In this document: piece after piece, positions 1 through 64,000 of the stretch | How positions within the stretch are numbered: position 1 is the first letter of the stretch | How the letters are laid out: each line of letters opens with the position of its first letter | Assembly: GCA_935421135.1 (NCBI GenBank) | Contig: OW285196.1 | Coordinates: 14,381,001 to 14,445,000 of the forward strand | DNA from: Bugulina stolonifera | Lineage: Eukaryota > Bryozoa > Gymnolaemata > Cheilostomatida > Bugulidae | Length of the DNA stretch: 64,000 nt | Direction of reading: 5' to 3' | Translations under genes and position numbers: made by a program | Notes under the pieces: generated by a model | What the model was told of the DNA's origin: nothing | Seen by the model: the letters and a program-made list of their open reading frames with translations, nothing else | Database searches by the model: none

Positions 1-948
1 GATTTTAGTAACTATCATTTCTGCTACTACTATCATAGTTGATAAATAACACATATGCACTGTGATTCTAGATCCAACCTGTAAGGATGAATGTACTGTT
101 GACTGTCGCTCTGCTGATCAGTTTGTTGGGACTGTTGGGAACCAGTTTAGCTTTGGACGTAGAACTGAGTGGTAAGTAAATGGCATGTACTTCCAAGTCA
201 TAGATCTCCTTTGAGCTTATCATCAGATTCTTTATGTTATATTCGTTTTTGTAAGTTAGAATTTGCATTAGGACTACCCTCTGTACCGGTTCTGTAACAG
301 ATTGCCTGTTTCTCTGAATTTATACAAGTGACTGTTGTCATATTTCATAATGAACTCTTATGTTGTGGTGGCCCTGGATAGAGACAAAGCCGGAAAATTA
401 TGATGATGAATGTGCTCTGATAATGGACAATTTTACTTTTTTATTTGACCTAAAACTATACGATAATTATTTTTATTCTTATACAGATCGATGGTAAATA
501 GTTTACATGTATGTGTGTTAATTTATATTTCACAGGCTGCTATAAAGATTGTGTTAAAGCAGGCAAGAAGGCATGTTTCTTAAACGCTGGCAGGAAGTCA
601 TGCGTCAGGGGTGTTAAGAAGTCATGCAAGAAGACGTGTTCTTAAATTATGCTTACTGTGGTTATGATCATGATTACATACAATGTATTTGGTGATTTCT
701 GAATAAAATCTGAGTCAAAGCTAAAATATTATTTTGTCGATGCTAAGCGAGATGCATGTATCTGTGGTTGATTTATACTTCAATCAACTTGTATGTGTTC
801 AATTATATAATGTAAATTCAGTTATTCACATAAATATAGGACAGTAACTGGTTTATATGAAACATAAAAGGTGATTTTACTAATTTGTGATAATCTCAAT
901 GACTCTGCTAAGTGGAAGTGCCATAAACTGGAAGACTGTCTACTCTAC
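1..948. repeat. Left arm of ~950-bp inverted duplication
   Basis: This arm is the reverse complement, with scattered differences and small indels, of about 1952-2950. Matching landmarks include the signal exon, the mature exon, the AATAAA region and the motif around 895-948 (tctcaatgactctgctaag against its complement at 1980-2005). It carries one complete hairpin-peptide gene and reaches the left edge of the window, so the true arm may be longer. A spacer of about 1 kb (949-1951) separates the arms. The two genes converge, 3' end to 3' end. Confidence 0.9.
87..645 (+). CDS. Secreted Lys-rich six-cysteine hairpin peptide (copy 1)
   Basis: Two coding exons, 87-171 and 536-645, joined by a phase-1 GT-AG intron. 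The acceptor ttctag at 71-76 just 5' of the ATG suggests a further non-coding exon upstream. Exon 1 encodes a typical signal peptide (MNVLLTVALLIS..., then a short acidic stretch DVELSG). Exon 2 encodes a mature domain of about 36 residues that is rich in Lys and has six cysteines spaced C-x3-C-x7-C-x8-C-x7-C-x3-C, followed by a single Ser and the stop. The spacing is mirror-symmetric, so nested disulphides (C1-C6, C2-C5, C3-C4) stapling two antiparallel helices are the natural model; this is an inference. An AATAAA signal lies at about 701. The function is unknown; a cationic antimicrobial or venom-like peptide is plausible. Confidence 0.82.
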
Positions 949-1951
949 TACAAATAACTCCAACTGACAACATTGTTGAAACTTGAGAATTTCTTGCATA
1001 GTTACGTTGTTTGGTCTCATTATACGTCTCTGTAGGGTGGGAAACCCACGGGCAAACACCAAATTTATTTCTCAATTTTGGGTCCGTTTCCAAAGCCTAG
1101 TATTGTGTAAATATGTGTTCAATAAAAAACCTTGTGATCCTATTAGAAAGAGTTGGTGCTCAGCTTTATAGCGATACATAATTTGCATGGTCTCAAAGAA
1201 TTATGTAATGTCTAATGTGTGTTCAAAATACATCCATTTATATTCGATAGCTAGGGTTATAAGGGTGGGGTGGGGGGGGGGGTTAATACTTTTTAACATG
1301 ACTTTATAGTCATGTAGATCATACTTTTAGACTCTTAGACTGAGAAGCACAATCTAGTGGTAATCCTGATCTCCAATAGACTGTGGCTGTCAGATCGGGA
1401 TGATACTTTTATTTGTACAATGCAGTTCATGTACATGGAGAGCAGAGAGCGTATTACAATAAAGGTGGACAACTCCAAATTTAGAACAGACCTGCTAGTT
1501 GAAATTTTCTATCTATACGTGACAGATTGTATCTCGTGTGCATCAATTTAGTAATAGAGAGTGTTCAAATCAGAAAATACATGGTTGCAATAATAAAACC
1601 TCTCTCACGTCTTAGTGTCCCACCTTCAGTAAAAATATCATTCGCTTGATGTGTTATAGTGCCCTGGTGTTTTGAGTGTTTTTGATGAATTGCAACAGAA
1701 ATATTTATGCTATTAAAATATGACATACATGTAGGTAATCAAAATGCAGCACCAACCAGTATTTGCATGTAATTAGAGAATTCCTTCTAGTAACGCACGT
1801 AGAAAATCAAAAACTTGTAAAGCATAACATTATGTTTATCTGGGGCTCACACTACAAGTTACCTATTCTATAATCTATCAAGTTACCAGAGTTTGATTTA
1901 CATGTATATAAAACCATCAACAGCCAGTATTGTTGTTTCAGTGTAACGTAT
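949..1951. other. Spacer between inverted arms, no gene seen
   Basis: This is AT-rich DNA with a short poly-G run near 1265-1282. I see no conserved ORF, splice-bounded exon or repeat array in it. Small ORFs are present, but none has features of a real gene. Confidence 0.6.
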
Positions 1952-2950
1952 TAGAGTAGACAGTCTTCCAATTTATGGCATTTCCACTTAACAGAGTCAT
2001 TGAGATATCACAAGTTAGTAAAACCACCTTTTATGTTTCATATAAACCAGTTACTGTCTTATATTTGTGTGAATAACTGAATTTACATTATATAACCGAA
2101 AACATGCGAGTTGATGAAGTATAAATCAACCACAGGTGAATGCATCTCGCTTAGCATCGACAAAATAATATTTTAGCTTTGACTCAGATTTTATTCAGAA
2201 ATCACCAAATACAATGTACGTAATCATGATCATAACCACAGTAAGCATAATTTAAGAACAGGTCTTCTTGCATGACTTCTTAACACCCTTGACGCATGAC
2301 TTCCTGCCAGCATTTAAGAAACAGCCCTTCTTGCCTACTTTAACACAATCTTTATAGCAGCCTGTGAAATATAAATTTACACACAAACATGTATAACTAT
2401 TTACTATCGATCTGTGTAAGAATAAAAATGATTATTGTATAGTTTTAGGTCAAATAAAAAAGTAAAACTGTCCACTATAAGAGCACATTCATCATCATAA
2501 TTTTTCGGCTTTGTCTCTATCCAAGGTCACCACAACATAAGAATTTATTATGAAATAATGACAACAGTCACTTGTATGAATTCGGTGAAACAGGCAATCT
2601 GTTACAGAACCGGTACAGAGGGTAGTCCTAATGCAAATTCTAACTTACAAAAACGAATATAACATAAAGAATCTGACGATAGGCTCAAAGGAGATCTATG
2701 ACTTGGAAGTACATGTACATGCCATTTACTTACCACTCAGTTCTACATCCAAAGCTAAACTGGTTCCTAACAGTCCCAACAAACTGATCAGCAGAGTGAC
2801 AGTCAACAGTACATTCATCCTTACAGGTTGGATCTAGAATCACAGTGTATTACAGCATTTATCTCTATAATATGTATGCCAAGATATCTGATATTTATCA
2901 ACTATGATACATTGTAGTAGTAGCAGAAATGATAGCTACTAAAATCATGT
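1952..2950. repeat. Right arm of ~950-bp inverted duplication
   Basis: Reverse-complement partner of 1-948, carrying the second gene copy on the minus strand. Differences are mostly single bases and short indels. The repeat has outlived its recent origin, and both mature-peptide reading frames are intact. Confidence 0.9.
2252..2818 (-). CDS. Secreted Lys-rich six-cysteine hairpin peptide (copy 2)
   Basis: Minus-strand paralogue of the gene at 87-645. The signal exon is 2818-2734 and the mature exon is 2361-2252, with a phase-1 intron. The signal peptide differs by Ala to Thr at residue 8. The mature peptide keeps all six cysteines in the same C-x3-C-x7-C-x8-C-x7-C-x3-C frame, with a few substitutions: Ala to Val, Ala to Gly and Arg to Lys. 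An acceptor-like tctag precedes the ATG, as in copy 1. The intact frame and mostly conservative changes suggest that both copies remain functional. I do not recognise a named family. Confidence 0.82.
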
Positions 2951-4330
2951 GTGTATTGAATACTGATTGGTGATATCTTTTCTATGATACAACATTTTTT
3001 TCTCGGAATATAGTATTAGACAATAGATGCCTACTGCATGTATTTGTATAAATATTGTCAAATCAGAGAATTGTTACATTGTGCACAGCAAGACAGAAGT
3101 GCTTACCTTTAGCTCTGATATTCAAAAGTATCTTGAAACTGGAGAAGCAATTGAATTGAGTTGGAAGAAAACATTCAAGCTCTTTTATACCTGCAATTTT
3201 GAACTTGATCAATCAACCAGCCAATCAGATCATGTCTTTAATCATATGGCGCTAGATATATTTAGGTACCAAACCTGCAACTTTGTGTATTTTTAGACTC
3301 AAGTTTTACACCTAACACCTTTCAGCGTATGCCCTTCCACAGCCAGCCAGACTCTCATGTATTATAATATTCCAATGAACTCAGATACATTGATAAGGGA
3401 TCGTGCACGCTAATTTCTAGATAAAATAGGACAGTGCTGTAGGGAAAAATTTGACTCGATAATTTGTTTAGAAACATAAAATGTTGCCTAGCCTTGTGAC
3501 TCAAGTTTAAAACAGCTATGCACTAAAATAATCATTACCTCTTTAGTAGAATTTAACTGATAATCTTGCCTGACTTTCTTTTCTTGGCTATAGGTTTTAT
3601 TGGTGTGTCACTACTTGTAGTCCAGTATGCCACAGTAATAGTCTTGTGCCTTAGATTTCTTGTTTTCACATCAATTACCACTACATTTCCCTCCAGTATA
3701 TTAAAGGTTGTATGATTTAACTCAAACTCACTTCCTTCACTTTATCTCCATGCTAATGATTGGTATTCAACCCCATTTTACAATAGAGATTCGAGACATT
3801 AGCATTGAGATAAAGTTGAGAAAGTTTGGGCAAGCTATCAGACACAATGGTGATGAGTTGTGGAATATGCTGGGTTTACAGGAGAACGACATGGACAATT
3901 GACAATTTGGATAAAGCTTCTCTGATTTTCTTCCCTAACAAATTAAGTTGATGAGGAAAAGTTTAGTTCATAAAAGGAAAGCCTTTAATAAAATCTAGCA
4001 GCATAACGATGTTGATTTGCTTCTCAACTCTAAAGCAATTCTCAGAAAAACCTTCAAGGTCTGTTTTCTTCTCTATTGCAGTATCCATAGTCATTTTATT
4101 ACTTTCTCATCAGAGCCACTAATCTAATTTTATTGTATTATTTGACATCCGCTGCCCGCTGGGTGACACACCATTCTTGTCAAATATTCGACTAAAAATA
4201 ATATAGGTGGGGAGTAGCTTGCATTCTGCTGGTAGCTGATGTTATATATAACTCCGCTTTACATAGTTACATTATAGGCTATTTGAATCATACATCCTGT
4301 CCAATAAATATATTTCATCACAGAGATATT
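2830..4330. repeat. 5'-flank duplication, copy A
   Basis: This stretch upstream of the minus-strand gene at 2252-2818 is collinear, with many indels, with 7320-8760 upstream of the minus-strand gene at 6744-7312. Shared landmarks are the segments ending in tttttagactcaagttt / tttttaggctccagttt, the ctagcagcat motif, and the stretch around the Gly-rich 'cccgctgggt / cccactgggt' block. A TATA-like tract on the minus strand lies at about 4240-4255. No intact ORF of note remains in this copy. Confidence 0.7.
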
Positions 4331-6740
4331 TCATTGTAAATGGCTAGTTTGAATATCTGATGAACTAATGAGCATAATATCACCACTTAAGGAGCAAGCA
4401 CCAACTGAAATAAAATTTTAAGCCCTGAGGGTGCCACACCCACTTTTTAAAACTCTGAAACAAATCTGGTTTGTAATGTGGAATAAAATAAAAGTATCAT
4501 GGAAGGTTGGGGCTCCCCTAGTTCTGTAAACAGAAGCCTGTATTGGAAGGGCGCTGCCTACATGCTGTGTGATGTGAGACGCTATGTAGCTTGAGCTCTT
4601 TAATTATAGTCATGTGTAGGGGAGTTCTTAGGAGCCCCATACTTCCAATACAATCCCAAAGCTATGAGCTTTCTGTACTCATTTGGAAAACTTAATTGCA
4701 TGATTTATGTAATCTTATGTTTATTTTAGCGGTATGACTAGCCATTGAATAGTACAGTATAATCAGTGATTAGTAGAATACACACAGACACCTGGGAATG
4801 AGAAGACTGATACAGCAAAGTCCTTTAGTGTCTGAGGAAAGTTAATTGAGGCTATGAGTTGTAGGTCTAGCTAACATTCATGTGGGCATTCTTGTTAACA
4901 CAGCTAAAGCTAAGTTAATAGGATATTCTACACATTGTGGGGAGCACGACTCATCGTATCATGACAGCATAAATATTTTATTAGGGTTCACTTTGTACAC
5001 TATGTCTGTGCAAATTTCCATTCTAGGCGCATTGAGACAAGCTTTCATTATGCTGGCTCACAATAGTGCTACATTATATAACTTCCGCACCAGATTGTTT
5101 ATTCAATACATTCGGAATGGTTCATCTCAATGTTTCCAGTTACACATTGTACATGTACGAGGCAGGCTGTAGGCTTAATCTCCTAGAAATTTCAGCTAGT
5201 TTGATGCCCTCCTTCATTAAAAGTTTTATAAGAACTTTTTGTCCTGTAAAAATTCTGGTCTCAAAAATTATTTTCTACTGTAATCTCAAAGTAGAACTTT
5301 CGGGAGAGAACAGTTACCAAAATTGGCAAATTTCATAAGTCTCTAACAAATACTTACCGAGATAATAATAAAATTCCTGGTTTGATTCAAACACCCCTCT
5401 ATATAACATGCTATCAAATGCCTAAAATACTATCATGGCTACATGCTGTACTAGTAAATTATTAAAATTACAAAACATTTAGAATGGTAACTGTTCTTGC
5501 ATGCGCCTCTATTCATTCAAATACATATATCTCAACTCACAGTCTGCTACTGAAACAGAAGGTTTACACGTTAATAGTCATAACACTGCTACAATATTAT
5601 TTTCAACTTTTGACACGAGTTGGCACATGGCTGACAGGTTATTTCTGTGACCAACATAGACTAAATTTGGAGATTTACCAATCATAATTGACCACTCCAA
5701 AAATTCCACAATAAAGTCTAATTTATCACCTCAGTATTCTGGATGGGATAGCTATTACTTATAATTATTGTAGCCATTCGGCCAGCTACCAGCTGATACG
5801 TTTATAGCAAGTTATATAGATTTAGTGATTTTGTATATTACCAAAAGAGCTGAAGTATAATTATAATTTTTCGCAGGAGTCGTTGACACATAGCTGACAC
5901 TTTATTTCTGTAATAATATTGACATGGTGGAGCGATTATAGACCTTAACTAATATCTGGCAGTTTGCATAATTTCTTTTCGTATCAGACTTCCTTTGCAA
6001 TCTCAGTATATCAAACACCAATTTGCTCATATGAAGCAAGCAGAAGGCAGTTAGCTAACTACATGCACTGCTTCCATTGCAGCCTTGTATGTGTACCGTC
6101 AATTCCACCGTCAGTGCCTGTCACTGAGTGATGCTGTATGGTGATTTTAACCCAATTTTTGTTTTTATTTTTTTCATTAGCTGCTAAAAAGTTCAATATT
6201 GAGATAGAAATACATGTGCTTAAAATTAGAAGAAAACACTTTTTATTATTGGCTGTTCTAATGCACATGTATCTGTAGAACTTGTATTCACGTTCTCTTC
6301 AGCTTATTTGAAACCGTTAGTAGTGCCGGTGAATTAGTTTACGATAAAAGTAGTACGCTAAAGGCACCCGTACATGTACACATGCGTGTGTATGTACATG
6401 CTGTATTACGTACATGTACGCATACATGTGTATGTACATGATGTATTATGTTAATTTGTCTCCAGATATTTGTGTAACTGTTCACAAAACTAACAAACAG
6501 AATGCATTCAGAGGACTCCATGATCTACTATATTATCACATAATTGTATAATTATTAGAAGTACTGTTTTAGCACGAAGTCATCTGAAAGAAGAAAGGCT
6601 AAATGTATTTCATGTTCAGTGGATTGGGCTAAAGAAGATTGTCAAACTTTGCTAGTAAGATATACTTTTACTTACTAAGGTATTAGTATTTGCATTATTA
6701 GTTAATTCCCCATAGCATTACACGTGGTGGCTTGAGCTGC
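4331..6740. other. Intergenic, no gene recognised
   Basis: AT-rich DNA with scattered short ORFs that lack splice context or cysteine patterns. There are acatgt-type palindromic tracts near 6370-6440. I see no RNA gene or mobile-element termini. Confidence 0.5.
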
Positions 6741-6743
6741 TTA

Positions 6744-7312
6744 TCAGCTCCTACCAGCTCTTTTGACATTCCTCAAACACTTCTTGGAATAGATTGGTGG
6801 ACACAGCCTTCTTCCCACGCTAACACAATATTTGTAGCAGCCTGTAGAAAATAACAATGAGTATTTGTTATGAAAGTGTTCTACTTAAAAATAAACATAT
6901 TATATGTTATATGTTATATGCATGTAATATCTGGTCAAATAGCAAAATACTATTCTATTGCTACATTTTTAGGATGAACTTTACATCTGTAATAATATAT
7001 GCAAGTATAAATACACAGAGACCGAGAATTTATTATAACATTTTTACTACGTAAGTCTATTCTTAATACAGATACGTTAAGTGCACAACGTACATGTAGC
7101 TTACCACAACATCCCAACCTAGGAATCTGATGGCAAACTCAAACCAGATAGAAGTTCACCTAAACCTATTGTATGTGCGAACAACTGCTTGTCCACTCAT
7201 AAACTAAAGATCAGACTGTATTAACTGTATGTTACTCACCATCTAAGGCTGAACTGGTCCCCAACAGCTCTAGCACACTGATCAGTAGAGTGACAGCCAA
7301 CAGTACATTCAT
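6744..7312 (-). pseudogene. Truncated paralogue of the Lys-rich hairpin peptide
   Basis: The signal exon is 7312-7240 (start MNVLLAVTLLIS, close to the 87-645 and 2252-2818 signals) and the second exon is 6841-6744, with a phase-1 intron. The mature part begins with the same G-C-Y-K-x-C block and then follows C-x3-C-x7-C-x7-C. Where the fifth cysteine should come there is Gly, and the frame stops at TGA three codons later. The last two of six cysteines, which would staple the outer turn, are therefore missing. It could be a decaying copy or a shortened four-Cys version; the truncation makes decay more likely. Splice sites and signal peptide look intact. Confidence 0.65.
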
Positions 7313-7319
7313 CCTTACA

Positions 7320-8760
7320 GGTTAGATCTAAAAATATGACAGCAATATAGCTGATTCCTCGCTACATGTATTTGAGTTTATCAACTGTGATAGTGATAGC
7401 GAAAATAATATCTACTAAATATCATAGTGTTTAACAAACTACAACTTTTGCAAATCTTTTGCTACAACAAGCGATTTTTTTCTAGAAATATAATTTTAGT
7501 AGACAGTGTTGTCTACTCAATGTAAATACATGTATATTCTAATGATTAGAATTGGTACTTTGTGTACAGCACAATGCAGTTATGCGTACTTGCCTTTTGC
7601 TCCGATATTCAAAATATTTTAAAAATTGGATAAGCAATTAAATTGAGTTGGAGGTAACCATTTAAGCTCTTTTAAACATGCCATTTTAAAGTCAACCAGT
7701 AAACCAGCCGATTAGATCATGTCTTTGATCACATGAAGCCAGATGCATTTAGATGCCAAACCTGCGGTTTTATGTATTTTTAGGCTCCAGTTTGACACAT
7801 GACATCTTTCAGCATGTGCCTTCCAGTGACCAGCAATGCCCTCATTTATGAAACATTATGATTTTGCCAGACTCTTAATACATAGTTCCCATGATGTCAG
7901 AGATACATTGATGGTTCTGATGTGTCCGCTACGACTTGGGACAGTATTCAAAAACATAAATGGTTTCCTAGATTACTAAATCAATTTTTGTAACACCAAT
8001 TCAAGGCAGCTATGCACTACAGCAATAACAATGTCTTAAGTAAAGCACAGCTGATAATCTCGTCTACATGTAAATATATTGTTGGTGTTAGGTTACATTG
8101 GTGCATTGCTGGTAGTGGGTACAGAATTCATCCTGTATAAAAGCCGTGTGATTTGAACGCAGCCTTAACTTACATTTGTTTCTCTCTATCTAGATGCTAA
8201 TGCTTTGTGCTAAATTGATTAATTGAAATGAACTACCACTTCATCATCTAGCAGCATTCAGGTAAATTAGCAAACAGAATTTTGAAACAGAGTTCTGAGA
8301 TATGATGTGTGTACAGTAAGGCAACGGGTTTAAAAATGATTCCAGCCTCTTCAACCTCCGTCCCTAGCACATTAGCTAATAGAAGGAAAACTTTCAGAGG
8401 CACCTTTGCTTTAATGGAGTCAAAACGCATAACGTCATTGAATTGCATCTCACTCCAAGGCTGAGTATCGGCCAAGCGTTCAACGCCTGTTTTCTTCACA
8501 GGTTCAGTCTCCATAATTATGCCATATCTTTCCTATCAGAGTCACAATTCTAATTTTAGCAATAATTATCTGCCCACTGGGTAAGACACTATTCCTGTTG
8601 AGCATTGGACAAAAGTGTTTGGCAGTCCATTCACTTCCTGTAGGTGGGAAGTAGTGTGAATTCTGCTGGTAGCTGATATTATATAATATCAGCTTTATAT
8701 AGTGTGGCTACATTATAATAAGCTGTTTGAGTCATACATCCTGTTTAATAATTAACACAA
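7320..8760. repeat. 5'-flank duplication, copy B
   Basis: Diverged copy of 2830-4330, lying in the same relation to its own gene. Together with the gene bodies this shows that the two minus-strand hairpin genes arose by duplication of a unit including at least 1.4 kb of upstream DNA. This copy contains an open 88-codon frame (8248-8514 -) that is mostly missing from copy A. Confidence 0.7.
8248..8514 (-). CDS. Unrecognised 88-residue ORF
   Basis: A continuous minus-strand frame of 88 codons starting with an ATG. It has ordinary protein-like composition, unlike most short ORFs here: an acidic/basic N-terminus, a hydrophobic stretch VPLKVFLLLANVLG near residue 40, and a Cys-Cys C-terminus. I do not recognise the family. 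The paralogous block at 3990-4090 keeps only pieces of it, so it may be a captured exon or retrocopied fragment that survives in one duplicate. No flanking splice pattern is obvious. It could also be a chance ORF. Confidence 0.3.
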   Translation of the reverse strand: METEPVKKTGVERLADTQPWSEMQFNDVMRFDSIKAKVPLKVFLLLANVLGTEVEEAGIIFKPVALLYTHHISELCFKILFANLPECC

Positions 8761-9770
8761 AAGTCATGTTGTATAATATATACAACTATATAAACTACGG
8801 ATCTTTAAACATTGGAGATGACTACACATACAATTGTGTTATATAAATGTGTAATTATATGCATTATTTGTGAATATTAGTCTCAATGATCCTAATTTTA
8901 TGATAGGGCTCTTCTAAGGGTATGCTACGCAGCTGCACAACTACTACGAAAATCGCAAATTTGAATAACTGAAACCATTGTTAGGTGCTACACAAAAGTT
9001 GCGTTTCTTTTGTAAATAAAAGAATTTGTCTATCCACTAGTTGTACTAAAAGCAAGTGTTATTTGCCCTTACAATGTTACATGTATGTAGCATCAGAAGA
9101 CAACTCCTAATATATCTGTATTTGCCATTTTCTGTGTACACTCCCATAGCTCTCAAGTGGTAGAAAGTGGAATAAAGCATTTCCCTGTTACTCCACTAGT
9201 CGATCATTGACATCCATCCTTCCAGAACACAAATAACATAATATGACATAATAATACAATAATACAATGTATATTATTAGTATAATATTAAGGAATCTAA
9301 ACAATTCTTTAATATTGACAGGTAATCGCATTGAATACCATTGGATTACCCTGCACTGATACCACCGAACATGATGCAGGCTAATTTGTATATTTCTATA
9401 ATTAGTGTCTTCTTAGTTGTTTAGACCGGCCTTGGTCACAAATCAAAATCCTTGTACATGCATATAACAGCTATTCCATACGGTTGACTCTAGGCATATC
9501 TACATTATATAATATTGGTCACTGGCGAAGCTTCCTTTAACTCATATTATTCCAGGATACAAGTTTAGTAATAAGAAATGAATACTCTAAACAGCTGCTA
9601 TTATATTTTGTAGATGTACAACTAACCACAGTCTAGTCAAATTAAGATTGATAGGACTAATAACATATCACTGTAAAAATATATTGTACGAAAATCACCA
9701 AAAGTACAAGCTAATGAGTATGTGTGATCTAATCAAGTACTAAATACTTCAGTTTATATTACATAGTACC
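8761..9770. other. Intergenic, no gene recognised
   Basis: Very AT-rich DNA with simple-sequence stretches (for example around 9240-9300). I see no gene, RNA or element terminus. Confidence 0.5.
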
Positions 9771-9778
9771 TTTACAAG

Positions 9779-9826
9779 CTGTTACAAAGGTGTCAAGAAA
9801 GCCAAAAAAACTTGGTGCTAATTTTT
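9779..9826 (+). pseudogene. Possible relic of a hairpin-peptide mature exon
   Basis: After an acceptor-like acaag, the DNA reads S-C-Y-K-G-V-K-K-A-K-K-T-W-C and then stop. This resembles the C-Y-K-x-C-x-K-A-G-K-K start of the gene at 87-645 with an internal deletion. No matching signal exon was found upstream on the same strand. The match is short and could be chance. Confidence 0.25.
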
Positions 9827-11000
9827 TGTGCATTTTAATAACAAATATTTTAACCTATACTGTCAATCACTATGTGACTCTCTTACCAGTGAAACCATAT
9901 TGTGGTTTGGGGTGGGGGGGGGACTTCTGTTATGAGATATTTGTTGACTTAAACCAATCAAAAAGCTGGTTAGCTTGTTGGGCAATAAATAGTAGTACTG
10001 GCCTAGAGCTATTCAAAAGAGTCTGCCAGTATAAGTGCTGATGAAGCCATCTGCAACTTTATTTCAAACAAAGACAGTCTATTTAATATGAGTAACCTAT
10101 TTCACCTTGTTATACAGCACATGGAGAGGTCATTGTTCAAAAAATTTTCTATTAGTCAAGAGTTTGTAAATTCCTTTTACACATTTGATAACATGATACT
10201 TGGCCATGTACCTGTATATTTCCTTGTCTTTGTATGTCAAACTTCAAGGAAGTGCAGCTAGCAAGGGGACGCCTTCCTTACATTTATGACAGGCTATAAA
10301 TACAACAAGAAGACAACTTTATAGCTTCTATTATTAATTCCCATGAGTGAATGGGAGAAGTGGGTGCCTATTGTCATTCAGGTCTCCAAAATACACATGG
10401 TAATGTACTTAGGTAATACAATATAACTGCATTGAAAAAAGAAATAAATGGTTAAAATTAGCTTAACCAGTTTCCAATTACATTTTCCCATTCATGCAAG
10501 AGAGGACAACTCAGAAACGCTACACAGACATTGGAATTTCATCTAAATGTACTTTAACAACTAGCTAGCAGATATGAATCGATGCGACCCTCAGCGATGC
10601 TGGAAAATACACTGAGATGAACAGTAATTCAAAGACTAGATTTCCATGATGATCTCTATTCTGATTGAAAGCATCTGAAACAGGTAAAAAAAATAAACAG
10701 AAAACTACATACTGTATATAGCAAAATAATCTCACTTTCGCCGTTATGGGTCATTATGGGAGTTTGAGTGGCACACCCTAGAGTTGATTGATACTGCGGC
10801 TAGAAACAGAAGTAAAAAAGAGTTATATTTAGAAATAAATGGCTAGGAAGTATTTCCTTAAAATGTCCAATTTTTAAATATGGGTATGACTATTTTCGTA
10901 AAATATGCATATTGCGGAATCTGCGTCTCTTCACCCCGTAGCACAATAAAGTGGTATTAAGGTCAATGAGTGTCACTATTCTAAAATATTTATGAGTTTG
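9827..11000. other. Intergenic, part duplicated downstream
   Basis: A poly-G run lies near 9912-9920. The segment around 10585-10690 (motif ctggaaaatacactgagatg) recurs at 13515-13605, upstream of the paralogous gene at 14214. It therefore marks the edge of a duplication unit of about 3 kb. No gene seen. Confidence 0.55.
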
Positions 11001-11006
11001 TGTACA

Positions 11007-11014
11007 TATATAAG
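11007..11014 (+). promoter_or_regulatory. TATA box for the 11489 gene
   Basis: TATATAAG is followed by a likely non-coding exon ending at 11096 with donor gtaaag. A matching acceptor (ttttag) lies just before the ATG at 11489. The paralogue at 14214 has the same arrangement. Confidence 0.6.
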
Positions 11015-11488
11015 TGTTTTGGTAAGCCTCTGCAATCATAACATTTCAGAGAAGCAGTCTGGAGAATACTTGAGGAATTAATCAAAACTTCGACTGGTAA
11101 AGTAACAATTATTGGTGCTCTTTTATTTAACTTTTTGTGTGTTTAATCAATGTAAGAAACTTGGTATAAGCTATCGTTTTATTGATGTCGAAAAAATCTC
11201 ACGTTAGCATTTGGTATGTATATTTTTTTCTGTTTATCCAATCAATTCTATGCAGTAATTCAAATTACACAATCGCATTCGATACGCCGTCAAACAGAGA
11301 GTTGCCTGTTGGTGGTTATTTGGTAACGAGGGAATTTTAATCATTTAAATTCATACTAATTTTCCATAATAATATTATTATGATCAGGATTGTGCAATTG
11401 CACTCCAAAAAAACATTCTTTGGAAATAAATATGATTGTAAAAATATTAGTATGCGTATATGTAGATGGTTTGATTTTAGAGAGGAAA

Positions 11489-12531
11489 ATGAGATTTGCC
11501 TACATATCCATTCTGTTGTCATGCATGATGGCTCTTCTTGGACTAGCATTTGGTCAGCGAGGTAAGTAGTTTGCGAAATCATCATACATGTACCTTAATG
11601 TCATCTACATGTACTCAATTGTTAACTACCCTACGGTTCATGTTGTAAGATTTTACCTTAAAAAATAGACTATCATAGATTTAACAACAAAAGTGGTAGT
11701 GACATCTAAGAGTCAACTTTGTGAATATTTCTCTAATTCCTATGCCAGAGATTTTCCATTGCTGTGGTAGAATTGCTTATAATTGCTATCATTTACATTG
11801 TACATGAACTTACCGTATGTTGGGGGGTTTGGCCATTTTTTTATATATTGATGTATTTTAGCAAAGAAATTATTTTTGAGCAGTCAGAGACTTGTTTCAA
11901 ATCCATCAAAATATCAGTCCCTGACGGGGATTTGAACCCGGGCCTCTACGGTGCTGAGCTACACCACCTCAGCAACATTGGTTGTTGAGCTGGTGTAGTG
12001 GTAGCATGTTCTGTTCACTGCGCTAGGCAGTTAGGAGCCGGTTAGGTGCCGGATAGGTGCCAGTTAGGTGCCGGTTAGGTGCCGGTTAGGTGCCGGACAG
12101 GTGCCGGATAGGTGCCGGACAGGTGTCATAGATGTCCTGGGTTCAAACCCCAGTCAAAGACTGGTATTTTCATGTATTTGAAACAAGTCTCCAACTGCTC
12201 AAAACTAATTTCCTTGCTAACAATATATCAACTTACCGTATGCATATTGTACAATCCGTGCAACACAATCATGTAAGTTTAAATAGCGGTAAGAGACACT
12301 TACATGTAGCTGCGGACTACTAGTGCATACGTACATGTATTTGATTCAGCCTTTGTGCAGCCATGTTGGAAGTCAATTCCCTCTACTTTTTTTTCTATAG
12401 TGTCCTCGGAAGTGTGCTTCAACAAAAGGAAATTCATCTGCCTAAGAAACATGGAATATCTGCCAGATAATGCGGCAAATCCCCAAGGATACTGCAGTAG
12501 AGTAGCACAAATATTCTGTGTCCAGAAATAA
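11489..12531 (+). CDS. Secreted four-cysteine C-x7-C hairpin peptide (copy 1)
   Basis: Coding exons 11489-11561 and 12401-12531 are joined by a phase-1 intron. Exon 1 is a signal peptide (MRFAYISILLSCMMALLG..., ending FGQR). Exon 2 gives a mature peptide of about 43 residues with four cysteines spaced C-x7-C-x17-C-x7-C and a short Q-K end. The flanks of each cysteine pair, C-F-N-K-x and C-L-R, are shared with the gene at 14214. The intron holds a retroposon and a minisatellite. This is the inner part of the symmetric frame seen in the six-Cys members, without the outer C-x3-C turns. A two-helix hairpin is inferred; the function is unknown. Confidence 0.75.
11821..12229. mobile_element. Head-to-head tRNA-like retroposon with 13-bp target duplication
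   Basis: The insert is bounded by perfect direct repeats AACTTACCGTATG at 11807-11819 and 12230-12242. Its two halves are inverted repeats: 11861-11940 pairs with 12143-12217. Each half holds a tRNA-like Pol III promoter. On the minus strand an A-box-like ggtgtagctcag and a B box ggttcaaatcc lie near 11930-11975. On the plus strand tggtgtagtggtagca and ggttcaaaccc lie near 11990-12150. This is a head-to-head dimer of a tRNA-derived SINE, or a foldback element. It lies inside the intron of the 11489 gene. Confidence 0.7.
12030..12126 (+). repeat. 11-bp minisatellite
   Basis: About eight to nine units of ggttaggtgcc, alternating with ggataggtgcc and ggacaggtgcc. They lie between the A-box-like and B-box-like parts of the right-hand tRNA-like sequence, so the array expanded within the retroposon. 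Confidence 0.85.
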
Positions 12532-12807
12532 AAGTCCATAATTTGAATAATGCACTTTAACTCTAGTGTATGGCTGAGAATATTCATGCACATTAGTTCC
12601 CGAAGTCTATCCTATCTACAGAACGCTGTATCTTCACAAGCTAATTAATATAAATGTAATAAATCAAAATAAACAAACTGAAACTAGCAATCTGATGTTA
12701 GTCTGACTAGTTTTCTTCTTCTTCATGAATGAAATTAAATTTTTAAATACATCATATTATACCTGTAGATCAGTTCAACAATATGAAATGTCAAATATTA
12801 TGTATCA

Positions 12808-12905
12808 AGGTGGTGCAGTGATTTAGGCGTTAAACCCAATCCCACTCAGTCCATTGTGAGAGGTGAGCATTTCTCAGTCGAGATTCATTCGCATGTTCTA
12901 CAGTA
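12808..12905 (+). mobile_element. Possible tRNA-derived SINE fragment
   Basis: A sequence with an A-box-like ggtggtgcagtgatttagg and a B-box-like gtcgagattcattc at tRNA spacing. There is no recognisable tail or target duplication, and it is too diverged to be a functional tRNA. Confidence 0.35.
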
Positions 12906-13858
12906 TTTTATTGCCAACACTATAACAGCTGTCTAACAGATAGTAATACAAAGATTCTGCTTTAGATTCCCATAAATTTTTATTTTAGTCGGACATAAAA
13001 CAAGTCAGTAAATGTGAATTCAGTGTCAAGGAAATACAAGTAATTGCATGTAATATTACGACTATTAGGAAAAACTACATGTACAAGGAACTTAGCATTT
13101 CCTTGTTTCCTCATAATGGTATTATGGGTAGAGATTTGGGGAGTTATCATTTATGATTAATTTATTGACCAGTGGTTGGTATCTTATGCATATACATTGT
13201 ATACAAAACTAATAAAATTATTTTTGTTGAGGTGTTATTGGGAAAGTTCAGTGTCAATGGAAGCCAAAATTTCGGAACTAAACTACTGCAGTAGAGCATC
13301 AAACATAATATTTAGAGCAAATTTAATTGGATGTTTTTCTGCTAGATAAACAAACATATTGAAGACTGAAAATTTACATAGTATGGCCATTTATCAGGGG
13401 ACATCAATGACAACTTCTACAATCAACTTCCACTAAGTCCATGTTGCTTGAGGGATCTCTTTTGTTCAGAATTGCGCTCTATGGACTTGAAACTATTCAA
13501 ACTTTGCTAGCTGACTCTCAGTGTTGCTGGAAAATACACTGAGATGAACAATAATTCAAAGAGTAGATTTTGTGATTTCTATTCTGATTGAAAGCATCTG
13601 AAACAAGTTGAAATACATGAATCTAGTGAGAAGGAAATGATCAATATTATCATTAAATAACACTACATGACTGTACACTTACTGTTTCCTTGTAATCATA
13701 ATTATGTAAAAGTAGTAAACACGATGATAGAATGAACACATAAATTATTTCACAATTGATCTGAGTGTAACCTTTTACCTACACGTGGGCTATGTGCAGT
13801 TTGTATGGGGCAGGGCCAATGGTGACGTGTCACATAGGTAGTTATGACTCTCATGAGG

Positions 13859-13866
13859 TATAAAGG
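13859..13866 (+). promoter_or_regulatory. TATA box for the 14214 gene
   Basis: TATAAAGG is followed by a putative non-coding exon ending at 13932 (donor gtaaag). An acceptor, cattttag, lies before the ATG at 14214. The layout matches the paralogue at 11489. Confidence 0.6.
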
Positions 13867-14213
13867 TGTTTCAGTAAATTTAAATAACACAGAGCAACAC
13901 TGATTGGACATATAACACCTAAAGAACAACAAGTAAAGTAAGACTATTCAATTTTTTTCTATCTATCTTATTTCATTGGTAGGGGCACTAAAACATCTTG
14001 CAAATAAAAGATAGAAACAGCATCCGCTGTTAGTGATTTCAATATGCTGGTATATAACAGTTTAATAATTATATTTACAATGTGACTTTAATTTGGTTAA
14101 GGTGGCCTAGGTGCTACTCTGCAGTAAGGAGCCACCCATTAATCAAGAATTAGAGAAATTTGTGTAATACAGGTTATAATGATTGCATTATATTCATTTT
14201 AGAGCCAACTAAC

Positions 14214-14942
14214 ATGAGGGTAATTGTGTTGTCTTTACTACTCAGCGCTGTGGCTATATTTGGGCTGAATGCCTGGAAACCTTCTGGTTGGGAAACTGGT
14301 ATGTAAGCTTACTACACCTGACACTCTATCTGATACATATATTTGCACCTGTCCAATTTTTTACTGGCACTATTTTTTTTGTTTTTAAGCTGCATTGTTT
14401 GTATCATAGAAATTAGAGCATTTTTGGTGATAGTACCATAGTACCAAGAGTTCACTTGTAAGTCCTTCATTAGTTCGAGCAACCAATTTGCTGAGGAGTC
14501 ATACATATACATGATTGTATTGTCACAATTATATATAGGTCTTGGTAATATTCGATATAAAGTGATGAAGGTAGCAATCAGTAAATGTCCAACTGCGTTC
14601 TTTAACAAGACATTCTGCACTGTGTTGTATAATCTGGTCCAGGGAAAGTCAATAAATCTCATTTCATGCCAATATTAAGTCTCTATATGTATAATTGCAA
14701 TCTATTCACCGCTATTGCTCTAAACTGTCTATAATTTACGGCAATCAGTCACAATTCTCCCCACACATACCGATGTACTTTCGCGCAATTGTTGATTTTC
14801 TATTTTTCTAGTGTCCTTTAAAGTCTGCTTTAATAAGAAGATGAATTTATGCTTAAGAGGGCAAGAAAACTGGCCAAACATCCGCGAGTATGATAGACGG
14901 CACTGCAAACGGGAAGCAGAATTATGGTGCTTTAGAAGATAA
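14214..14942 (+). CDS. Secreted four-cysteine C-x7-C hairpin peptide (copy 2)
   Basis: Exons 14214-14298 and 14812-14942, phase-1 intron. The signal peptide starts MRVIVLSLLLSAVAIFG and is followed by a short Trp-containing linker. The mature part has the same C-x7-C-x17-C-x7-C frame and the same V-S-x-x-V-C-F-N-K start as the 11489-12531 gene, but it is more basic in the second helix and ends R-R. Loop length is exactly conserved (17) although few loop residues are, which points to a structural constraint on cysteine spacing. Upstream DNA is also duplicated between the two genes. Function unknown. Confidence 0.75.
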
Positions 14943-15004
14943 AGAGTAATACAACAACGTCAATGTTACATGCTAACATGCTCTGCTTGAACATGTAAAA
15001 TACA

Positions 15005-15080
15005 TGGACAAAATAAGATTGCTCACAGCAAATTACTATAATAGTAATTTGCTGTGAGCAATCTTATTATTATTTTGCCA
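15005..15080. repeat. Short perfect-arm palindrome
   Basis: The arm aataagattgctcacagcaa is followed by its inverted copy (ttgctgtgagcaatcttatt) around a centre near 15040. It lies just 3' of the 14214 gene. A small foldback element is likely; it could also act as a transcript-end hairpin. Confidence 0.75.
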
Positions 15081-15620
15081 AAACTTTTGTTAAACCTTCA
15101 TAGGTATAATAATCACCTTTAAAATAAATATGATTCAACTGTCACTGCGGATTTATGCAGTAGATTATATTTCATTCTAATGGACACATGTAGGGCACCT
15201 GCTAGAAATTGCATAGTAAGTGTACTACAGGAGAACTATTGAAGCTGTGGTGACCTTAAATGTACATTGGTAACTACTCTGAGAGCTCTTGGTAAATCTC
15301 ATGACCTTATGAATTACTTAGAGATCTTTCCACATAATTGCATCAACTAAGTTAGTTTGCTGTGTCATAACATGATGGATGGAGAAGACAACTTCTGCAT
15401 ATTGAAAATTAAGTGATTGTTATTATTATCATAAACGTAAATAATATTATGCTATGTATGGCTAAATTCAACATGTCATTTACTTAAAAGTCAGACCAAC
15501 TGTACAAATAGGCTGGTAAAAGCCTAAATAATCTTGATGGTTGTCTCAGTTGTGAAATTCAAAATACAGAGACATTGAATTGTACATCACAATTATTTGA
15601 TTTCATTGCACAGCTGTTGC
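15081..15620. other. Intergenic, no gene recognised
   Basis: AT-rich DNA between the 14214 gene and the start of the duplicated block carrying the 16782 gene. No feature could be supported. Confidence 0.5.
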
Positions 15621-16252
15621 AATAAAGAAAAGTAATAATAACTTGTTAATCCCTATTGATGATAAAATCAGAGAATTAATGTTTTCTCTGCTAACATTTA
15701 GAAGCTAAGGACTAGTCTCTAATCAATAATATTTATAGCATAGCTAGTAGATACTTCTAAGAACACACAGCAAACCCAATGTGAGCTAACTGGCTGAGGG
15801 TAGATAGCTTAGCTGCTGTACACGCAGTCAAAATTTTTTGCAAACTTGATGCATTAATAACTATAAAGCTAACTTATTAATCAACATAGCAAACTAGTTA
15901 AAATATTATAGATCAACCCTGCTATAAGGAAAACCATGCCTTGCCAACCACAAAGTTTGTTGATGTCTGGTAGAATTACCTTAGCACATGTTGGCACATG
16001 TTAGTACGTTAGCATGTTACAATGTAGCACATGGCCTTTTGCCATATTTCCTGGCATGGTTACCAGACAGTTATCATGGGGCGCTATGTACAATATATCG
16101 AAACTGAAAGATAAATTTAGTTATGCGGATTAAACTTAATTTAAATTTTAAAATTAATGATTTCCTCAAAAACACGCAAACCAAAATATGGAATGGATTG
16201 AACAGATTTGGCAAATCAACTTGTTTTCCTTAAAAATTGAACTATAAAAAAG

Positions 16253-16304
16253 GGAACAGCTTGTGTCTGCACCACAAAGCTTTTCCTCCACATGCACCAA
16301 ACAT
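16253..16304 (+). promoter_or_regulatory. TATA box and non-coding first exon of the 16782 gene
   Basis: TATAAAAA lies at 16253-16260. A putative 5'UTR exon ends at 16304 before gtaagt, and the partner acceptor (ttttttacag) is about 33 bases 5' of the ATG. The second copy, around 25621-25681, is nearly identical, which supports its being functional DNA. Confidence 0.6.
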
Positions 16305-16781
16305 GTAAGTCAAACTACTATCTTGAATATACAATGTACATGTATGTAGTCATCCTAAATAATTATTAGCTTCACTAACCTGCAGTATTTATGGTATTGG
16401 AATAATTGTTTATTTTATAATGCACTTAGAGTATAGCGGTTTACTGGTGAATATGAGATGTTAATACAATGTACACTAAATACGTACATTTAAATGGCTT
16501 ATGAGGTCTGATTTGTGCATTCTTCAATACAGCCTTCCAAACTTGGGTATGTCGTACATTTTCATTTGTGCTACTATAAGCAGAGTTGTGTTTTCTTGCC
16601 CACACTTGACCAGCCAACACTCTGTTAACTATGTTCTATGCTACCTCATACACTGCGAAATAACATTCCTGTAAATAACTTTTTGGTGTTATAACATAAA
16701 TTATATCAATGCTGTTTTGAAATGCATCTACTTGTGTGTTTTTTTACAGTTTTACACAGCTTATAAAAGAAAGCATCCATT

Positions 16782-17284
16782 ATGAAAACAGCTATTATAG
16801 TTCTACTGCTTTGCATGCTTGTTGCTGTATTTGGTGGACACCCTGGATGCCATCGCACGCCTGGATTTAGTAAGTACCAGTAGGTGCATTTAAATCAAAT
16901 ATTTTTATAGCCTCACAATTGCCAGATAGTTTTAACCTATCATTTTATTAACTTCAAAGTAAGAGTTCCATGTTGCGTTATTCACTGCCCTGCTTGACGT
17001 GTACAACTTACAAAAATGAAAGAAAATTGAATTACAGCGACTTATTGACACAGCTTTTCTACATAACTGGGACTTTCTTAGATTAATGCATTTTACGGTT
17101 AGAACAACATGCAGTTGGCTTTACCTTATATTTGTGGTAAAAGAACTGTCGTTATTGTATATTTGTTGCAGATGACTTTGATGCCTGTCTCTGCAGAGAG
17201 AAGGCTCTATGTGCACGGATATCACCATCTGATCCAGATTGCATCCAAAGAGCAGTAGCATACTGTTACAACCTTCAACCCTAG
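16782..17284 (+). CDS. Secreted Cys-rich peptide with C-x7-C pair (copy 1)
   Basis: Exons 16782-16869 and 17172-17284, phase-1 intron. The signal peptide starts MKTAIIVLLLCMLVAVFG, followed by G-H-P-G-C. The mature part has cysteines in the order C, then C-x-C-x5-C-x9-C-x7-C. Read without the second Cys of C-x-C this is C-x7-C-x9-C-x7-C, the same two-helix spacing as the 11489 and 14214 peptides. The loop is S-P-S-D-P-D, typical of a helix-capping turn. It is less basic than the other members. An AATAAA signal lies near 17440. I do not recognise a named family. Confidence 0.78.
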
Positions 17285-17867
17285 GATGAAACTACCAACA
17301 CACCATGTGCTACTTCTTTGCCCTAGTTTTTCAGAACTTAACATTCAGATTATACAATGTCATAATATTATGTATTTTGCTTTTGTATAGAACAAGTTTT
17401 AAAAGTTTCCAGTTGTTTGTCAATATTCAGAATTAGAACCAAATAAAGGCGAGAAACAATACATGAGTATTTGACATTGCTGATCCTTTCTTTTTAAATC
17501 TATAATTCAACCCAATACTGCTAAAATATCACCACAGGAATGCACACAGTAATTGTAGGTTGATACTACTAGTGAAGTGAACCTTGTAACTGTATTTTTG
17601 CACATTATATTGAAATAATTCATTTAAATATTGCCACGGATTTTGCACAAAGCCATGTAATCAATCACAGGCAAGATTTGCAAAGTTCTTGTGGTGCTTC
17701 AGTAATTATTCACAAGAATAATGACGCAATTTATGCTGGAATAATAAATTGACAACCAGTTTTATGTAGAGATCTTACTCATCAAATGCTACGTGGAACA
17801 GATGAACAACTGCTCTAGCCTTTTTATTTGAACGAAAATACTGTAACAGAGGGCATCCTTTTCATTC

Positions 17868-18165
17868 CTGTTACATGTGTTCTAAAATATAACCCTAGTG
17901 AAAGATGTGTCTTGCTGTGTCAGGTTCTTATTGCATAATAGGCAATATGAACCTGACACAGCAACACACAACTTTCACTAAGGTTATATTTCAGAACATA
18001 TGTAACAGAAAGTGTCAGATAACAATTTAAATGATTTTTTATGATGATTATAATCATCATAAAAAATCATTTAGATTGATATCTGACACTTCTAATTTTG
18101 GATCCTTCGGAGTGGATGAATCAGGGGTGTACAGTGGCAGTGTAATTTAAACTGCCACTGTAGGA
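17868..18165. repeat. Three consecutive palindromes upstream of the spongin-C4-like gene
   Basis: Three independent hairpins follow one another. The first is 17868-18011, with arms including gttatatttcagaacat and its complement. The second is 18015-18092, centred on atgatgattataatcatcat. The third is about 18129-18163, centred on gtaatttaaac with arms cagtggcagt / actgccactg. They end about 10 bp before a TATA box. They are probably foldback elements or parts of one nested element. Confidence 0.85.
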
Positions 18166-18172
18166 GCTACAT

Positions 18173-18180
18173 GTATATAA
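18173..18180 (+). promoter_or_regulatory. TATA box of the spongin-C4-like gene
   Basis: TATATAAG lies about 95 bp 5' of the ATG at 18271, directly after the palindrome cluster. No other promoter-like element is visible nearer the gene. Confidence 0.5.
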
Positions 18181-18270
18181 GGAACTCAGTCTATTGTAAG
18201 CATTCACTTCATCCCCACTTTTGTGGTCAGGTAATATCTCATAATTATATTTACGTGTCATTAAACTCAG

Positions 18271-21200
18271 ATGATCAGTATGGGAACTCTGAAGAGCTCA
18301 CCAAAGTACAGAATTCGTCGACTTCTGGTGGCAACCTTTTATTTCGTGCTTTTGTGTCTTGGTGGTGAGAAGAATTTTATTGTGTTTATGAGTACCGGTG
18401 CTAAAAATATGTGCTAAAACCAGTAGCTAACTTGAGAGATAACAGGGTGCATCATTTGAGATCATTTTATGCAATTCTACAAAGTAGCGAGTAATGCCGA
18501 CTGCTAAACGATCATATACATGTAGATACAATTATTTGGATAAAAGAAAACCACACACTTTGAATCAATAGAGGATTACAAATTCTTGACATATTATTTG
18601 TGTAAAGAAATCTACCCAAGAGTGTGTATAATTATTATCATATAATCATCTACATGTACTGATGCATTCTTGCTCCTAACACCATTGATTTGGCTCAGGA
18701 AAATTTTAGCTATTTCTATACGCTCATACAATGTAGTTCGGTTAATGGTCAATAAAGGTGAATTTTCTACATTCCTTGTCATGTGCAACTATGACTGTGC
18801 AAGGTCTGTTTTTAGAAGGTGCTTGTCTGTGCAGTTTGATTTAAGGTGCGTTTACACTACACCAACCCCGACACCAACTCCGACACCAACTCCAACACCA
18901 ACTCCCAACTATGTGTTTACACTATACCGACTAGTTGTTGACCATGCAATCAATTAATTGCCAGTACCCACATCCGCAAGCATGCTTGTACAAGTGTACA
19001 TGTACTGTGATTATAGTAAATAAGCATAAAAAGCTTTGGATTCATCATCTATGATCAACAGCTAATCCTAGATTTGTAAACTGGCTGGTAGTTAGCTGGT
19101 GGTTCGCTCTTGAAAACTATACATGTACTTCAAATTAAAGTTTGTAAGTATCACTTTGAATAGCTAGTGCTATGGAAAGTTTTTCCCATAATAAAGCTTT
19201 AGGTTTATCATCAATAATCCAGAGCCAATCCTAGATTTGCAAAACAGATGATAGTTATAATTAAAATACTGATTTCTGATTGTTCAATACCCTCCGAATT
19301 GTCGAAGTAACCCATCACTGTTGGGTTGCTCCAACTCCGTCTCCGATAATAGGGATTTCCAACACCGACACCGACTTTTGTGTTTACACTACACCAACTT
19401 TGCCGGAGTTGAGCAGAAAAGGCGGAGTTGGTGTCGGAGTTGGTGTCGGAGTTGGTGTCGGAGTTGGTGTAGTGTAAACGCACTTTTATGTGTTCTCCAC
19501 AGTGAGCTGGGGATTATGTCTCCAAAATTGCTTGGTGTGCATTTCTTGTGTTGGATAAAATTTTCTTTGCTTCTTACCAAATGAGTATAATACATATTAC
19601 TGGCATATTTCATTGAGCCTTTTGTATATTTTTTGTTGTTTTTGTTGGCTAACACCTGGTATCCTATTTATGTGCTGCTGCTTTTGTGCAAAATTCTGCT
19701 GAACAGTAGTTGGTATTGACTGGTTTAAAGAATGGTTTTACACTACAAATCATCCGCTTTGGCATTCATGATCCATTCTTCAACTTACTACACTGAAGCC
19801 CAAAGTTTTCTTTGTGCAGCTGTAACTATAACCGTTAATATTACTACTTTACAACTTGGTCCCTTCCTTAGCTTGATGTTTATTCTCTTATTTGAGCTTA
19901 TGCTGCAGTGAGGACCAGTTGGTCAAACATTCGTCTTGATATTTTGCATGCTTTGGACTGTTCAAATATATTGAAAACAAAACAAAATGCTTTTTTGAAT
20001 AAGTAAAGCTGATATACAGTAATTGGACTGTCTCCGAACAAATGAGTTGGTTTATATGTTGGTGCCTACAATAACTACTAAGTAATCAAATATTACTGCA
20101 AAATATAATATTTTAATTTGATTATTAATAATACAGTAATGTACATGTACATGTACATGTACATGTACACTGTAGGTACATTTATAAATCATAATATACA
20201 TGTACATGTAAATCGCTGATTGTTAACACATACAAATAATTACATGTACATGTACACATACATGTAGGTTATACAGATAATCAAACTGATTTCAATATTT
20301 TTCAAGCATGTAACCAATACCTTTTTGCAGGTGATGCAACTAACACCTTCATTCGCTGGGGAAAGTCGACTTGTACTCAGAATACATTCACACTATATGC
20401 AGGTACGTAAAATAATAATACGATTTACTTATTTCTGAGATAAATTATATGTGGCGTGCTACCCGTGCAAATGAGATGGTGATAAATACATGTACAACTA
20501 TTAAACACTAGACAGGTTTTCTAATATTTCTACTCATTTGAGTCCTGCAAATTTCAAAAGTAATAACCTAAAGCTAGCAATCAATCTGGAACAAAACGCG
20601 TCTTACATACATGTATGTCTGGCAATGCATGTGTGTCACCTACATGTAATTGGTTACAGGTTTAGCAGTAGGGGTGAACTCTGCTACACCAATTTGTGCT
20701 CCAGAGAGCAACGAGATATCTCGTGAAAGTCTTGACCTCCAGAGTGCACCAAATGTTTCAGCTATCAGATTTGGTTTTCAAGCTCTATCAAATCCCCAGG
20801 CTTTCCAAAGTGTTAACGGCAACATTGTAAATTGTGCTGCATGTGATGTTGGACCACGTGCTATTGTAAGTTACGAAATTATAATTATATTCATCATACA
20901 CTTTTTATTACGACCTACGATGGTTATATCTACTTACTGTACATGCAAATCCCGCAATCAAAATATATGTACATGATCAAGTCTGTGAAAAGACTGAACC
21001 ATAACGACACCCATATGCATTTTAATAGAGTTTCATTGAGTTTGTGTTAAAATTTTAGTTAACTGTAATTGGACAAACATCTTGTCCTTACAGTAATTGG
21101 GACATTGCGCACTCTGGGTATTTGATGACATCAGAGTTCCGAGAAGCTACATCTGAACCAATCTGCATGGCCAGTGATTCGACTCCACCTGCGTATGATA

Positions 21201-21307
21201 TTAGACCAGATAGTTCAGCTCCTCAACTCAGATTTGTCAGGTCTGGCTCTGGACTCTGGAGAAGAAACAAGCTAATGACATGCACAGTCTGCATCAAAGT
21301 CCGATAA
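18271..21307 (+). CDS. Secreted protein with spongin / short-chain collagen C4-like domain
   Basis: Four coding exons: 18271-18364, 20331-20402, 20660-20865 and 21059-21307, about 206 residues in all. The first two introns are phase 1 and the third is phase 0. Exon 1 is a signal peptide or signal anchor with a basic N-region and then LLVATFYFVLLCLGG. The rest matches the layout I know from the C-terminal domain of spongin short-chain collagens: R-W-G-K-S-T-C near the start, an L-Y-A-G turn, P-I-C, N-C-A-A-C, then T-S-C-P...W, G-Y-L-M, P-I-C-M and a final L-M-T-C-T-V-C-I-K-V. No Gly-X-Y repeats were found, so this is a stand-alone domain protein. It is likely an extracellular matrix or secreted adhesive protein. 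Intron 1 carries a MITE. Confidence 0.75.
18846..19486. mobile_element. MITE with repeat-rich inverted termini
   Basis: Terminal inverted repeats gtgcgtttacactacaccaa (left, about 18846) and its complement (right, ending about 19486) enclose subterminal arrays of a 12-bp unit, accaactccgac. These run forward at 18862-18905 and reverse at 19415-19475. Partial internal copies of the terminus (gtgtttacactataccgac) occur at about 18911 and 19379. It lies in intron 1 of the spongin-C4-like gene. There is no transposase ORF; the open frames through it are repeat artefacts. Confidence 0.8.
20135..20275. repeat. (acatgt)n-type palindromic tract
   Basis: Runs of tacatgtacatg, self-complementary and interspersed with AT-rich DNA, in intron 1 of the spongin-C4-like gene. 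The same motif recurs across the window. Confidence 0.8.
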
Positions 21308-22850
21308 TCTCATCTTGAAACTTTGATGAAGCCAAAAGTTTGTAATTCAAACGCAGAGTTTACTCCAACAAAGTTCGGACTCGGTAGCTTGACCAACAAA
21401 TAGTAGACTTGGATTATAATTGGTACTGTTATGTTTAGAAACTCACATTTACATAAGTCGTGCTTGCTGTCTTCAACAGGTAGCTTTAATCTATTAGTTA
21501 TATAATAATAATTTTATCACTTCATGTAATCAGAACTACTCGCTATTGACTTGCTTTTGTGGTATACTGCCCAAAATATAATATCTATGTGCTTAGAACA
21601 TTAGCCTAATTTCTATTAACCTACAGAGTTCATCAATCTGTATTGTACTTCTAAGAACTTGAGAGTTTATAGCTATAGTAGAGAGCGATTGTGCTATCAA
21701 GTCTGAAGTAATGCACAGTAATTTACTACACTTATGTAAAAATTGCAACGAACACATACCTACCTACATGCACATACCATACATGTACCTTGCTCCAAAA
21801 AATGCATAGTATTTACATTTATTTTACTGGGTTAGAGTAGCAATTCTTTCTTGGTGATTGTAAACCGTTCAAATGCATCTAGATAATGAGAATGCTGTTT
21901 AGTTTTTACATAGTGCAAGTATTATTCATAATGGTGTTGGAAAATTTCTCTCAAATTGGATGTATGTCACATTGTCTGGTGTCAAACAGGATCTTGTACT
22001 ACCTAAACCCCTATTAGGTTTACAATCGGATGTACACGTATATTTACCACATGTAATTAATAATCCTTCAGCTTAGACGGAGGTTCAAGAAATAGAGTGT
22101 GATTCACTCATCGGTACTGTTCCAATCTCTGACCTTATTACAATGTCGATAGAATCTATAAGAATATTCTACGAGATTAGTCACAGCCTACACGCACATA
22201 CGCATGAGCAAATGTTACAGTGTAAGAATATGGATGAACTGTACGTCTCAGTGAAACTATCAGCCGTTTATCTGTGGTGCATTGTAGCTCTTGTTGAAGG
22301 ACATAGTTATGCTGTAGACATCAACTAATGTTTTATTGTTTAGTTTTGAGCGTAGTTGATTCCGAATTTTCACTCTTCTATTAAAACTACCATATTTGTT
22401 TGGCTCTATATTATTCACACTGTGTCAATATACGACAGGATGCACATTTTTAATGTTATTGTGTTAGTGTAAAATATTAGTGTTTTGACTGGATGTGGTA
22501 TCAGATTTATTTCCGTAATAGTCAACACAGAATTAAAAATGTGTTATTCTGCACTCCATTCGCCAAATATTGAACCAATCTGATCATAGTAAATATTATT
22601 ATTTACGCTGTAGATAGTTAGGTAGACGCACCAGATAACTAGAGATGGCAGCGAAACACAAATACTCGACACACTGATCCTTCGAAGCGCTACTCAGTTA
22701 TACATACACATAATAATTGTAAATAATGATGATTTGGAGTAATAGGGTGTTATAATATGTAATGCATACTTATTTCATTAAAGAGTTTATAGAGTAATGT
22801 CACATGAACTAATATTTATCCATAGCATCTACTGAACAATTAAATCAATG
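21308..22850. other. Intergenic, no gene recognised
   Basis: This is the 3' flank of the spongin-C4-like gene and then AT-rich DNA. No splice-bounded exon, RNA gene or element terminus could be supported. Confidence 0.5.
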
Positions 22851-22863
22851 GTAGTATGTCCAG

Positions 22864-23693
22864 TTATTTCCGGCACTGGGCTTTGCAATTATCTCGGGCT
22901 TCTTTACGAGCTTGCCTGCGATCATTTCGTCGACCCTCTTTGCGAAATGCTCTACGGGACTCTTTACGAGCTTCTCTGCGAGCCTCTCTGGTGTTCTGCA
23001 GGCGTCCTGCTTTCCAAACCATTCTATCTTCCTTCCTTGTCAAGTCATGTGTAGCATTGACTTTGAAGCCATCCATGCAATCATTCACACACATTTTCAG
23101 TTCTACAAATAGATTTAGTGTTAATGAAAATCTGGGAGACAGAAGCCGTTACCGTTTCATACTGTAACAAAGAAGAGTATTTCAATTTGCATACACAGAC
23201 CTCTGTAAATGAGCCTCAGAGACCTCATGCATTGAACGGAAAAGTATTTGTGGACGGGCTGTTATTCGCTAGAAATTCAGGCATAGAGCCTTTCTTTGCT
23301 GAGGAGTTTCCAATGTACATGTGGCTATATTCAGATGCATGCTAGGTGAAAGTGATAATTATGGCAGCTCAAATGCACATTGCTCCCGGACATAATTCAC
23401 AGCAATAGAACATGATTGAAACTGCTTCGCAAGTTGTTTGCCTTCAAAACCCGTTTTTAAATTGCAATGTACTTCGATCAAGAAACTACAACAATAGTCG
23501 TGGAAATAAAACAGCCTAGGCCATCCGCTTATTCATACACAAGACAAGCTTCAAAAATAAAAATGGCTGCATTTAGAGATATTTGACAGGCTGCACCTGA
23601 ATATGCGTACTAACCGGAGTGCACCTTGCCCACTGTCCCTCTTACAAGTCCAAGGGCGTATATCAACAGAGTAACCCATATTACACAGTTCAT
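22864..23693 (-). CDS. Secreted peptide: charged helix between two C-x3-C motifs
   Basis: Signal exon 23693-23615 (MNCVIWVTLLIYALGLV...) and mature exon 23102-22864, phase-1 intron. An acceptor (ttacag) lies shortly 5' of the ATG. The mature peptide opens with C-V-N-D-C and closes with C-K-A-Q-C plus R-K. In between are 63 residues, the second half very rich in Arg, Lys, Glu and Ala in short periodic blocks (EARREARKES, RRQARKEAR), which suggests a long charged alpha-helix. There is one N-A-T glycosylation sequon. The C-x3-C ... C-x3-C frame equals the outer cysteines of the six-Cys hairpin genes and resembles that of plant alpha-hairpinins and scorpion helical kappa toxins. That resemblance may be convergent. 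Confidence 0.75.
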
Positions 23694-23699
23694 CTTATC

Positions 23700-24590
23700 T
23701 TATCAATCTGTAAAACAAATGACAATCCAGTGATCAATCCAGGTTCGATTTGGAACAAATAAACAATGTTGCGTGTTCACAGTACCTGCAACTTCAGTGT
23801 AATGCCTACAAGCCATGTACATGTAAAATGTATTGTATAGTCTCACTTCTTCTGCTAGTCTAACTGATGCATTGCTGAAGAAGCCAACCCGTAATGTACA
23901 CTATGTGTATAAAGTAGAATATGTATGTGTAGTATCACATACTATATAATATACTACCGTAATGCAACAATAAGAGGTAAGAGCGAGAAGTACGTACTAT
24001 GAGAGTTGCTGGAAAGGTTCTCCTAGTGTGTAGATAATGATGACTATATTATCTGAATACAATAAGTTATATAGCACCACATGAGGAAGCTCCTAAACCC
24101 TGATCTGACTATCTTACAGTAGGATTTATAGCACCACACGAGAAAACTGCTAAGCCCAGGTGTAGATTATCTCAAAATCCACCCAGATTAACCATTTCAG
24201 ATGGTCAAACAGATTCAACTGCATTATAACAAAAATTTGCAAAAAGGTATGGTTGGTGGGATGCGAGCAAGCGATATTATGTTAATACCACAACCATGTA
24301 GAGGTACATGTAATATTGTAGGCAGTAGCTAGTAGAAGAGGATGTATGTATATTGCTGCACTACTCCATAAAAGTGACAAATTTGGCTGTTAATCTAGTA
24401 TCAAAATAGCATTATCTTCGTTGTTATATCTACACATACATGTGCTTGTATATCATTAAATTGTATGACTATTACATGACTGTGGTGTGCTTCTACATGT
24501 ACAGTGTATATATAAGCGGAACTAAAAGCTGTATAATAAAAATGTATAACCTATTCTAGAAAATAGAAAGGTCAATGTCAATGGTTTGAT
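23700..24590. other. Intergenic with a small tandem duplication
   Basis: A segment of about 65 bp beginning tatagcaccaca at about 24070 is repeated at about 24128. Otherwise this is AT-rich DNA. It must hold the promoter of the minus-strand gene at 23693, but no clear TATA could be fixed. Confidence 0.5.
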
Positions 24591-24594
24591 AATA

Positions 24595-24845
24595 ATAGAT
24601 TTATAAGCATATTGCAACCACTTGAGCCCAGTATTAGCTAGCACACAAGTAGGCTATGATGAAGATTAATGCAACTGTCCCAAGCCTTACCTCTGTTCTA
24701 TTTCACGACCCCCTATTGATGAATAGATTCATATGCACATTACAACCACTTGAGGCCAGTATTAGCTACCACAAGTAGGCTATGATTAAGATTAATGCAA
24801 CTGCCCCAAGCCTCTGTTCTATTTCATAACCCCCTATTGTTGATA
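24595..24845 (+). repeat. ~125-bp tandem duplication
   Basis: Two head-to-tail copies begin at about 24597 and 24722. Each contains accacttgag, agtaggctatgat and ccaagcc. They sit at the left edge of the second copy of the gene-plus-promoter block. Confidence 0.75.
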
Positions 24846-25170
24846 AAATCAGAGAATAATATTCTCTCTGCTAATATTTAGAAGCTAAGGTGTAGGTCAA
24901 AGTCTCTTACCTACATGTATGTTATTACAGCATAGCTAGTGCATACTGCTACAGACTCCCAGCAACCCCACTGTGAGCAAACTGGCTAAGGGTAGATAGC
25001 TCAGTTAATCGTTTTTTGCAAACTACACTGTATTGCTAACTGAAAGTAGCCTATTAATTAACACAGCAAATCATTTACAATATATTATAGATAAACCCTG
25101 CTATAAGGAAAACCATGCCTTGCCACCCACTAAGGCATAGGAGTTTGTTGATGTCTGGTAGAATTACCTT

Positions 25171-25380
25171 AGCACATGTTAGCACACGTTAGCACACGTT
25201 AGCACACGTTAGCACACGTTAGCACACGTTAGCACACGTTAGCACACGTTAGCACACGTTAGCACACGTTAGCACACGTTAGCACACGTTAGCACACGTT
25301 AGCACACGTTAGCACACGTTAGCACACGTTAGCACACGTTAGCACACGTTAGCACACGTTAGCACACGTTAGCACACGTT
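25171..25380 (+). repeat. 10-bp minisatellite, 21 units
   Basis: Twenty-one units of agcacacgtt, all identical except the first (agcacatgtt). The paralogous position near 15990 has only about four degenerate units, so the array expanded recently in this copy. It lies about 240 bp upstream of the promoter. Confidence 0.97.
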
Positions 25381-26155
25381 AGCACATACATGTTGCCACG
25401 TTTCCCGGCATCATTATCGGACAGTTATCATGGTGCCCTACACTACTGAAAGATAGCTTTAATTATGCACATTAAACATTTCATCCATTTCAACCATCAT
25501 TAAACCTTAGACAATAAACATTTCAAAATTTAAATTTTTAAATTAATGATTTCCTCAAGAGAATGCAAACCAGGATTGAACAGATTTGGCAAACCAACTT
25601 GTTTTCCTTAAATATTGAACTATAAAAAAGTGAACAGCATGTGTCTGCACCACAAGCTTTTCCTCCACATGCACCAATAATGTAAGTCAAACTACTATCT
25701 TAAATATACAATGTACTATGTAGTCATCCTAAATAATTATTAGCTTCACTAACCTGCACCAATTTACACTGTAGGTGATAATGTCAGAATATTGCTTTTT
25801 TTGCAATGATATAGACTAAAGCGGTTTGCTGGCATGCAATGTGTTTAAATGTTGATCACCCTACATTAAGTGGCCCATGAGGTCTGGTTTATGTACATGT
25901 ACAGCCTTTTAAAGTTAGGTTTGTTGTATTTGTGCTTCTATGAGCAGAGTTGTTTCCTCTTGCTCAGACTTGACCAACCTATGAACAAAACTCTATTAAC
26001 TGTGCTTTATGCTAATAAAGGAATAAAATAATTGCACATGAATATTTAGGCTTTTAACATAATTATATCAAGGGTGTTATGAATTACGTCTACATGACTG
26101 TGTGTTTTTACAGTTTTACACAGCTTGTAGAAGATAGCATTCATTGAGAGCAGCT

Positions 26156-28541
26156 ATGATAATCATAATACTTCGCATGCTTGTTGCTGTGTCTGGCGGA
26201 CACCCCGGATGCCATCGAATGCCTGGATTTAGTAAGTACCGGTAGATGGTTTTGAATCACATATTTTTTGTAACTCCACAATCCCCAGATATAGTTTTAA
26301 CCTATTTTTTAATATCCCCAAAGAAAGAGTGCCGTGTTGCGTGATTCAGTGCCCTTCTTGACGTCTACAACTTGCAAAAATGAAAGAAAATTGAATTACA
26401 GCGACTTATTGACACAGCTTTTGTAGTGACGACAAACGTCACAACTGTCACAACACCAACAAACGTCACAACAGTTTTTCGACAAACATCACAACACCGA
26501 CAAACGTCACAGCACCGACAAACGCCACAACAATTTTTCGACAAACGTCACAACACCGACAAACGTCACAAAGGTTCAACGACAAACGTCACAATGCCAA
26601 CAAATATCACAAATTTTCTATAAAATGACACCATAACATCAAAATATGATGCTTTTTGCTTTAATTTACCCTTCAATTTGATTATTGTTTGCCGTGTTTT
26701 AAAAACTGAAGAAAACCGAAGATAGTTAAAAACAGAATGTGACAACTCCCAATTGAGAACATGGAATTAAGGATTCAATTTTTTTGTTAAAAATCAAGAC
26801 AGCTGAGCAGAAGCAGATCTACTTCTGCACAGTTGTCTTGTTTTTTAGCAAAAAAATTGAATCGATAATTTAATGTCTTCTATGTGGAGTTGTCATACTC
26901 TGCAGTCTATATAGTGATTATAATAATTTAATACTAGCTACATGTATATACTCGTATAATAACACACACACATAATAACATGTTGATTAAAACTGAAACA
27001 AGTCTTTACTGGATGTCAACAATGATCGTAGCAAAATACGAATAGCTAGGATCACTCAGGTAAGATAAAAACACCAGTTATTGCCGGGAATGTCAGGCTA
27101 AACGAATTATGGGATAGAGGTTACTTCCCAATATTATGATAATTGCATCGAGTTGCATCTCGGTTTTTGATACAATTTTCTATTGGACAATTTTGTCGAT
27201 TTTGAATTGAGAGCGAATAATTTCCGAAAAAAACAAATTATATCAAAACATTGTGTAGCACTATGTCTAGTAGTAGAGTAGCATATATTTTTAATTTCAT
27301 GTAGATCCTTGCATTTAGTTATACAGTGATGTACTTTGTTAGCAAGGAATTTATAGTTATAGTTATACATTTAATAGTGATAAATAGGCAGGAGAGTTCC
27401 ACCTGTCTTCATATTCTACAAGCAGATGGTTCTCGGACTAAGGTGTCATAACATATTCCCTTTAGATCTGTTGCCGTCTGCATGGTATTTTTAATTTAGA
27501 GAAGTGGTGGTGCGTGTGAGATCTAGGCTATGTGTACAAATGTGATGCAAAACTTCGGCCCTTTGACCAGAATGTGATTTAATGCAATTTTCATATGTAC
27601 TGTGCATGTAGTTAAATGGCCATTAAAGGATATTTCGTTTAGCTTGCCCATATCTGGTAATAGCTGGTGTTTTCATCTTTATTGAGTGACCCTTGCCATT
27701 CATATTTTGCTACAATCATTGTTTCCATTCAGTAATGACTATTGTTTCAGTCCTAATTAACATGTTATACTTACATGACTGTATAATGATGCATGTACAT
27801 GCATATTATCAAAATACGTGTGTGTGGTTACAGTTGTATTGAATGATTATAATTTAAATAAATTCATTGTATGGGCTGCATAATTAACAGCAGAGTGTGA
27901 CAACTCCCAATGGAGGATACTTATTTAGCAATTAAATTTTTTCGCTAAAAATCAAGATGGTTGGTCAGAAACAGATCTACTTCTGCTCAGTTGTATTGGT
28001 TTTTGGCAAAAAAATTGAATTGCTAATTTCATGTTCTCTATTGGGAGTTGTCCCACTCTGCTTTTAACCATCTTCGGTTTTATTCAGTTTTGAAAATACA
28101 AGAAACAAAAATAATCCAATTGAAGGGTAAATCAAGGCAAAAAGCATTATTTTTGGTGTTACGGCGTTATTTTATTGAAGATGTGTGATATTTGTTGGCA
28201 TTGTGACGCTTGTCGTTGAACCTTTGTGACGTTTGTCGGTGTTGAGACGTTTTTCGAAAAATTGTTGTGACGTTTGTCGGTGTTGTGACAGGTGTGACGT
28301 TTGCCGTCGCTGCAGCTTTTCTACATCACTGGGATTTTTTTAAATTAACACTTTTACTGTTAGAACAACAGTTGATTTTGCCTCATATTTGTGGTAAAAG
28401 AACTGTCATTATTGCATATTTGTTGCAGATGACTTTGATGCCTGTCTCTGCAGAGAGAGGGCTCGATGTGCACGAATAGCACCATCTGATCCAGATTGCA
28501 TCCAAAGAGCAGTAGCATACTGCTACAACCTTCAACCATAG
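26156..28541 (+). CDS. Secreted Cys-rich peptide with C-x7-C pair (copy 2, altered start)
   Basis: Paralogue of 16782-17284. Exon 1 is 26156-26231 and exon 2 is 28429-28541, phase-1 intron. A 2-bp deletion removed the ancestral start codon. An Ile to Met change at codon 5 supplies an in-frame ATG, which gives a signal sequence shorter by four residues, with an Arg in the hydrophobic core where copy 1 has Cys. The mature exon is nearly unchanged: all cysteines are kept and there are only a few substitutions. The intron contains a 1.9-kb foldback element. Secretion may be weakened. It could be a functional variant or an early pseudogene; the well-kept mature exon leaves both open. A TATA box (25621-25628) and the non-coding exon are conserved. 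Confidence 0.6.
26424..28312. mobile_element. hAT-type non-autonomous foldback element
   Basis: The insert is flanked by 8-bp direct repeats CAGCTTTT (26415-26422 and 28313-28320), with one extra G on the left. The paralogous intron at about 17050-17060 is the empty site. Its termini, TAGTGACGACAAACG and the complement of the right end, CAGCGACGGCAAACG, fit hAT-type TAGNG/CAGNG ends. Arms several hundred bp long are inverted repeats. Subterminal arrays of an 18-bp unit (acaaacgtcacaacaccg) lie at 26430-26612 and 28198-28300. Inner palindromic modules lie at 26737-26895 and 27893-28065. There is no transposase. Confidence 0.85.
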
Positions 28542-28593
28542 GAGGAAACTAGCAACACACCATGTGCTACGTCTTTGCCCTATTTTTCAGAAC

Positions 28594-31500
28594 TTAAAGG
28601 ATCAGTGTCACCGTTTTTGTTTACATTTTGAGACACCCATGTGCTCGCTAGAGCGAACGTCATGATTGGTTACTTGAACTTTATTATAATTGGCTAACTA
28701 AATCGAATGCGCATGTACACGTGTGGGAAAACCCATTGGGTGATCGATGGGAATCAGTTGGCTGTGGACAGAATTAGAATAAAATATAATATTTTGCTTT
28801 TGCCAAAATGAAATTATTGTTGCAAGATGAAAATGCTATCAAGAGATGATATGATACAAGGTATATGGCAAGCACAGCAAGAATTTGCAATCATTTGATT
28901 ATCATATCAAATCAATGAAAGTAAATTAATTTTGATTTTAATTTAATTCTTAATGTCAATGTGAATGTACTATGCCAGTGTAGTTGATATTAAAAAAAGT
29001 TATTTATACATGTGGATATAGCAATGATAATTATTGTTATTTACTTTTTGTTCACATTGGTACATAAGTAATTTGTTAAAATAACATACTAGTTACTTAT
29101 GGTTAATTATTATGAATGTAGCCTACTTTACTACACTATTTTAAACTTTACTAAAATGGATAAAATGCAAAATAAAATATTGGGATTATAATATTAACTT
29201 GATTAACTATGATTGTTGCTATCTACATATATGTAGGCCTTTATACAGCACCTAATCAAAAACTTAATTTATTGAATTTCAAAATAATTGTATTCTTTGA
29301 TTGCAGCCGTAAGTAAAATAAACTTTTGATGACACTATAGTCAACTCATTTGCTTTCTCTGTTGTAATAATAATACTATGATGACTAAAATGTGTGTAAT
29401 GAATGCTTCTTTTTAGCAGTTTGTCAAGACTATGACCCAGGAATGTCAAGTCCCATCAATGGCAACCTCTTAAAGTCATACTTGAGTGACGAGTATTGTA
29501 CCTTGGACACTGAGTTGACTTGTTGTACATAGGTATACATAAGGTAAGTGCATCATCAACTTTCAAGGTTCTGTCTAATCAAAAAATGTGAAGTGTTGTC
29601 GCATCAGTTCAGCAAAACTTTCGCTGTAAACACTGCTGCATGTACATATTACTTTTCTGTACTGTGGTTTTTGGAATGTAGCCTAGCAAAATTGGTATCG
29701 ATTTGATTTGTATTCATCATTTTCAATCTATTACATTGTACCTAGCAGTTATATTCAGTTGCTTAGTGTGGTCTGATTTTAGGTACCATCTGTTGTTGTT
29801 AATGTACTTTTAAGTGATCCAATGGTATGATAACATGTTCACATAATGTTGTAGAATAGAAACATCTATCAAGCAACATGCTTGAACTGAAGTACTTACC
29901 AACAATTCGAGCAGCCAAATCAATCGTATGGTTTGTAAAGTATTGACCGGTACCTTCAAATATTAATATTCTGCCACAATTGGAATTTTTTTCATTTTTA
30001 TATGTATTAGTTGCAGTTGGCTTGATATTTCATGTATGATCTTTCAGTAAATAGAATTTCAATGAGTACAGTACATGTTGTATTTGATGCCTGTGATGGC
30101 CAATTCCATTTTGATTTTTTTCTATATTGTGCAGTTACATTGGTGATCTTTTCTATTTACTAAGTCGATTATTACTGCTTCGTTTCAAGTGACCGTAATC
30201 CACAAGCTTTAATGTTAACAAGAACTAATATTATGCACTCATGGTTATTTGCAATTAGCCGAGTGGATTTAGTTTTGTTCCAAGATGTCATTATTTTGAA
30301 TTCCAAGATTACTCATGTTTTTTGTGTTTGCAGCCATAGTAAATGGAAAATACATGCAGCTCAAAATTTATACTTTGGACTATTATATTTGATTTTACAT
30401 TTATTTTGTGCTATTTTTCTTATCTTTCTTAGGCTTTAGGGAGGATTTATTTTACTAGATGAAACTGCAATTTTCCATTTGCAAAGACATGTATGTAACT
30501 GCTGTAGTTATGAACATCAATTTACTGATTATTTACCAATACAGTCTCTAGACAAATTTTATTGCCCTCTCCGTTTTATGACACCGAGCTGTTATTGCAA
30601 GATTAATTTAGGCCTACTAGTATACTTTTGGCAAAGTACTGGAGACTAAAACCAACTATGATTCATATACATTTAAACAAAAATGTTTGAAATGATTCTG
30701 ACTATTATTTGATTTGTCGTACTTTCTGAAAATGTAACCGTCATTCTTAGTTATTAATATGAGGACATCGAATGACTATTCAACTTCAATATCTTAAAAC
30801 ATTTATTGTTTATTTACGATATCTGTTTATAACAAAATACAACGATGAAAACAGCCGAATCCAGAGTAAAATACATGTGTAAAGTATTGAACATGAACAG
30901 AAATCATAATGAGATACACAGTCCATGTAGCGTGCCAGCAGAAGTTTGTTTTCAATCGTAATCACTCAGCTTGAATGCTGAGGCACTATAACGCTTCACC
31001 TTTTATAGAGTTACTTGTTGAAGAAACCTCTTGTAGTACGGGTGAACTGTACATTTGGAACGCTTCTTTTGCAATCCAATATGTACTATCTGCAATTCAA
31101 ATTTGTAGAGCATTTTATTAAGAAAAGTGGTTGTGACCCTCGAAGAGAACACATCAATAGTTAGTGGCAATGTAGTTTTGGTTGGGTTCAACTCTCACAG
31201 CAGAATTTCCCACCCTGTTGAATAGATGATGCTGAAGTACTAGTACTGATAATCAAGTTAATGTACATAACATATTACTGCTACAACACTTACCTATGCT
31301 TTTTCCAACATTGGAGATAAAGATGATATGGTGCAAGCTGGAGAATAGATGAATTAGAATTTCTACACCAGTGTCTGGTCGCATGGAATTGGTCTAGCTT
31401 TGTTCCCGTTCGTTCATACAGCTTTGGCATCTCACTGTGCTAAATAATAATGATAATAATATAATATTCATGGCGCCAAACACAATTCTTTAATGTGGCT

Positions 31501-33419
31501 CCCCGATAGCAGAGCTAGTCGAATGGGTCTCCACGGCTCCTAGAGCTGAATATTATTATAGTTCGATATGGCACAGAAGGAAGACTTTCGGAATGAAAAC
31601 CTAAATCACATGGGTTGTCAGTTTTATTAGCTAAAGCATGTGTGTTTCACATTTTGCAAGAATAAACTGATGAAATTTACCTCAATGAGTTTATAAGTTT
31701 ATGCATAAGTTAAATTCAAGAAGACGGTTTTAATGCTACCTTGTAACGAGCCTTGTCGCTACATAATAAATTATAAACACCTACCAGTATAAAGAACTGG
31801 ATGTAGAAATTGAGGTTGGCATTCGATTTAAATATTCTTCATCAAAGGTGAGTGTGTGTCTTTACCCTGCTCACCAGATCATTCCTTCTTTCCAACAAAC
31901 AGTCGAGTTCAACTATGTCTTTATCAATGTCAGGAAAGTTACTTGCTGACAGTATTGGAACTAGCCTGTAATCAACACAGTGAGTACATCATAAGATACA
32001 AATACGATAAAAACATAAAATGCTTTAGAAATAAAACTTGGCTGTTTTAAACGAAAAGAAACTTTGACCATGCAAACATACATAAAAGTACACCAGGTTA
32101 GCTCAGCTGCATTAGATAAGGGTGAGTTTGTGTCTAATGAAGTTAGCATCAGTCCCACCAATCTTTTAGATTTAGCCTGGGAAAAAGGGGGGGGGGGGCT
32201 TGAAAGAGTGAATAAACTAAATACAGTAATACAAATATCTTGGATAGACCAGATCAGTCAATTGATTATTTTAGAAATAAACTTTATGATGGAATTATTG
32301 TTTGCATTTTCGCAGGATATGTATATTGTAAATTCAAAATTATATTTGAATATGTACATTGTAGATGATTTAATACAACAATACAATAACTTCACATTTT
32401 TACAAAGTTCATTGTGACCGATTGTCAAAACTAAATTTAATACTAACTGAAATTTAGTTTCACCAGTATTGTAATATAAATATAAATATATGTTAAAATC
32501 ATAATGATATGATAATCATTTAGATTATTATATTAAATTATATCATAATATAACCTAATTAACATTATAATATAATATGAAATATCATAATCACATGACT
32601 TCCTTTTTTTTGTATTATAAGTTATCTAACTCTTTTTATCATTTAAAAAATTAATATAAATATTATAATAATATTTAATTTCAAACCTAATCATTTGTTT
32701 TTTAAACGAAATAAATAAAAAAAAAGAAAACATATAGTAAATGCTTACTATGCTGAGTATTGTGGTAGCTGACAATCTGGCCATAAACTAAGCTCATATT
32801 CTTTAGAAAATGAAATTTATGAAATGAAAATCCAAATTTCGAACGCCATTCTTAGCATTTCTGTGCACTATGAATTCTCAACTCAATCCATAGACATAGA
32901 CGAAGATAGATAGTATAGTACCTTGGTACTTGCAATAACTCTGTGATCAATTGTATTGTAAACAAAATACCACGTGCAGACCGCTAGCATGGTCATGTGA
33001 CTTTGTTTTGTTTATAAAATTTGATGCTAGTATGATAATCCATAGTTTCGGATAAACAATGGCAGCTATAAAAATAAAACTTTTTTCGAGGGTGTAATAT
33101 AAATTGAAGGGTGCATGGTTGCAAGTAGTATATGCTCATGGATTATTTTTGCATTTTTCAGGCTACTTTTGAAAATATTCTCAAAAAACGAAACCTCTCT
33201 CTATACAACTTATATAAAAAAATTGCCGTTTAGGGTGTCTTCATTAAAAAAATCGTCCTAGGGCAGCACATAGCGCATCGCGCGATGCATCATGGGAAGC
33301 AGAAATATGTTGAGAGCACAACTCCGCAACTTGTAACTTTCCTGCTGCCTTCATTTTAACACAAATCTACATTTGCTGAGCAAGGTAATTAGTGACAGGG
33401 ATCCTTTAACGTTCAGATT
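28594..33419. mobile_element. 4.8-kb TTAA-flanked DNA transposon (Kolobok or piggyBac type)
   Basis: The element proper is 28598-33415, bounded by TTAA at 28594-28597 and 33416-33419. The paralogous empty site (cagaacTTAAcattcag, about 17332-17347) shows a single TTAA, so the duplication is real. The terminal inverted repeats are AGGATCAGTGTCAC (left) and AGGATCCCTGTCAC (right, complement), 12 of 14 matching. TTAA targets are known for Kolobok and piggyBac; AG ends lean to Kolobok. No long transposase ORF exists. Exon-like open stretches on the plus strand (29411-29533) and minus strand (about 31290-31440, 31003-31191) may be remnants of an intron-bearing gene. AT-rich filler and a poly-G run at about 32190 complete it. 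Confidence 0.85.
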
Positions 33420-35270
33420 ATACAATGTCGTAATATTATGTGTTTTGCTTTGGTATAGTATAAGTTTCAAAAATTTCCAGTTGCTTGTCAATATTCAGAA
33501 CAAAATTAGAACAAAATAAAAGCGTAAAATAATACAAGTATATTTGACATCGCTGATCTTTTCTTTTTAAATGGGTTTGGTGTGCCCATGATAGTGAAGA
33601 ATGAACCACTCTTGTACAATTTGTACATAGTGCAATGTACCTGTGGTACTTGTATTTATGTACTTCTAGTACATGATACATGTAAATATATTTCACCATG
33701 TTAAAATTTCCATCAAAACTTTCCAGCAGTTAAAGCTTACCTCTGTAGGTGATGCATCCAGTCCTTTTGATAGGCATTGTTAGTAAAACTTCAGTCACCA
33801 CCAATCATTCTGGCGGATTAGATAAAGAATGTGGAAATATGGTGATATTATTGTTTATTTAATTTTGATAAGTTAAAAACCGTAAGTTCTCCAAGAAAAT
33901 AGTCAATTAGTGAGTATAACTGAATTGATAGACAGTGATGCACACCTCTGATTCAGCTACAGTCAAAAGGACATTTCATGTGGGTAGATTGAAGGTTTAC
34001 TAAATATTAATATCTTATTGGTTCAGAGTTGTTAAGAAACACGTTTCCTCTCGCAACTTTGATTTATTATACATGTACATAATTCCTATTTAGTATTCTA
34101 AATGTTAGAAAACTCATATGCATATGAATTCATTGATTGAGTTATATAATTGTCCATTGATCCACTGTTAGATTTGGATAAATGCATGTATGAATTGTCT
34201 CTCATTTAAATACAAGTGGGGCTAATTTAATAAATGCTCTATGAAAATAGTAATACACTATCTGACATTCTCAATGAGTCATTAGCCATAACCATGGCCA
34301 TAGCATAATAATATTATAGTATTTATAACAGAACTGTAAGTGGCTGGATTTACTCGAGATCAATTTGAAGGGAAGACAACTCTAATACTGACGGATAATA
34401 ATTGGGAATTGTCTTGCCATCATATTTGACAATAATGCGTCCTTACTAGAATTAGTAGTTTGACAACTCCAAATTGCTATTATTAATTTAAAGTTAGTCT
34501 CTCTTCAAGATAATAATTATTTTTTCAATCCATATTAGTTGGCTAGTTGCTAATGGCTACACAAAATTTACCAATTTTTTACCAAACTACAGTAAATGTA
34601 AGAAAACTTAACATTGTTTTAAGTCAGTGATGCAGAGTTGCAGTCAAACAATTATACTACATTGTATTTGCTGACAAGCTACTGGCACTGCTGATAATGT
34701 GTAAATGTCGGAGGGTTCGTTGCATGAACTACAGTGTTATGTACATGTAGAATAGGACCATTGTTTGGCAGTGTTTAGTCATTGCAGTTCCAGTTCAACA
34801 TCGTATAGTCTTATTCCAAGTTGAGATTCAAGTTCCTGTATAGAAATGCAAGCAACTGAAAAGGTTTCTTTTCTATTAGTAGTTTGTAGGAACTAATACT
34901 GTGATGTCATGACGTACTTTCAATCCACATGAACTAACAACAGATCGTCAAATATCTGTTAAGTATATAAATGGCACGTACACAGTGTATCTGCATCTGC
35001 ACACTGTATAGTTACTGTGTAAACAACCACAGCACATGGTGCATGTGAAGCAGTAGTTGGTTTAAAATATTGCCAACTTAAGATCTGGTGTATGTAATTT
35101 ATTCATAAAATAAATGCATATAAAGGTTTCAAATGCAGTAAAGTACTTATTGCAACAGTAAATTTCCTGTTGTTAGCGAACCCCAATATTTATATTGCTG
35201 CAGCATTTTAGTACTTTGCACATGATAAAACCAATAAAAACATAACAATATTGCAAATAATGTTGGAGTC
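33420..35270. other. Intergenic with MITE and duplicated segment
   Basis: This is the 3' flank of the duplicated gene, then AT-rich DNA. A segment of about 165 bp at 34671-34839 recurs at 35545-35707 (shared gtcggagggttcgttgcatg and ataggaccattg). No gene was seen apart from the exon listed at 35278-36121. Confidence 0.55.
34365..34508. mobile_element. Small MITE (copy also at 45370-45497)
   Basis: Inverted ends ttgaagggaagacaactc and, at the right, a complement-like ctctcttcaa. A related copy lies at 45370-45497 with ttgaagggaagataact ... ccctcccttcaa-type ends. Flanking DNA is also similar, so the second copy may come from a larger segmental duplication. Confidence 0.5.
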
Positions 35271-35277
35271 CAATGGA

Positions 35278-36121
35278 TTATATCCATGGGGTGCATATCT
35301 TTAGACATTTTTTCTCTCCATGTGCGTAGCATTCCTGGTTTCCGTTGCATTTCTGAAAGACCAGACACAAACATTCCCCCAAGCAGTCTAAAATTAACAT
35401 AATTATAATACATCATTATAATATTGCTTTAGCAATGAGCAGATGGATTAGGAGAACATATATTCTGTTTCTGTTCATCACATCAATATATTGTACGGAC
35501 GTGTTTTGTGGTATGTTCTAGATGGAACAGTCAAATTCAAACATGAAGCTACTTGCACTGCTGCTAATGTGTAAATATCGGAGGGTTCGTTGCATGAACT
35601 ACAGTGTTATGTACAAGTAGAATAGGACCATTGTTTGGCAGTGTTTAGTCATTGCAGTTCCAGTTCAACATCGTATAGTCTTATTCCAAATTGAAACTCA
35701 AGTTCCCTGAGCACTGAAGGTAAATACAGCACTTGAGCATTATACTGTATTGAGCATTACATGTATCGGTGAATACGTGTTATACATGTATATGTATTGA
35801 CAGTATGGGAACATTCTTAGAATGGTAGGCCTATAAGCTGCATGTACATGTACATATAAATGATGCATTGCATAATATGCAATTGCGTTTGGTAGCCTAA
35901 ACCAATTTACATTGTAGGCTACATGTATACGACATTGCAATGCAATACAGAATGATATTATTTTATGTTAAGAAAATGCATGTAAAAAATGCATTACTTA
36001 AGTTTCAATACAAACACTTGTCAAAAGGAGTTCTTCTGGGTTTCTTACATCTTCCTCCCCTTCTCGTCTCTGCCATGGCAAGGAGACATAAAAGTAACGT
36101 GACCATTACGATAATCCTCAT
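35278..36121 (-). CDS. Secreted hairpin peptide with short loop and seventh cysteine
   Basis: Signal exon 36121-36049 (MRIIVMVTLLLCLLAMAE, then T-R-R-G-G-R) and mature exon 35387-35278, phase-1 intron; neither exon makes an ATG-started ORF of note on its own. The mature peptide of about 36 residues has cysteines spaced C-x3-C-x7-C-x5-C-x7-C-x3-C plus one extra Cys directly in the first x7 segment (C-L-C), as in the 16782 gene. The loop is N-G-N-Q-E and the end is T-P-W-I. It is only mildly basic, unlike the Lys/Arg-rich relatives. The signal peptide (MRI...LLLCLLA) is closest to those at 41801 and 47461. A secreted disulphide-rich peptide; function unknown. Confidence 0.75.
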
Positions 36122-36124
36122 GAT

Positions 36125-39100
36125 GAATTTGAACGAGGAATGTTTCTGGAGAAACACATGCGCATGCAGTACGTATAAATTTTCACACCAGAGTCAATTA
36201 CTTGCACAAATAATACAGGTATGCACTAACAGTGTTATCACCAGTAGCCTAGATACACGTATCACAACTACACATTATGTGCTACAAACCATCAAAATAT
36301 CTTCATAACATCTACATAAACTGTAATATCTACATAATTGCCAAACAGGTGTGTTCTGTCTACTGTGCTAAGCAATTGGGTGCCATAGATTCAGGATAAA
36401 AAGGATAAAAAGGGTAAAAAAATTTCATGGATGGTAAATGAGTTCCTGACTGCTCAACCCACAAATTCGAAATTCCTCTATTAAGCTGACATCATCACAT
36501 ATGAAGAAGCTGTCAAACCCCTTACCATTAATATTAATTTACTTCAAATGCAAAAAGACAAATCTATACATTTACACGTAAGTACATGCACAATGTAGTA
36601 TACAATAATAAATAGCACATGACTGTTACCTTGAAGTACTTAGTTAGCTAACAGACAGAAAACTGATGGAGCAGCTGCATATCTACTGCTATATATATGC
36701 TTAACCCTATTCTATTTATTAATGTGTGCTACAAACAACAATATTATATGGTGCAATGCTACTCGTTAATACACTAATCTTTTAATTGCCAATCAATTCA
36801 AAATCTTCATCTAGTTTATGATTCCCTTGACAAGTTCACAACTCATACTTGACAGCTAATTAAGGGCTAGGAAGTAGCGTGTATAGATAAACATTAACCA
36901 TGGGGACATATCTAGGATACTGATTAGACAGTTCATTCATCATGACTGTAGTAACTAACAGGAATAATTTATCAGCATTGTTTACACTTAAAAAATACCA
37001 GTTTACTTGCCGTAGTTGATCCCAGGTGGGAAAGCTAAAATCTACCAAGATCAGTATTTTTTTCTCCTTTGGGGTAGAGAAGGGGGTCTATGCCGTCACC
37101 ACCAATCGCATGTTTTAGGAAATTGAGTCTGGATCTCCCACATAGAAGTCCAGAGCCCTAACCACTAGGCGAAGGGTGTGCGTGCCATAATTGACAAAAA
37201 TTTTTTTATGATTTACTATACTTAGCTTATGCTTGAAATTGTTGATATACATTATCTGTGGAAATATACGTGTAAGACCTAAAATTTATGGTGGCTTCCT
37301 TGTTTTGGATAAAAGTGAATTGGTGTAGGAATTCTTCAACGTAACACCAAGTGAGGATGTGATAGTTTCACGTTGGTGGTAGAATGCTAAAATAAATTGC
37401 ACAAAACCACATCAGTGCAACCTTTCACTAATTCACTGGGGGAGAAGTTACACTACTCATGTAGTCATGTAAACTCAATAAGTAAAATACTTCTTTTCCA
37501 AATTAGAAATATTATTATAGCAGTAATGATTGATTACCTAATACTATCACAGAAACATTTTTCTTGTTTTTTCGGTTTTTGAAGTGAAGCATATACTCAT
37601 ATTTTAGAATAAATAATACTTTTTAATTAGTGTGCTATTTGAACATGATTGACTGCAAAGCTAATCTTTTCTCTCTGGTTAGAGTTTGAAAACTAAATTA
37701 AAGTTGTGTCTGCCAATTACAAAAATCTAGAAGAGAAAATGTGACAATTAATAAATTATTGACAGAATGCTAACTCTAAAATGTGGTTAGAATTATTTGA
37801 GATGAACACGATAGTTTATGTGATACAAGCAGTATTCTGTTTGTATCTAAACATTTGAGACACAATAGATTTTCCTATAAAGCTCAAAGCTGTCTGTTTC
37901 TTACCATTGATAGGAGTGCATTTAGACCAGCGGACAACAGTGGCATGCAGTTAAGTGAGAGGACAACAAAACTTTATGATGTAGGCCTACACACATTTTA
38001 GCAACACACTTAGCTACAAATCTGAATAAAAGAGGCTACATCAATTATTATGAGCATAATATAACTTAGCTCATATTAATCATGAAACTTCTTTGATGGA
38101 TTCTTGTTTGAAATTATACATATTTACAACAACAAATCAGTTTTATCCCTGGAATTAGTGGGTCTAAAATTTATAGTAGTTTTCCTGTTTTTGGTTAAAG
38201 TACAGATGTGTGAATGGTTGAGGTATTCATCAACTGAGCAGTAAATAGAGGAAGTGAGAGTGACAACAGTGGTATTAATTTACTAGTCTTGACAAGCACT
38301 ACTCTAATAAATTAGGCTATTTATTACATGATTATTGAATAAAAACTTACTTACACATGAATTCCAAAGTACAATTTACTACTTACTTTAATTAAAAAAT
38401 TATCGATGTGGATTGATTACCTAATGATTTGACAAAAGCCTTCCTTCGGCTCGTTTTTGCTTTTTCTGGTGAGGCCTGTCAATCTCCATATTTGTAGAAT
38501 AATTCATACTCTAATTATTCTGGTATTTGAAAGTGATAGAGTGCTTTTCTAATCCTTCCTCATTGGTTAGAATTTGGCAGCTGAATTAATTTTTTACCCA
38601 CTAATTGCAAAAATCCCGAAAAAAAAATGGGAATATTGACAAATATGACAAGTTACAAATTATTTAATATTGGTTTTTCTGTTTGCATATCCGCAAGGAT
38701 ATTAATATCTAGGAGCCTAATGAAACTTTACATGCATATCTGATCTACAATCGCAATATTATGATTGCATAAACATGTACATGGTTGTACATGTATCACA
38801 ATGTACATGTACATATACACAATCACATGTTGACTGTACGATTCAATAACATTGTAATATTGCATCAGAGTGTAATTGAAGTATAAATACAGTATACATT
38901 TCAACAAACATAATGCCAAGTTTAACTGCAGATGCACATGATAGTATACTCATGTATTTGAGACACTTCTCCATAATTTTACAATGCTAATTACACCACG
39001 CACATGTACGCCCTATTCACTATTTAAACGACCCATCTAGTAGCAGTACAGGTTGCTATAACGAATCAAAACTTACATGGATGTGTTCAAATAATCAACA

Positions 39101-39930
39101 TTTTTCTTACTTCATAAAAATTGAAACTAATACAAAATATCATCCATGTCATCATTATTCAATATGAATGTATTGCAGGTGTCTGAGCAGATTTTTCCAT
39201 CCAGTTCTAACTGCATTGAGGCACAGTACATGGAGTAGAATTTAGGCCTACCTGAAATTAGGAATGCATTACTTAGAAAGATGATAGTTATTTTAGCTAG
39301 GTCTTTTTTCACATCATATTGTACAGGGGAAATGATTCATACGCCATGTTACTCCATATTGTATAGAAGGAGCAGGGAGTTGTGTCATCTGCATACCCAT
39401 CTTTGATATTATTTTCTTGACAATAATAGAAACAACCTGATATTAAAAGTACTGATACTACTAGAATGATAATCTTAATCAAGGACTGGTGGGCAAAATC
39501 CTAACAGGTAGTTTTTATCAGATTGAAGATTTGTCTTACCTTGATAACATATCTGGTACTGTTGTAAGTGAGTCAGGTCAAATATCACTATGAAGTTGTT
39601 AGATTGCTCAACTCATAATTTTGGGAAATAATATGGGAAGCTGGCCCAAGGTACCATAATAACAATTTATTTGGTTACTAGCTATTCCAACATCACAACA
39701 TATTTAGTTCGACATTAGTTTTATAATGGAAGCAATGTCACAATGTCGCAATATTGAAATAAGTTTAACACCAACCTCCGGCAGCTAGAAACAAAATCCT
39801 TTGACTTACACTATATTACCACATCAGTGCTACCCACAAACCTTTATTTTTGTGTCACCTATTATGTTGTAATATCCCAAAGTACAAATAAAAAGATCTT
39901 TGTGATTTCATTTACATGCAAGATAAAAAA
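36125..39930. other. Intergenic, mostly featureless
   Basis: AT-rich DNA containing a possible SINE near 37080-37190 and acatgt-type tracts near 38760-38820. No supported exon was found; an ORF near 39127-39312 lacks an ATG and was rejected as a gene. Confidence 0.5.
37080..37190 (-). mobile_element. Possible tRNA-derived SINE fragment
   Basis: On the minus strand cctagtggttagggctctgg resembles a tRNA A box and gggagatccagactc a B box, at tRNA-like spacing. No cloverleaf ends or tail could be defined. Confidence 0.4.
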
Positions 39931-39934
39931 AGTA

Positions 39935-40241
39935 TAAAGGTGCAAACACACGAAAGCGTTTTGGGGTGAATTTGACGCTGGCGAATCGCCAGAGTGCCAA
40001 CGCTCTCAAAACGCTCGAGCTCGGTATTGAGACGATTCGCTCGACGATGATTGGCTGATAAGCAGAGTTAGTAAACATAAACACGTGACTTATAGCGGAG
40101 TGAATACATACTGAAATATCATTCGCCAATTGGCAAATCGTCGCTCTCTTTGTTCGCCCCGTGTGTTTATCAAGGGCGTAGCGGTTGACGCTTGCTCAGA
40201 AAACGTAAGCTCCAAAACACTCCCGTGTGTTTGCACCTTTA
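39935..40241. mobile_element. 307-bp MITE
   Basis: Inverted termini TAAAGGTGCAAACACACG (left) and CGTGTGTTTGCACCTTTA (right, exact complement). The interior is GC-richer than the surroundings and has Gaattcgcc-type short repeats (cgaatcgcc, gattcgctcg, gcaaatcgtcgc). No ORF. The terminal style is like that of the MITE at 18846-19486, but the sequence differs. Confidence 0.85.
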
Positions 40242-40923
40242 CACTATGTTATGTTTTAATAGTAATCTGGCAATAAAAGCGGGCTGGCGCACTGCATGAT
40301 CACTAGCAGAATGCTAAGAGTCAGTTCTGGAATTCAAAATTTCTGACTTGAATGACACTGATTGGCTAAAACTTACATGTACAAACTGGATGGAGATTTT
40401 TCTTAAGCATATTAAATAAGCATTGATCTGTTGTATCTATCATTGTTTGGTGCTTATGATCATTAAGGGATAATTCAATGTATGTGGATTAACCCAGCAC
40501 TCAATAGCTTGGAAGGAACATATCACACTTAATGTAATGTTGTACATTTCTTTTATATCCAAATTTCAACACTTGTAGCTGAATGAGCTGCCTGTCTTGA
40601 AAACTTTAGCAGGTGTTACTATTGTCTTGAGAATACAACTGCTGAGTGGTCAACTGGTGGAACTGATGTGAATGACCTGAAAGGGCCTGTTGTTCAAACG
40701 TATATGTCATTATTGTCCTTATTTACACACTAGCAGTAGTACTATTCACTCTATAAACATGAATAACGTCTACATCAACCTTTTTATCATGCAGTACATT
40801 TATTTTAATATTATTTGAAATTTCCCACAAAACAATGCATAATAGTCACACTTATGGTTTACATATGTGATTATGCATTGTGTACTTCTACATTTACACA
40901 GTCTAATGAATCAGTTTTGCTGT

Positions 40924-41801
40924 TTAGCCACGCGCATTGAGTACTGGAGCTGTTGAATCAGGGCTTGTAGTCTGTGGACTTGTGGTTGTAGTCAGCGATA
41001 CATGGCACTCTCTATGGCACCTTCTTCTGGCTCGTCTCACACATTTCCTCGGGTTTGAATTATTTCTGCATTCTCTTCTAGCCTGACGGAGGCATTTTCT
41101 CATACAACCTGCAAAGTACCAGTCACAGAACTAGTAATGTGGCTTAATGCACTTCACACAATAATCAACTCTAGCTGAACATTACATCGAAGGGAAAATA
41201 TATGAGACCATAACATGGATATATGAGACCATAACATGGATATATGAGACCATAACATGGATATATGAGACCATAACATGGATATATGAGACCATAACAT
41301 GGATATATGAGACCATAACATGGATATATGAGACCATAACATGGATATATGAGACCATAACATGGATATATGAGACCATAACATGGATATTGCTTGATGT
41401 CTTATGTGTTAATTAGCTTTCTTGGTGCAAAAAATTACCTCAAACTCAACATTATTACGATAATGCAGATGGCTGGCAAGATTTAACTCAAAATCGTCAC
41501 ACTGGTCTATGCCAATAAATTTTATATGTTGCAAGTTTTACAAAGCGAACCTAATTTACAGTACATGTAAATTCAGATAACATTAGCAATAAATAAAAAT
41601 ATTCTTTCACCACCTCTGACACACAAAGCTCAGAGTATCAGATCTACCCTCGGATAAGCTGGTAAAAATACATACAATATAAAATGCCATCTACAGTGTG
41701 CTAACCAGAAGAGAATGTGTAAGCTTACGTTTATTAGTTCTTCTACTGTTTATCAGAGCCAGGAAACATAACAGTAGGACAGCGAGCAGAAGAATCCTCA
41801 T
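40924..41801 (-). CDS. Secreted Arg-rich six-Cys hairpin peptide with Thr-rich tail (copy 1)
   Basis: Signal exon 41801-41729 (MRILLLAVLLLCFLALINS, then R-R-T-N-K) and mature exon 41108-40924, phase-1 intron. A TATA box on the minus strand (42367-42374) and a putative non-coding exon with donor at 42308 precede it. The mature domain is strongly basic with the exact symmetric frame C-x3-C-x7-C-x8-C-x7-C-x3-C, identical in spacing to the Lys-rich gene at 87-645 but with unrelated filling residues. It is followed by a tail of about 25 residues rich in Thr, Pro and Ser, likely O-glycosylated. The N-N-S in the loop is a possible N-glycosylation site. Paralogue of 46519-47461. Function unknown. Confidence 0.82.
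41199..41389. repeat. 19-bp minisatellite, about 10 units
   Basis: Near-perfect tandem copies of atatgagaccataacatgg inside the intron of the hairpin gene 40924-41801. They are absent from the intron of the paralogue at 46519-47461, so the expansion followed the duplication. The open frames across it are repeat artefacts. Confidence 0.97.
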
Positions 41802-42366
41802 GGTGATGTCTGTTAAAGTGAAAGAGGATTAACAATACAATCATATGTGTACACCATTAATAATACAATCATTTAATGTCACAATAGCAACATCAATGCA
41901 ATATAAGGCGACATGGTAATAATAATTATATGTACTAGTATATTAATATCATAATAATACAGTAAGGCAATAAGACAATGATAATACATGTACATCAATT
42001 ATTCGCAAATACAATGATACAATTACAATTATAACACACTTGTATGCACTAAACTAACAATACTATAATGCGGTAGAGACCATGTCCCGTGGAGTGATAC
42101 ATACCTTGCTCTGTATACGTGTATACACACGTAGACAATCAATATGAGCACAAAATTAAATGAATTTGTGCTCTGATTGTAGTTTATTATCGTATTGTAA
42201 GAATCATCTACTAGAAATTAACATTATTTCTACATTTCTACAAATTCAGTTACTAGAATAAAACAAATCTCATGCTCTTTACAATAGAGTTGTAATAATG
42301 TACTTTACCTTAATGTGTGTTGATTTCAAGTCAGCGGAGAATGTATAACTGAGGAAAAATTTCACC

Positions 42367-42374
42367 ATTTTATA
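42367..42374 (-). promoter_or_regulatory. TATA box of the 41801 gene
   Basis: TATAAAAT on the minus strand. A putative leader exon follows, containing gctgacttgaaatcaacaca, and ends at 42309 before gtaaag. The paralogue's leader (about 47881-47920) contains the related gctgactcagaatcaacaag, so promoter and leader are shared. Confidence 0.65.
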
Positions 42375-42379
42375 CTCTA

Positions 42380-44270
42380 ATCGACGGTCATCAATCTGCG
42401 ACTTAAGTACTTCCTTACTATATACTATAAATCACAGCATTTATTAATTACTAGTTTGCTAATTGATAGCGGTTTGAATATTTCCGATTTCACATTTAAC
42501 CATTTGAAGTGCTCCCCTTTATTTGTTGTTACATTTGAAGTGCTCATATCCTAGCAGTATGTGTGTTAGTTTAGGTAAATGTATAAAAATGGATTTTAGT
42601 CATAGAATAACCATTTTTGTGCCCAAATCATATATATATATTATAGAAAGATAAAAGACTGCTCTATAAAATGCTTTTTTATTTTATCAAGCTACACAGC
42701 ACAGTAATGAAGATATGACTGATAGATATCAAAGTTTTAGTCTGATTTAGAGTTTTCATGACATATCAATGTACAAAATATAATCTAGTCATATAGGTCT
42801 AGTAGTTGTGAAACAGCCCCAAATTCTCCTTCTTTCTACATACATCATCATCCACTTAATTGTCACACACATCCACAGTACTAAAATGTAGCCCAAGTCA
42901 GTCCAATATAATTCAGTTGAGTCCGCCATTATTAATCTCAATCATCAAAATATGATTGAGTTTATTTTGCTTGAAAAATCAAATCTTTTACATTACACAA
43001 TGCTATATTGTGCTTGCAAATGGTTGTTTCAACACTTATTTGACATAATAGGTGAGAAATAGTTTGAACATGGTTGGTGAAACATTGCTAATATTGTTTA
43101 GTCAGGCGCCTTGTATGAAAGCCTCTATAGAGGCCTGAGCACTTTTGGCTGCTAGGGAGCAGGCCTCTGTAGAGGCCTGAGCACCACAAATGGTTAAACT
43201 TAATTTTAGATGGACAAATCAGTAAAAAATAGAATATCTTTAAATGATAGAAATCTCTAGTCTTGAGCTGTACTACAGGTAATATTATGGCCGTTTTAGC
43301 AGAAAGAATTTTAATTGGTCTGTGACAGTGATTGCCATGTCTGGAGTTTATTTAGTGTGCTAATTCAGTGGTTTTCCGATACAATTCGTACTAAACATGA
43401 TTGTACCCTGGAATAATTACACAATTACATGTAGATATCCTGTCCTTGTGTCTGAGGTCGCAAACTTCACGATGAAATAAAAAATCATGAAATATCAATT
43501 ACTAAAGTACAACTCAATGACGTATATAGTCACATGCACTTACACATACAATGTAATTACTTACATAACTTACACTTACATAACTTACATACTACTTACT
43601 TACACTCACTTACACAAGTACATGTACATTTAGTTACACTTTAGTCACATGTAATATATAAACCAACCACGACTTGATGAATTTTAGCTTTCATAATTAT
43701 ACAATGTAGGTTGATGAGGCTAACAGGTAGCAGCAACATCCTAAATGTACTAGCTAGAAGAATTTATCTGCTCTAAATCTAGACAACATGCTGCAGAAGA
43801 TGCAAAAAGCAGCAGTCAACTAAATCACACCACATTAAAATAAATAGTGGAAGTGCAAGATTGATTCAAATAATTATGAGTTTCGGTGTTGAATATTACT
43901 TTGTTTGTGCACATGATTTTCAAGAGTCGTTAACAATATGGAATAGTGGGATGTAGGCGGTAGACAGTTTAGCTGAAGGTTAGAAATGAATGCGACTTTA
44001 CGTTGCATGCCTACCTTTGTACAAGAAGGCCACCCATAAAATTAAAAAATCTTAGTGTTAAGCTACAGCTAAACAGCACAGAGGAATTTTTTGAGTTGTG
44101 TTATGGAAACTCATATTGAAATCAAGGAATAAAAGTTGCTGATTTTATAATCATTGCGTTTACTTTTTAAAGGAACATGTCATAAAATGACAGGCAATTA
44201 TAGTCTGAAAAAATCCTCTACTTATTCTAATTAAGGAAGACGGAAAATATAAATTATTAAAATGCATTGT
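42380..44270. other. Intergenic, no gene recognised
   Basis: AT-rich DNA with two short related palindromic modules (cctctatagaggcctgagcac and cctctgtagaggcctgagcac) at 43115-43190. No supported gene. Confidence 0.5.
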
Positions 44271-44271
44271 A

Positions 44272-44338
44272 TAATTGGTATAATTGGTAATTGGTGAATT
44301 GGTAAATTGGTGAATTGGTAAATTGGTAAATTGGTATA
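44272..44338. repeat. 8-bp microsatellite-like array
   Basis: Degenerate units of ggtaaatt / ggtgaatt immediately 5' of the solo LTR. Confidence 0.85.
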
Positions 44339-44342
44339 ATAT

Positions 44343-45148
44343 TGTGATGGTACAGGACATTTGTATACGACCCCAACTCCCGGACGAAGCTCCATCGCAC
44401 CTTAAGCGCCTAGTAGTTGTTACAGCGCTACTCGCCTGACACTAACATTCTCATAATTAGTGTTCGTATACTTACCTCTAACTGCATTGCATGTTCAAAC
44501 CACTTAATTACCGTCTATATGCGTGTCTCCATGTGTTTATACTCATTTCCTATTCATGTATTTTACTATATGTTATTGTACATAGTTACATGATTATTAC
44601 TAAGTCTTTTAATGCCTTTTATACCCATGTACAGAGGCCCGACCTCTCAGAATCCATTGATATTCATTTTGTACATGAATTGGACCATTATAAGCAACTT
44701 TTGTAGAACCCGACCTATTTTGGGTCGGCCGTCGGGCTTCCGGCGGCCATCTTGTTGCGCAACTTCCGGACGACCACACGTCGTCTTTTCCCGACGTCAC
44801 GTCGGGCGGAAGTCCTTATACTATATAAAGGGCACTGTTTTACTGTTCATTGTCTCAGTCTTCACTTGGCTTTCAATAAAGACACATCTATACTTGATAC
44901 AGAGACTTTCTCTTCCTTTTACTAGGTCATTCGCTTAGCGAACCGCCTACTAGGTCGGATTACTCTCTTTCATTGTATAGTCTGAAGGTCGGACTTGAGA
45001 TCAGATGGGTCGTCTTTGGTAGTATTTGGGCCACTGAAACCGCTCGATCTTTCATGTAATGCGAAGTCCTATTACCACTCATAGGCACTTCATTTCTGGG
45101 TCGATAGTCGTCCAAGGACGACCGCACCAAATCACAGAAACCATTACA
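44343..45148 (+). mobile_element. Solo LTR, copy 1
   Basis: Begins TGtgatggt and ends accattaCA, with 4-bp ATAT on each side. Inside is a TATA box (ctatataaaggg, near 44820), then AATAAA near 44875, the order expected for U3-R-U5. It aligns along its length with 51852-52647 in the same orientation. No gag-pol lies next to either copy, so these are solo LTRs. Open frames inside are not genes. Confidence 0.85.
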
Positions 45149-46500
45149 ATATATTAACTGGTGCTTCTTAAGAACTCTCTCTTATCATTTAGCTAACAAT
45201 AGATACTATTCAATCGATTTGCTGAACTCAAAATAGTAAACATTATTATTTAGTGAGTGCTTCAATGATTGTTATTGCAAAGTAGTAGACATGCATTGTG
45301 TTATATTAGAACTCATATGGATGTCTCTAGAACTGTACATGTAAGTGACTGGTTTTACTTGAGAACAATTTGAAGGGAAGATAACTCTAATACTGGCGAA
45401 CAATAATTGGGTGTTGTCTTGCCGTAATATTTGATTAGTAGTTTGACAACTTTAAAATTATTAGTAGTTTACTAATTTAGAATTATCCTCCCTTCAAGGT
45501 CTCAGTTATTAGGTCAATCCTTATCGGTTGACTCACTACTAAATTGGCGGCACAACCGTTTGACCAAACTGAGAGATGTACATTACTGAATTTGTTTACA
45601 TCCAACAAAAAATGCCACTATTCCCTGTTATCATGATTGTGTAGAGGTAGGGAAGTCGACCCCAAAGGAATATACACTGTACAGCTCAAATCCTTCAAAT
45701 GTATTGTGCTGTTATCTGCAATTTTGTAAGCTTGTAAAAGATAAAGCTCAAAAAATAACTATCGAAGTTTAATATTTTTTCTCATACTAATGTAAAATTC
45801 TGTATTTCGTTTCTGAGTATTAGGCTCCATGTATTGAAACTGCCAAAGTAGATGTAATTGTTTAGATGTGTATCCTTATTACATCTAGAGCACACGTACT
45901 ACAGTTACTAGTTACATGTACTCGTACATGTACATATACATGTATAAACTACATGTGCTGTAGATGTACCCATACATGTACGTACATGTACTCGTACATG
46001 TACATATACATGTACGAGTACATCTACATGTACATTTATGAGTACATGTAACTAGCATGTATATTATTACATGAGCCGTGCTAGCTCCTAGAACTTGTAC
46101 TTATACTGTATCTTCCATCAGTTCAGCCATAAATGTTTATATAATTGTGTGTAACTCTGAAATGAACGCATAGATATGTCCATTGATCATGAGTGAGCTA
46201 GTTATATATGCTTGGTAGGACATGGTAAGTGTGTTTCAAAAGATACTCTGCATAACTAACAAAATAATGACTGTGATAGAACAACGTTTACAGATGTAAT
46301 TACTGAGTGGAAATTGACTGGAAACATACAATGTACATTGTACAATATTAATTGTTTTTTGTTTTATCATTCAGTATAATAACAGTTTTATTTAATTCAT
46401 TGAAAATTCCCATAAAACCAGGCACATGTTGACAGCACTTCAGATTACTCATACATTATTATTATAAGTCATCTCTTGTTTAGCAAACACAATGTACATG
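45149..46500. other. Intergenic: MITE copy and acatgt tract
   Basis: Contains the MITE copy at 45370-45497 and a dense self-complementary acatgtac tract at about 45915-46045. No gene seen. Confidence 0.55.
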
Positions 46501-46518
46501 TACATGTAAATGCGGCTG

Positions 46519-47461
46519 TTAGCCTGCAAGTGCAGGTGTAGGCCCAGCAGTGGTCATAGGAGCTGGTGTAACAGTGCTTGTGGTGGTAGTCAGTCCTACA
46601 TGACACCTTCTATGGCACCTTCTTCTGAGTCGTGCAAAACATCTCTTCGGGTTTCGAGTCTGTCTGCATCGCCGTCTGCCTCGAGTGACACATTTTCTCA
46701 CACAGGCTACAACCAAGTAGTTACATAATTATATAAGCATAAACTTCGATTTCCATGCAAGTTTCACCTCTGGGAACAAAAATTCATCAGCTAGAAAGTC
46801 TCAGATATTGTAGAAATTTTTTTGTTTGCATAATGGTTTTGTCGTAAGTAGAATAAACCCAAAGCAACCACAAATTGTATTTGGTCACTGGCCAATGACA
46901 ATACAGAGAATTATAATTGGGAAAGTTCTGAATTCAAATTGATGGAAGGACAACTCTTAACAGGACAAAATTGTGACTACACGCATAAGTATACATATTT
47001 TGCCAAAAGTGCATATTCTGCTATTTATACTATGGGAACATTTAAAACGTACTAGTTTAATTGAAGCAACCAACACATAAATTTTGTATTGTTTTTAGAT
47101 TTCATCCTAAAAATAATGTTGTTGGCATGGATTTAGATTGTTTATAGTTTTTTTCAAAGTCATTTCTGTTCTAAATTATAATAATTGATCTAGTTGGAAG
47201 GAGCAGCTACACCGTAAGATCTGATTCCACTTCTACTATCAACGGGATTTGTAAAAGATTCATTTTTTCTACCATTTTCTCGTATATATAATGTGCACAC
47301 GAATAATGTTTTAAACTGATGATACCTTTCTTCCTACATATTATAGTAGGCCGTCATCATAAACAGAAGATTGTGTAATGTAACTTACATCTGTCAGCCC
47401 TTCTAGCGTTAATCAGTGCCAGGAAACATAACAGTAGGACAGCAAGAAGAAGAATCCTCAT
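46519..47461 (-). CDS. Secreted Arg-rich six-Cys hairpin peptide with Thr-rich tail (copy 2)
   Basis: Signal exon 47461-47389 (MRILLLAVLLLCFLALINA) and mature exon 46706-46519, phase-1 intron. The signal peptide is almost identical to that at 41801. The mature domain is very Arg-rich, keeps exactly C-x3-C-x7-C-x8-C-x7-C-x3-C, and is followed by a Thr/Pro/Ala-rich tail. Between the two paralogues the cysteine positions and basic character are kept while many other residues differ; the signal exon has changed much less. This is the pattern seen in fast-evolving defence and venom peptides. Function unknown. Confidence 0.82.
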
Positions 47462-47940
47462 TGTGGTATCTGTTAAGTATGGAAGACAGTGTCAAGGTTC
47501 CTCTATCTCGTTCAATGACATTAATCAACAATACAATGAGATAGCATTTACTACACTAACACGTTAATACAATAATACTACTTTATGATATGTAATGCAT
47601 AATTCACTATAATCATATGACGATAATAAATAACTAGTGTAAAAGAGGGGGTGGGAAATCCCATTCCTCAATTGTTACACTTTACATGAACGATATATTA
47701 TTGTATGCGCTGGGAATGAGTTTGCTGATTATTTATGCTCCTATAAACTATTTGGAATCAGTATTTTTAATAACATAATATACTATGTGCATGTATTTGG
47801 GTATAGATTCAGCCGCTAACATGTAATAATTAAGCCAATATTCTACCTTTTACACGTACAATAAATTAAAAGTACTCTACCTTTATGCTTGTTGATTCTG
47901 AGTCAGCAGAAAATGTATCATTGGAAGAAACTCCCACCCT

Positions 47941-47946
47941 CTTATA
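47941..47946 (-). promoter_or_regulatory. TATA-like box of the 47461 gene
   Basis: TATAAG on the minus strand, followed by a putative leader exon ending at 47881 before gtagag. It corresponds in position and sequence to the promoter at 42367-42374. Confidence 0.55.
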
Positions 47947-48565
47947 CTCAGTTTTGATGAGGTAATTAATCTGTGACTCGTTCACTTCCGCATGAAGTAA
48001 TGTCATAAATTACTCCATTTATTAGCTGCTGATTACCAATCAACAAATAGGATTAAATATCCGTGGATTAAAATTTTTTCAATCATGGAAAAGTTTATAC
48101 AATTTTAAAGAAACAAAGTGCCTCAGCAAAAGCTGACCACTCATCAATCTTGAAGGTTTATGGTGAAGGGTGCCATAATTATGTGTATAATACCAAATAT
48201 ACATACGCATACTTTGGTTTAAAAATACATTCTGCGCCTCTCGACTTGATGACTATAATTTGTCACTTCTACAGTTTCTTGGCATATCGACAAAGTCATT
48301 AAAGAATTTCTCTGGGATGAGCATGGGTTAGACATATAAACTATGAAGTAAATTTTAGCTATATAAAGCAATCAATCACTATACCATTACTACGACTGCT
48401 CAGTGTCACTCGTGCGCTAATTATAAAATACACGTGTAGATATGTCAGCTATTCTGTAATTAATTATTATATTTTGAAATTATAAAATTGTACACATTAA
48501 TTTGAACACAGCAGCTAATCTTTAGCTAATTGATGATACTTCCCAGTTTTTATTATTTTTAATAG

Positions 48566-48819
48566 ATTTATTCTTTCTCGTAGTTAGGTCATTCTAGTTG
48601 TTAAGTTCCTCGACCTTGCAACACGAACTGCCTACTAGGTTGGATCACTCTCTTTCTCAGTACAGCAAACAAGCATTGGCTCGGGATCATATGGGTCGTC
48701 TTTGGTAGTTCTTGGACTACTAGTACCTGTTAATCTTTCATGTAATGAGAAGGCCTAGCACCACTCATAGGCACTTCATTTTGGACTTGGGAGTCGTCCT
48801 AGGACCAAAAACCATTGCA
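48566..48819 (+). mobile_element. Diverged 3' fragment of the LTR
   Basis: Matches the last ~250 bp of the solo LTRs (ctactaggt..ggat, actcataggcacttcatt, ending accattgCA) with many substitutions. It is older than the two full LTRs. Confidence 0.75.
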
Positions 48820-51800
48820 ATACATTTGGTGTATGTATTCATGAATTGAGGACCCATGTAGACAGCACACTCTTAAATTTCAGTACGAAAATGGACAATG
48901 GAAACAGAACAAAGGAAGAAAAACAAAAATCTGCACAACGTAATAATTATGTTGCATTAGTACACAAATAGCCTATCTGGCTACAATTTGCTTAGCTGGT
49001 ATTCTAGTTTAAATACTTTAGCTTTGGCAGCCTATTACCCAAAGCAGCTAAGCAATAATAGCTTTCAAACCTAACTGACTAAAATGAAACTTTAGATGCT
49101 TGAAACAGAAGAAGAAAATTACCAAAACAATTTCGTATAACAAAAACTTCATGTTGCTTTAATGGCCTATTTTGACAGCAATGCAAATTATAAATTGAAA
49201 TTTGTGGTGTTTTACTGCGCTTTTCAAACTTCACTCACACTATTTTTTTGTAAAGAAAAAATACTGAAAGTCATCTTTTGATGAATTACAATGTGGTTCA
49301 TTAGTTACCGCCTACACTGTACACTGCAGGTAGTGAGTGTAATACACTGTGCTGTAATTAACATAGTTACACCTGAACTGCGGAAAGAAATAAAACTGGG
49401 TTATCTCTACAGGTGGGATTAGCTAGTCATAGTTTCATGTGTCATTTTAAGTTATACTTTTAATGTGAAACTTGGCATCATACATGTAAATGCATGCTAT
49501 AATAGTCTATGATGTCTATTTTATCGCTGTGATATGCTCAAAGATTGAGAATTACAATAAAATATGAGGCGAGACACAAGTTTAGGTTGAGTGGACTTGA
49601 CGAATACTGTACTTCCCATTTAGTATGAATGATTAATCAAAGCTGACGCTGACACTTATAAAATACTGGAAGAGGAAGTATAAATTTCAATCTGTTTAGA
49701 CAGGAAACATTTTAATTAGTCTGATACAAAAATTTTTGTCTGTAGTGAATTTTTACAGGTACAATGCAGTTGGGTGGTTCGTCTAATCCAAGCTCTAACC
49801 GAAATTATGGTTGCATTCTGGTATAATTGTGAGTCAAATGCACAATGTGGATTCAGGCGACAGCCCTTTTAGGTCAAAGTCAAACACTTCACAAAGAGAT
49901 AGAAGTTATAAAACTAAATGCTAAAGTACAACCAAGTCACATGCTACATTTCGCATTCCGCTAATTTACCTACATGTATATCAATGTTTACCCATCCTAT
50001 GTATGGATCTTTGGATGTTTACAAGTGCTAATCCAGAACTACTGCTATCACGTTTAGCTGAAGCTTAGCTTCTCCATACATCCACAGCTGCTGGTAAGAC
50101 AAATGCATGAAACTTAGACCTAAACTCACAGCTGTTTCAGAAAGTAGGTCAAAAAGAAATTTAATTTGGCAAAAACATTCATAGAAATTGGCATCTTTCG
50201 AAATGCGTTCCAATCTATGATAAGTTATAGGACTATAACGTATTTTTTTGCATTGCTGAGGGCATTGCCAATGTTTTGTGTTTCACACTATTATTTTGTA
50301 TTGGGTGCAGTGAAGCGGAGATATCATAACTTCAATGTAGAAAGTGCTACTCAAGTCCCAATAGTTAACAATGTTACACTGCTAGGAGTCATGGGCCTCT
50401 AAGATAACAGATGCAGGTAGCTTCTTAAACTTGGGCTATGCTACCTGTTAAATAGTCAGGTTCGTACTATCAGTACTTCATAGCAATCATGAATCCGGCT
50501 AGCCAATCAGTACACAGCTCTTTAGTTGTTTCTCATACTTGGAACCAACTATATAACACGATCATTGTTAGTATTTTTATAATGTCAAATGCTTGATATC
50601 ATTTGCATTATATTCATTCTAATGCTATGTTACAGCATCTTAGTATTCTGCATTAGACCTACCAATACTTTTGACTTGCTATAACAGCTATACCTAAGAA
50701 CAAAGATTTTGATGATTACCCTTATTGCTTGTCAACAAGCAAATACAGCATTCCTGATTTTAATTTAGTTACTAAAAAAATTAGCAGCTCAAATTGCTAA
50801 TGAAAGCGGCCTAGCTGCTGTTTTAAATTGATACAAGTACAGTAAGTGTAGTGCAGTGTACTAGTTCATATAGGACTGTTTTTGATATCTGAACACTGCT
50901 TAAGAGTTCAGGGGTGACTAATGCTTGATTTGAAGGAGCTTCTGATTGTTTACAATAAATATCATTACCAGACATGCCCAGCCTTTCGCTAAGGCTAATT
51001 ATACATGTAGCTAGCGCTATATTATTGAATAAAATATATTGTTATTGCCACAGATTGCTATTTATAAGCTTGCACGATGCAATATCCGAATATTCAATAT
51101 TATGTTCAATAGGTAAATAGGTAGCTAATTTATTACTAAAAACCTATGTTTTTTTGGAACACGTTTCTACTGTGTATTGTGGTCACCACCATTGTGCAGT
51201 AATTTTAGTAGGCCATAGCATAAGCATCTAACTGTGCTTTTTCTATGTGTGCGATAATAGTAGATTTACCTGCCAAATTGGCTTGATTTGGATTCTGGTT
51301 ATTGGCACTGAAATCAAACGAGAATCTATTGCTGATATTATTATTTTCTTTGATAAATTTTAAGGGAATATTGCACAAAAATAACATGCCTCAATGGTCT
51401 TATATATTGGCACCTTTGAATAATTATAACTTCCTATTTACAAGGAGCCCAGTAATGGAAATGGGAAGTTGTAAATCATCATAAATAGTTAAATCTGACT
51501 ATTTGTGGGCAACATATTACCATACAGCTCACTGCATATTTAACTCAATGATAAATCATAGATGTATTTTGTTTACTTAGCCTGTACAGTAATGGTAATG
51601 TAACATTGCACCCCATGCATGTATACTTATAATATTGTCAAAACAAATTTGGATGTTGCAGCATTCAAACTTGTTTGACTCTCTGTTGTAACCAGTGGGA
51701 TCATAATAATTAATTTATTTGAGCTCATAGGAAGTGTCAGCCCATGCTGAGATTCACATTGGAGTACCTGTTGTAGTTACATGTACATACATTATGATGT

Positions 51801-51850
51801 TATAGGCTATATGTACATAGAGTTGCATAATTCTGAGTAATGCCATGATA
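48820..51850. other. Intergenic, no gene recognised
   Basis: AT-rich DNA. Several short ORFs occur on both strands (for example near 50030-50400) without splice context or recognisable composition. Nothing could be supported. Confidence 0.45.
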
Positions 51851-51851
51851 T

Positions 51852-52647
51852 TGTAATGGTACAGGACATTTGTATACGACTCCAACTACTGGACAAAGCC
51901 CTACAACACCCCGAGTGCCAAGTAGTTGTCACAGTGCCACTCAGCTAACACTCAAACTCTCATAACTAGCTGTTCGTATACCCACATCCAACTGTATTGC
52001 ATGTCAAACCATTTAATTACTGTCTATATATGTGTATATATGTATTGTTATCCATTCTATTTGATTACCTACTGCTGTGCATTCGTGTATGATTATTACT
52101 AAGTCTTTTTATGCTTTTTATACCCATGTACAGAGGCCCGATCTCTCAGAATTACCTGATATTCATTTTGTACATGAATTGGACCATTATAAGCAACTTT
52201 TGTATAACCCGACCTATTTTGGGTCAGCCGTCGGGCTTCCGGCGGCCATGTTGTTGCGCAACTTCTGGACGACCTTATATCGTCTTTTCCAGACACTACG
52301 TCGGGCGGAAGTCCTTATACTATATAAAGGGCATTGTTCCACTGTTCATTGTCTCAGTCTTCACTTGGCTTTCAATAAAGACACATCTATACTTGATACA
52401 GAGACTTTCACTTCCTTTTGCCAGGTCATTCGCTTAGCGAACCGCCTACTAGGTCGGATCACTCTCTTTCAAGGTATAGTCTGAAGGTCAGACTTAGGAC
52501 CAGATGGGTCGTCTCTGGTAGTTATTGGGCTACTGAGACCGCTCGATCTTTCATGTAATGCGAAGGCCTATCACCACTCATAGGCACTTCGATTCTGAGT
52601 CAGTAGTCGTCCAAGGACGACCGCACCAAATCACAGAAACCATTACA
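51852..52647 (+). mobile_element. Solo LTR, copy 2
   Basis: Begins TGtaatggt and ends accattaCA, with ATAT on both sides. A TATA box lies near 52320 and AATAAA near 52375. Same orientation as copy 1, with clear but imperfect identity. It ends about 120 bp before the signal-peptide-like exon at 52765. Confidence 0.85.
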
Positions 52648-52764
52648 ATATATAATTATTGTTAAAGTGACAGGGTGCAGTAATAAAACTGTATGATATC
52701 ACTACTAAGACTCTAGTGTTACACTGCAGTCCTTTTCAGCATACTTTATTGCTACTATTAAAAG

Positions 52765-52849
52765 ATGCTACAATTTTGCCGTATCAGCCTTTTCATCATA
52801 GGCGGTCTGACGGTTCATCTCACTCATCAGATGTGTAACAAACCTTCAG
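52765..52849 (+). CDS. Orphan signal-peptide exon
   Basis: An ATG shortly after an acceptor-like ccttttcag (52732-52740) opens 28 codons starting MLQFCRISLFIIGGL and ending H-Q-M-C-N-K-P-S. They end at a consensus-like donor (G|gtacat) in phase 1. Length, phase and hydrophobic profile match the signal exons of the hairpin genes. I found no convincing mature exon downstream before 54.4 kb, so it may be a decayed gene, or its second exon may be too diverged to recognise. Confidence 0.4.
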
Positions 52850-54390
52850 GTACATTACTTTGTATTACATGAATATGGGAGATAAGACAGTGCATGTATG
52901 AATGCAATATCACTGCAACTTTTCAGAACTGGGGTTAGAACTTGCACCTAATTGTTGGCTACAAATATTGCAAAACTATAACATTGTGGAGTGGAGTGAC
53001 CTAACTTAGCTTTTTTGACACTTTCAGTAGCCAGTAGCTAAAGGGAGAGCTGACTTGGAAAAAGTGTCATAGAGGGTGTAGCATGGACTGTGCAGGATAA
53101 TATTAAGCATAGAACTGACTACCCCAAACACTAAATGGGCGGACAATGTACGTTCCCTTCCTTGCAGCAGTTGAAATTCCTGTATATAACTCGAGACCTC
53201 AAAGTTTAGCACTGGTTGTAGTTCAGCAGATATGATCAACTACAGCTTCTTATTAATAGTATATACTCATACTTATACATTATGAACATACTATCATACC
53301 TTAACTATCTCTGCAATTCAGAGTTGAAACTTCAAAGAGGTTCAAAGATAATATTGGCATCAAGTTGAGTTACTTCTGCATACATGGCTCAGATGTTTGA
53401 CATTTTGCTACGCTTCATAAATAAACCTTGTAAAAGATCTTCAAGTATTTTCAAACACTTCTAAAGCAGAAAAATTTCAAGTTTGAGCATTTAGGCACCA
53501 TAGGTATTTAACTAATAGGCCTATTTTTGAAAAAAGTTGGCTAAAATTAAATTGCATTTGCCAATTTCCCTGAGTAAATTACATGGCATTGTATCAAAGT
53601 TCAAACAGAATTTGACTTACATAAATACGTTTTAGCGACATGAATACACGGAAAAAAGGAACATATAAATCAGCTAACTAAGCACTGGTTCGTACAATAA
53701 AATACTTGACTTCGGTGTTATAGTATTGTACAATATTTCTAGTTATAGTTTCCAATCCGAAGGTTCCCTTGTCTGGTTAATTTGGTTCACCACCCCATCA
53801 AGTTATTTTTACACTGAATTCCAATTGTTTTTTTCAAAGAATTTAATTAGATTAGATTCTCACACTCCACCATTGTCAGCAACACCATGATTGTGGTGTG
53901 TGGCCAGCAGGGAAAAAGTAGACTTGATGTTTCGTTTGACTAAGGCCTAAATCCTGGTTCATGGTTGTAGTAAAGTGGTAAGAGTTGAGATCTACATGTA
54001 TATATTGTGGAAGACAAATTCTACATATAATACACCTGTGACTGAGAAACCCAGGCTATGCTTACCCCATCCAAATAGAACCCAGGCTATGCTATATTTA
54101 TGTAGAATTATTCCTAACTCTATCCGAATAGAACCCAGGCTATGTTATATTTATGTAGAATTATTCCTAACTCCATCTGAGTAGAAACTATCAGCTGTTT
54201 TCCTGGTTTGTGGTGCCATCATTATACTCTGAATGTGTACATTTAGCACTAAGCAATCCATTATATGATTTTGAAGTACATGAATTCTGAAGAACTATGA
54301 ATCAAGTGACTATGGCAGAGTGCCAGCAAATAGGTCACAGCTATTAATGTTATTGCACAGCGCAATTTGCACAATAATGCTTTTTGATCA
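52850..54390. other. Intergenic, short direct repeats
   Basis: A motif, gaacccaggctatg, recurs three times with small changes between 54045 and 54145. No gene was recognised; a mature exon for the 52765 signal was sought and not found. Confidence 0.5.
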
Positions 54391-54399
54391 GAAAATTGG

Positions 54400-54473
54400 T
54401 ATAAAAGGGGCATAACCCAAAGTGAGAACCATTGTCGCTCCCAGACTTCTCCGATTCAGGTTTTCATTCAAAG
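54400..54473 (+). promoter_or_regulatory. TATA box and non-coding exon of the 54787 gene
   Basis: TATAAAAG lies at 54400-54407. A leader exon is inferred to end at 54473 before gtaaag. Confidence 0.6.
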
Positions 54474-54786
54474 GTAAAGTAATAACAAGTTTTTTCAGTA
54501 TCACTTTTTTGGCAATTGTGTTCTCAATTATGCAGATTCGACGTGCTAGACATTGTCAACTCCACAGATAGTCATGCAAATTGACTTCCTAAACTGCGCA
54601 TCTAAGTGACAAAACTATAATATTTCTTCATATTACTTATCTTAGACCATCCTGCTGATTGAGTGGGCAGTATTAAACATTGAACTACATTGTAATAAAT
54701 TTTATATAGAAAGAAACAAATAATGTACTAGAATGTCAGCCACATTTTATTGTAGTGTTGGACTCTGTGGGGTCTATCTCTTAGCT

Positions 54787-55422
54787 ATGAGGATACAGAT
54801 AATATTGGCTCTTTTCTCGTGTGTTATATTGGCGCTGATTGCTACTGCTACTGCACAAGGAAATGGTAACTTATATGTACAATATTTATATACCTTTGAG
54901 CAATATACAAATTGTGGCATAACATTCCGCCATTTTAGATAAATTACATGTAGGAACGAATTGGCTTTTAAGTTAGTACTAACATATTGATACAGATTTG
55001 CAATCAGGCATTTACATATTTTCTTTCCTAAACCGCCATGTTCAATGTACAGAAGGTGCTAGCGCCTACATGCATGTTAACTGTTTACATTTTTGTTAGC
55101 TCATGTGCATAAATACATGTAGCTATGTAAATGTTACATTTAATATATTATAAGAAAAAATAATATGTATTGCCAATATTTTCTGTTGGCAGGATGTGTG
55201 GGTTCTTGCTTGAGGACACCTGGGAAGGCAAGAAGGCTTAAAAGATGTCGTAGAATTAGAAACAGAAAGAGAAAGAGAAGGTGTATAAAGAGAGTAAGGA
55301 AATCGTGCAGAAAGATATGTCAAAACCCTACAACAATGTCACCAACAACAATGGCACCAACAACAATGTCACCAACAACCCCAACTACCACCACCACCAC
55401 TCCTGTGACCACAACAGCTTAG
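54787..55422 (+). CDS. Secreted basic six-Cys hairpin peptide, extended arm, Thr-rich tail
   Basis: Exons 54787-54865 and 55193-55422, phase-1 intron. The signal peptide begins MRIQIILALFSCVILALIA. The mature domain has six cysteines spaced C-x3-C-x12-C-x11-C-x7-C-x3-C. The outer turns and second arm match the family; the first arm and loop are longer, with a very basic R-K-R-K-R-R stretch. A tail of about 30 residues is built of repeats of P-T-T-M-[SA], then poly-Thr, similar in kind to those at 40924 and 46519. It is on the opposite strand to those two. AATAAA occurs near 55634. Secreted, likely glycosylated tail; function unknown. Confidence 0.8.
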
Positions 55423-55875
55423 GAATTAAACTTATCCAAAGTGAAAGTACATGTTGTACAATTAACTAACTGCTGCTATTGAACCCCAGTAAACAATATT
55501 TTAAATTCACATTTATTTTCCTAAATGTTATCTAAATTGATAAGTATGAAATTGCAACTGAAAAACATTCATGCATACATGTATAATGCCATTCTTCATC
55601 TGATGTAAAGTTTTCTTATGAACCAATGCTTTGAATAAAGACAAATATACATGTACATGTAACATAGTACATACATTTTACGTCATGTACATGTAGCTAC
55701 CACAAGGTCAAACTCCCAACTTACATTATGTAGCTTAAATCACCTATATTGTCTCAGACCCAATACTTGAAATAATGTTTATTGCATATTTAGGGAAACC
55801 GTGGGAAGTGAGATAAATATAGTCAGATTTATATTAGACACTCTGTGATTAAACTGGTAAAGTGTGAGTAAAATT

Positions 55876-56457
55876 ATCAAGGAATTTGAATTTCCAACAT
55901 CAAACTATCATAAATACAATGTGGTCCAATATAATCCTCATATTTTTCAAAATGTCTCATTTGGTCTATTTATTACCTGTCAGTTGATAAAATTCATTTG
56001 ATCCTATATTTTTTCATTCTCAATAGCTACCATAATAAAAGTCCCTCTGTCGACTTGGACACGCCAATAAAAAATGTCTATGGACAACAAATTACTACCA
56101 AATTCCTGAATATTGATTACACTCATCTAATATCATAAGCCCAAAGAACATAATAATATAATATTATATGATTATGTTCTTTGGGCTTATGATATCAGAT
56201 GTGTGTAATCAATATTCAGGAATTTGGTAGTAATTTTTTATCCATAGAAATTTTTTACTGGCGTGTCTAAGTCGACAGAGGGACCTTTATTATGGTAGCT
56301 ATTGAGAATGAAAAAATATAGGATCAAATGAATTTTATCAACTGACAGGTAATAAATAGACAAAATGAGATATTTTGAAAAATATGAGGATTATATTGGA
56401 CCACATTGTATTTATGATAGTTTGGTAATATAAATATAAATTTAAATTCCTTTGAGC
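55876..56457. repeat. ~580-bp near-perfect palindrome (foldback element)
   Basis: The two arms of roughly 280 bp meet near 56160 (ataatataatattatat). Matching pairs include atcataagcccaaagaacat with its complement and tgataaaattcatttgatcc with its complement. There is no ORF and no coding content. Arm identity is high, so it is young or maintained. Confidence 0.92.
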
Positions 56458-56884
56458 TTGAGGTCATTAAAAGGAGCAAGTATGCAATGGGCAGTGAGTA
56501 ACCACGTTATCTCTAACCATAATAACATCACTCATTAATTGCAGGTGTACATGTCAGTACAGCAAATGGGTTCAATTATTTTACAACCAGTAGGGAGTTA
56601 TGCTTCCATTACTGGAATAATACCGTGGGTGGACAATTTTCAGTATAGAAGGCGCATTGCAGTATGGGCGAGAGCTAGCAGTAGTTAGTAGTTCACGTAG
56701 GTAGTATGACTAAGTGATTTAAAATAACAATTTTCTATTTTATAGATTTATTGCTGATTCCCAATGAATTTTTATAATTACAATTATTTAGGCTTTCTAG
56801 TCTCAAACACAAAGCTATCATCTCAATAAGTCTTTCAACTCAAGGCAATTCAAGACGAACTAAAATTATACATTCTACATAATA

Positions 56885-57195
56885 TAATACATGTACATGT
56901 ACATGTAATGTACATGTACATGTACATGTACATGTAGATGTACATGTAATGTACATGTACATGTAATGTACATGTACATGTACATGTACATGTACATGTA
57001 CATTACATGTACATGTACAATACAATCATGTACATGTACATGTACATTACAATCATGTACATGTACATTACAACCATGTACATGTACATTACAACCATGT
57101 ACATTGTACATGTACATTACATGTACAATACATGTACATGTACGTTACATGTACATGTACATTGCATGTACATGTACAATGTACATGTACTTACC
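56885..57195. repeat. Dense (acatgt)n array
   Basis: Almost continuous acatgtacatgt with interruptions (cattac, acaatc, caacc). Every unit is self-complementary, so both strands and all frames show artefactual ORFs rich in Met/Tyr or Thr/Cys. Confidence 0.95.
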
Positions 57196-57199
57196 TGAT

Positions 57200-59850
57200 A
57201 ACTCTTGGCCACAGACATTCTGAAAGATTGTGCAGGTACTCGAGCATAAAACTGGCATTTATGCATAGTCTCAATTTGAGAGTTATTCTCTCTTGTGAGG
57301 TTGTTCCCTTGGTAGATAGACAACTCCCTCAAAGTCATGGTTATTGTAGCACTGCAACCATAAAAAATCTAGCCTAAACCTAATAAGAGGCAAACTAATA
57401 TTTTATTATTGCAGAATGCACACATGCTTGTACAATGTACATGTAACATTATGAATATTATTTAATAATTATCATTGACGGACAGATAACTCCTAAAAAG
57501 TCTCAAGTGTAAATGTAAGTGTAACCGTAGAAGCTTTAGCCTGAAGACTGGGTACACAAGAGGCTATTAGCTTTGGCTGAGCGACTTTGTTGTTTGTTGG
57601 TATGGTTTTACTGGAAATGTGTGGTACCAGTTCACTAGTTGATTAATGTCCAGCCAATCAGCAAAGCTTATTTTAGGTGAAATGTATACCAATCCAATTT
57701 AAGGCAGCGTATCTAAGACTAACCAACTAGCATAGCGCTCTGTGATGTTGTGAATTAAAAAGACCAATAAGTTAGTCTCAGCATAATGTCAGGTGTGCCA
57801 ATTCTCTTTAGAACAAAGCTCCGAAGGTTGAAAAAGAACAATTGACCTCTGGTGTAGCTGAGTCTTTAGCCCACTAAGAGTCAAACTAATATCTTGTTAA
57901 TGAAGAATAAATGCATGTACATGACTTGTAGCATTACAAAACGTTTTGACTACATGCCATAACAGATCTTTAGAACGATTATGACATAAAGGTACATGTA
58001 GAGCTTGGAGATGTAAAAAAAGAATGGGAGGACAACTCTGTAAATTGAACTGCTCAGTCTTGCATGATTCAAAGACTTATTGTAAGTATGCTGCATATCT
58101 ACTAGTGATAGCTACCTGAATGTCATACCTGTCAACCTGGGGTGAAAAAACATAGGGAGTCCCAACTTCAAGTGAACAGATGAAATCTTCATGACCCTGA
58201 CTACCAACTGCAAAAATACATTTGAAGAGTTGGAACTGTGGGGGGGGGGTATGGGTGCCAAGCTTCACTGTTATCACAGCACTAATCATCATCTTTGGAC
58301 ACAATCAGTAATACATGTAAATAAGCTATGCAGTAGATGATAACTCCAAAGCTGTATAAAAATACCAGATAGAGTAAATTAAGACTGAACAAGGGCATTT
58401 AATCTGATGCTATTTGTTGGATTATCTTAGACGTTGAATGATACAAAAATTGAAAATACCTATCTGATGCCCTGAAATAGGAAGGGTATAGGGAGCTGGT
58501 GGGAGTAAGAGTATGAAATAGGGAGGGTCCAGCCCAAATCGGGATAGTTGACAAGTATGCTAAGTGTTTACACTGCAGGCGTCTTCGCAACCTAAATTTC
58601 AGGTCCAGGCCACATTGTGAAAATTTTCCGCCAAAGAGTCACGAACACACCGGCCAGGGTCAAAAGCAAAACCCTCATTTCCTTGTGTAGAAGTCAGGTG
58701 TGCCAATGAGCTAAAGATGGTTTCATCTGGCTAAGCAAAATCTCAGGCCAATAGCTCCTTTGGTCTAGGTTGGACGGCCATTTTGTAATTATTATTTGTG
58801 ACCTGGGTCTGTCCAAGAGGTCGAGAAAACACCTTACATTTTAAATAAAAGTTATGGTCACTCCTCCACAGTGTAATTGACTAAATGTATGCCTAACAAC
58901 AGTCAGCAGCTTGAATGGATGAAGAATGGACAAAGAAGGTAGTGGTTGGATAATGGCAGAAGTACTAGTACTATATTTTTGTCTTACTCATTGTCTGTTT
59001 CACAGAATACAAAGTGCTACATCACATTAAAAGCAGTAAGCTTGTACGGTTGGGGGTGCTAAGCTGACAAATATAAACCGTTTAAATCATTTTCCACTAG
59101 ATACAACCACTGCTCATTCCTGTATTTCACCAACATCTTGTAATATTGCTCTATGTGAGCATATTATTCTCTTAGCAATTACGACAAATGTACATGTATG
59201 TAGTTTTCAGTAGAGGTAGATGGTAGCATAGTGCTATTATTCTGTAACGTAGAAGGAGTTCTATTTTAAGAAACATAGTGATGGTTGACACTTTAAATAG
59301 ACTTATAAATATGATTGTATGTATTTTCACACCAAACTTGGTGTCAGTTATAATTGGTTCTGGTGAGGCATGAAGCTTTGCAATCCTGATTGACTTGATT
59401 ACCAGATGTAAACACTTCTAGTCTAATGATGCGACCCAACAACAGCTTGCACAACTTATCCACTACCACTTGATATTACAGTCTAAACTAAATATGCTTG
59501 CCAATATTGATGTAGTGTGAGATATGTATCTATTCTTACTCTAATGGCCACCATACTGTAAACCTGAAAATATGGCTGTTAACTTAGTTGTTGGAATTTA
59601 ACATGACTCAAAGATTTGTGTGGGCAAGGGCTAGCTGGAATAACTCAATGTGTGTGTTGTAGCAATGTTATATTGTGTCTGCTAATGCATTGTATGGATC
59701 ATTAAATCATATTTCTCTACCCATTTTGTTGTTTTTGCCAAGGACCAACCAGCCCCCAGATCCCATTGGCCAAAAGAATCACACCACCTACACCAGAACT
59801 ACTCACAAGGTAGCACTCCAACCAGCCCAGGTGCCAGGAGTAGTATAGTC
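57200..59850. other. Intergenic with one MITE
   Basis: A likely MITE is at 58122-58562, with ends tcatacctgtcaac and the complement of gttgacaagtatgc. Otherwise AT-rich DNA with a short poly-G run at 58240. No gene supported. Confidence 0.5.
58122..58562. mobile_element. ~440-bp MITE
   Basis: The inverted ends tcatacctgtcaac (left) and gttgacaagtatgc (right) match at 12 of 14 positions. No target duplication could be fixed and there is no ORF. Confidence 0.5.
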
Positions 59851-60205
59851 AGTGCACTTCTAGACAGACACGCACTCATTGACCCCTGTTTTCAACCAAT
59901 CACAAGCCGGTATTTCCGATTTCAACCAATCACAGAAGAGCACAAAAATTTTGCACACGACCTTGCCAAGGTCACCCCAAAATCCCCCCTTCTGATTGGT
60001 CGAAAAAACATTTGCACACTTGACCCCAAACCCGGCCACGACCCCTTCCCTCCCTCCTTCCCACCCTCCTCCCCTCCCCCTCCCCCACCTCCCCCACCTC
60101 CCTCCTCCCCGCCACCGCCCTCGTCCCGTCTGCACCACCGCCACCGCCGCCGCCACCACCACCGCCCTCACCACCACCACCGCCCTCACCACCGCCGCCG
60201 CCACC

Positions 60206-60238
<33 letters not shown>

Positions 60239-60528
60239 ACCGCCACCACCGCCACCGCCGCCACCACCACCACCACCACCGCCGCCGCCACCACCGCCGC
60301 CGCCATCACCGTCATCACCGCCACCCCTCCTCCACCGCCGCCCACCCTCCCCCCCCGCAACCCCCACTCACCCGAACGACCGATCGTTTGAGGCGGTCAA
60401 GCCGCGTCCGCCCACGTTGCGTGCGGCGCCGACCGTACACGTGGAGGCGACGCCAGTGCCCCGTATCCACCGGGCCAAGCGACTAGGCAGCGGCCCGCCG
60501 CCCATTCCGAGTTCCACTGGGGTGGGAC
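59850..60528. other. GC-rich, C-rich left region of a Polinton/virus-like element
   Basis: The composition switches from AT-rich to C-rich. 59875-60010 has three CCAAT/ATTGG motifs. 60050-60360 is a strand-asymmetric array of ccaccg/ccaccacc units. 60361-60528 is rich in CG dinucleotides. Open frames through the array are low-complexity artefacts. Its position just before an intronless gene array suggests a terminal or subterminal region of the element, but the boundary and the terminal repeat cannot be fixed without the right end. Confidence 0.6.
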
Positions 60529-60536
60529 TATAAAAG
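60529..60536 (+). promoter_or_regulatory. TATA box at the head of the viral-type gene array
   Basis: TATAAAAG lies 54 bp before the first ATG (60590), at the sharp junction where GC-rich DNA ends. It probably drives the first gene or genes of the array. Confidence 0.6.
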
Positions 60537-60589
60537 ATAAGTTTGACTGATGATAGTATTAATACAAAGAAGACTTAGTCATAGCAAAC

Positions 60590-60781
60590 ATGTCTTTTCT
60601 CACCAAAGGAGCAGCGGGGAGATATGTACTTTTAAAGGAAGTCCTCCCGAAGTCTGTATGGGATTATATGATCAAAAGTAATATCGAAGAAACGAATAGT
60701 CCATGGATGTGGTATTGGGTTGACAGACTCGCTCATAATTCCTTAGTAGTAGAGCTTGCCATCTATTTTAGAACACTTTGA
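60590..60781 (+). CDS. 63-codon ORF, first in the Polinton-like array
   Basis: ATG at 60590, stop TGA at 60779-60781. The protein starts MSFLTKGAAGRYVLLKEVLP and has a Trp-rich middle (S-P-W-M-W-Y-W). I do not recognise it. It is in the same frame as the next ORF, which starts only two codons after this stop, with no other stop between. The two may therefore be one gene interrupted by a nonsense codon, or a readthrough pair, or genuinely separate genes. No second promoter is visible between them. Confidence 0.55.
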   Translation: MSFLTKGAAGRYVLLKEVLPKSVWDYMIKSNIEETNSPWMWYWVDRLAHNSLVVELAIYFRTL

Positions 60782-60787
60782 CTCTCT

Positions 60788-61945
60788 ATGAATATCCCTT
60801 TTAAGATAGGAGAGGAAAAGTTGAGGAAAATGGCACTTTGTTATGAAGACTTAACAGGAGCTAGGTCAAGATTTTCATCTATGGTAGAAACAAAAAACGC
60901 ATCCGTTTCTTCTCCCTTACTCCTTCTTAGGAATGCAGAGTTGTCAACCTGGTGTAGAGTGGAGGTTGAGAAGATTATTGAAGATAGAAACTGGGATGAA
61001 ACTGGTGTGGGAGCGGAGGCCACTTTTAACACTCACTTCTTACTATATCTGGATAATGAACCTGGTGGGGAAGGCTCAAAGAATGAGCTCTATCATAGAG
61101 TATTGAACATATTAAAGGATGGGGCAAGAAGATGTCGCTTTGAGGATGGGAAGGAGAAATCGCGAGCGAAGAGGAGTTACAATGAAGAAAGCATCCCTGG
61201 TTTAATTCTTAGTAGAGGTAATACGCTATATGCAGGGCGATTGTTTGGAGAACTAGATCCATCCAAAAATGGGTTAGAGGTGATAAGAAGCCCTTCACCA
61301 GGAGATGCTAGATTAGAGGTGAGAGAGACTTCTACAGGAGAGACTAACCAGGTTATGATAGAAGAGGCTGAAATGTGTGACATTGGAGAACTAGATTCAT
61401 CCAAAAACGGGTTAGAGGTGATAAGAAGCTCTTCACCAGGAGAAGCTAGGGTGGAAGTGAGAGAGACTTCTACAGGAGAGAATAACCAGATTATGATGGA
61501 AGAGCAAACTCATGTAGAAACTAAAGAAGAGGTTGAAATGTGTGACAAAAGGGAACAAGAGATTAGAAAGATAGAACAAGAATTGGCACTAAAGAAAGTG
61601 GAATTGGCGGGAGCACTAGGGTGGAAAGAAGCACTAGAGATGCAACAGAGAATTGATGCAAGAAAAGAGAGAAGAACAAATCGCATTGCCTTCTTAGAAA
61701 AAAAGTTAACAGAGGAAAGAATGGAAAAAGAGAGGTTAATGATGGAAATCGAGCGTTTGCAAAAAGAAGAAGAAGAAGAAGAAGAAGAAGAAGAAGAAGA
61801 AGAAGAAGAAATGGATAGTGTATCAATTATTGATCACATAATTCCCCACCTGGCTAACAAACTAGATGATGATGATGCAAAAGCAGAAGGGGAAGATACT
61901 AAACTGCCACAGTGGGTTCCAACAGGAGAAAGTAATGATGAATAA
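60788..61945 (+). CDS. 385-residue acidic coiled-coil protein of the Polinton-like array
   Basis: A long intronless ORF. Residues 1-130 look globular. Residues about 154-245 hold two tandem copies of a 46-residue unit (period 138 bp, starting at about 61247 and 61385; each with G-E-L-D-x-S-K-N-G-L-E-V-I-R and E-V-R-E-T-S-T-G-E). From about residue 258 there is a long charged coiled coil ending in a Glu run encoded by gaa repeats (61771-61809), then an acidic tail. I do not recognise the family. Upstream position and acidic coiled-coil character would suit a structural or scaffolding role, but that is a guess. Preceded in frame by the 63-codon ORF. Confidence 0.7.
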   Translation: MNIPFKIGEEKLRKMALCYEDLTGARSRFSSMVETKNASVSSPLLLLRNAELSTWCRVEVEKIIEDRNWDETGVGAEATFNTHFLLYLDNEPGGEGSKNELYHRVLNILKDGARRCRFEDGKEKSRAKRSYNEESIPGLILSRGNTLYAGRLFGELDPSKNGLEVIRSPSPGDARLEVRETSTGETNQVMIEEAEMCDIGELDSSKNGLEVIRSSSPGEARVEVRETSTGENNQIMMEEQTHVETKEEVEMCDKREQEIRKIEQELALKKVELAGALGWKEALEMQQRIDARKERRTNRIAFLEKKLTEERMEKERLMMEIERLQKEEEEEEEEEEEEEEEMDSVSIIDHIIPHLANKLDDDDAKAEGEDTKLPQWVPTGESNDE

Positions 61946-61985
61946 AAGTGTATAGATTCCAATTGTTCTCTCAAACAAGGGCAAG

Positions 61986-62225
61986 ATGTCAAAGCAAGAG
62001 GTAGTATGTAGAAATGAGAATTATGAAGATGTGGCTGATGGTCTCTTAGATGAAGTAGTAGCTATCTCTGCTGAAGAGGGAAGGGAGCAAATAGGAGAGA
62101 GAAGCAACAAAAGAAAGAAGTTCACATTCTACATAATCATAATACTATTTATACTTTCTTGCTCATCTTTATCCCCATCAGTTTTGGCAAAGACAAAGGA
62201 GTACTTAAGCAAGGACACTTTTTAA
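61986..62225 (+). CDS. Small single-pass membrane protein
   Basis: 79 codons starting from ATG 61986, 40 bp after the previous stop. The N-terminal ~42 residues are acidic and soluble-looking. A basic stop-transfer-like K-R-K-K precedes a hydrophobic segment of about 17-20 residues (FTFYIIIILFILSCSS) and a short tail. Topology is probably N-in or N-out with a single helix. Small membrane proteins are common in Polinton-like and adintovirus genomes; no named homologue recognised. Confidence 0.6.
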   Translation: MSKQEVVCRNENYEDVADGLLDEVVAISAEEGREQIGERSNKRKKFTFYIIIILFILSCSSLSPSVLAKTKEYLSKDTF

Positions 62226-62264
62226 AAACAAACACAACTCTATTAGCTACTCAACTGGATCAGC

Positions 62265-62924
62265 ATGCGTACACACCAAGAAATCGATCTTCGCTTGCAG
62301 AGTCCCTTCACAGCTCTAGTCTGTGGTCCAACAGGGAGTGGAAAAACGGAACTACTATTTAGTCTTATTAAGAGAGTTGATGAAATTGCTTCACCCACTC
62401 CTGTTGAAATCATTTACTGCTATAGAGTTTGGCAACGCCGCTTTGAGGATTACAAAGATAAAGTAAGGTTTCATTCAGGACTCATTGATGTTGAGATGGA
62501 TATAGAGCGTGATGGGAAGAATCACTGGCTCATCATTGATGACTTGATGGGTGAAGTCGGGGGGAAAGAGACTACTAATGCAATCTTTACAAAGTTCAGT
62601 CACCACCTGAACATAAGCGTCTTTTTCTTACTACAGAACCTTTTCCCGAAAGATAATAGAACAGTGTCAATAAAATCGCAGTACTTTTTCTTGTTCAAGA
62701 ACCCCAGAGACGGAATGTCTGTTACCAATCTTGCAAAGCAGGCTTTTCCTGAGAGTACAAGAGCTGTTCAAGAAGCTTTTAGTGATGCTACACGTAAGCC
62801 ACACTCTTTTCTATTCTTGAATCTTCGCCAGGAAACCCCGGAGTGGGCTAGACTGATCGGTAATTTTGCTTCTGAGCACTCTCCCATGACTGTATATATC
62901 CCGAATACCCTGGAATATAAGTAG
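62265..62924 (+). CDS. FtsK/HerA-type genome-packaging ATPase (Polinton/adintovirus type)
   Basis: 219 codons, intronless, with ATG at 62265. Walker A G-P-T-G-S-G-K-T is at residues 21-28 and Walker B W-L-I-I-D-D at 88-93. A downstream strand with V-F-F-L-L-Q-N-L-F at about 117-125 matches the polar sensor/QN motif typical of Polinton and adenovirus-like packaging ATPases. Length is normal for the family. In known relatives this enzyme pumps DNA into the capsid. It is the clearest family assignment in the array and identifies the array as Polinton/Maverick-like. The frame is intact with no frameshift. Confidence 0.9.
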   Translation: MRTHQEIDLRLQSPFTALVCGPTGSGKTELLFSLIKRVDEIASPTPVEIIYCYRVWQRRFEDYKDKVRFHSGLIDVEMDIERDGKNHWLIIDDLMGEVGGKETTNAIFTKFSHHLNISVFFLLQNLFPKDNRTVSIKSQYFFLFKNPRDGMSVTNLAKQAFPESTRAVQEAFSDATRKPHSFLFLNLRQETPEWARLIGNFASEHSPMTVYIPNTLEYK

Positions 62925-62989
62925 CATTCACATCTCTACTCTCTCCGTAAACTGTCTTGGACTCGGAGAGAGCACATCCATCATCAAGC

Positions 62990-63355
62990 ATGAGCTACAT
63001 TAATTCGCCCAAGTATTCTCCAAGGTTGAGGAGGAATGCCTTGAGTATATATGCACTGACAAAAGCATCTGCAACCATCAGAGATTCAACCATTGCTGAG
63101 GCTAACAAAGACCTTATACTCGCTCTTGTTGAGTGTGCTAGAAATGTATTATTAGGTAATGTTCATCTGACTACCGCTCAGTTGAACTCTCTACGCCGAC
63201 ATAGAAGGGCCATTGAGGATCTCACCAACTCTCGTACTAGTGTGAGGCAGAAAAAGTTAATCCTACAACGTGGTGGATTTTTAGGTCTTCTTTTGAAGCC
63301 ATTGGCAAGTTTACTCGGAGGTGTGCTTGGTGGATTAGGTGGTGGACAAAGGTGA
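62990..63355 (+). CDS. Basic protein with Gly-rich hydrophobic C-terminus (Polinton-associated)
   Basis: The frame is open further upstream, but the first ATG is at 62990, giving 121 residues. The N-terminal half is basic and probably helical. A stretch with E-C-A-x-N-V-L-L-G-N-V-x-L-T and Q-L-N-S-L-R-R-H-R is followed by basic residues, then R-G-G-F-L-G-L-L-L-K-P-L and a Gly-rich hydrophobic end. I recognise this as the layout of a small conserved protein found beside the ATPase in animal Polinton/adintovirus-like elements. A role as a virion core or membrane-active minor protein has been proposed for such proteins and is not shown here. It ends one base before the next ATG. Confidence 0.7.
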   Translation: MSYINSPKYSPRLRRNALSIYALTKASATIRDSTIAEANKDLILALVECARNVLLGNVHLTTAQLNSLRRHRRAIEDLTNSRTSVRQKKLILQRGGFLGLLLKPLASLLGGVLGGLGGGQR

Positions 63356-63356
63356 A

Positions 63357-63926
63357 ATGAGTCTCAAGTTTTCTAAAAAGTATCTTCTTATGGATAAACA
63401 TACATATGAATCAATGAATAGTAGAAACAACAAAAAAGAAGGAGAGCATCTACCCTCACTCTCTACAAATGGGGATCTACTCCTGGCAGAAAAAAGCAGA
63501 AAAGATGTAATATCTAACCTCAAAAACCCTAATACAGACATCTACTCTCAGCTAGAGCAACATACTCATAGAATGAATAAGTTCCTAAAAGAGTTGGAGA
63601 GATCACGCCATCCCCAGCAGGAGTTGTATAATACATTAGAGGGAATTAACACTAGATTTAATGAAATGCATACATGGAGACAAAGAGAAGAAGAAGCACA
63701 AGAGCGAGGGCGAGAGAAAAAAAGAGATGATGAAAAGAGGCGAAGTGGCTCAAGGTCACCACTACCATACCCATATAGGAGAGAAACAAAACCAGAGAAG
63801 TCAGAAGCTGGCGCACGTTGGAGTAGGAAGGGTGATAATAGAAGTCCTATCAAAACTAGGTCTAGGCGAAAGCTTCCTAAAACCCCTTTTGCAAGCGATA
63901 GTAAAAAAGAAAGATGGATGATATAG
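63357..63926 (+). CDS. Charged coiled-coil protein with Arg/Ser-rich tail
   Basis: First true ATG at 63357, one base after the previous stop; 189 residues. It starts M-S-L-K-F-S-K-K-Y-L-L, a K-K-Y-hydrophobic opening often seen for the gene at this place in Polinton-like elements. Residues about 55-110 are helical and coiled-coil-like, then there is a highly charged E/R/K block, then an R-S-rich C-terminus (S-G-S-R-S, T-R-S-R-R-K). Possibly nucleic-acid binding. It overlaps the next gene by 13 bp. Family name not known. Confidence 0.6.
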   Translation: MSLKFSKKYLLMDKHTYESMNSRNNKKEGEHLPSLSTNGDLLLAEKSRKDVISNLKNPNTDIYSQLEQHTHRMNKFLKELERSRHPQQELYNTLEGINTRFNEMHTWRQREEEAQERGREKKRDDEKRRSGSRSPLPYPYRRETKPEKSEAGARWSRKGDNRSPIKTRSRRKLPKTPFASDSKKERWMI

Positions 63927-64000
63927 ATGAAGGTCTACGCGATATTTACTTCTCCCCTCCTCAACCACCATCTTTTGGAGGAAAGAGAAAGTTAGTTTTA
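63914..64000 (+). CDS. N-terminus of a probable retrovirus-type integrase (cut by window edge)
   Basis: ATG at 63914 opens a frame, +2 relative to the previous gene, that runs to the window end (29 codons). Its D-I-Y-F-S-P ... P-S-F-G-G-K-x-K-L pattern resembles the start of the integrase (rve-type) encoded by many invertebrate Polintons, where an I-Y-Y-x-P ... S-F-G-G-x-x-K-L block precedes the zinc and catalytic domains. Only the first ~29 residues are visible; catalytic residues are off the window. It could be another protein. Confidence 0.45.
   Translation, partial: MDDIDEGLRDIYFSPPQPPSFGGKRKLVL

What the first reader, a model, noticed from the sequence alone, without database searches (positions are those of the whole stretch)
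87..55422. A cluster of secreted peptides with a mirror-symmetric cysteine frame
Joining short exons by eye gives at least ten small secreted-peptide loci in 55 kb. Five have C-x3-C-x7-C-xN-C-x7-C-x3-C with N = 8, 8, 8, 8 and 5. The spacing reads the same in both directions although filling residues differ completely (Lys-rich, Arg-rich or near-neutral). Others keep only the inner C-x7-C ... C-x7-C, or only the outer C-x3-C ... C-x3-C. Symmetry of this kind is what nested disulphides across two antiparallel helices would need. I know C-x3-C ... C-x3-C from alpha-hairpinins and helical kappa toxins, but not this three-rung version. It looks like an undescribed multigene family of stapled helical hairpins.
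Basis: partly seen in the sequence, partly recalled or inferred. Interest (0 to 1): 0.92.

Follow-up and report, generated by a model that had tools for sequence, protein, structure and literature searches.

The report
Bryozoan cluster of cysteine-stapled secreted peptides
A stretch of a moss-animal (bryozoan) chromosome carries a tandem family of small secreted peptides that keep their cysteines and signal peptide while almost every other residue changes, which looks like a diversified defence or toxin-like peptide set.

Summary
The window is chromosome 10 of a bryozoan, almost certainly Bugulina stolonifera, not a sponge. It holds 11 two-exon loci, 87-55422: signal-peptide exon, phase-1 intron, cysteine-frame exon. 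Five have the exact frame C-x3-C-x7-C-xN-C-x7-C-x3-C, N = 8,8,8,8,5; 60 shuffles gave none. At least 16 more loci follow to the right; the matches of 11 whole-genome exon queries all lie in one 213-kb cluster. Homology rests on more than cysteines: the signal peptides share a Leu-Leu-x-Cys core, and a signal-exon profile found six further exons, four followed by a six-cysteine frame (control 0 of about 4000). CX3C at both ends holds in 20 of 20 readable six-cysteine exons; exact mirror spacing in only 8. Nested disulphides across antiparallel helices are geometrically feasible, but no fold could be predicted (server busy, 26 tries). Helical hairpins with three or four disulphides are already reported in cnidarians and nemerteans, so the architecture is not new; I found no earlier report or relative of this family. 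Function is inferred: diversified host-defence peptides.

The parts
87..645 (+). gene A: signal exon 87-171, intron 172-535 (phase 1, GTAAGT..CACAG), frame exon 536-645; full frame N=8, Lys-rich
   Evidence: near-identical to B
2252..2818 (-). gene B: signal exon 2818-2734, frame exon 2361-2252; inverted duplicate of A, full frame N=8
   Evidence: exon 2 94% identical to A, dN 0.037 dS 0.157
6744..7312 (-). gene P1: A-like copy, signal exon 7312-7240, frame exon 6841-6744 ending before Cys 5 and 6; probably a pseudogene
11489..12531 (+). gene S1: signal exon 11489-11561, frame exon 12401-12531; two-rung type C-x7-C-x17-C-x7-C
14214..14942 (+). gene S2: signal exon 14214-14298, frame exon 14812-14942; two-rung type C-x7-C-x17-C-x7-C
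16782..17284 (+). gene C: signal exon 16782-16869 (carries one Cys after the signal), frame exon 17172-17284; inner C-x7-C-x9-C-x7-C only
26156..28541 (+). gene D: duplicate of C with a 2.2-kb intron; signal exon 26156-26231 (weak: scores -14.0 on the signal profile), frame exon 28429-28541
   Evidence: exon 2 94% identical to C
35278..36121 (-). gene E: signal exon 36121-36049, frame exon 35387-35278; full frame N=5, near-neutral, seven cysteines
40924..41801 (-). gene F: signal exon 41801-41729, frame exon 41108-40924; full frame N=8, Arg-rich, Thr/Ser/Pro tail
46519..47461 (-). gene G: signal exon 47461-47389, frame exon 46706-46519; full frame N=8, Arg-rich, Thr/Pro tail; paralogue of F
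   Evidence: 56% core identity to F
54787..55422 (+). gene H: signal exon 54787-54865, frame exon 55193-55422; C-x3-C-x12-C-x11-C-x7-C-x3-C, net core charge +21, long Thr/Pro tail

Best explanation
A tandem gene family of bryozoan secreted peptides, spread by local duplication over at least 213 kb of chromosome 10. Exon 1 makes the signal peptide; a phase-1 intron follows; exon 2 makes a 27-42-residue core, in five readable members (F, G, H, M2, Q) with a Thr/Pro-rich, possibly O-glycosylated tail. SHOWN by sequence: gene architecture, clustering, related signal peptides, six cysteines with CX3C at both ends in the main class, loss of nearly all other similarity. INFERRED: the core folds as two antiparallel helices joined by a turn and held by nested disulphides C1-C6, C2-C5 and C3-C4. 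The two outer rungs are fixed; the third varies in position or is lost. A scaffold held this way needs few fixed residues, so its surface can change quickly. INFERRED, weaker: the peptides are released onto the colony surface or into secretions as host-defence agents (antimicrobial or deterrent). The strongly cationic members would bind anionic microbial surfaces; the neutral members would have other targets.
For: Eleven loci in the window with exon pairing far above control. Whole-genome protein searches with 11 different exon-2 queries (1 to 5 matches each) hit only C10:14.381-14.594 Mb (E cut-offs 1 to 10). Signal peptides of 15 subfamily representatives: mean identity 0.267 against 0.180 +/- 0.006 when the hydrophobic core is shuffled, 0 of 5000 shuffles as high; Cys at position 12 in 11 of 15, Leu at position 9 in 13 of 15. 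Signal profile over 4967 ATG frames in 304 kb: apart from its 15 training exons, 10 score 8.8 or more; best other score 6.7. With each training exon left out, 13 of 15 still exceed 6.7. Of the six exons it added, four have a six-Cys CX3C..CX3C frame within 1800 nt, against 0 of about 4000 random positions in the left 100 kb and 214 of about 4000 over the whole 304 kb, members included. Nested pairing has the lowest misfit of six inter-helix pairings in 7 of 7 spacing classes; the full frame fits to 0.72 A, reached by 8.75% of 1200 random spacings. Turn-forming residues: 62 of 155 between the inner cysteines, 60 of 346 in the arms, p = 1.4e-7 over 18 cores (paralogues, so not independent). N1/N2: frame exon differs at 26 of 93 sites, adjoining intron at 18 of 222, p = 1.1e-5, cysteines all kept, as in arms-race genes. 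Net core charge runs from +21 to -3.
Against: No expression, proteomic or structural evidence; AlphaFold2 never accepted a job. That the nested pairing wins is partly built in, since antiparallel helices favour it; the informative control is the random spacings, and there the classes H, M, N and T6 fit only to 1.15-1.48 A, which 13-18% of random spacings also reach, while among 169 mirror-symmetric spacings 19.5% fit as well as the full frame. The U1 class and the two-rung types were not fitted. Proline sits inside arm 1 in H, Q, M1, T4, T6 and inside arm 2 in N1, N2, U2 (8 of 18 cores), which argues against two continuous helices there. C2-C3 and C4-C5 spacings differ by up to five residues, so the third rung cannot be the same everywhere. 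E has an odd cysteine. The signal profile is not perfect: left out of training, S2 (-3.3) and N1 (2.2) would be missed, and D scores -14.0. Diversifying selection is suggested by one of five pairs only; A/B, C/D, M1/M2 and F/G show dN below dS, and T2/U4 have 99% identical frame exons beside a 75% identical intron. Near-neutral members do not suit a simple cationic antimicrobial role.
Confidence: 0.6

Rival explanations
1. The same gene family, but the mature peptides are water-borne signals or recognition molecules (mate, larval settlement or colony self/non-self cues), working like molluscan attractins.
For: Small, cysteine-rich, with a signal peptide, fast-changing, one peptide per precursor (M excepted); attractin is a 58-residue water-borne peptide with three intrachain disulphides and one copy per precursor (passages of PMC3484142). 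Some members are neutral. That a sessile colonial animal needs such cues is general knowledge.
Against: Net core charges of +10 to +21 in six members (A, B, F, G, H, Q) and Thr-rich tails seem unusual for a pheromone; precursor cleavage was not tested; no expression data.
Confidence: 0.17
2. The same gene family, but the products are structural: components of mucus, cuticle or rhizoid and larval adhesive, the cationic head binding polysaccharide and the Thr/Pro tail carrying glycans.
For: Thr/Pro tails in F, G, H, M2 and Q; strongly basic heads.
Against: 15 of the 20 readable six-Cys members lack such a tail; N1/N2 change faster in the frame exon than in the intron; charge varies from +21 to -3.
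Confidence: 0.13
3. The genes are real, but the fold is not a nested helical hairpin: other disulphide pairing or a short-helix and turn fold.
For: Prolines in the arms of 8 of 18 cores; variable inner spacing; geometry of four of seven spacing classes no better than 13-18% of random spacings; no structure could be predicted.
Against: Helix-compatible i,i+4 cysteines at both ends in 20 of 20; full frame, T1 and T2 classes fit to 0.72 A or better; helix-favouring composition in each arm against the linker in 15 of 18 cores.
Confidence: 0.3
4. Chance open frames or decayed copies without expression.
For: P1 and T5 look decayed; each gene is short; no RNA evidence.
Against: Zero of 60 shuffles, exon pairing 10 of 13 against 2.8%, related signal peptides, dN below dS in A/B, C/D and M1/M2.
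Confidence: 0.03

Closest known systems
[quoted passage not shown]
   Same: Secreted small peptides; two helices cross-linked by several disulphides, in predicted models three bridges for U-GRTX-Esi20 and four for Esi21; part of a very large superfamily of duplicated cysteine-rich peptides (passages of PMC11896702; PMC11722136)
   Different: Cnidarian; no sequence match in PDB at E<=10; cysteine spacing not compared, because the sequences were not fetched
Neurotoxin B-IV / nemertides beta (Nemertea)
   Same: Helical hairpin cross-linked by disulphides (PDB 1VIB; passages); also a marine spiralian secretion product
   Different: Eight cysteines and four disulphides; the related B-I has six cysteines; no sequence match found
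alpha-hairpinins (plants) and kappa-KTx / conotoxin vil14a (CS-alpha-alpha)
   Same: Helix-loop-helix; four cysteines in alpha-hairpinins (abstract start of PMC11591084 in the listing); two helices cross-linked by two disulphides in vil14a and CS-alpha-alpha peptides; CX3C at both ends is recalled, not from a call
   Different: Four cysteines, two rungs; here six cysteines in the main class; other kingdoms or phyla
Attractins (Aplysia)
   Same: Small secreted peptide, three intrachain disulphides, one copy per precursor (passages); two antiparallel helices with nested pairing is recalled only
   Different: 58 residues, N-glycosylated; no sequence match found
Conotoxin gene superfamilies
   Same: Works-like only: a conserved signal peptide with a fast-changing mature part and conserved cysteines (recalled; PMC4278219 seen only as a listing)
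   Different: No propeptide region between signal exon and frame was noticed here; other phylum; no toxin function shown

Membership tests
The bryozoan family described here | signal exon, phase-1 intron, frame exon | tested here: met
   gene models for 11 of 11 window loci; strict control 10 of 13; T5 and two unread places have no signal exon assigned
The bryozoan family described here | related signal peptide across subfamilies | tested here: met
   0.267 vs 0.180 +/- 0.006; 13 of 15 recovered when left out; S2, N1 and D not
The bryozoan family described here | six Cys with CX3C at both ends | tested here: met
   20 of 20 six-Cys exons; S1, S2, C, D, P1, T5 depart
The bryozoan family described here | exact mirror spacing 3-7-N-7-3 | tested here: not met
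   8 of 20
alpha-hairpinins | four cysteines | tested here: not met
   six invariant cysteines in 11 of 11 aligned cores
alpha-hairpinins | helix-loop-helix fold | not testable with these tools
acrorhagin-like / B-IV helical hairpin toxins | sequence relationship | tested here: not met
   0 PDB matches at E<=10 by profile and by two single sequences
acrorhagin-like / B-IV helical hairpin toxins | two helices cross-linked by three or four disulphides | tested here: inconclusive
   geometry and composition agree in part; no model or measurement
acrorhagin-like / B-IV helical hairpin toxins | toxic activity or venom expression | not testable with these tools
   no expression or assay data
any Pfam-A family | match to a curated model | tested here: not met
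   0 families for 11 of 11 cores at E<=5 (HMMER filters drop most weak matches)

The most novel reading that the evidence does not exclude
Bryozoans evolved their own superfamily of hypervariable secreted peptides on a ladder-like helical hairpin, in which two outer disulphide rungs are fixed and the inner rung is shifted, added or dropped like an adjustable part. It evolved independently of the cnidarian, nemertean, scorpion and plant hairpins and is used as the colony's peptide defence or venom-like arsenal.
Probability: 0.35. Interest if true: 0.78.

Novelty: new variant of a known kind. Interest (0 to 1): 0.6.

Why it matters
I met no described defence-peptide family of bryozoans: the titles and abstract starts listed by two searches on bryozoan terms (12 of 106 and 10 of 22 papers listed) name none, and passages of one paper on Bugula neritina peptide transcripts (PMC4990251) show none of this kind. 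Searches for such a frame (six papers listed, no paper, 10 of 38 listed) named no three-rung frame of this spacing in what I saw. These searches cover open-licence papers only. If the fold is right, the family is a natural series of one scaffold with two, three and shifted rungs and core charges from +21 to -3, which makes it possible to test how far disulphides alone can specify a fold. It also adds one more likely independent origin of the stapled helical hairpin, bearing on why this shape recurs in secreted defence peptides and toxins.

Tried and rejected
Sponge origin: rejected by COX1 and assembly size. Chance frames: rejected. Family-wide mirror symmetry: rejected. Relatives elsewhere: profile with tails, none at E<=1 among the 8000 candidates scored (words from Thr-rich tails may have crowded it); tail-free profile, 17 candidates, none at E<=10. 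That search needs shared five-residue words and short genes are often missing from protein sets, so absence is weak evidence. The search for related loci found no stretch conserved enough to search with. Attractin structure: two searches listed no structural paper. Two dispersed sequences at 16169-16309 and 25541-25699 (minus) resemble each other; the one near the first has only a weak signal-like ATG upstream and they were set aside without a test. The geometry test uses ideal straight helices with recalled constants; the helix-propensity scale is recalled too.
Full report
WHERE IT IS. The window is G000:C10:14381001-14445000 of a 235-Mb assembly. Its 14,440-bp contig C27 carries a COX1 that reads with the invertebrate mitochondrial code and is 90% identical to that of Bugula neritina; the named best matches are bryozoans. 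PMC10213821 (first of two parts of the full text read) reports Bugulina stolonifera tzBugStol2.1: 235 Mb, 14.4-kb mitochondrion, chromosome 10 of 16.13 Mb. C10 is 16,132,500 bases. The match is close but not letter-perfect: the paper gives 30 scaffolds and 234,982,697 bp, the held copy has 27 contigs and 234,951,659 bp. The organism is therefore a cheilostome bryozoan, almost certainly B. stolonifera; the sponge label in the finding is wrong.

THE OBSERVATION. A six-frame scan finds the full frame C-x3-C-x7-C-xN-C-x7-C-x3-C five times in the window and in 0 of 60 second-order Markov shuffles. Over 304 kb the only other hits are family members Q, T3 and T4 and three low-complexity stretches. 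Each has a signal-peptide exon ending in a phase-1 donor (GTAAGT and variants) and a frame exon behind a normal acceptor. Pairing was tested against controls: 10 of 13 frame exons have such an exon within 800 nt, 2.8% of 20,000 random positions do, and 0 of 13 on the other strand.

BEYOND THE WINDOW. Neighbouring sequence was fetched for 100 kb to the left and 140 kb to the right. On the left no member was found. The right side holds gene M (one signal exon and two successive frame exons, M1 and M2), N1, N2 and Q, then T4, U3, T1, T2, T3, U1, U2, T5, U4 and T6. T5 has five cysteines and no signal exon assigned. Two more places, C10:14589899-14589991 and 14593657-14593755, were located but their letters were not available. 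This makes 27 loci with a frame exon, 11 in the window and 16 to its right, from 14.381 to 14.594 Mb. Eleven exon-2 queries (F, A, M2, Q, N2, C, E, T3, S2, U2, T1) hit nothing elsewhere in the genome (E cut-offs 1 to 10; the tool says counts are lower bounds). H and several others were not used as queries.

ONE FAMILY, NOT CONVERGENT CYSTEINES. The cores share almost nothing but cysteines (11 cores, mean column identity 35%, six invariant columns, all Cys). The signal peptides, however, are alike: mean pairwise identity 0.267 over positions 2-20 in 15 representatives against 0.180 +/- 0.006 when each hydrophobic core is shuffled, none of 5000 shuffles as high, with Leu 9 in 13 of 15 and Cys 12 in 11 of 15. 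A position profile from those 15 was run over 4967 ATG frames in 304 kb. Apart from the 15 it was built from, ten exons scored 8.8 or more and the best other frame 6.7. Four of the ten (B, G, P1, N2) were known members. Six were added (194122, 197051, 184260, 201218, 23693 and 96170, all minus strand; 96170 had been listed before), and four of these six have a six-cysteine frame downstream. A segment of that kind lies within 1800 nt downstream of 0 of about 4000 random positions in the left 100 kb and 214 of about 4000 over the 304 kb, true members included. The profile has misses: left out of training, 13 of 15 still pass 6.7 but S2 and N1 do not, and D scores -14.0. In 17 of 20 six-Cys exons the first cysteine is the second codon of the exon; N1, N2 and Q are the exceptions.

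HOW FAR THE MIRROR GOES. In 20 readable six-Cys exons (A, B, E, F, G, H, M1, M2, N1, N2, Q, T1, T2, T3, T4, T6, U1-U4; E has a seventh Cys) C1-C2 and C5-C6 are x3 in 20 of 20; C4-C5 is x7 in 16, x6 in 3, x4 in 1; C2-C3 is x7 in 10 and 3, 4, 11 or 12 in the rest; the exact mirror 7/7 holds in 8. Dropped before this count: P1, T5 (decayed-looking), S1, S2, C, D (other cysteine types) and two unread places. So the fixed part is a pair of CX3C motifs; the inner rung moves.

FOLD. Ideal antiparallel helices were fitted to the cysteine positions of seven spacing classes (19 of the 20 exons; U1's class was not fitted) for all six cross-helix pairings. Nested C1-C6, C2-C5, C3-C4 was best in all seven: 0.72 A for the full frame, 0.0-1.48 A for the others; the next pairing was at least 1.4 A worse. 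Antiparallel geometry favours that order by itself, so the better test is against other spacings: 8.75% of 1200 random spacings reach 0.72 A and 17.8% reach 1.5 A, and among 169 mirror-symmetric spacings 19.5% and 36.7% do. The support is real but moderate, and weak for the least regular classes. Turn-forming residues gather between the inner cysteines (62 of 155 against 60 of 346, p = 1.4e-7, 18 cores including paralogues). Against it, 8 of 18 cores have proline inside an arm. AlphaFold2 never took a job (26 attempts), so the fold is an inference.

EVOLUTION. Five pairs were compared. A/B, C/D, F/G and M1/M2 have dN below dS. N1/N2 differ at 26 of 93 sites in the frame exon but 18 of 222 in the adjoining intron (p = 1.1e-5), dN 0.375 above dS 0.241, with all six cysteines kept: diversifying selection in this pair is likely, though it is one pair picked out of five. 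T2/U4 show the reverse, a 99% identical frame exon beside a 75% identical intron, which looks like gene conversion or strong constraint. M carries two in-line frame exons; M1 could splice to M2 in phase 1, giving a two-domain product, or the two could be alternatives (sequence; inference).

FUNCTION. Secretion is implied by the signal exon. Net core charge runs from +21 (H, Q) to -3 (T2). F, G, H, M2 and Q carry Thr/Pro-rich tails. A tandem, apparently lineage-restricted, fast-changing family of this make-up most often serves defence (general knowledge), hence my preference for host-defence peptides, at moderate confidence; signalling and structural roles remain open.

COMPARISON. A disulphide-stabilised helical hairpin is called an emerging motif in peptide toxins (title in the reference lists seen). 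B-IV of nemerteans and acrorhagin I have four disulphides (passages of PMC11722136), and the modelled U-GRTX-Esi20 of a sea fan has three, in a very large superfamily (passages of PMC11896702). So a three-bridge hairpin is not unheard of. No sequence relationship to solved structures or Pfam was found. I therefore file this as a new family that may work like those hairpins, not as a member of any of them.

Noticed in passing
window 60788-63926: G+C rises to 0.447 (60001-64000) and four long plus-strand ORFs appear; the one at 62265-62924 matches Pox_A32 packaging ATPase (E 1.3e-6), the others nothing. Looks like a Maverick/Polinton-type element; observed only.
   Followed up: no
L037 (G000:C26) and L038 (G000:C12): Two small contigs encode COX1 proteins of about 700 residues with a long insert, followed by a NAD1-like frame, which look like ciliate mitochondrial DNA: probably colony commensals in the assembly (the ciliate and NAD1 readings are mine, untested).
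   Followed up: partly
window coordinates 74805-75740 (L019): Gene M has one signal exon and two successive frame exons 280 nt apart (start to start); the first may end in a phase-1 donor, so the product may be a two-domain peptide or two alternative ones.
   Followed up: partly
window coordinates 188240 and 201218 (minus): T2 and U4 have 95 of 96 identical bases in the frame exon but only 75% identity in the intron: possible gene conversion of the mature exon.
   Followed up: partly
window 23693 (minus) and window coordinate 96170 (minus): Two family-like signal exons with no six-Cys frame found within 1800 nt behind them: orphan exons or decayed genes.
   Followed up: partly
window 35278-35387 (minus): Gene E carries seven cysteines, an odd number, so a free thiol or a disulphide-linked dimer is possible.
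   Followed up: no
window 41174-41401 (minus): Tandem array of a short unit (reads CYGLIYP) inside the intron of gene F, just upstream of its frame exon.
   Followed up: no
window 26232-28428: The intron of gene D is 2.2 kb against 302 nt in its duplicate C, suggesting an insertion.
   Followed up: no
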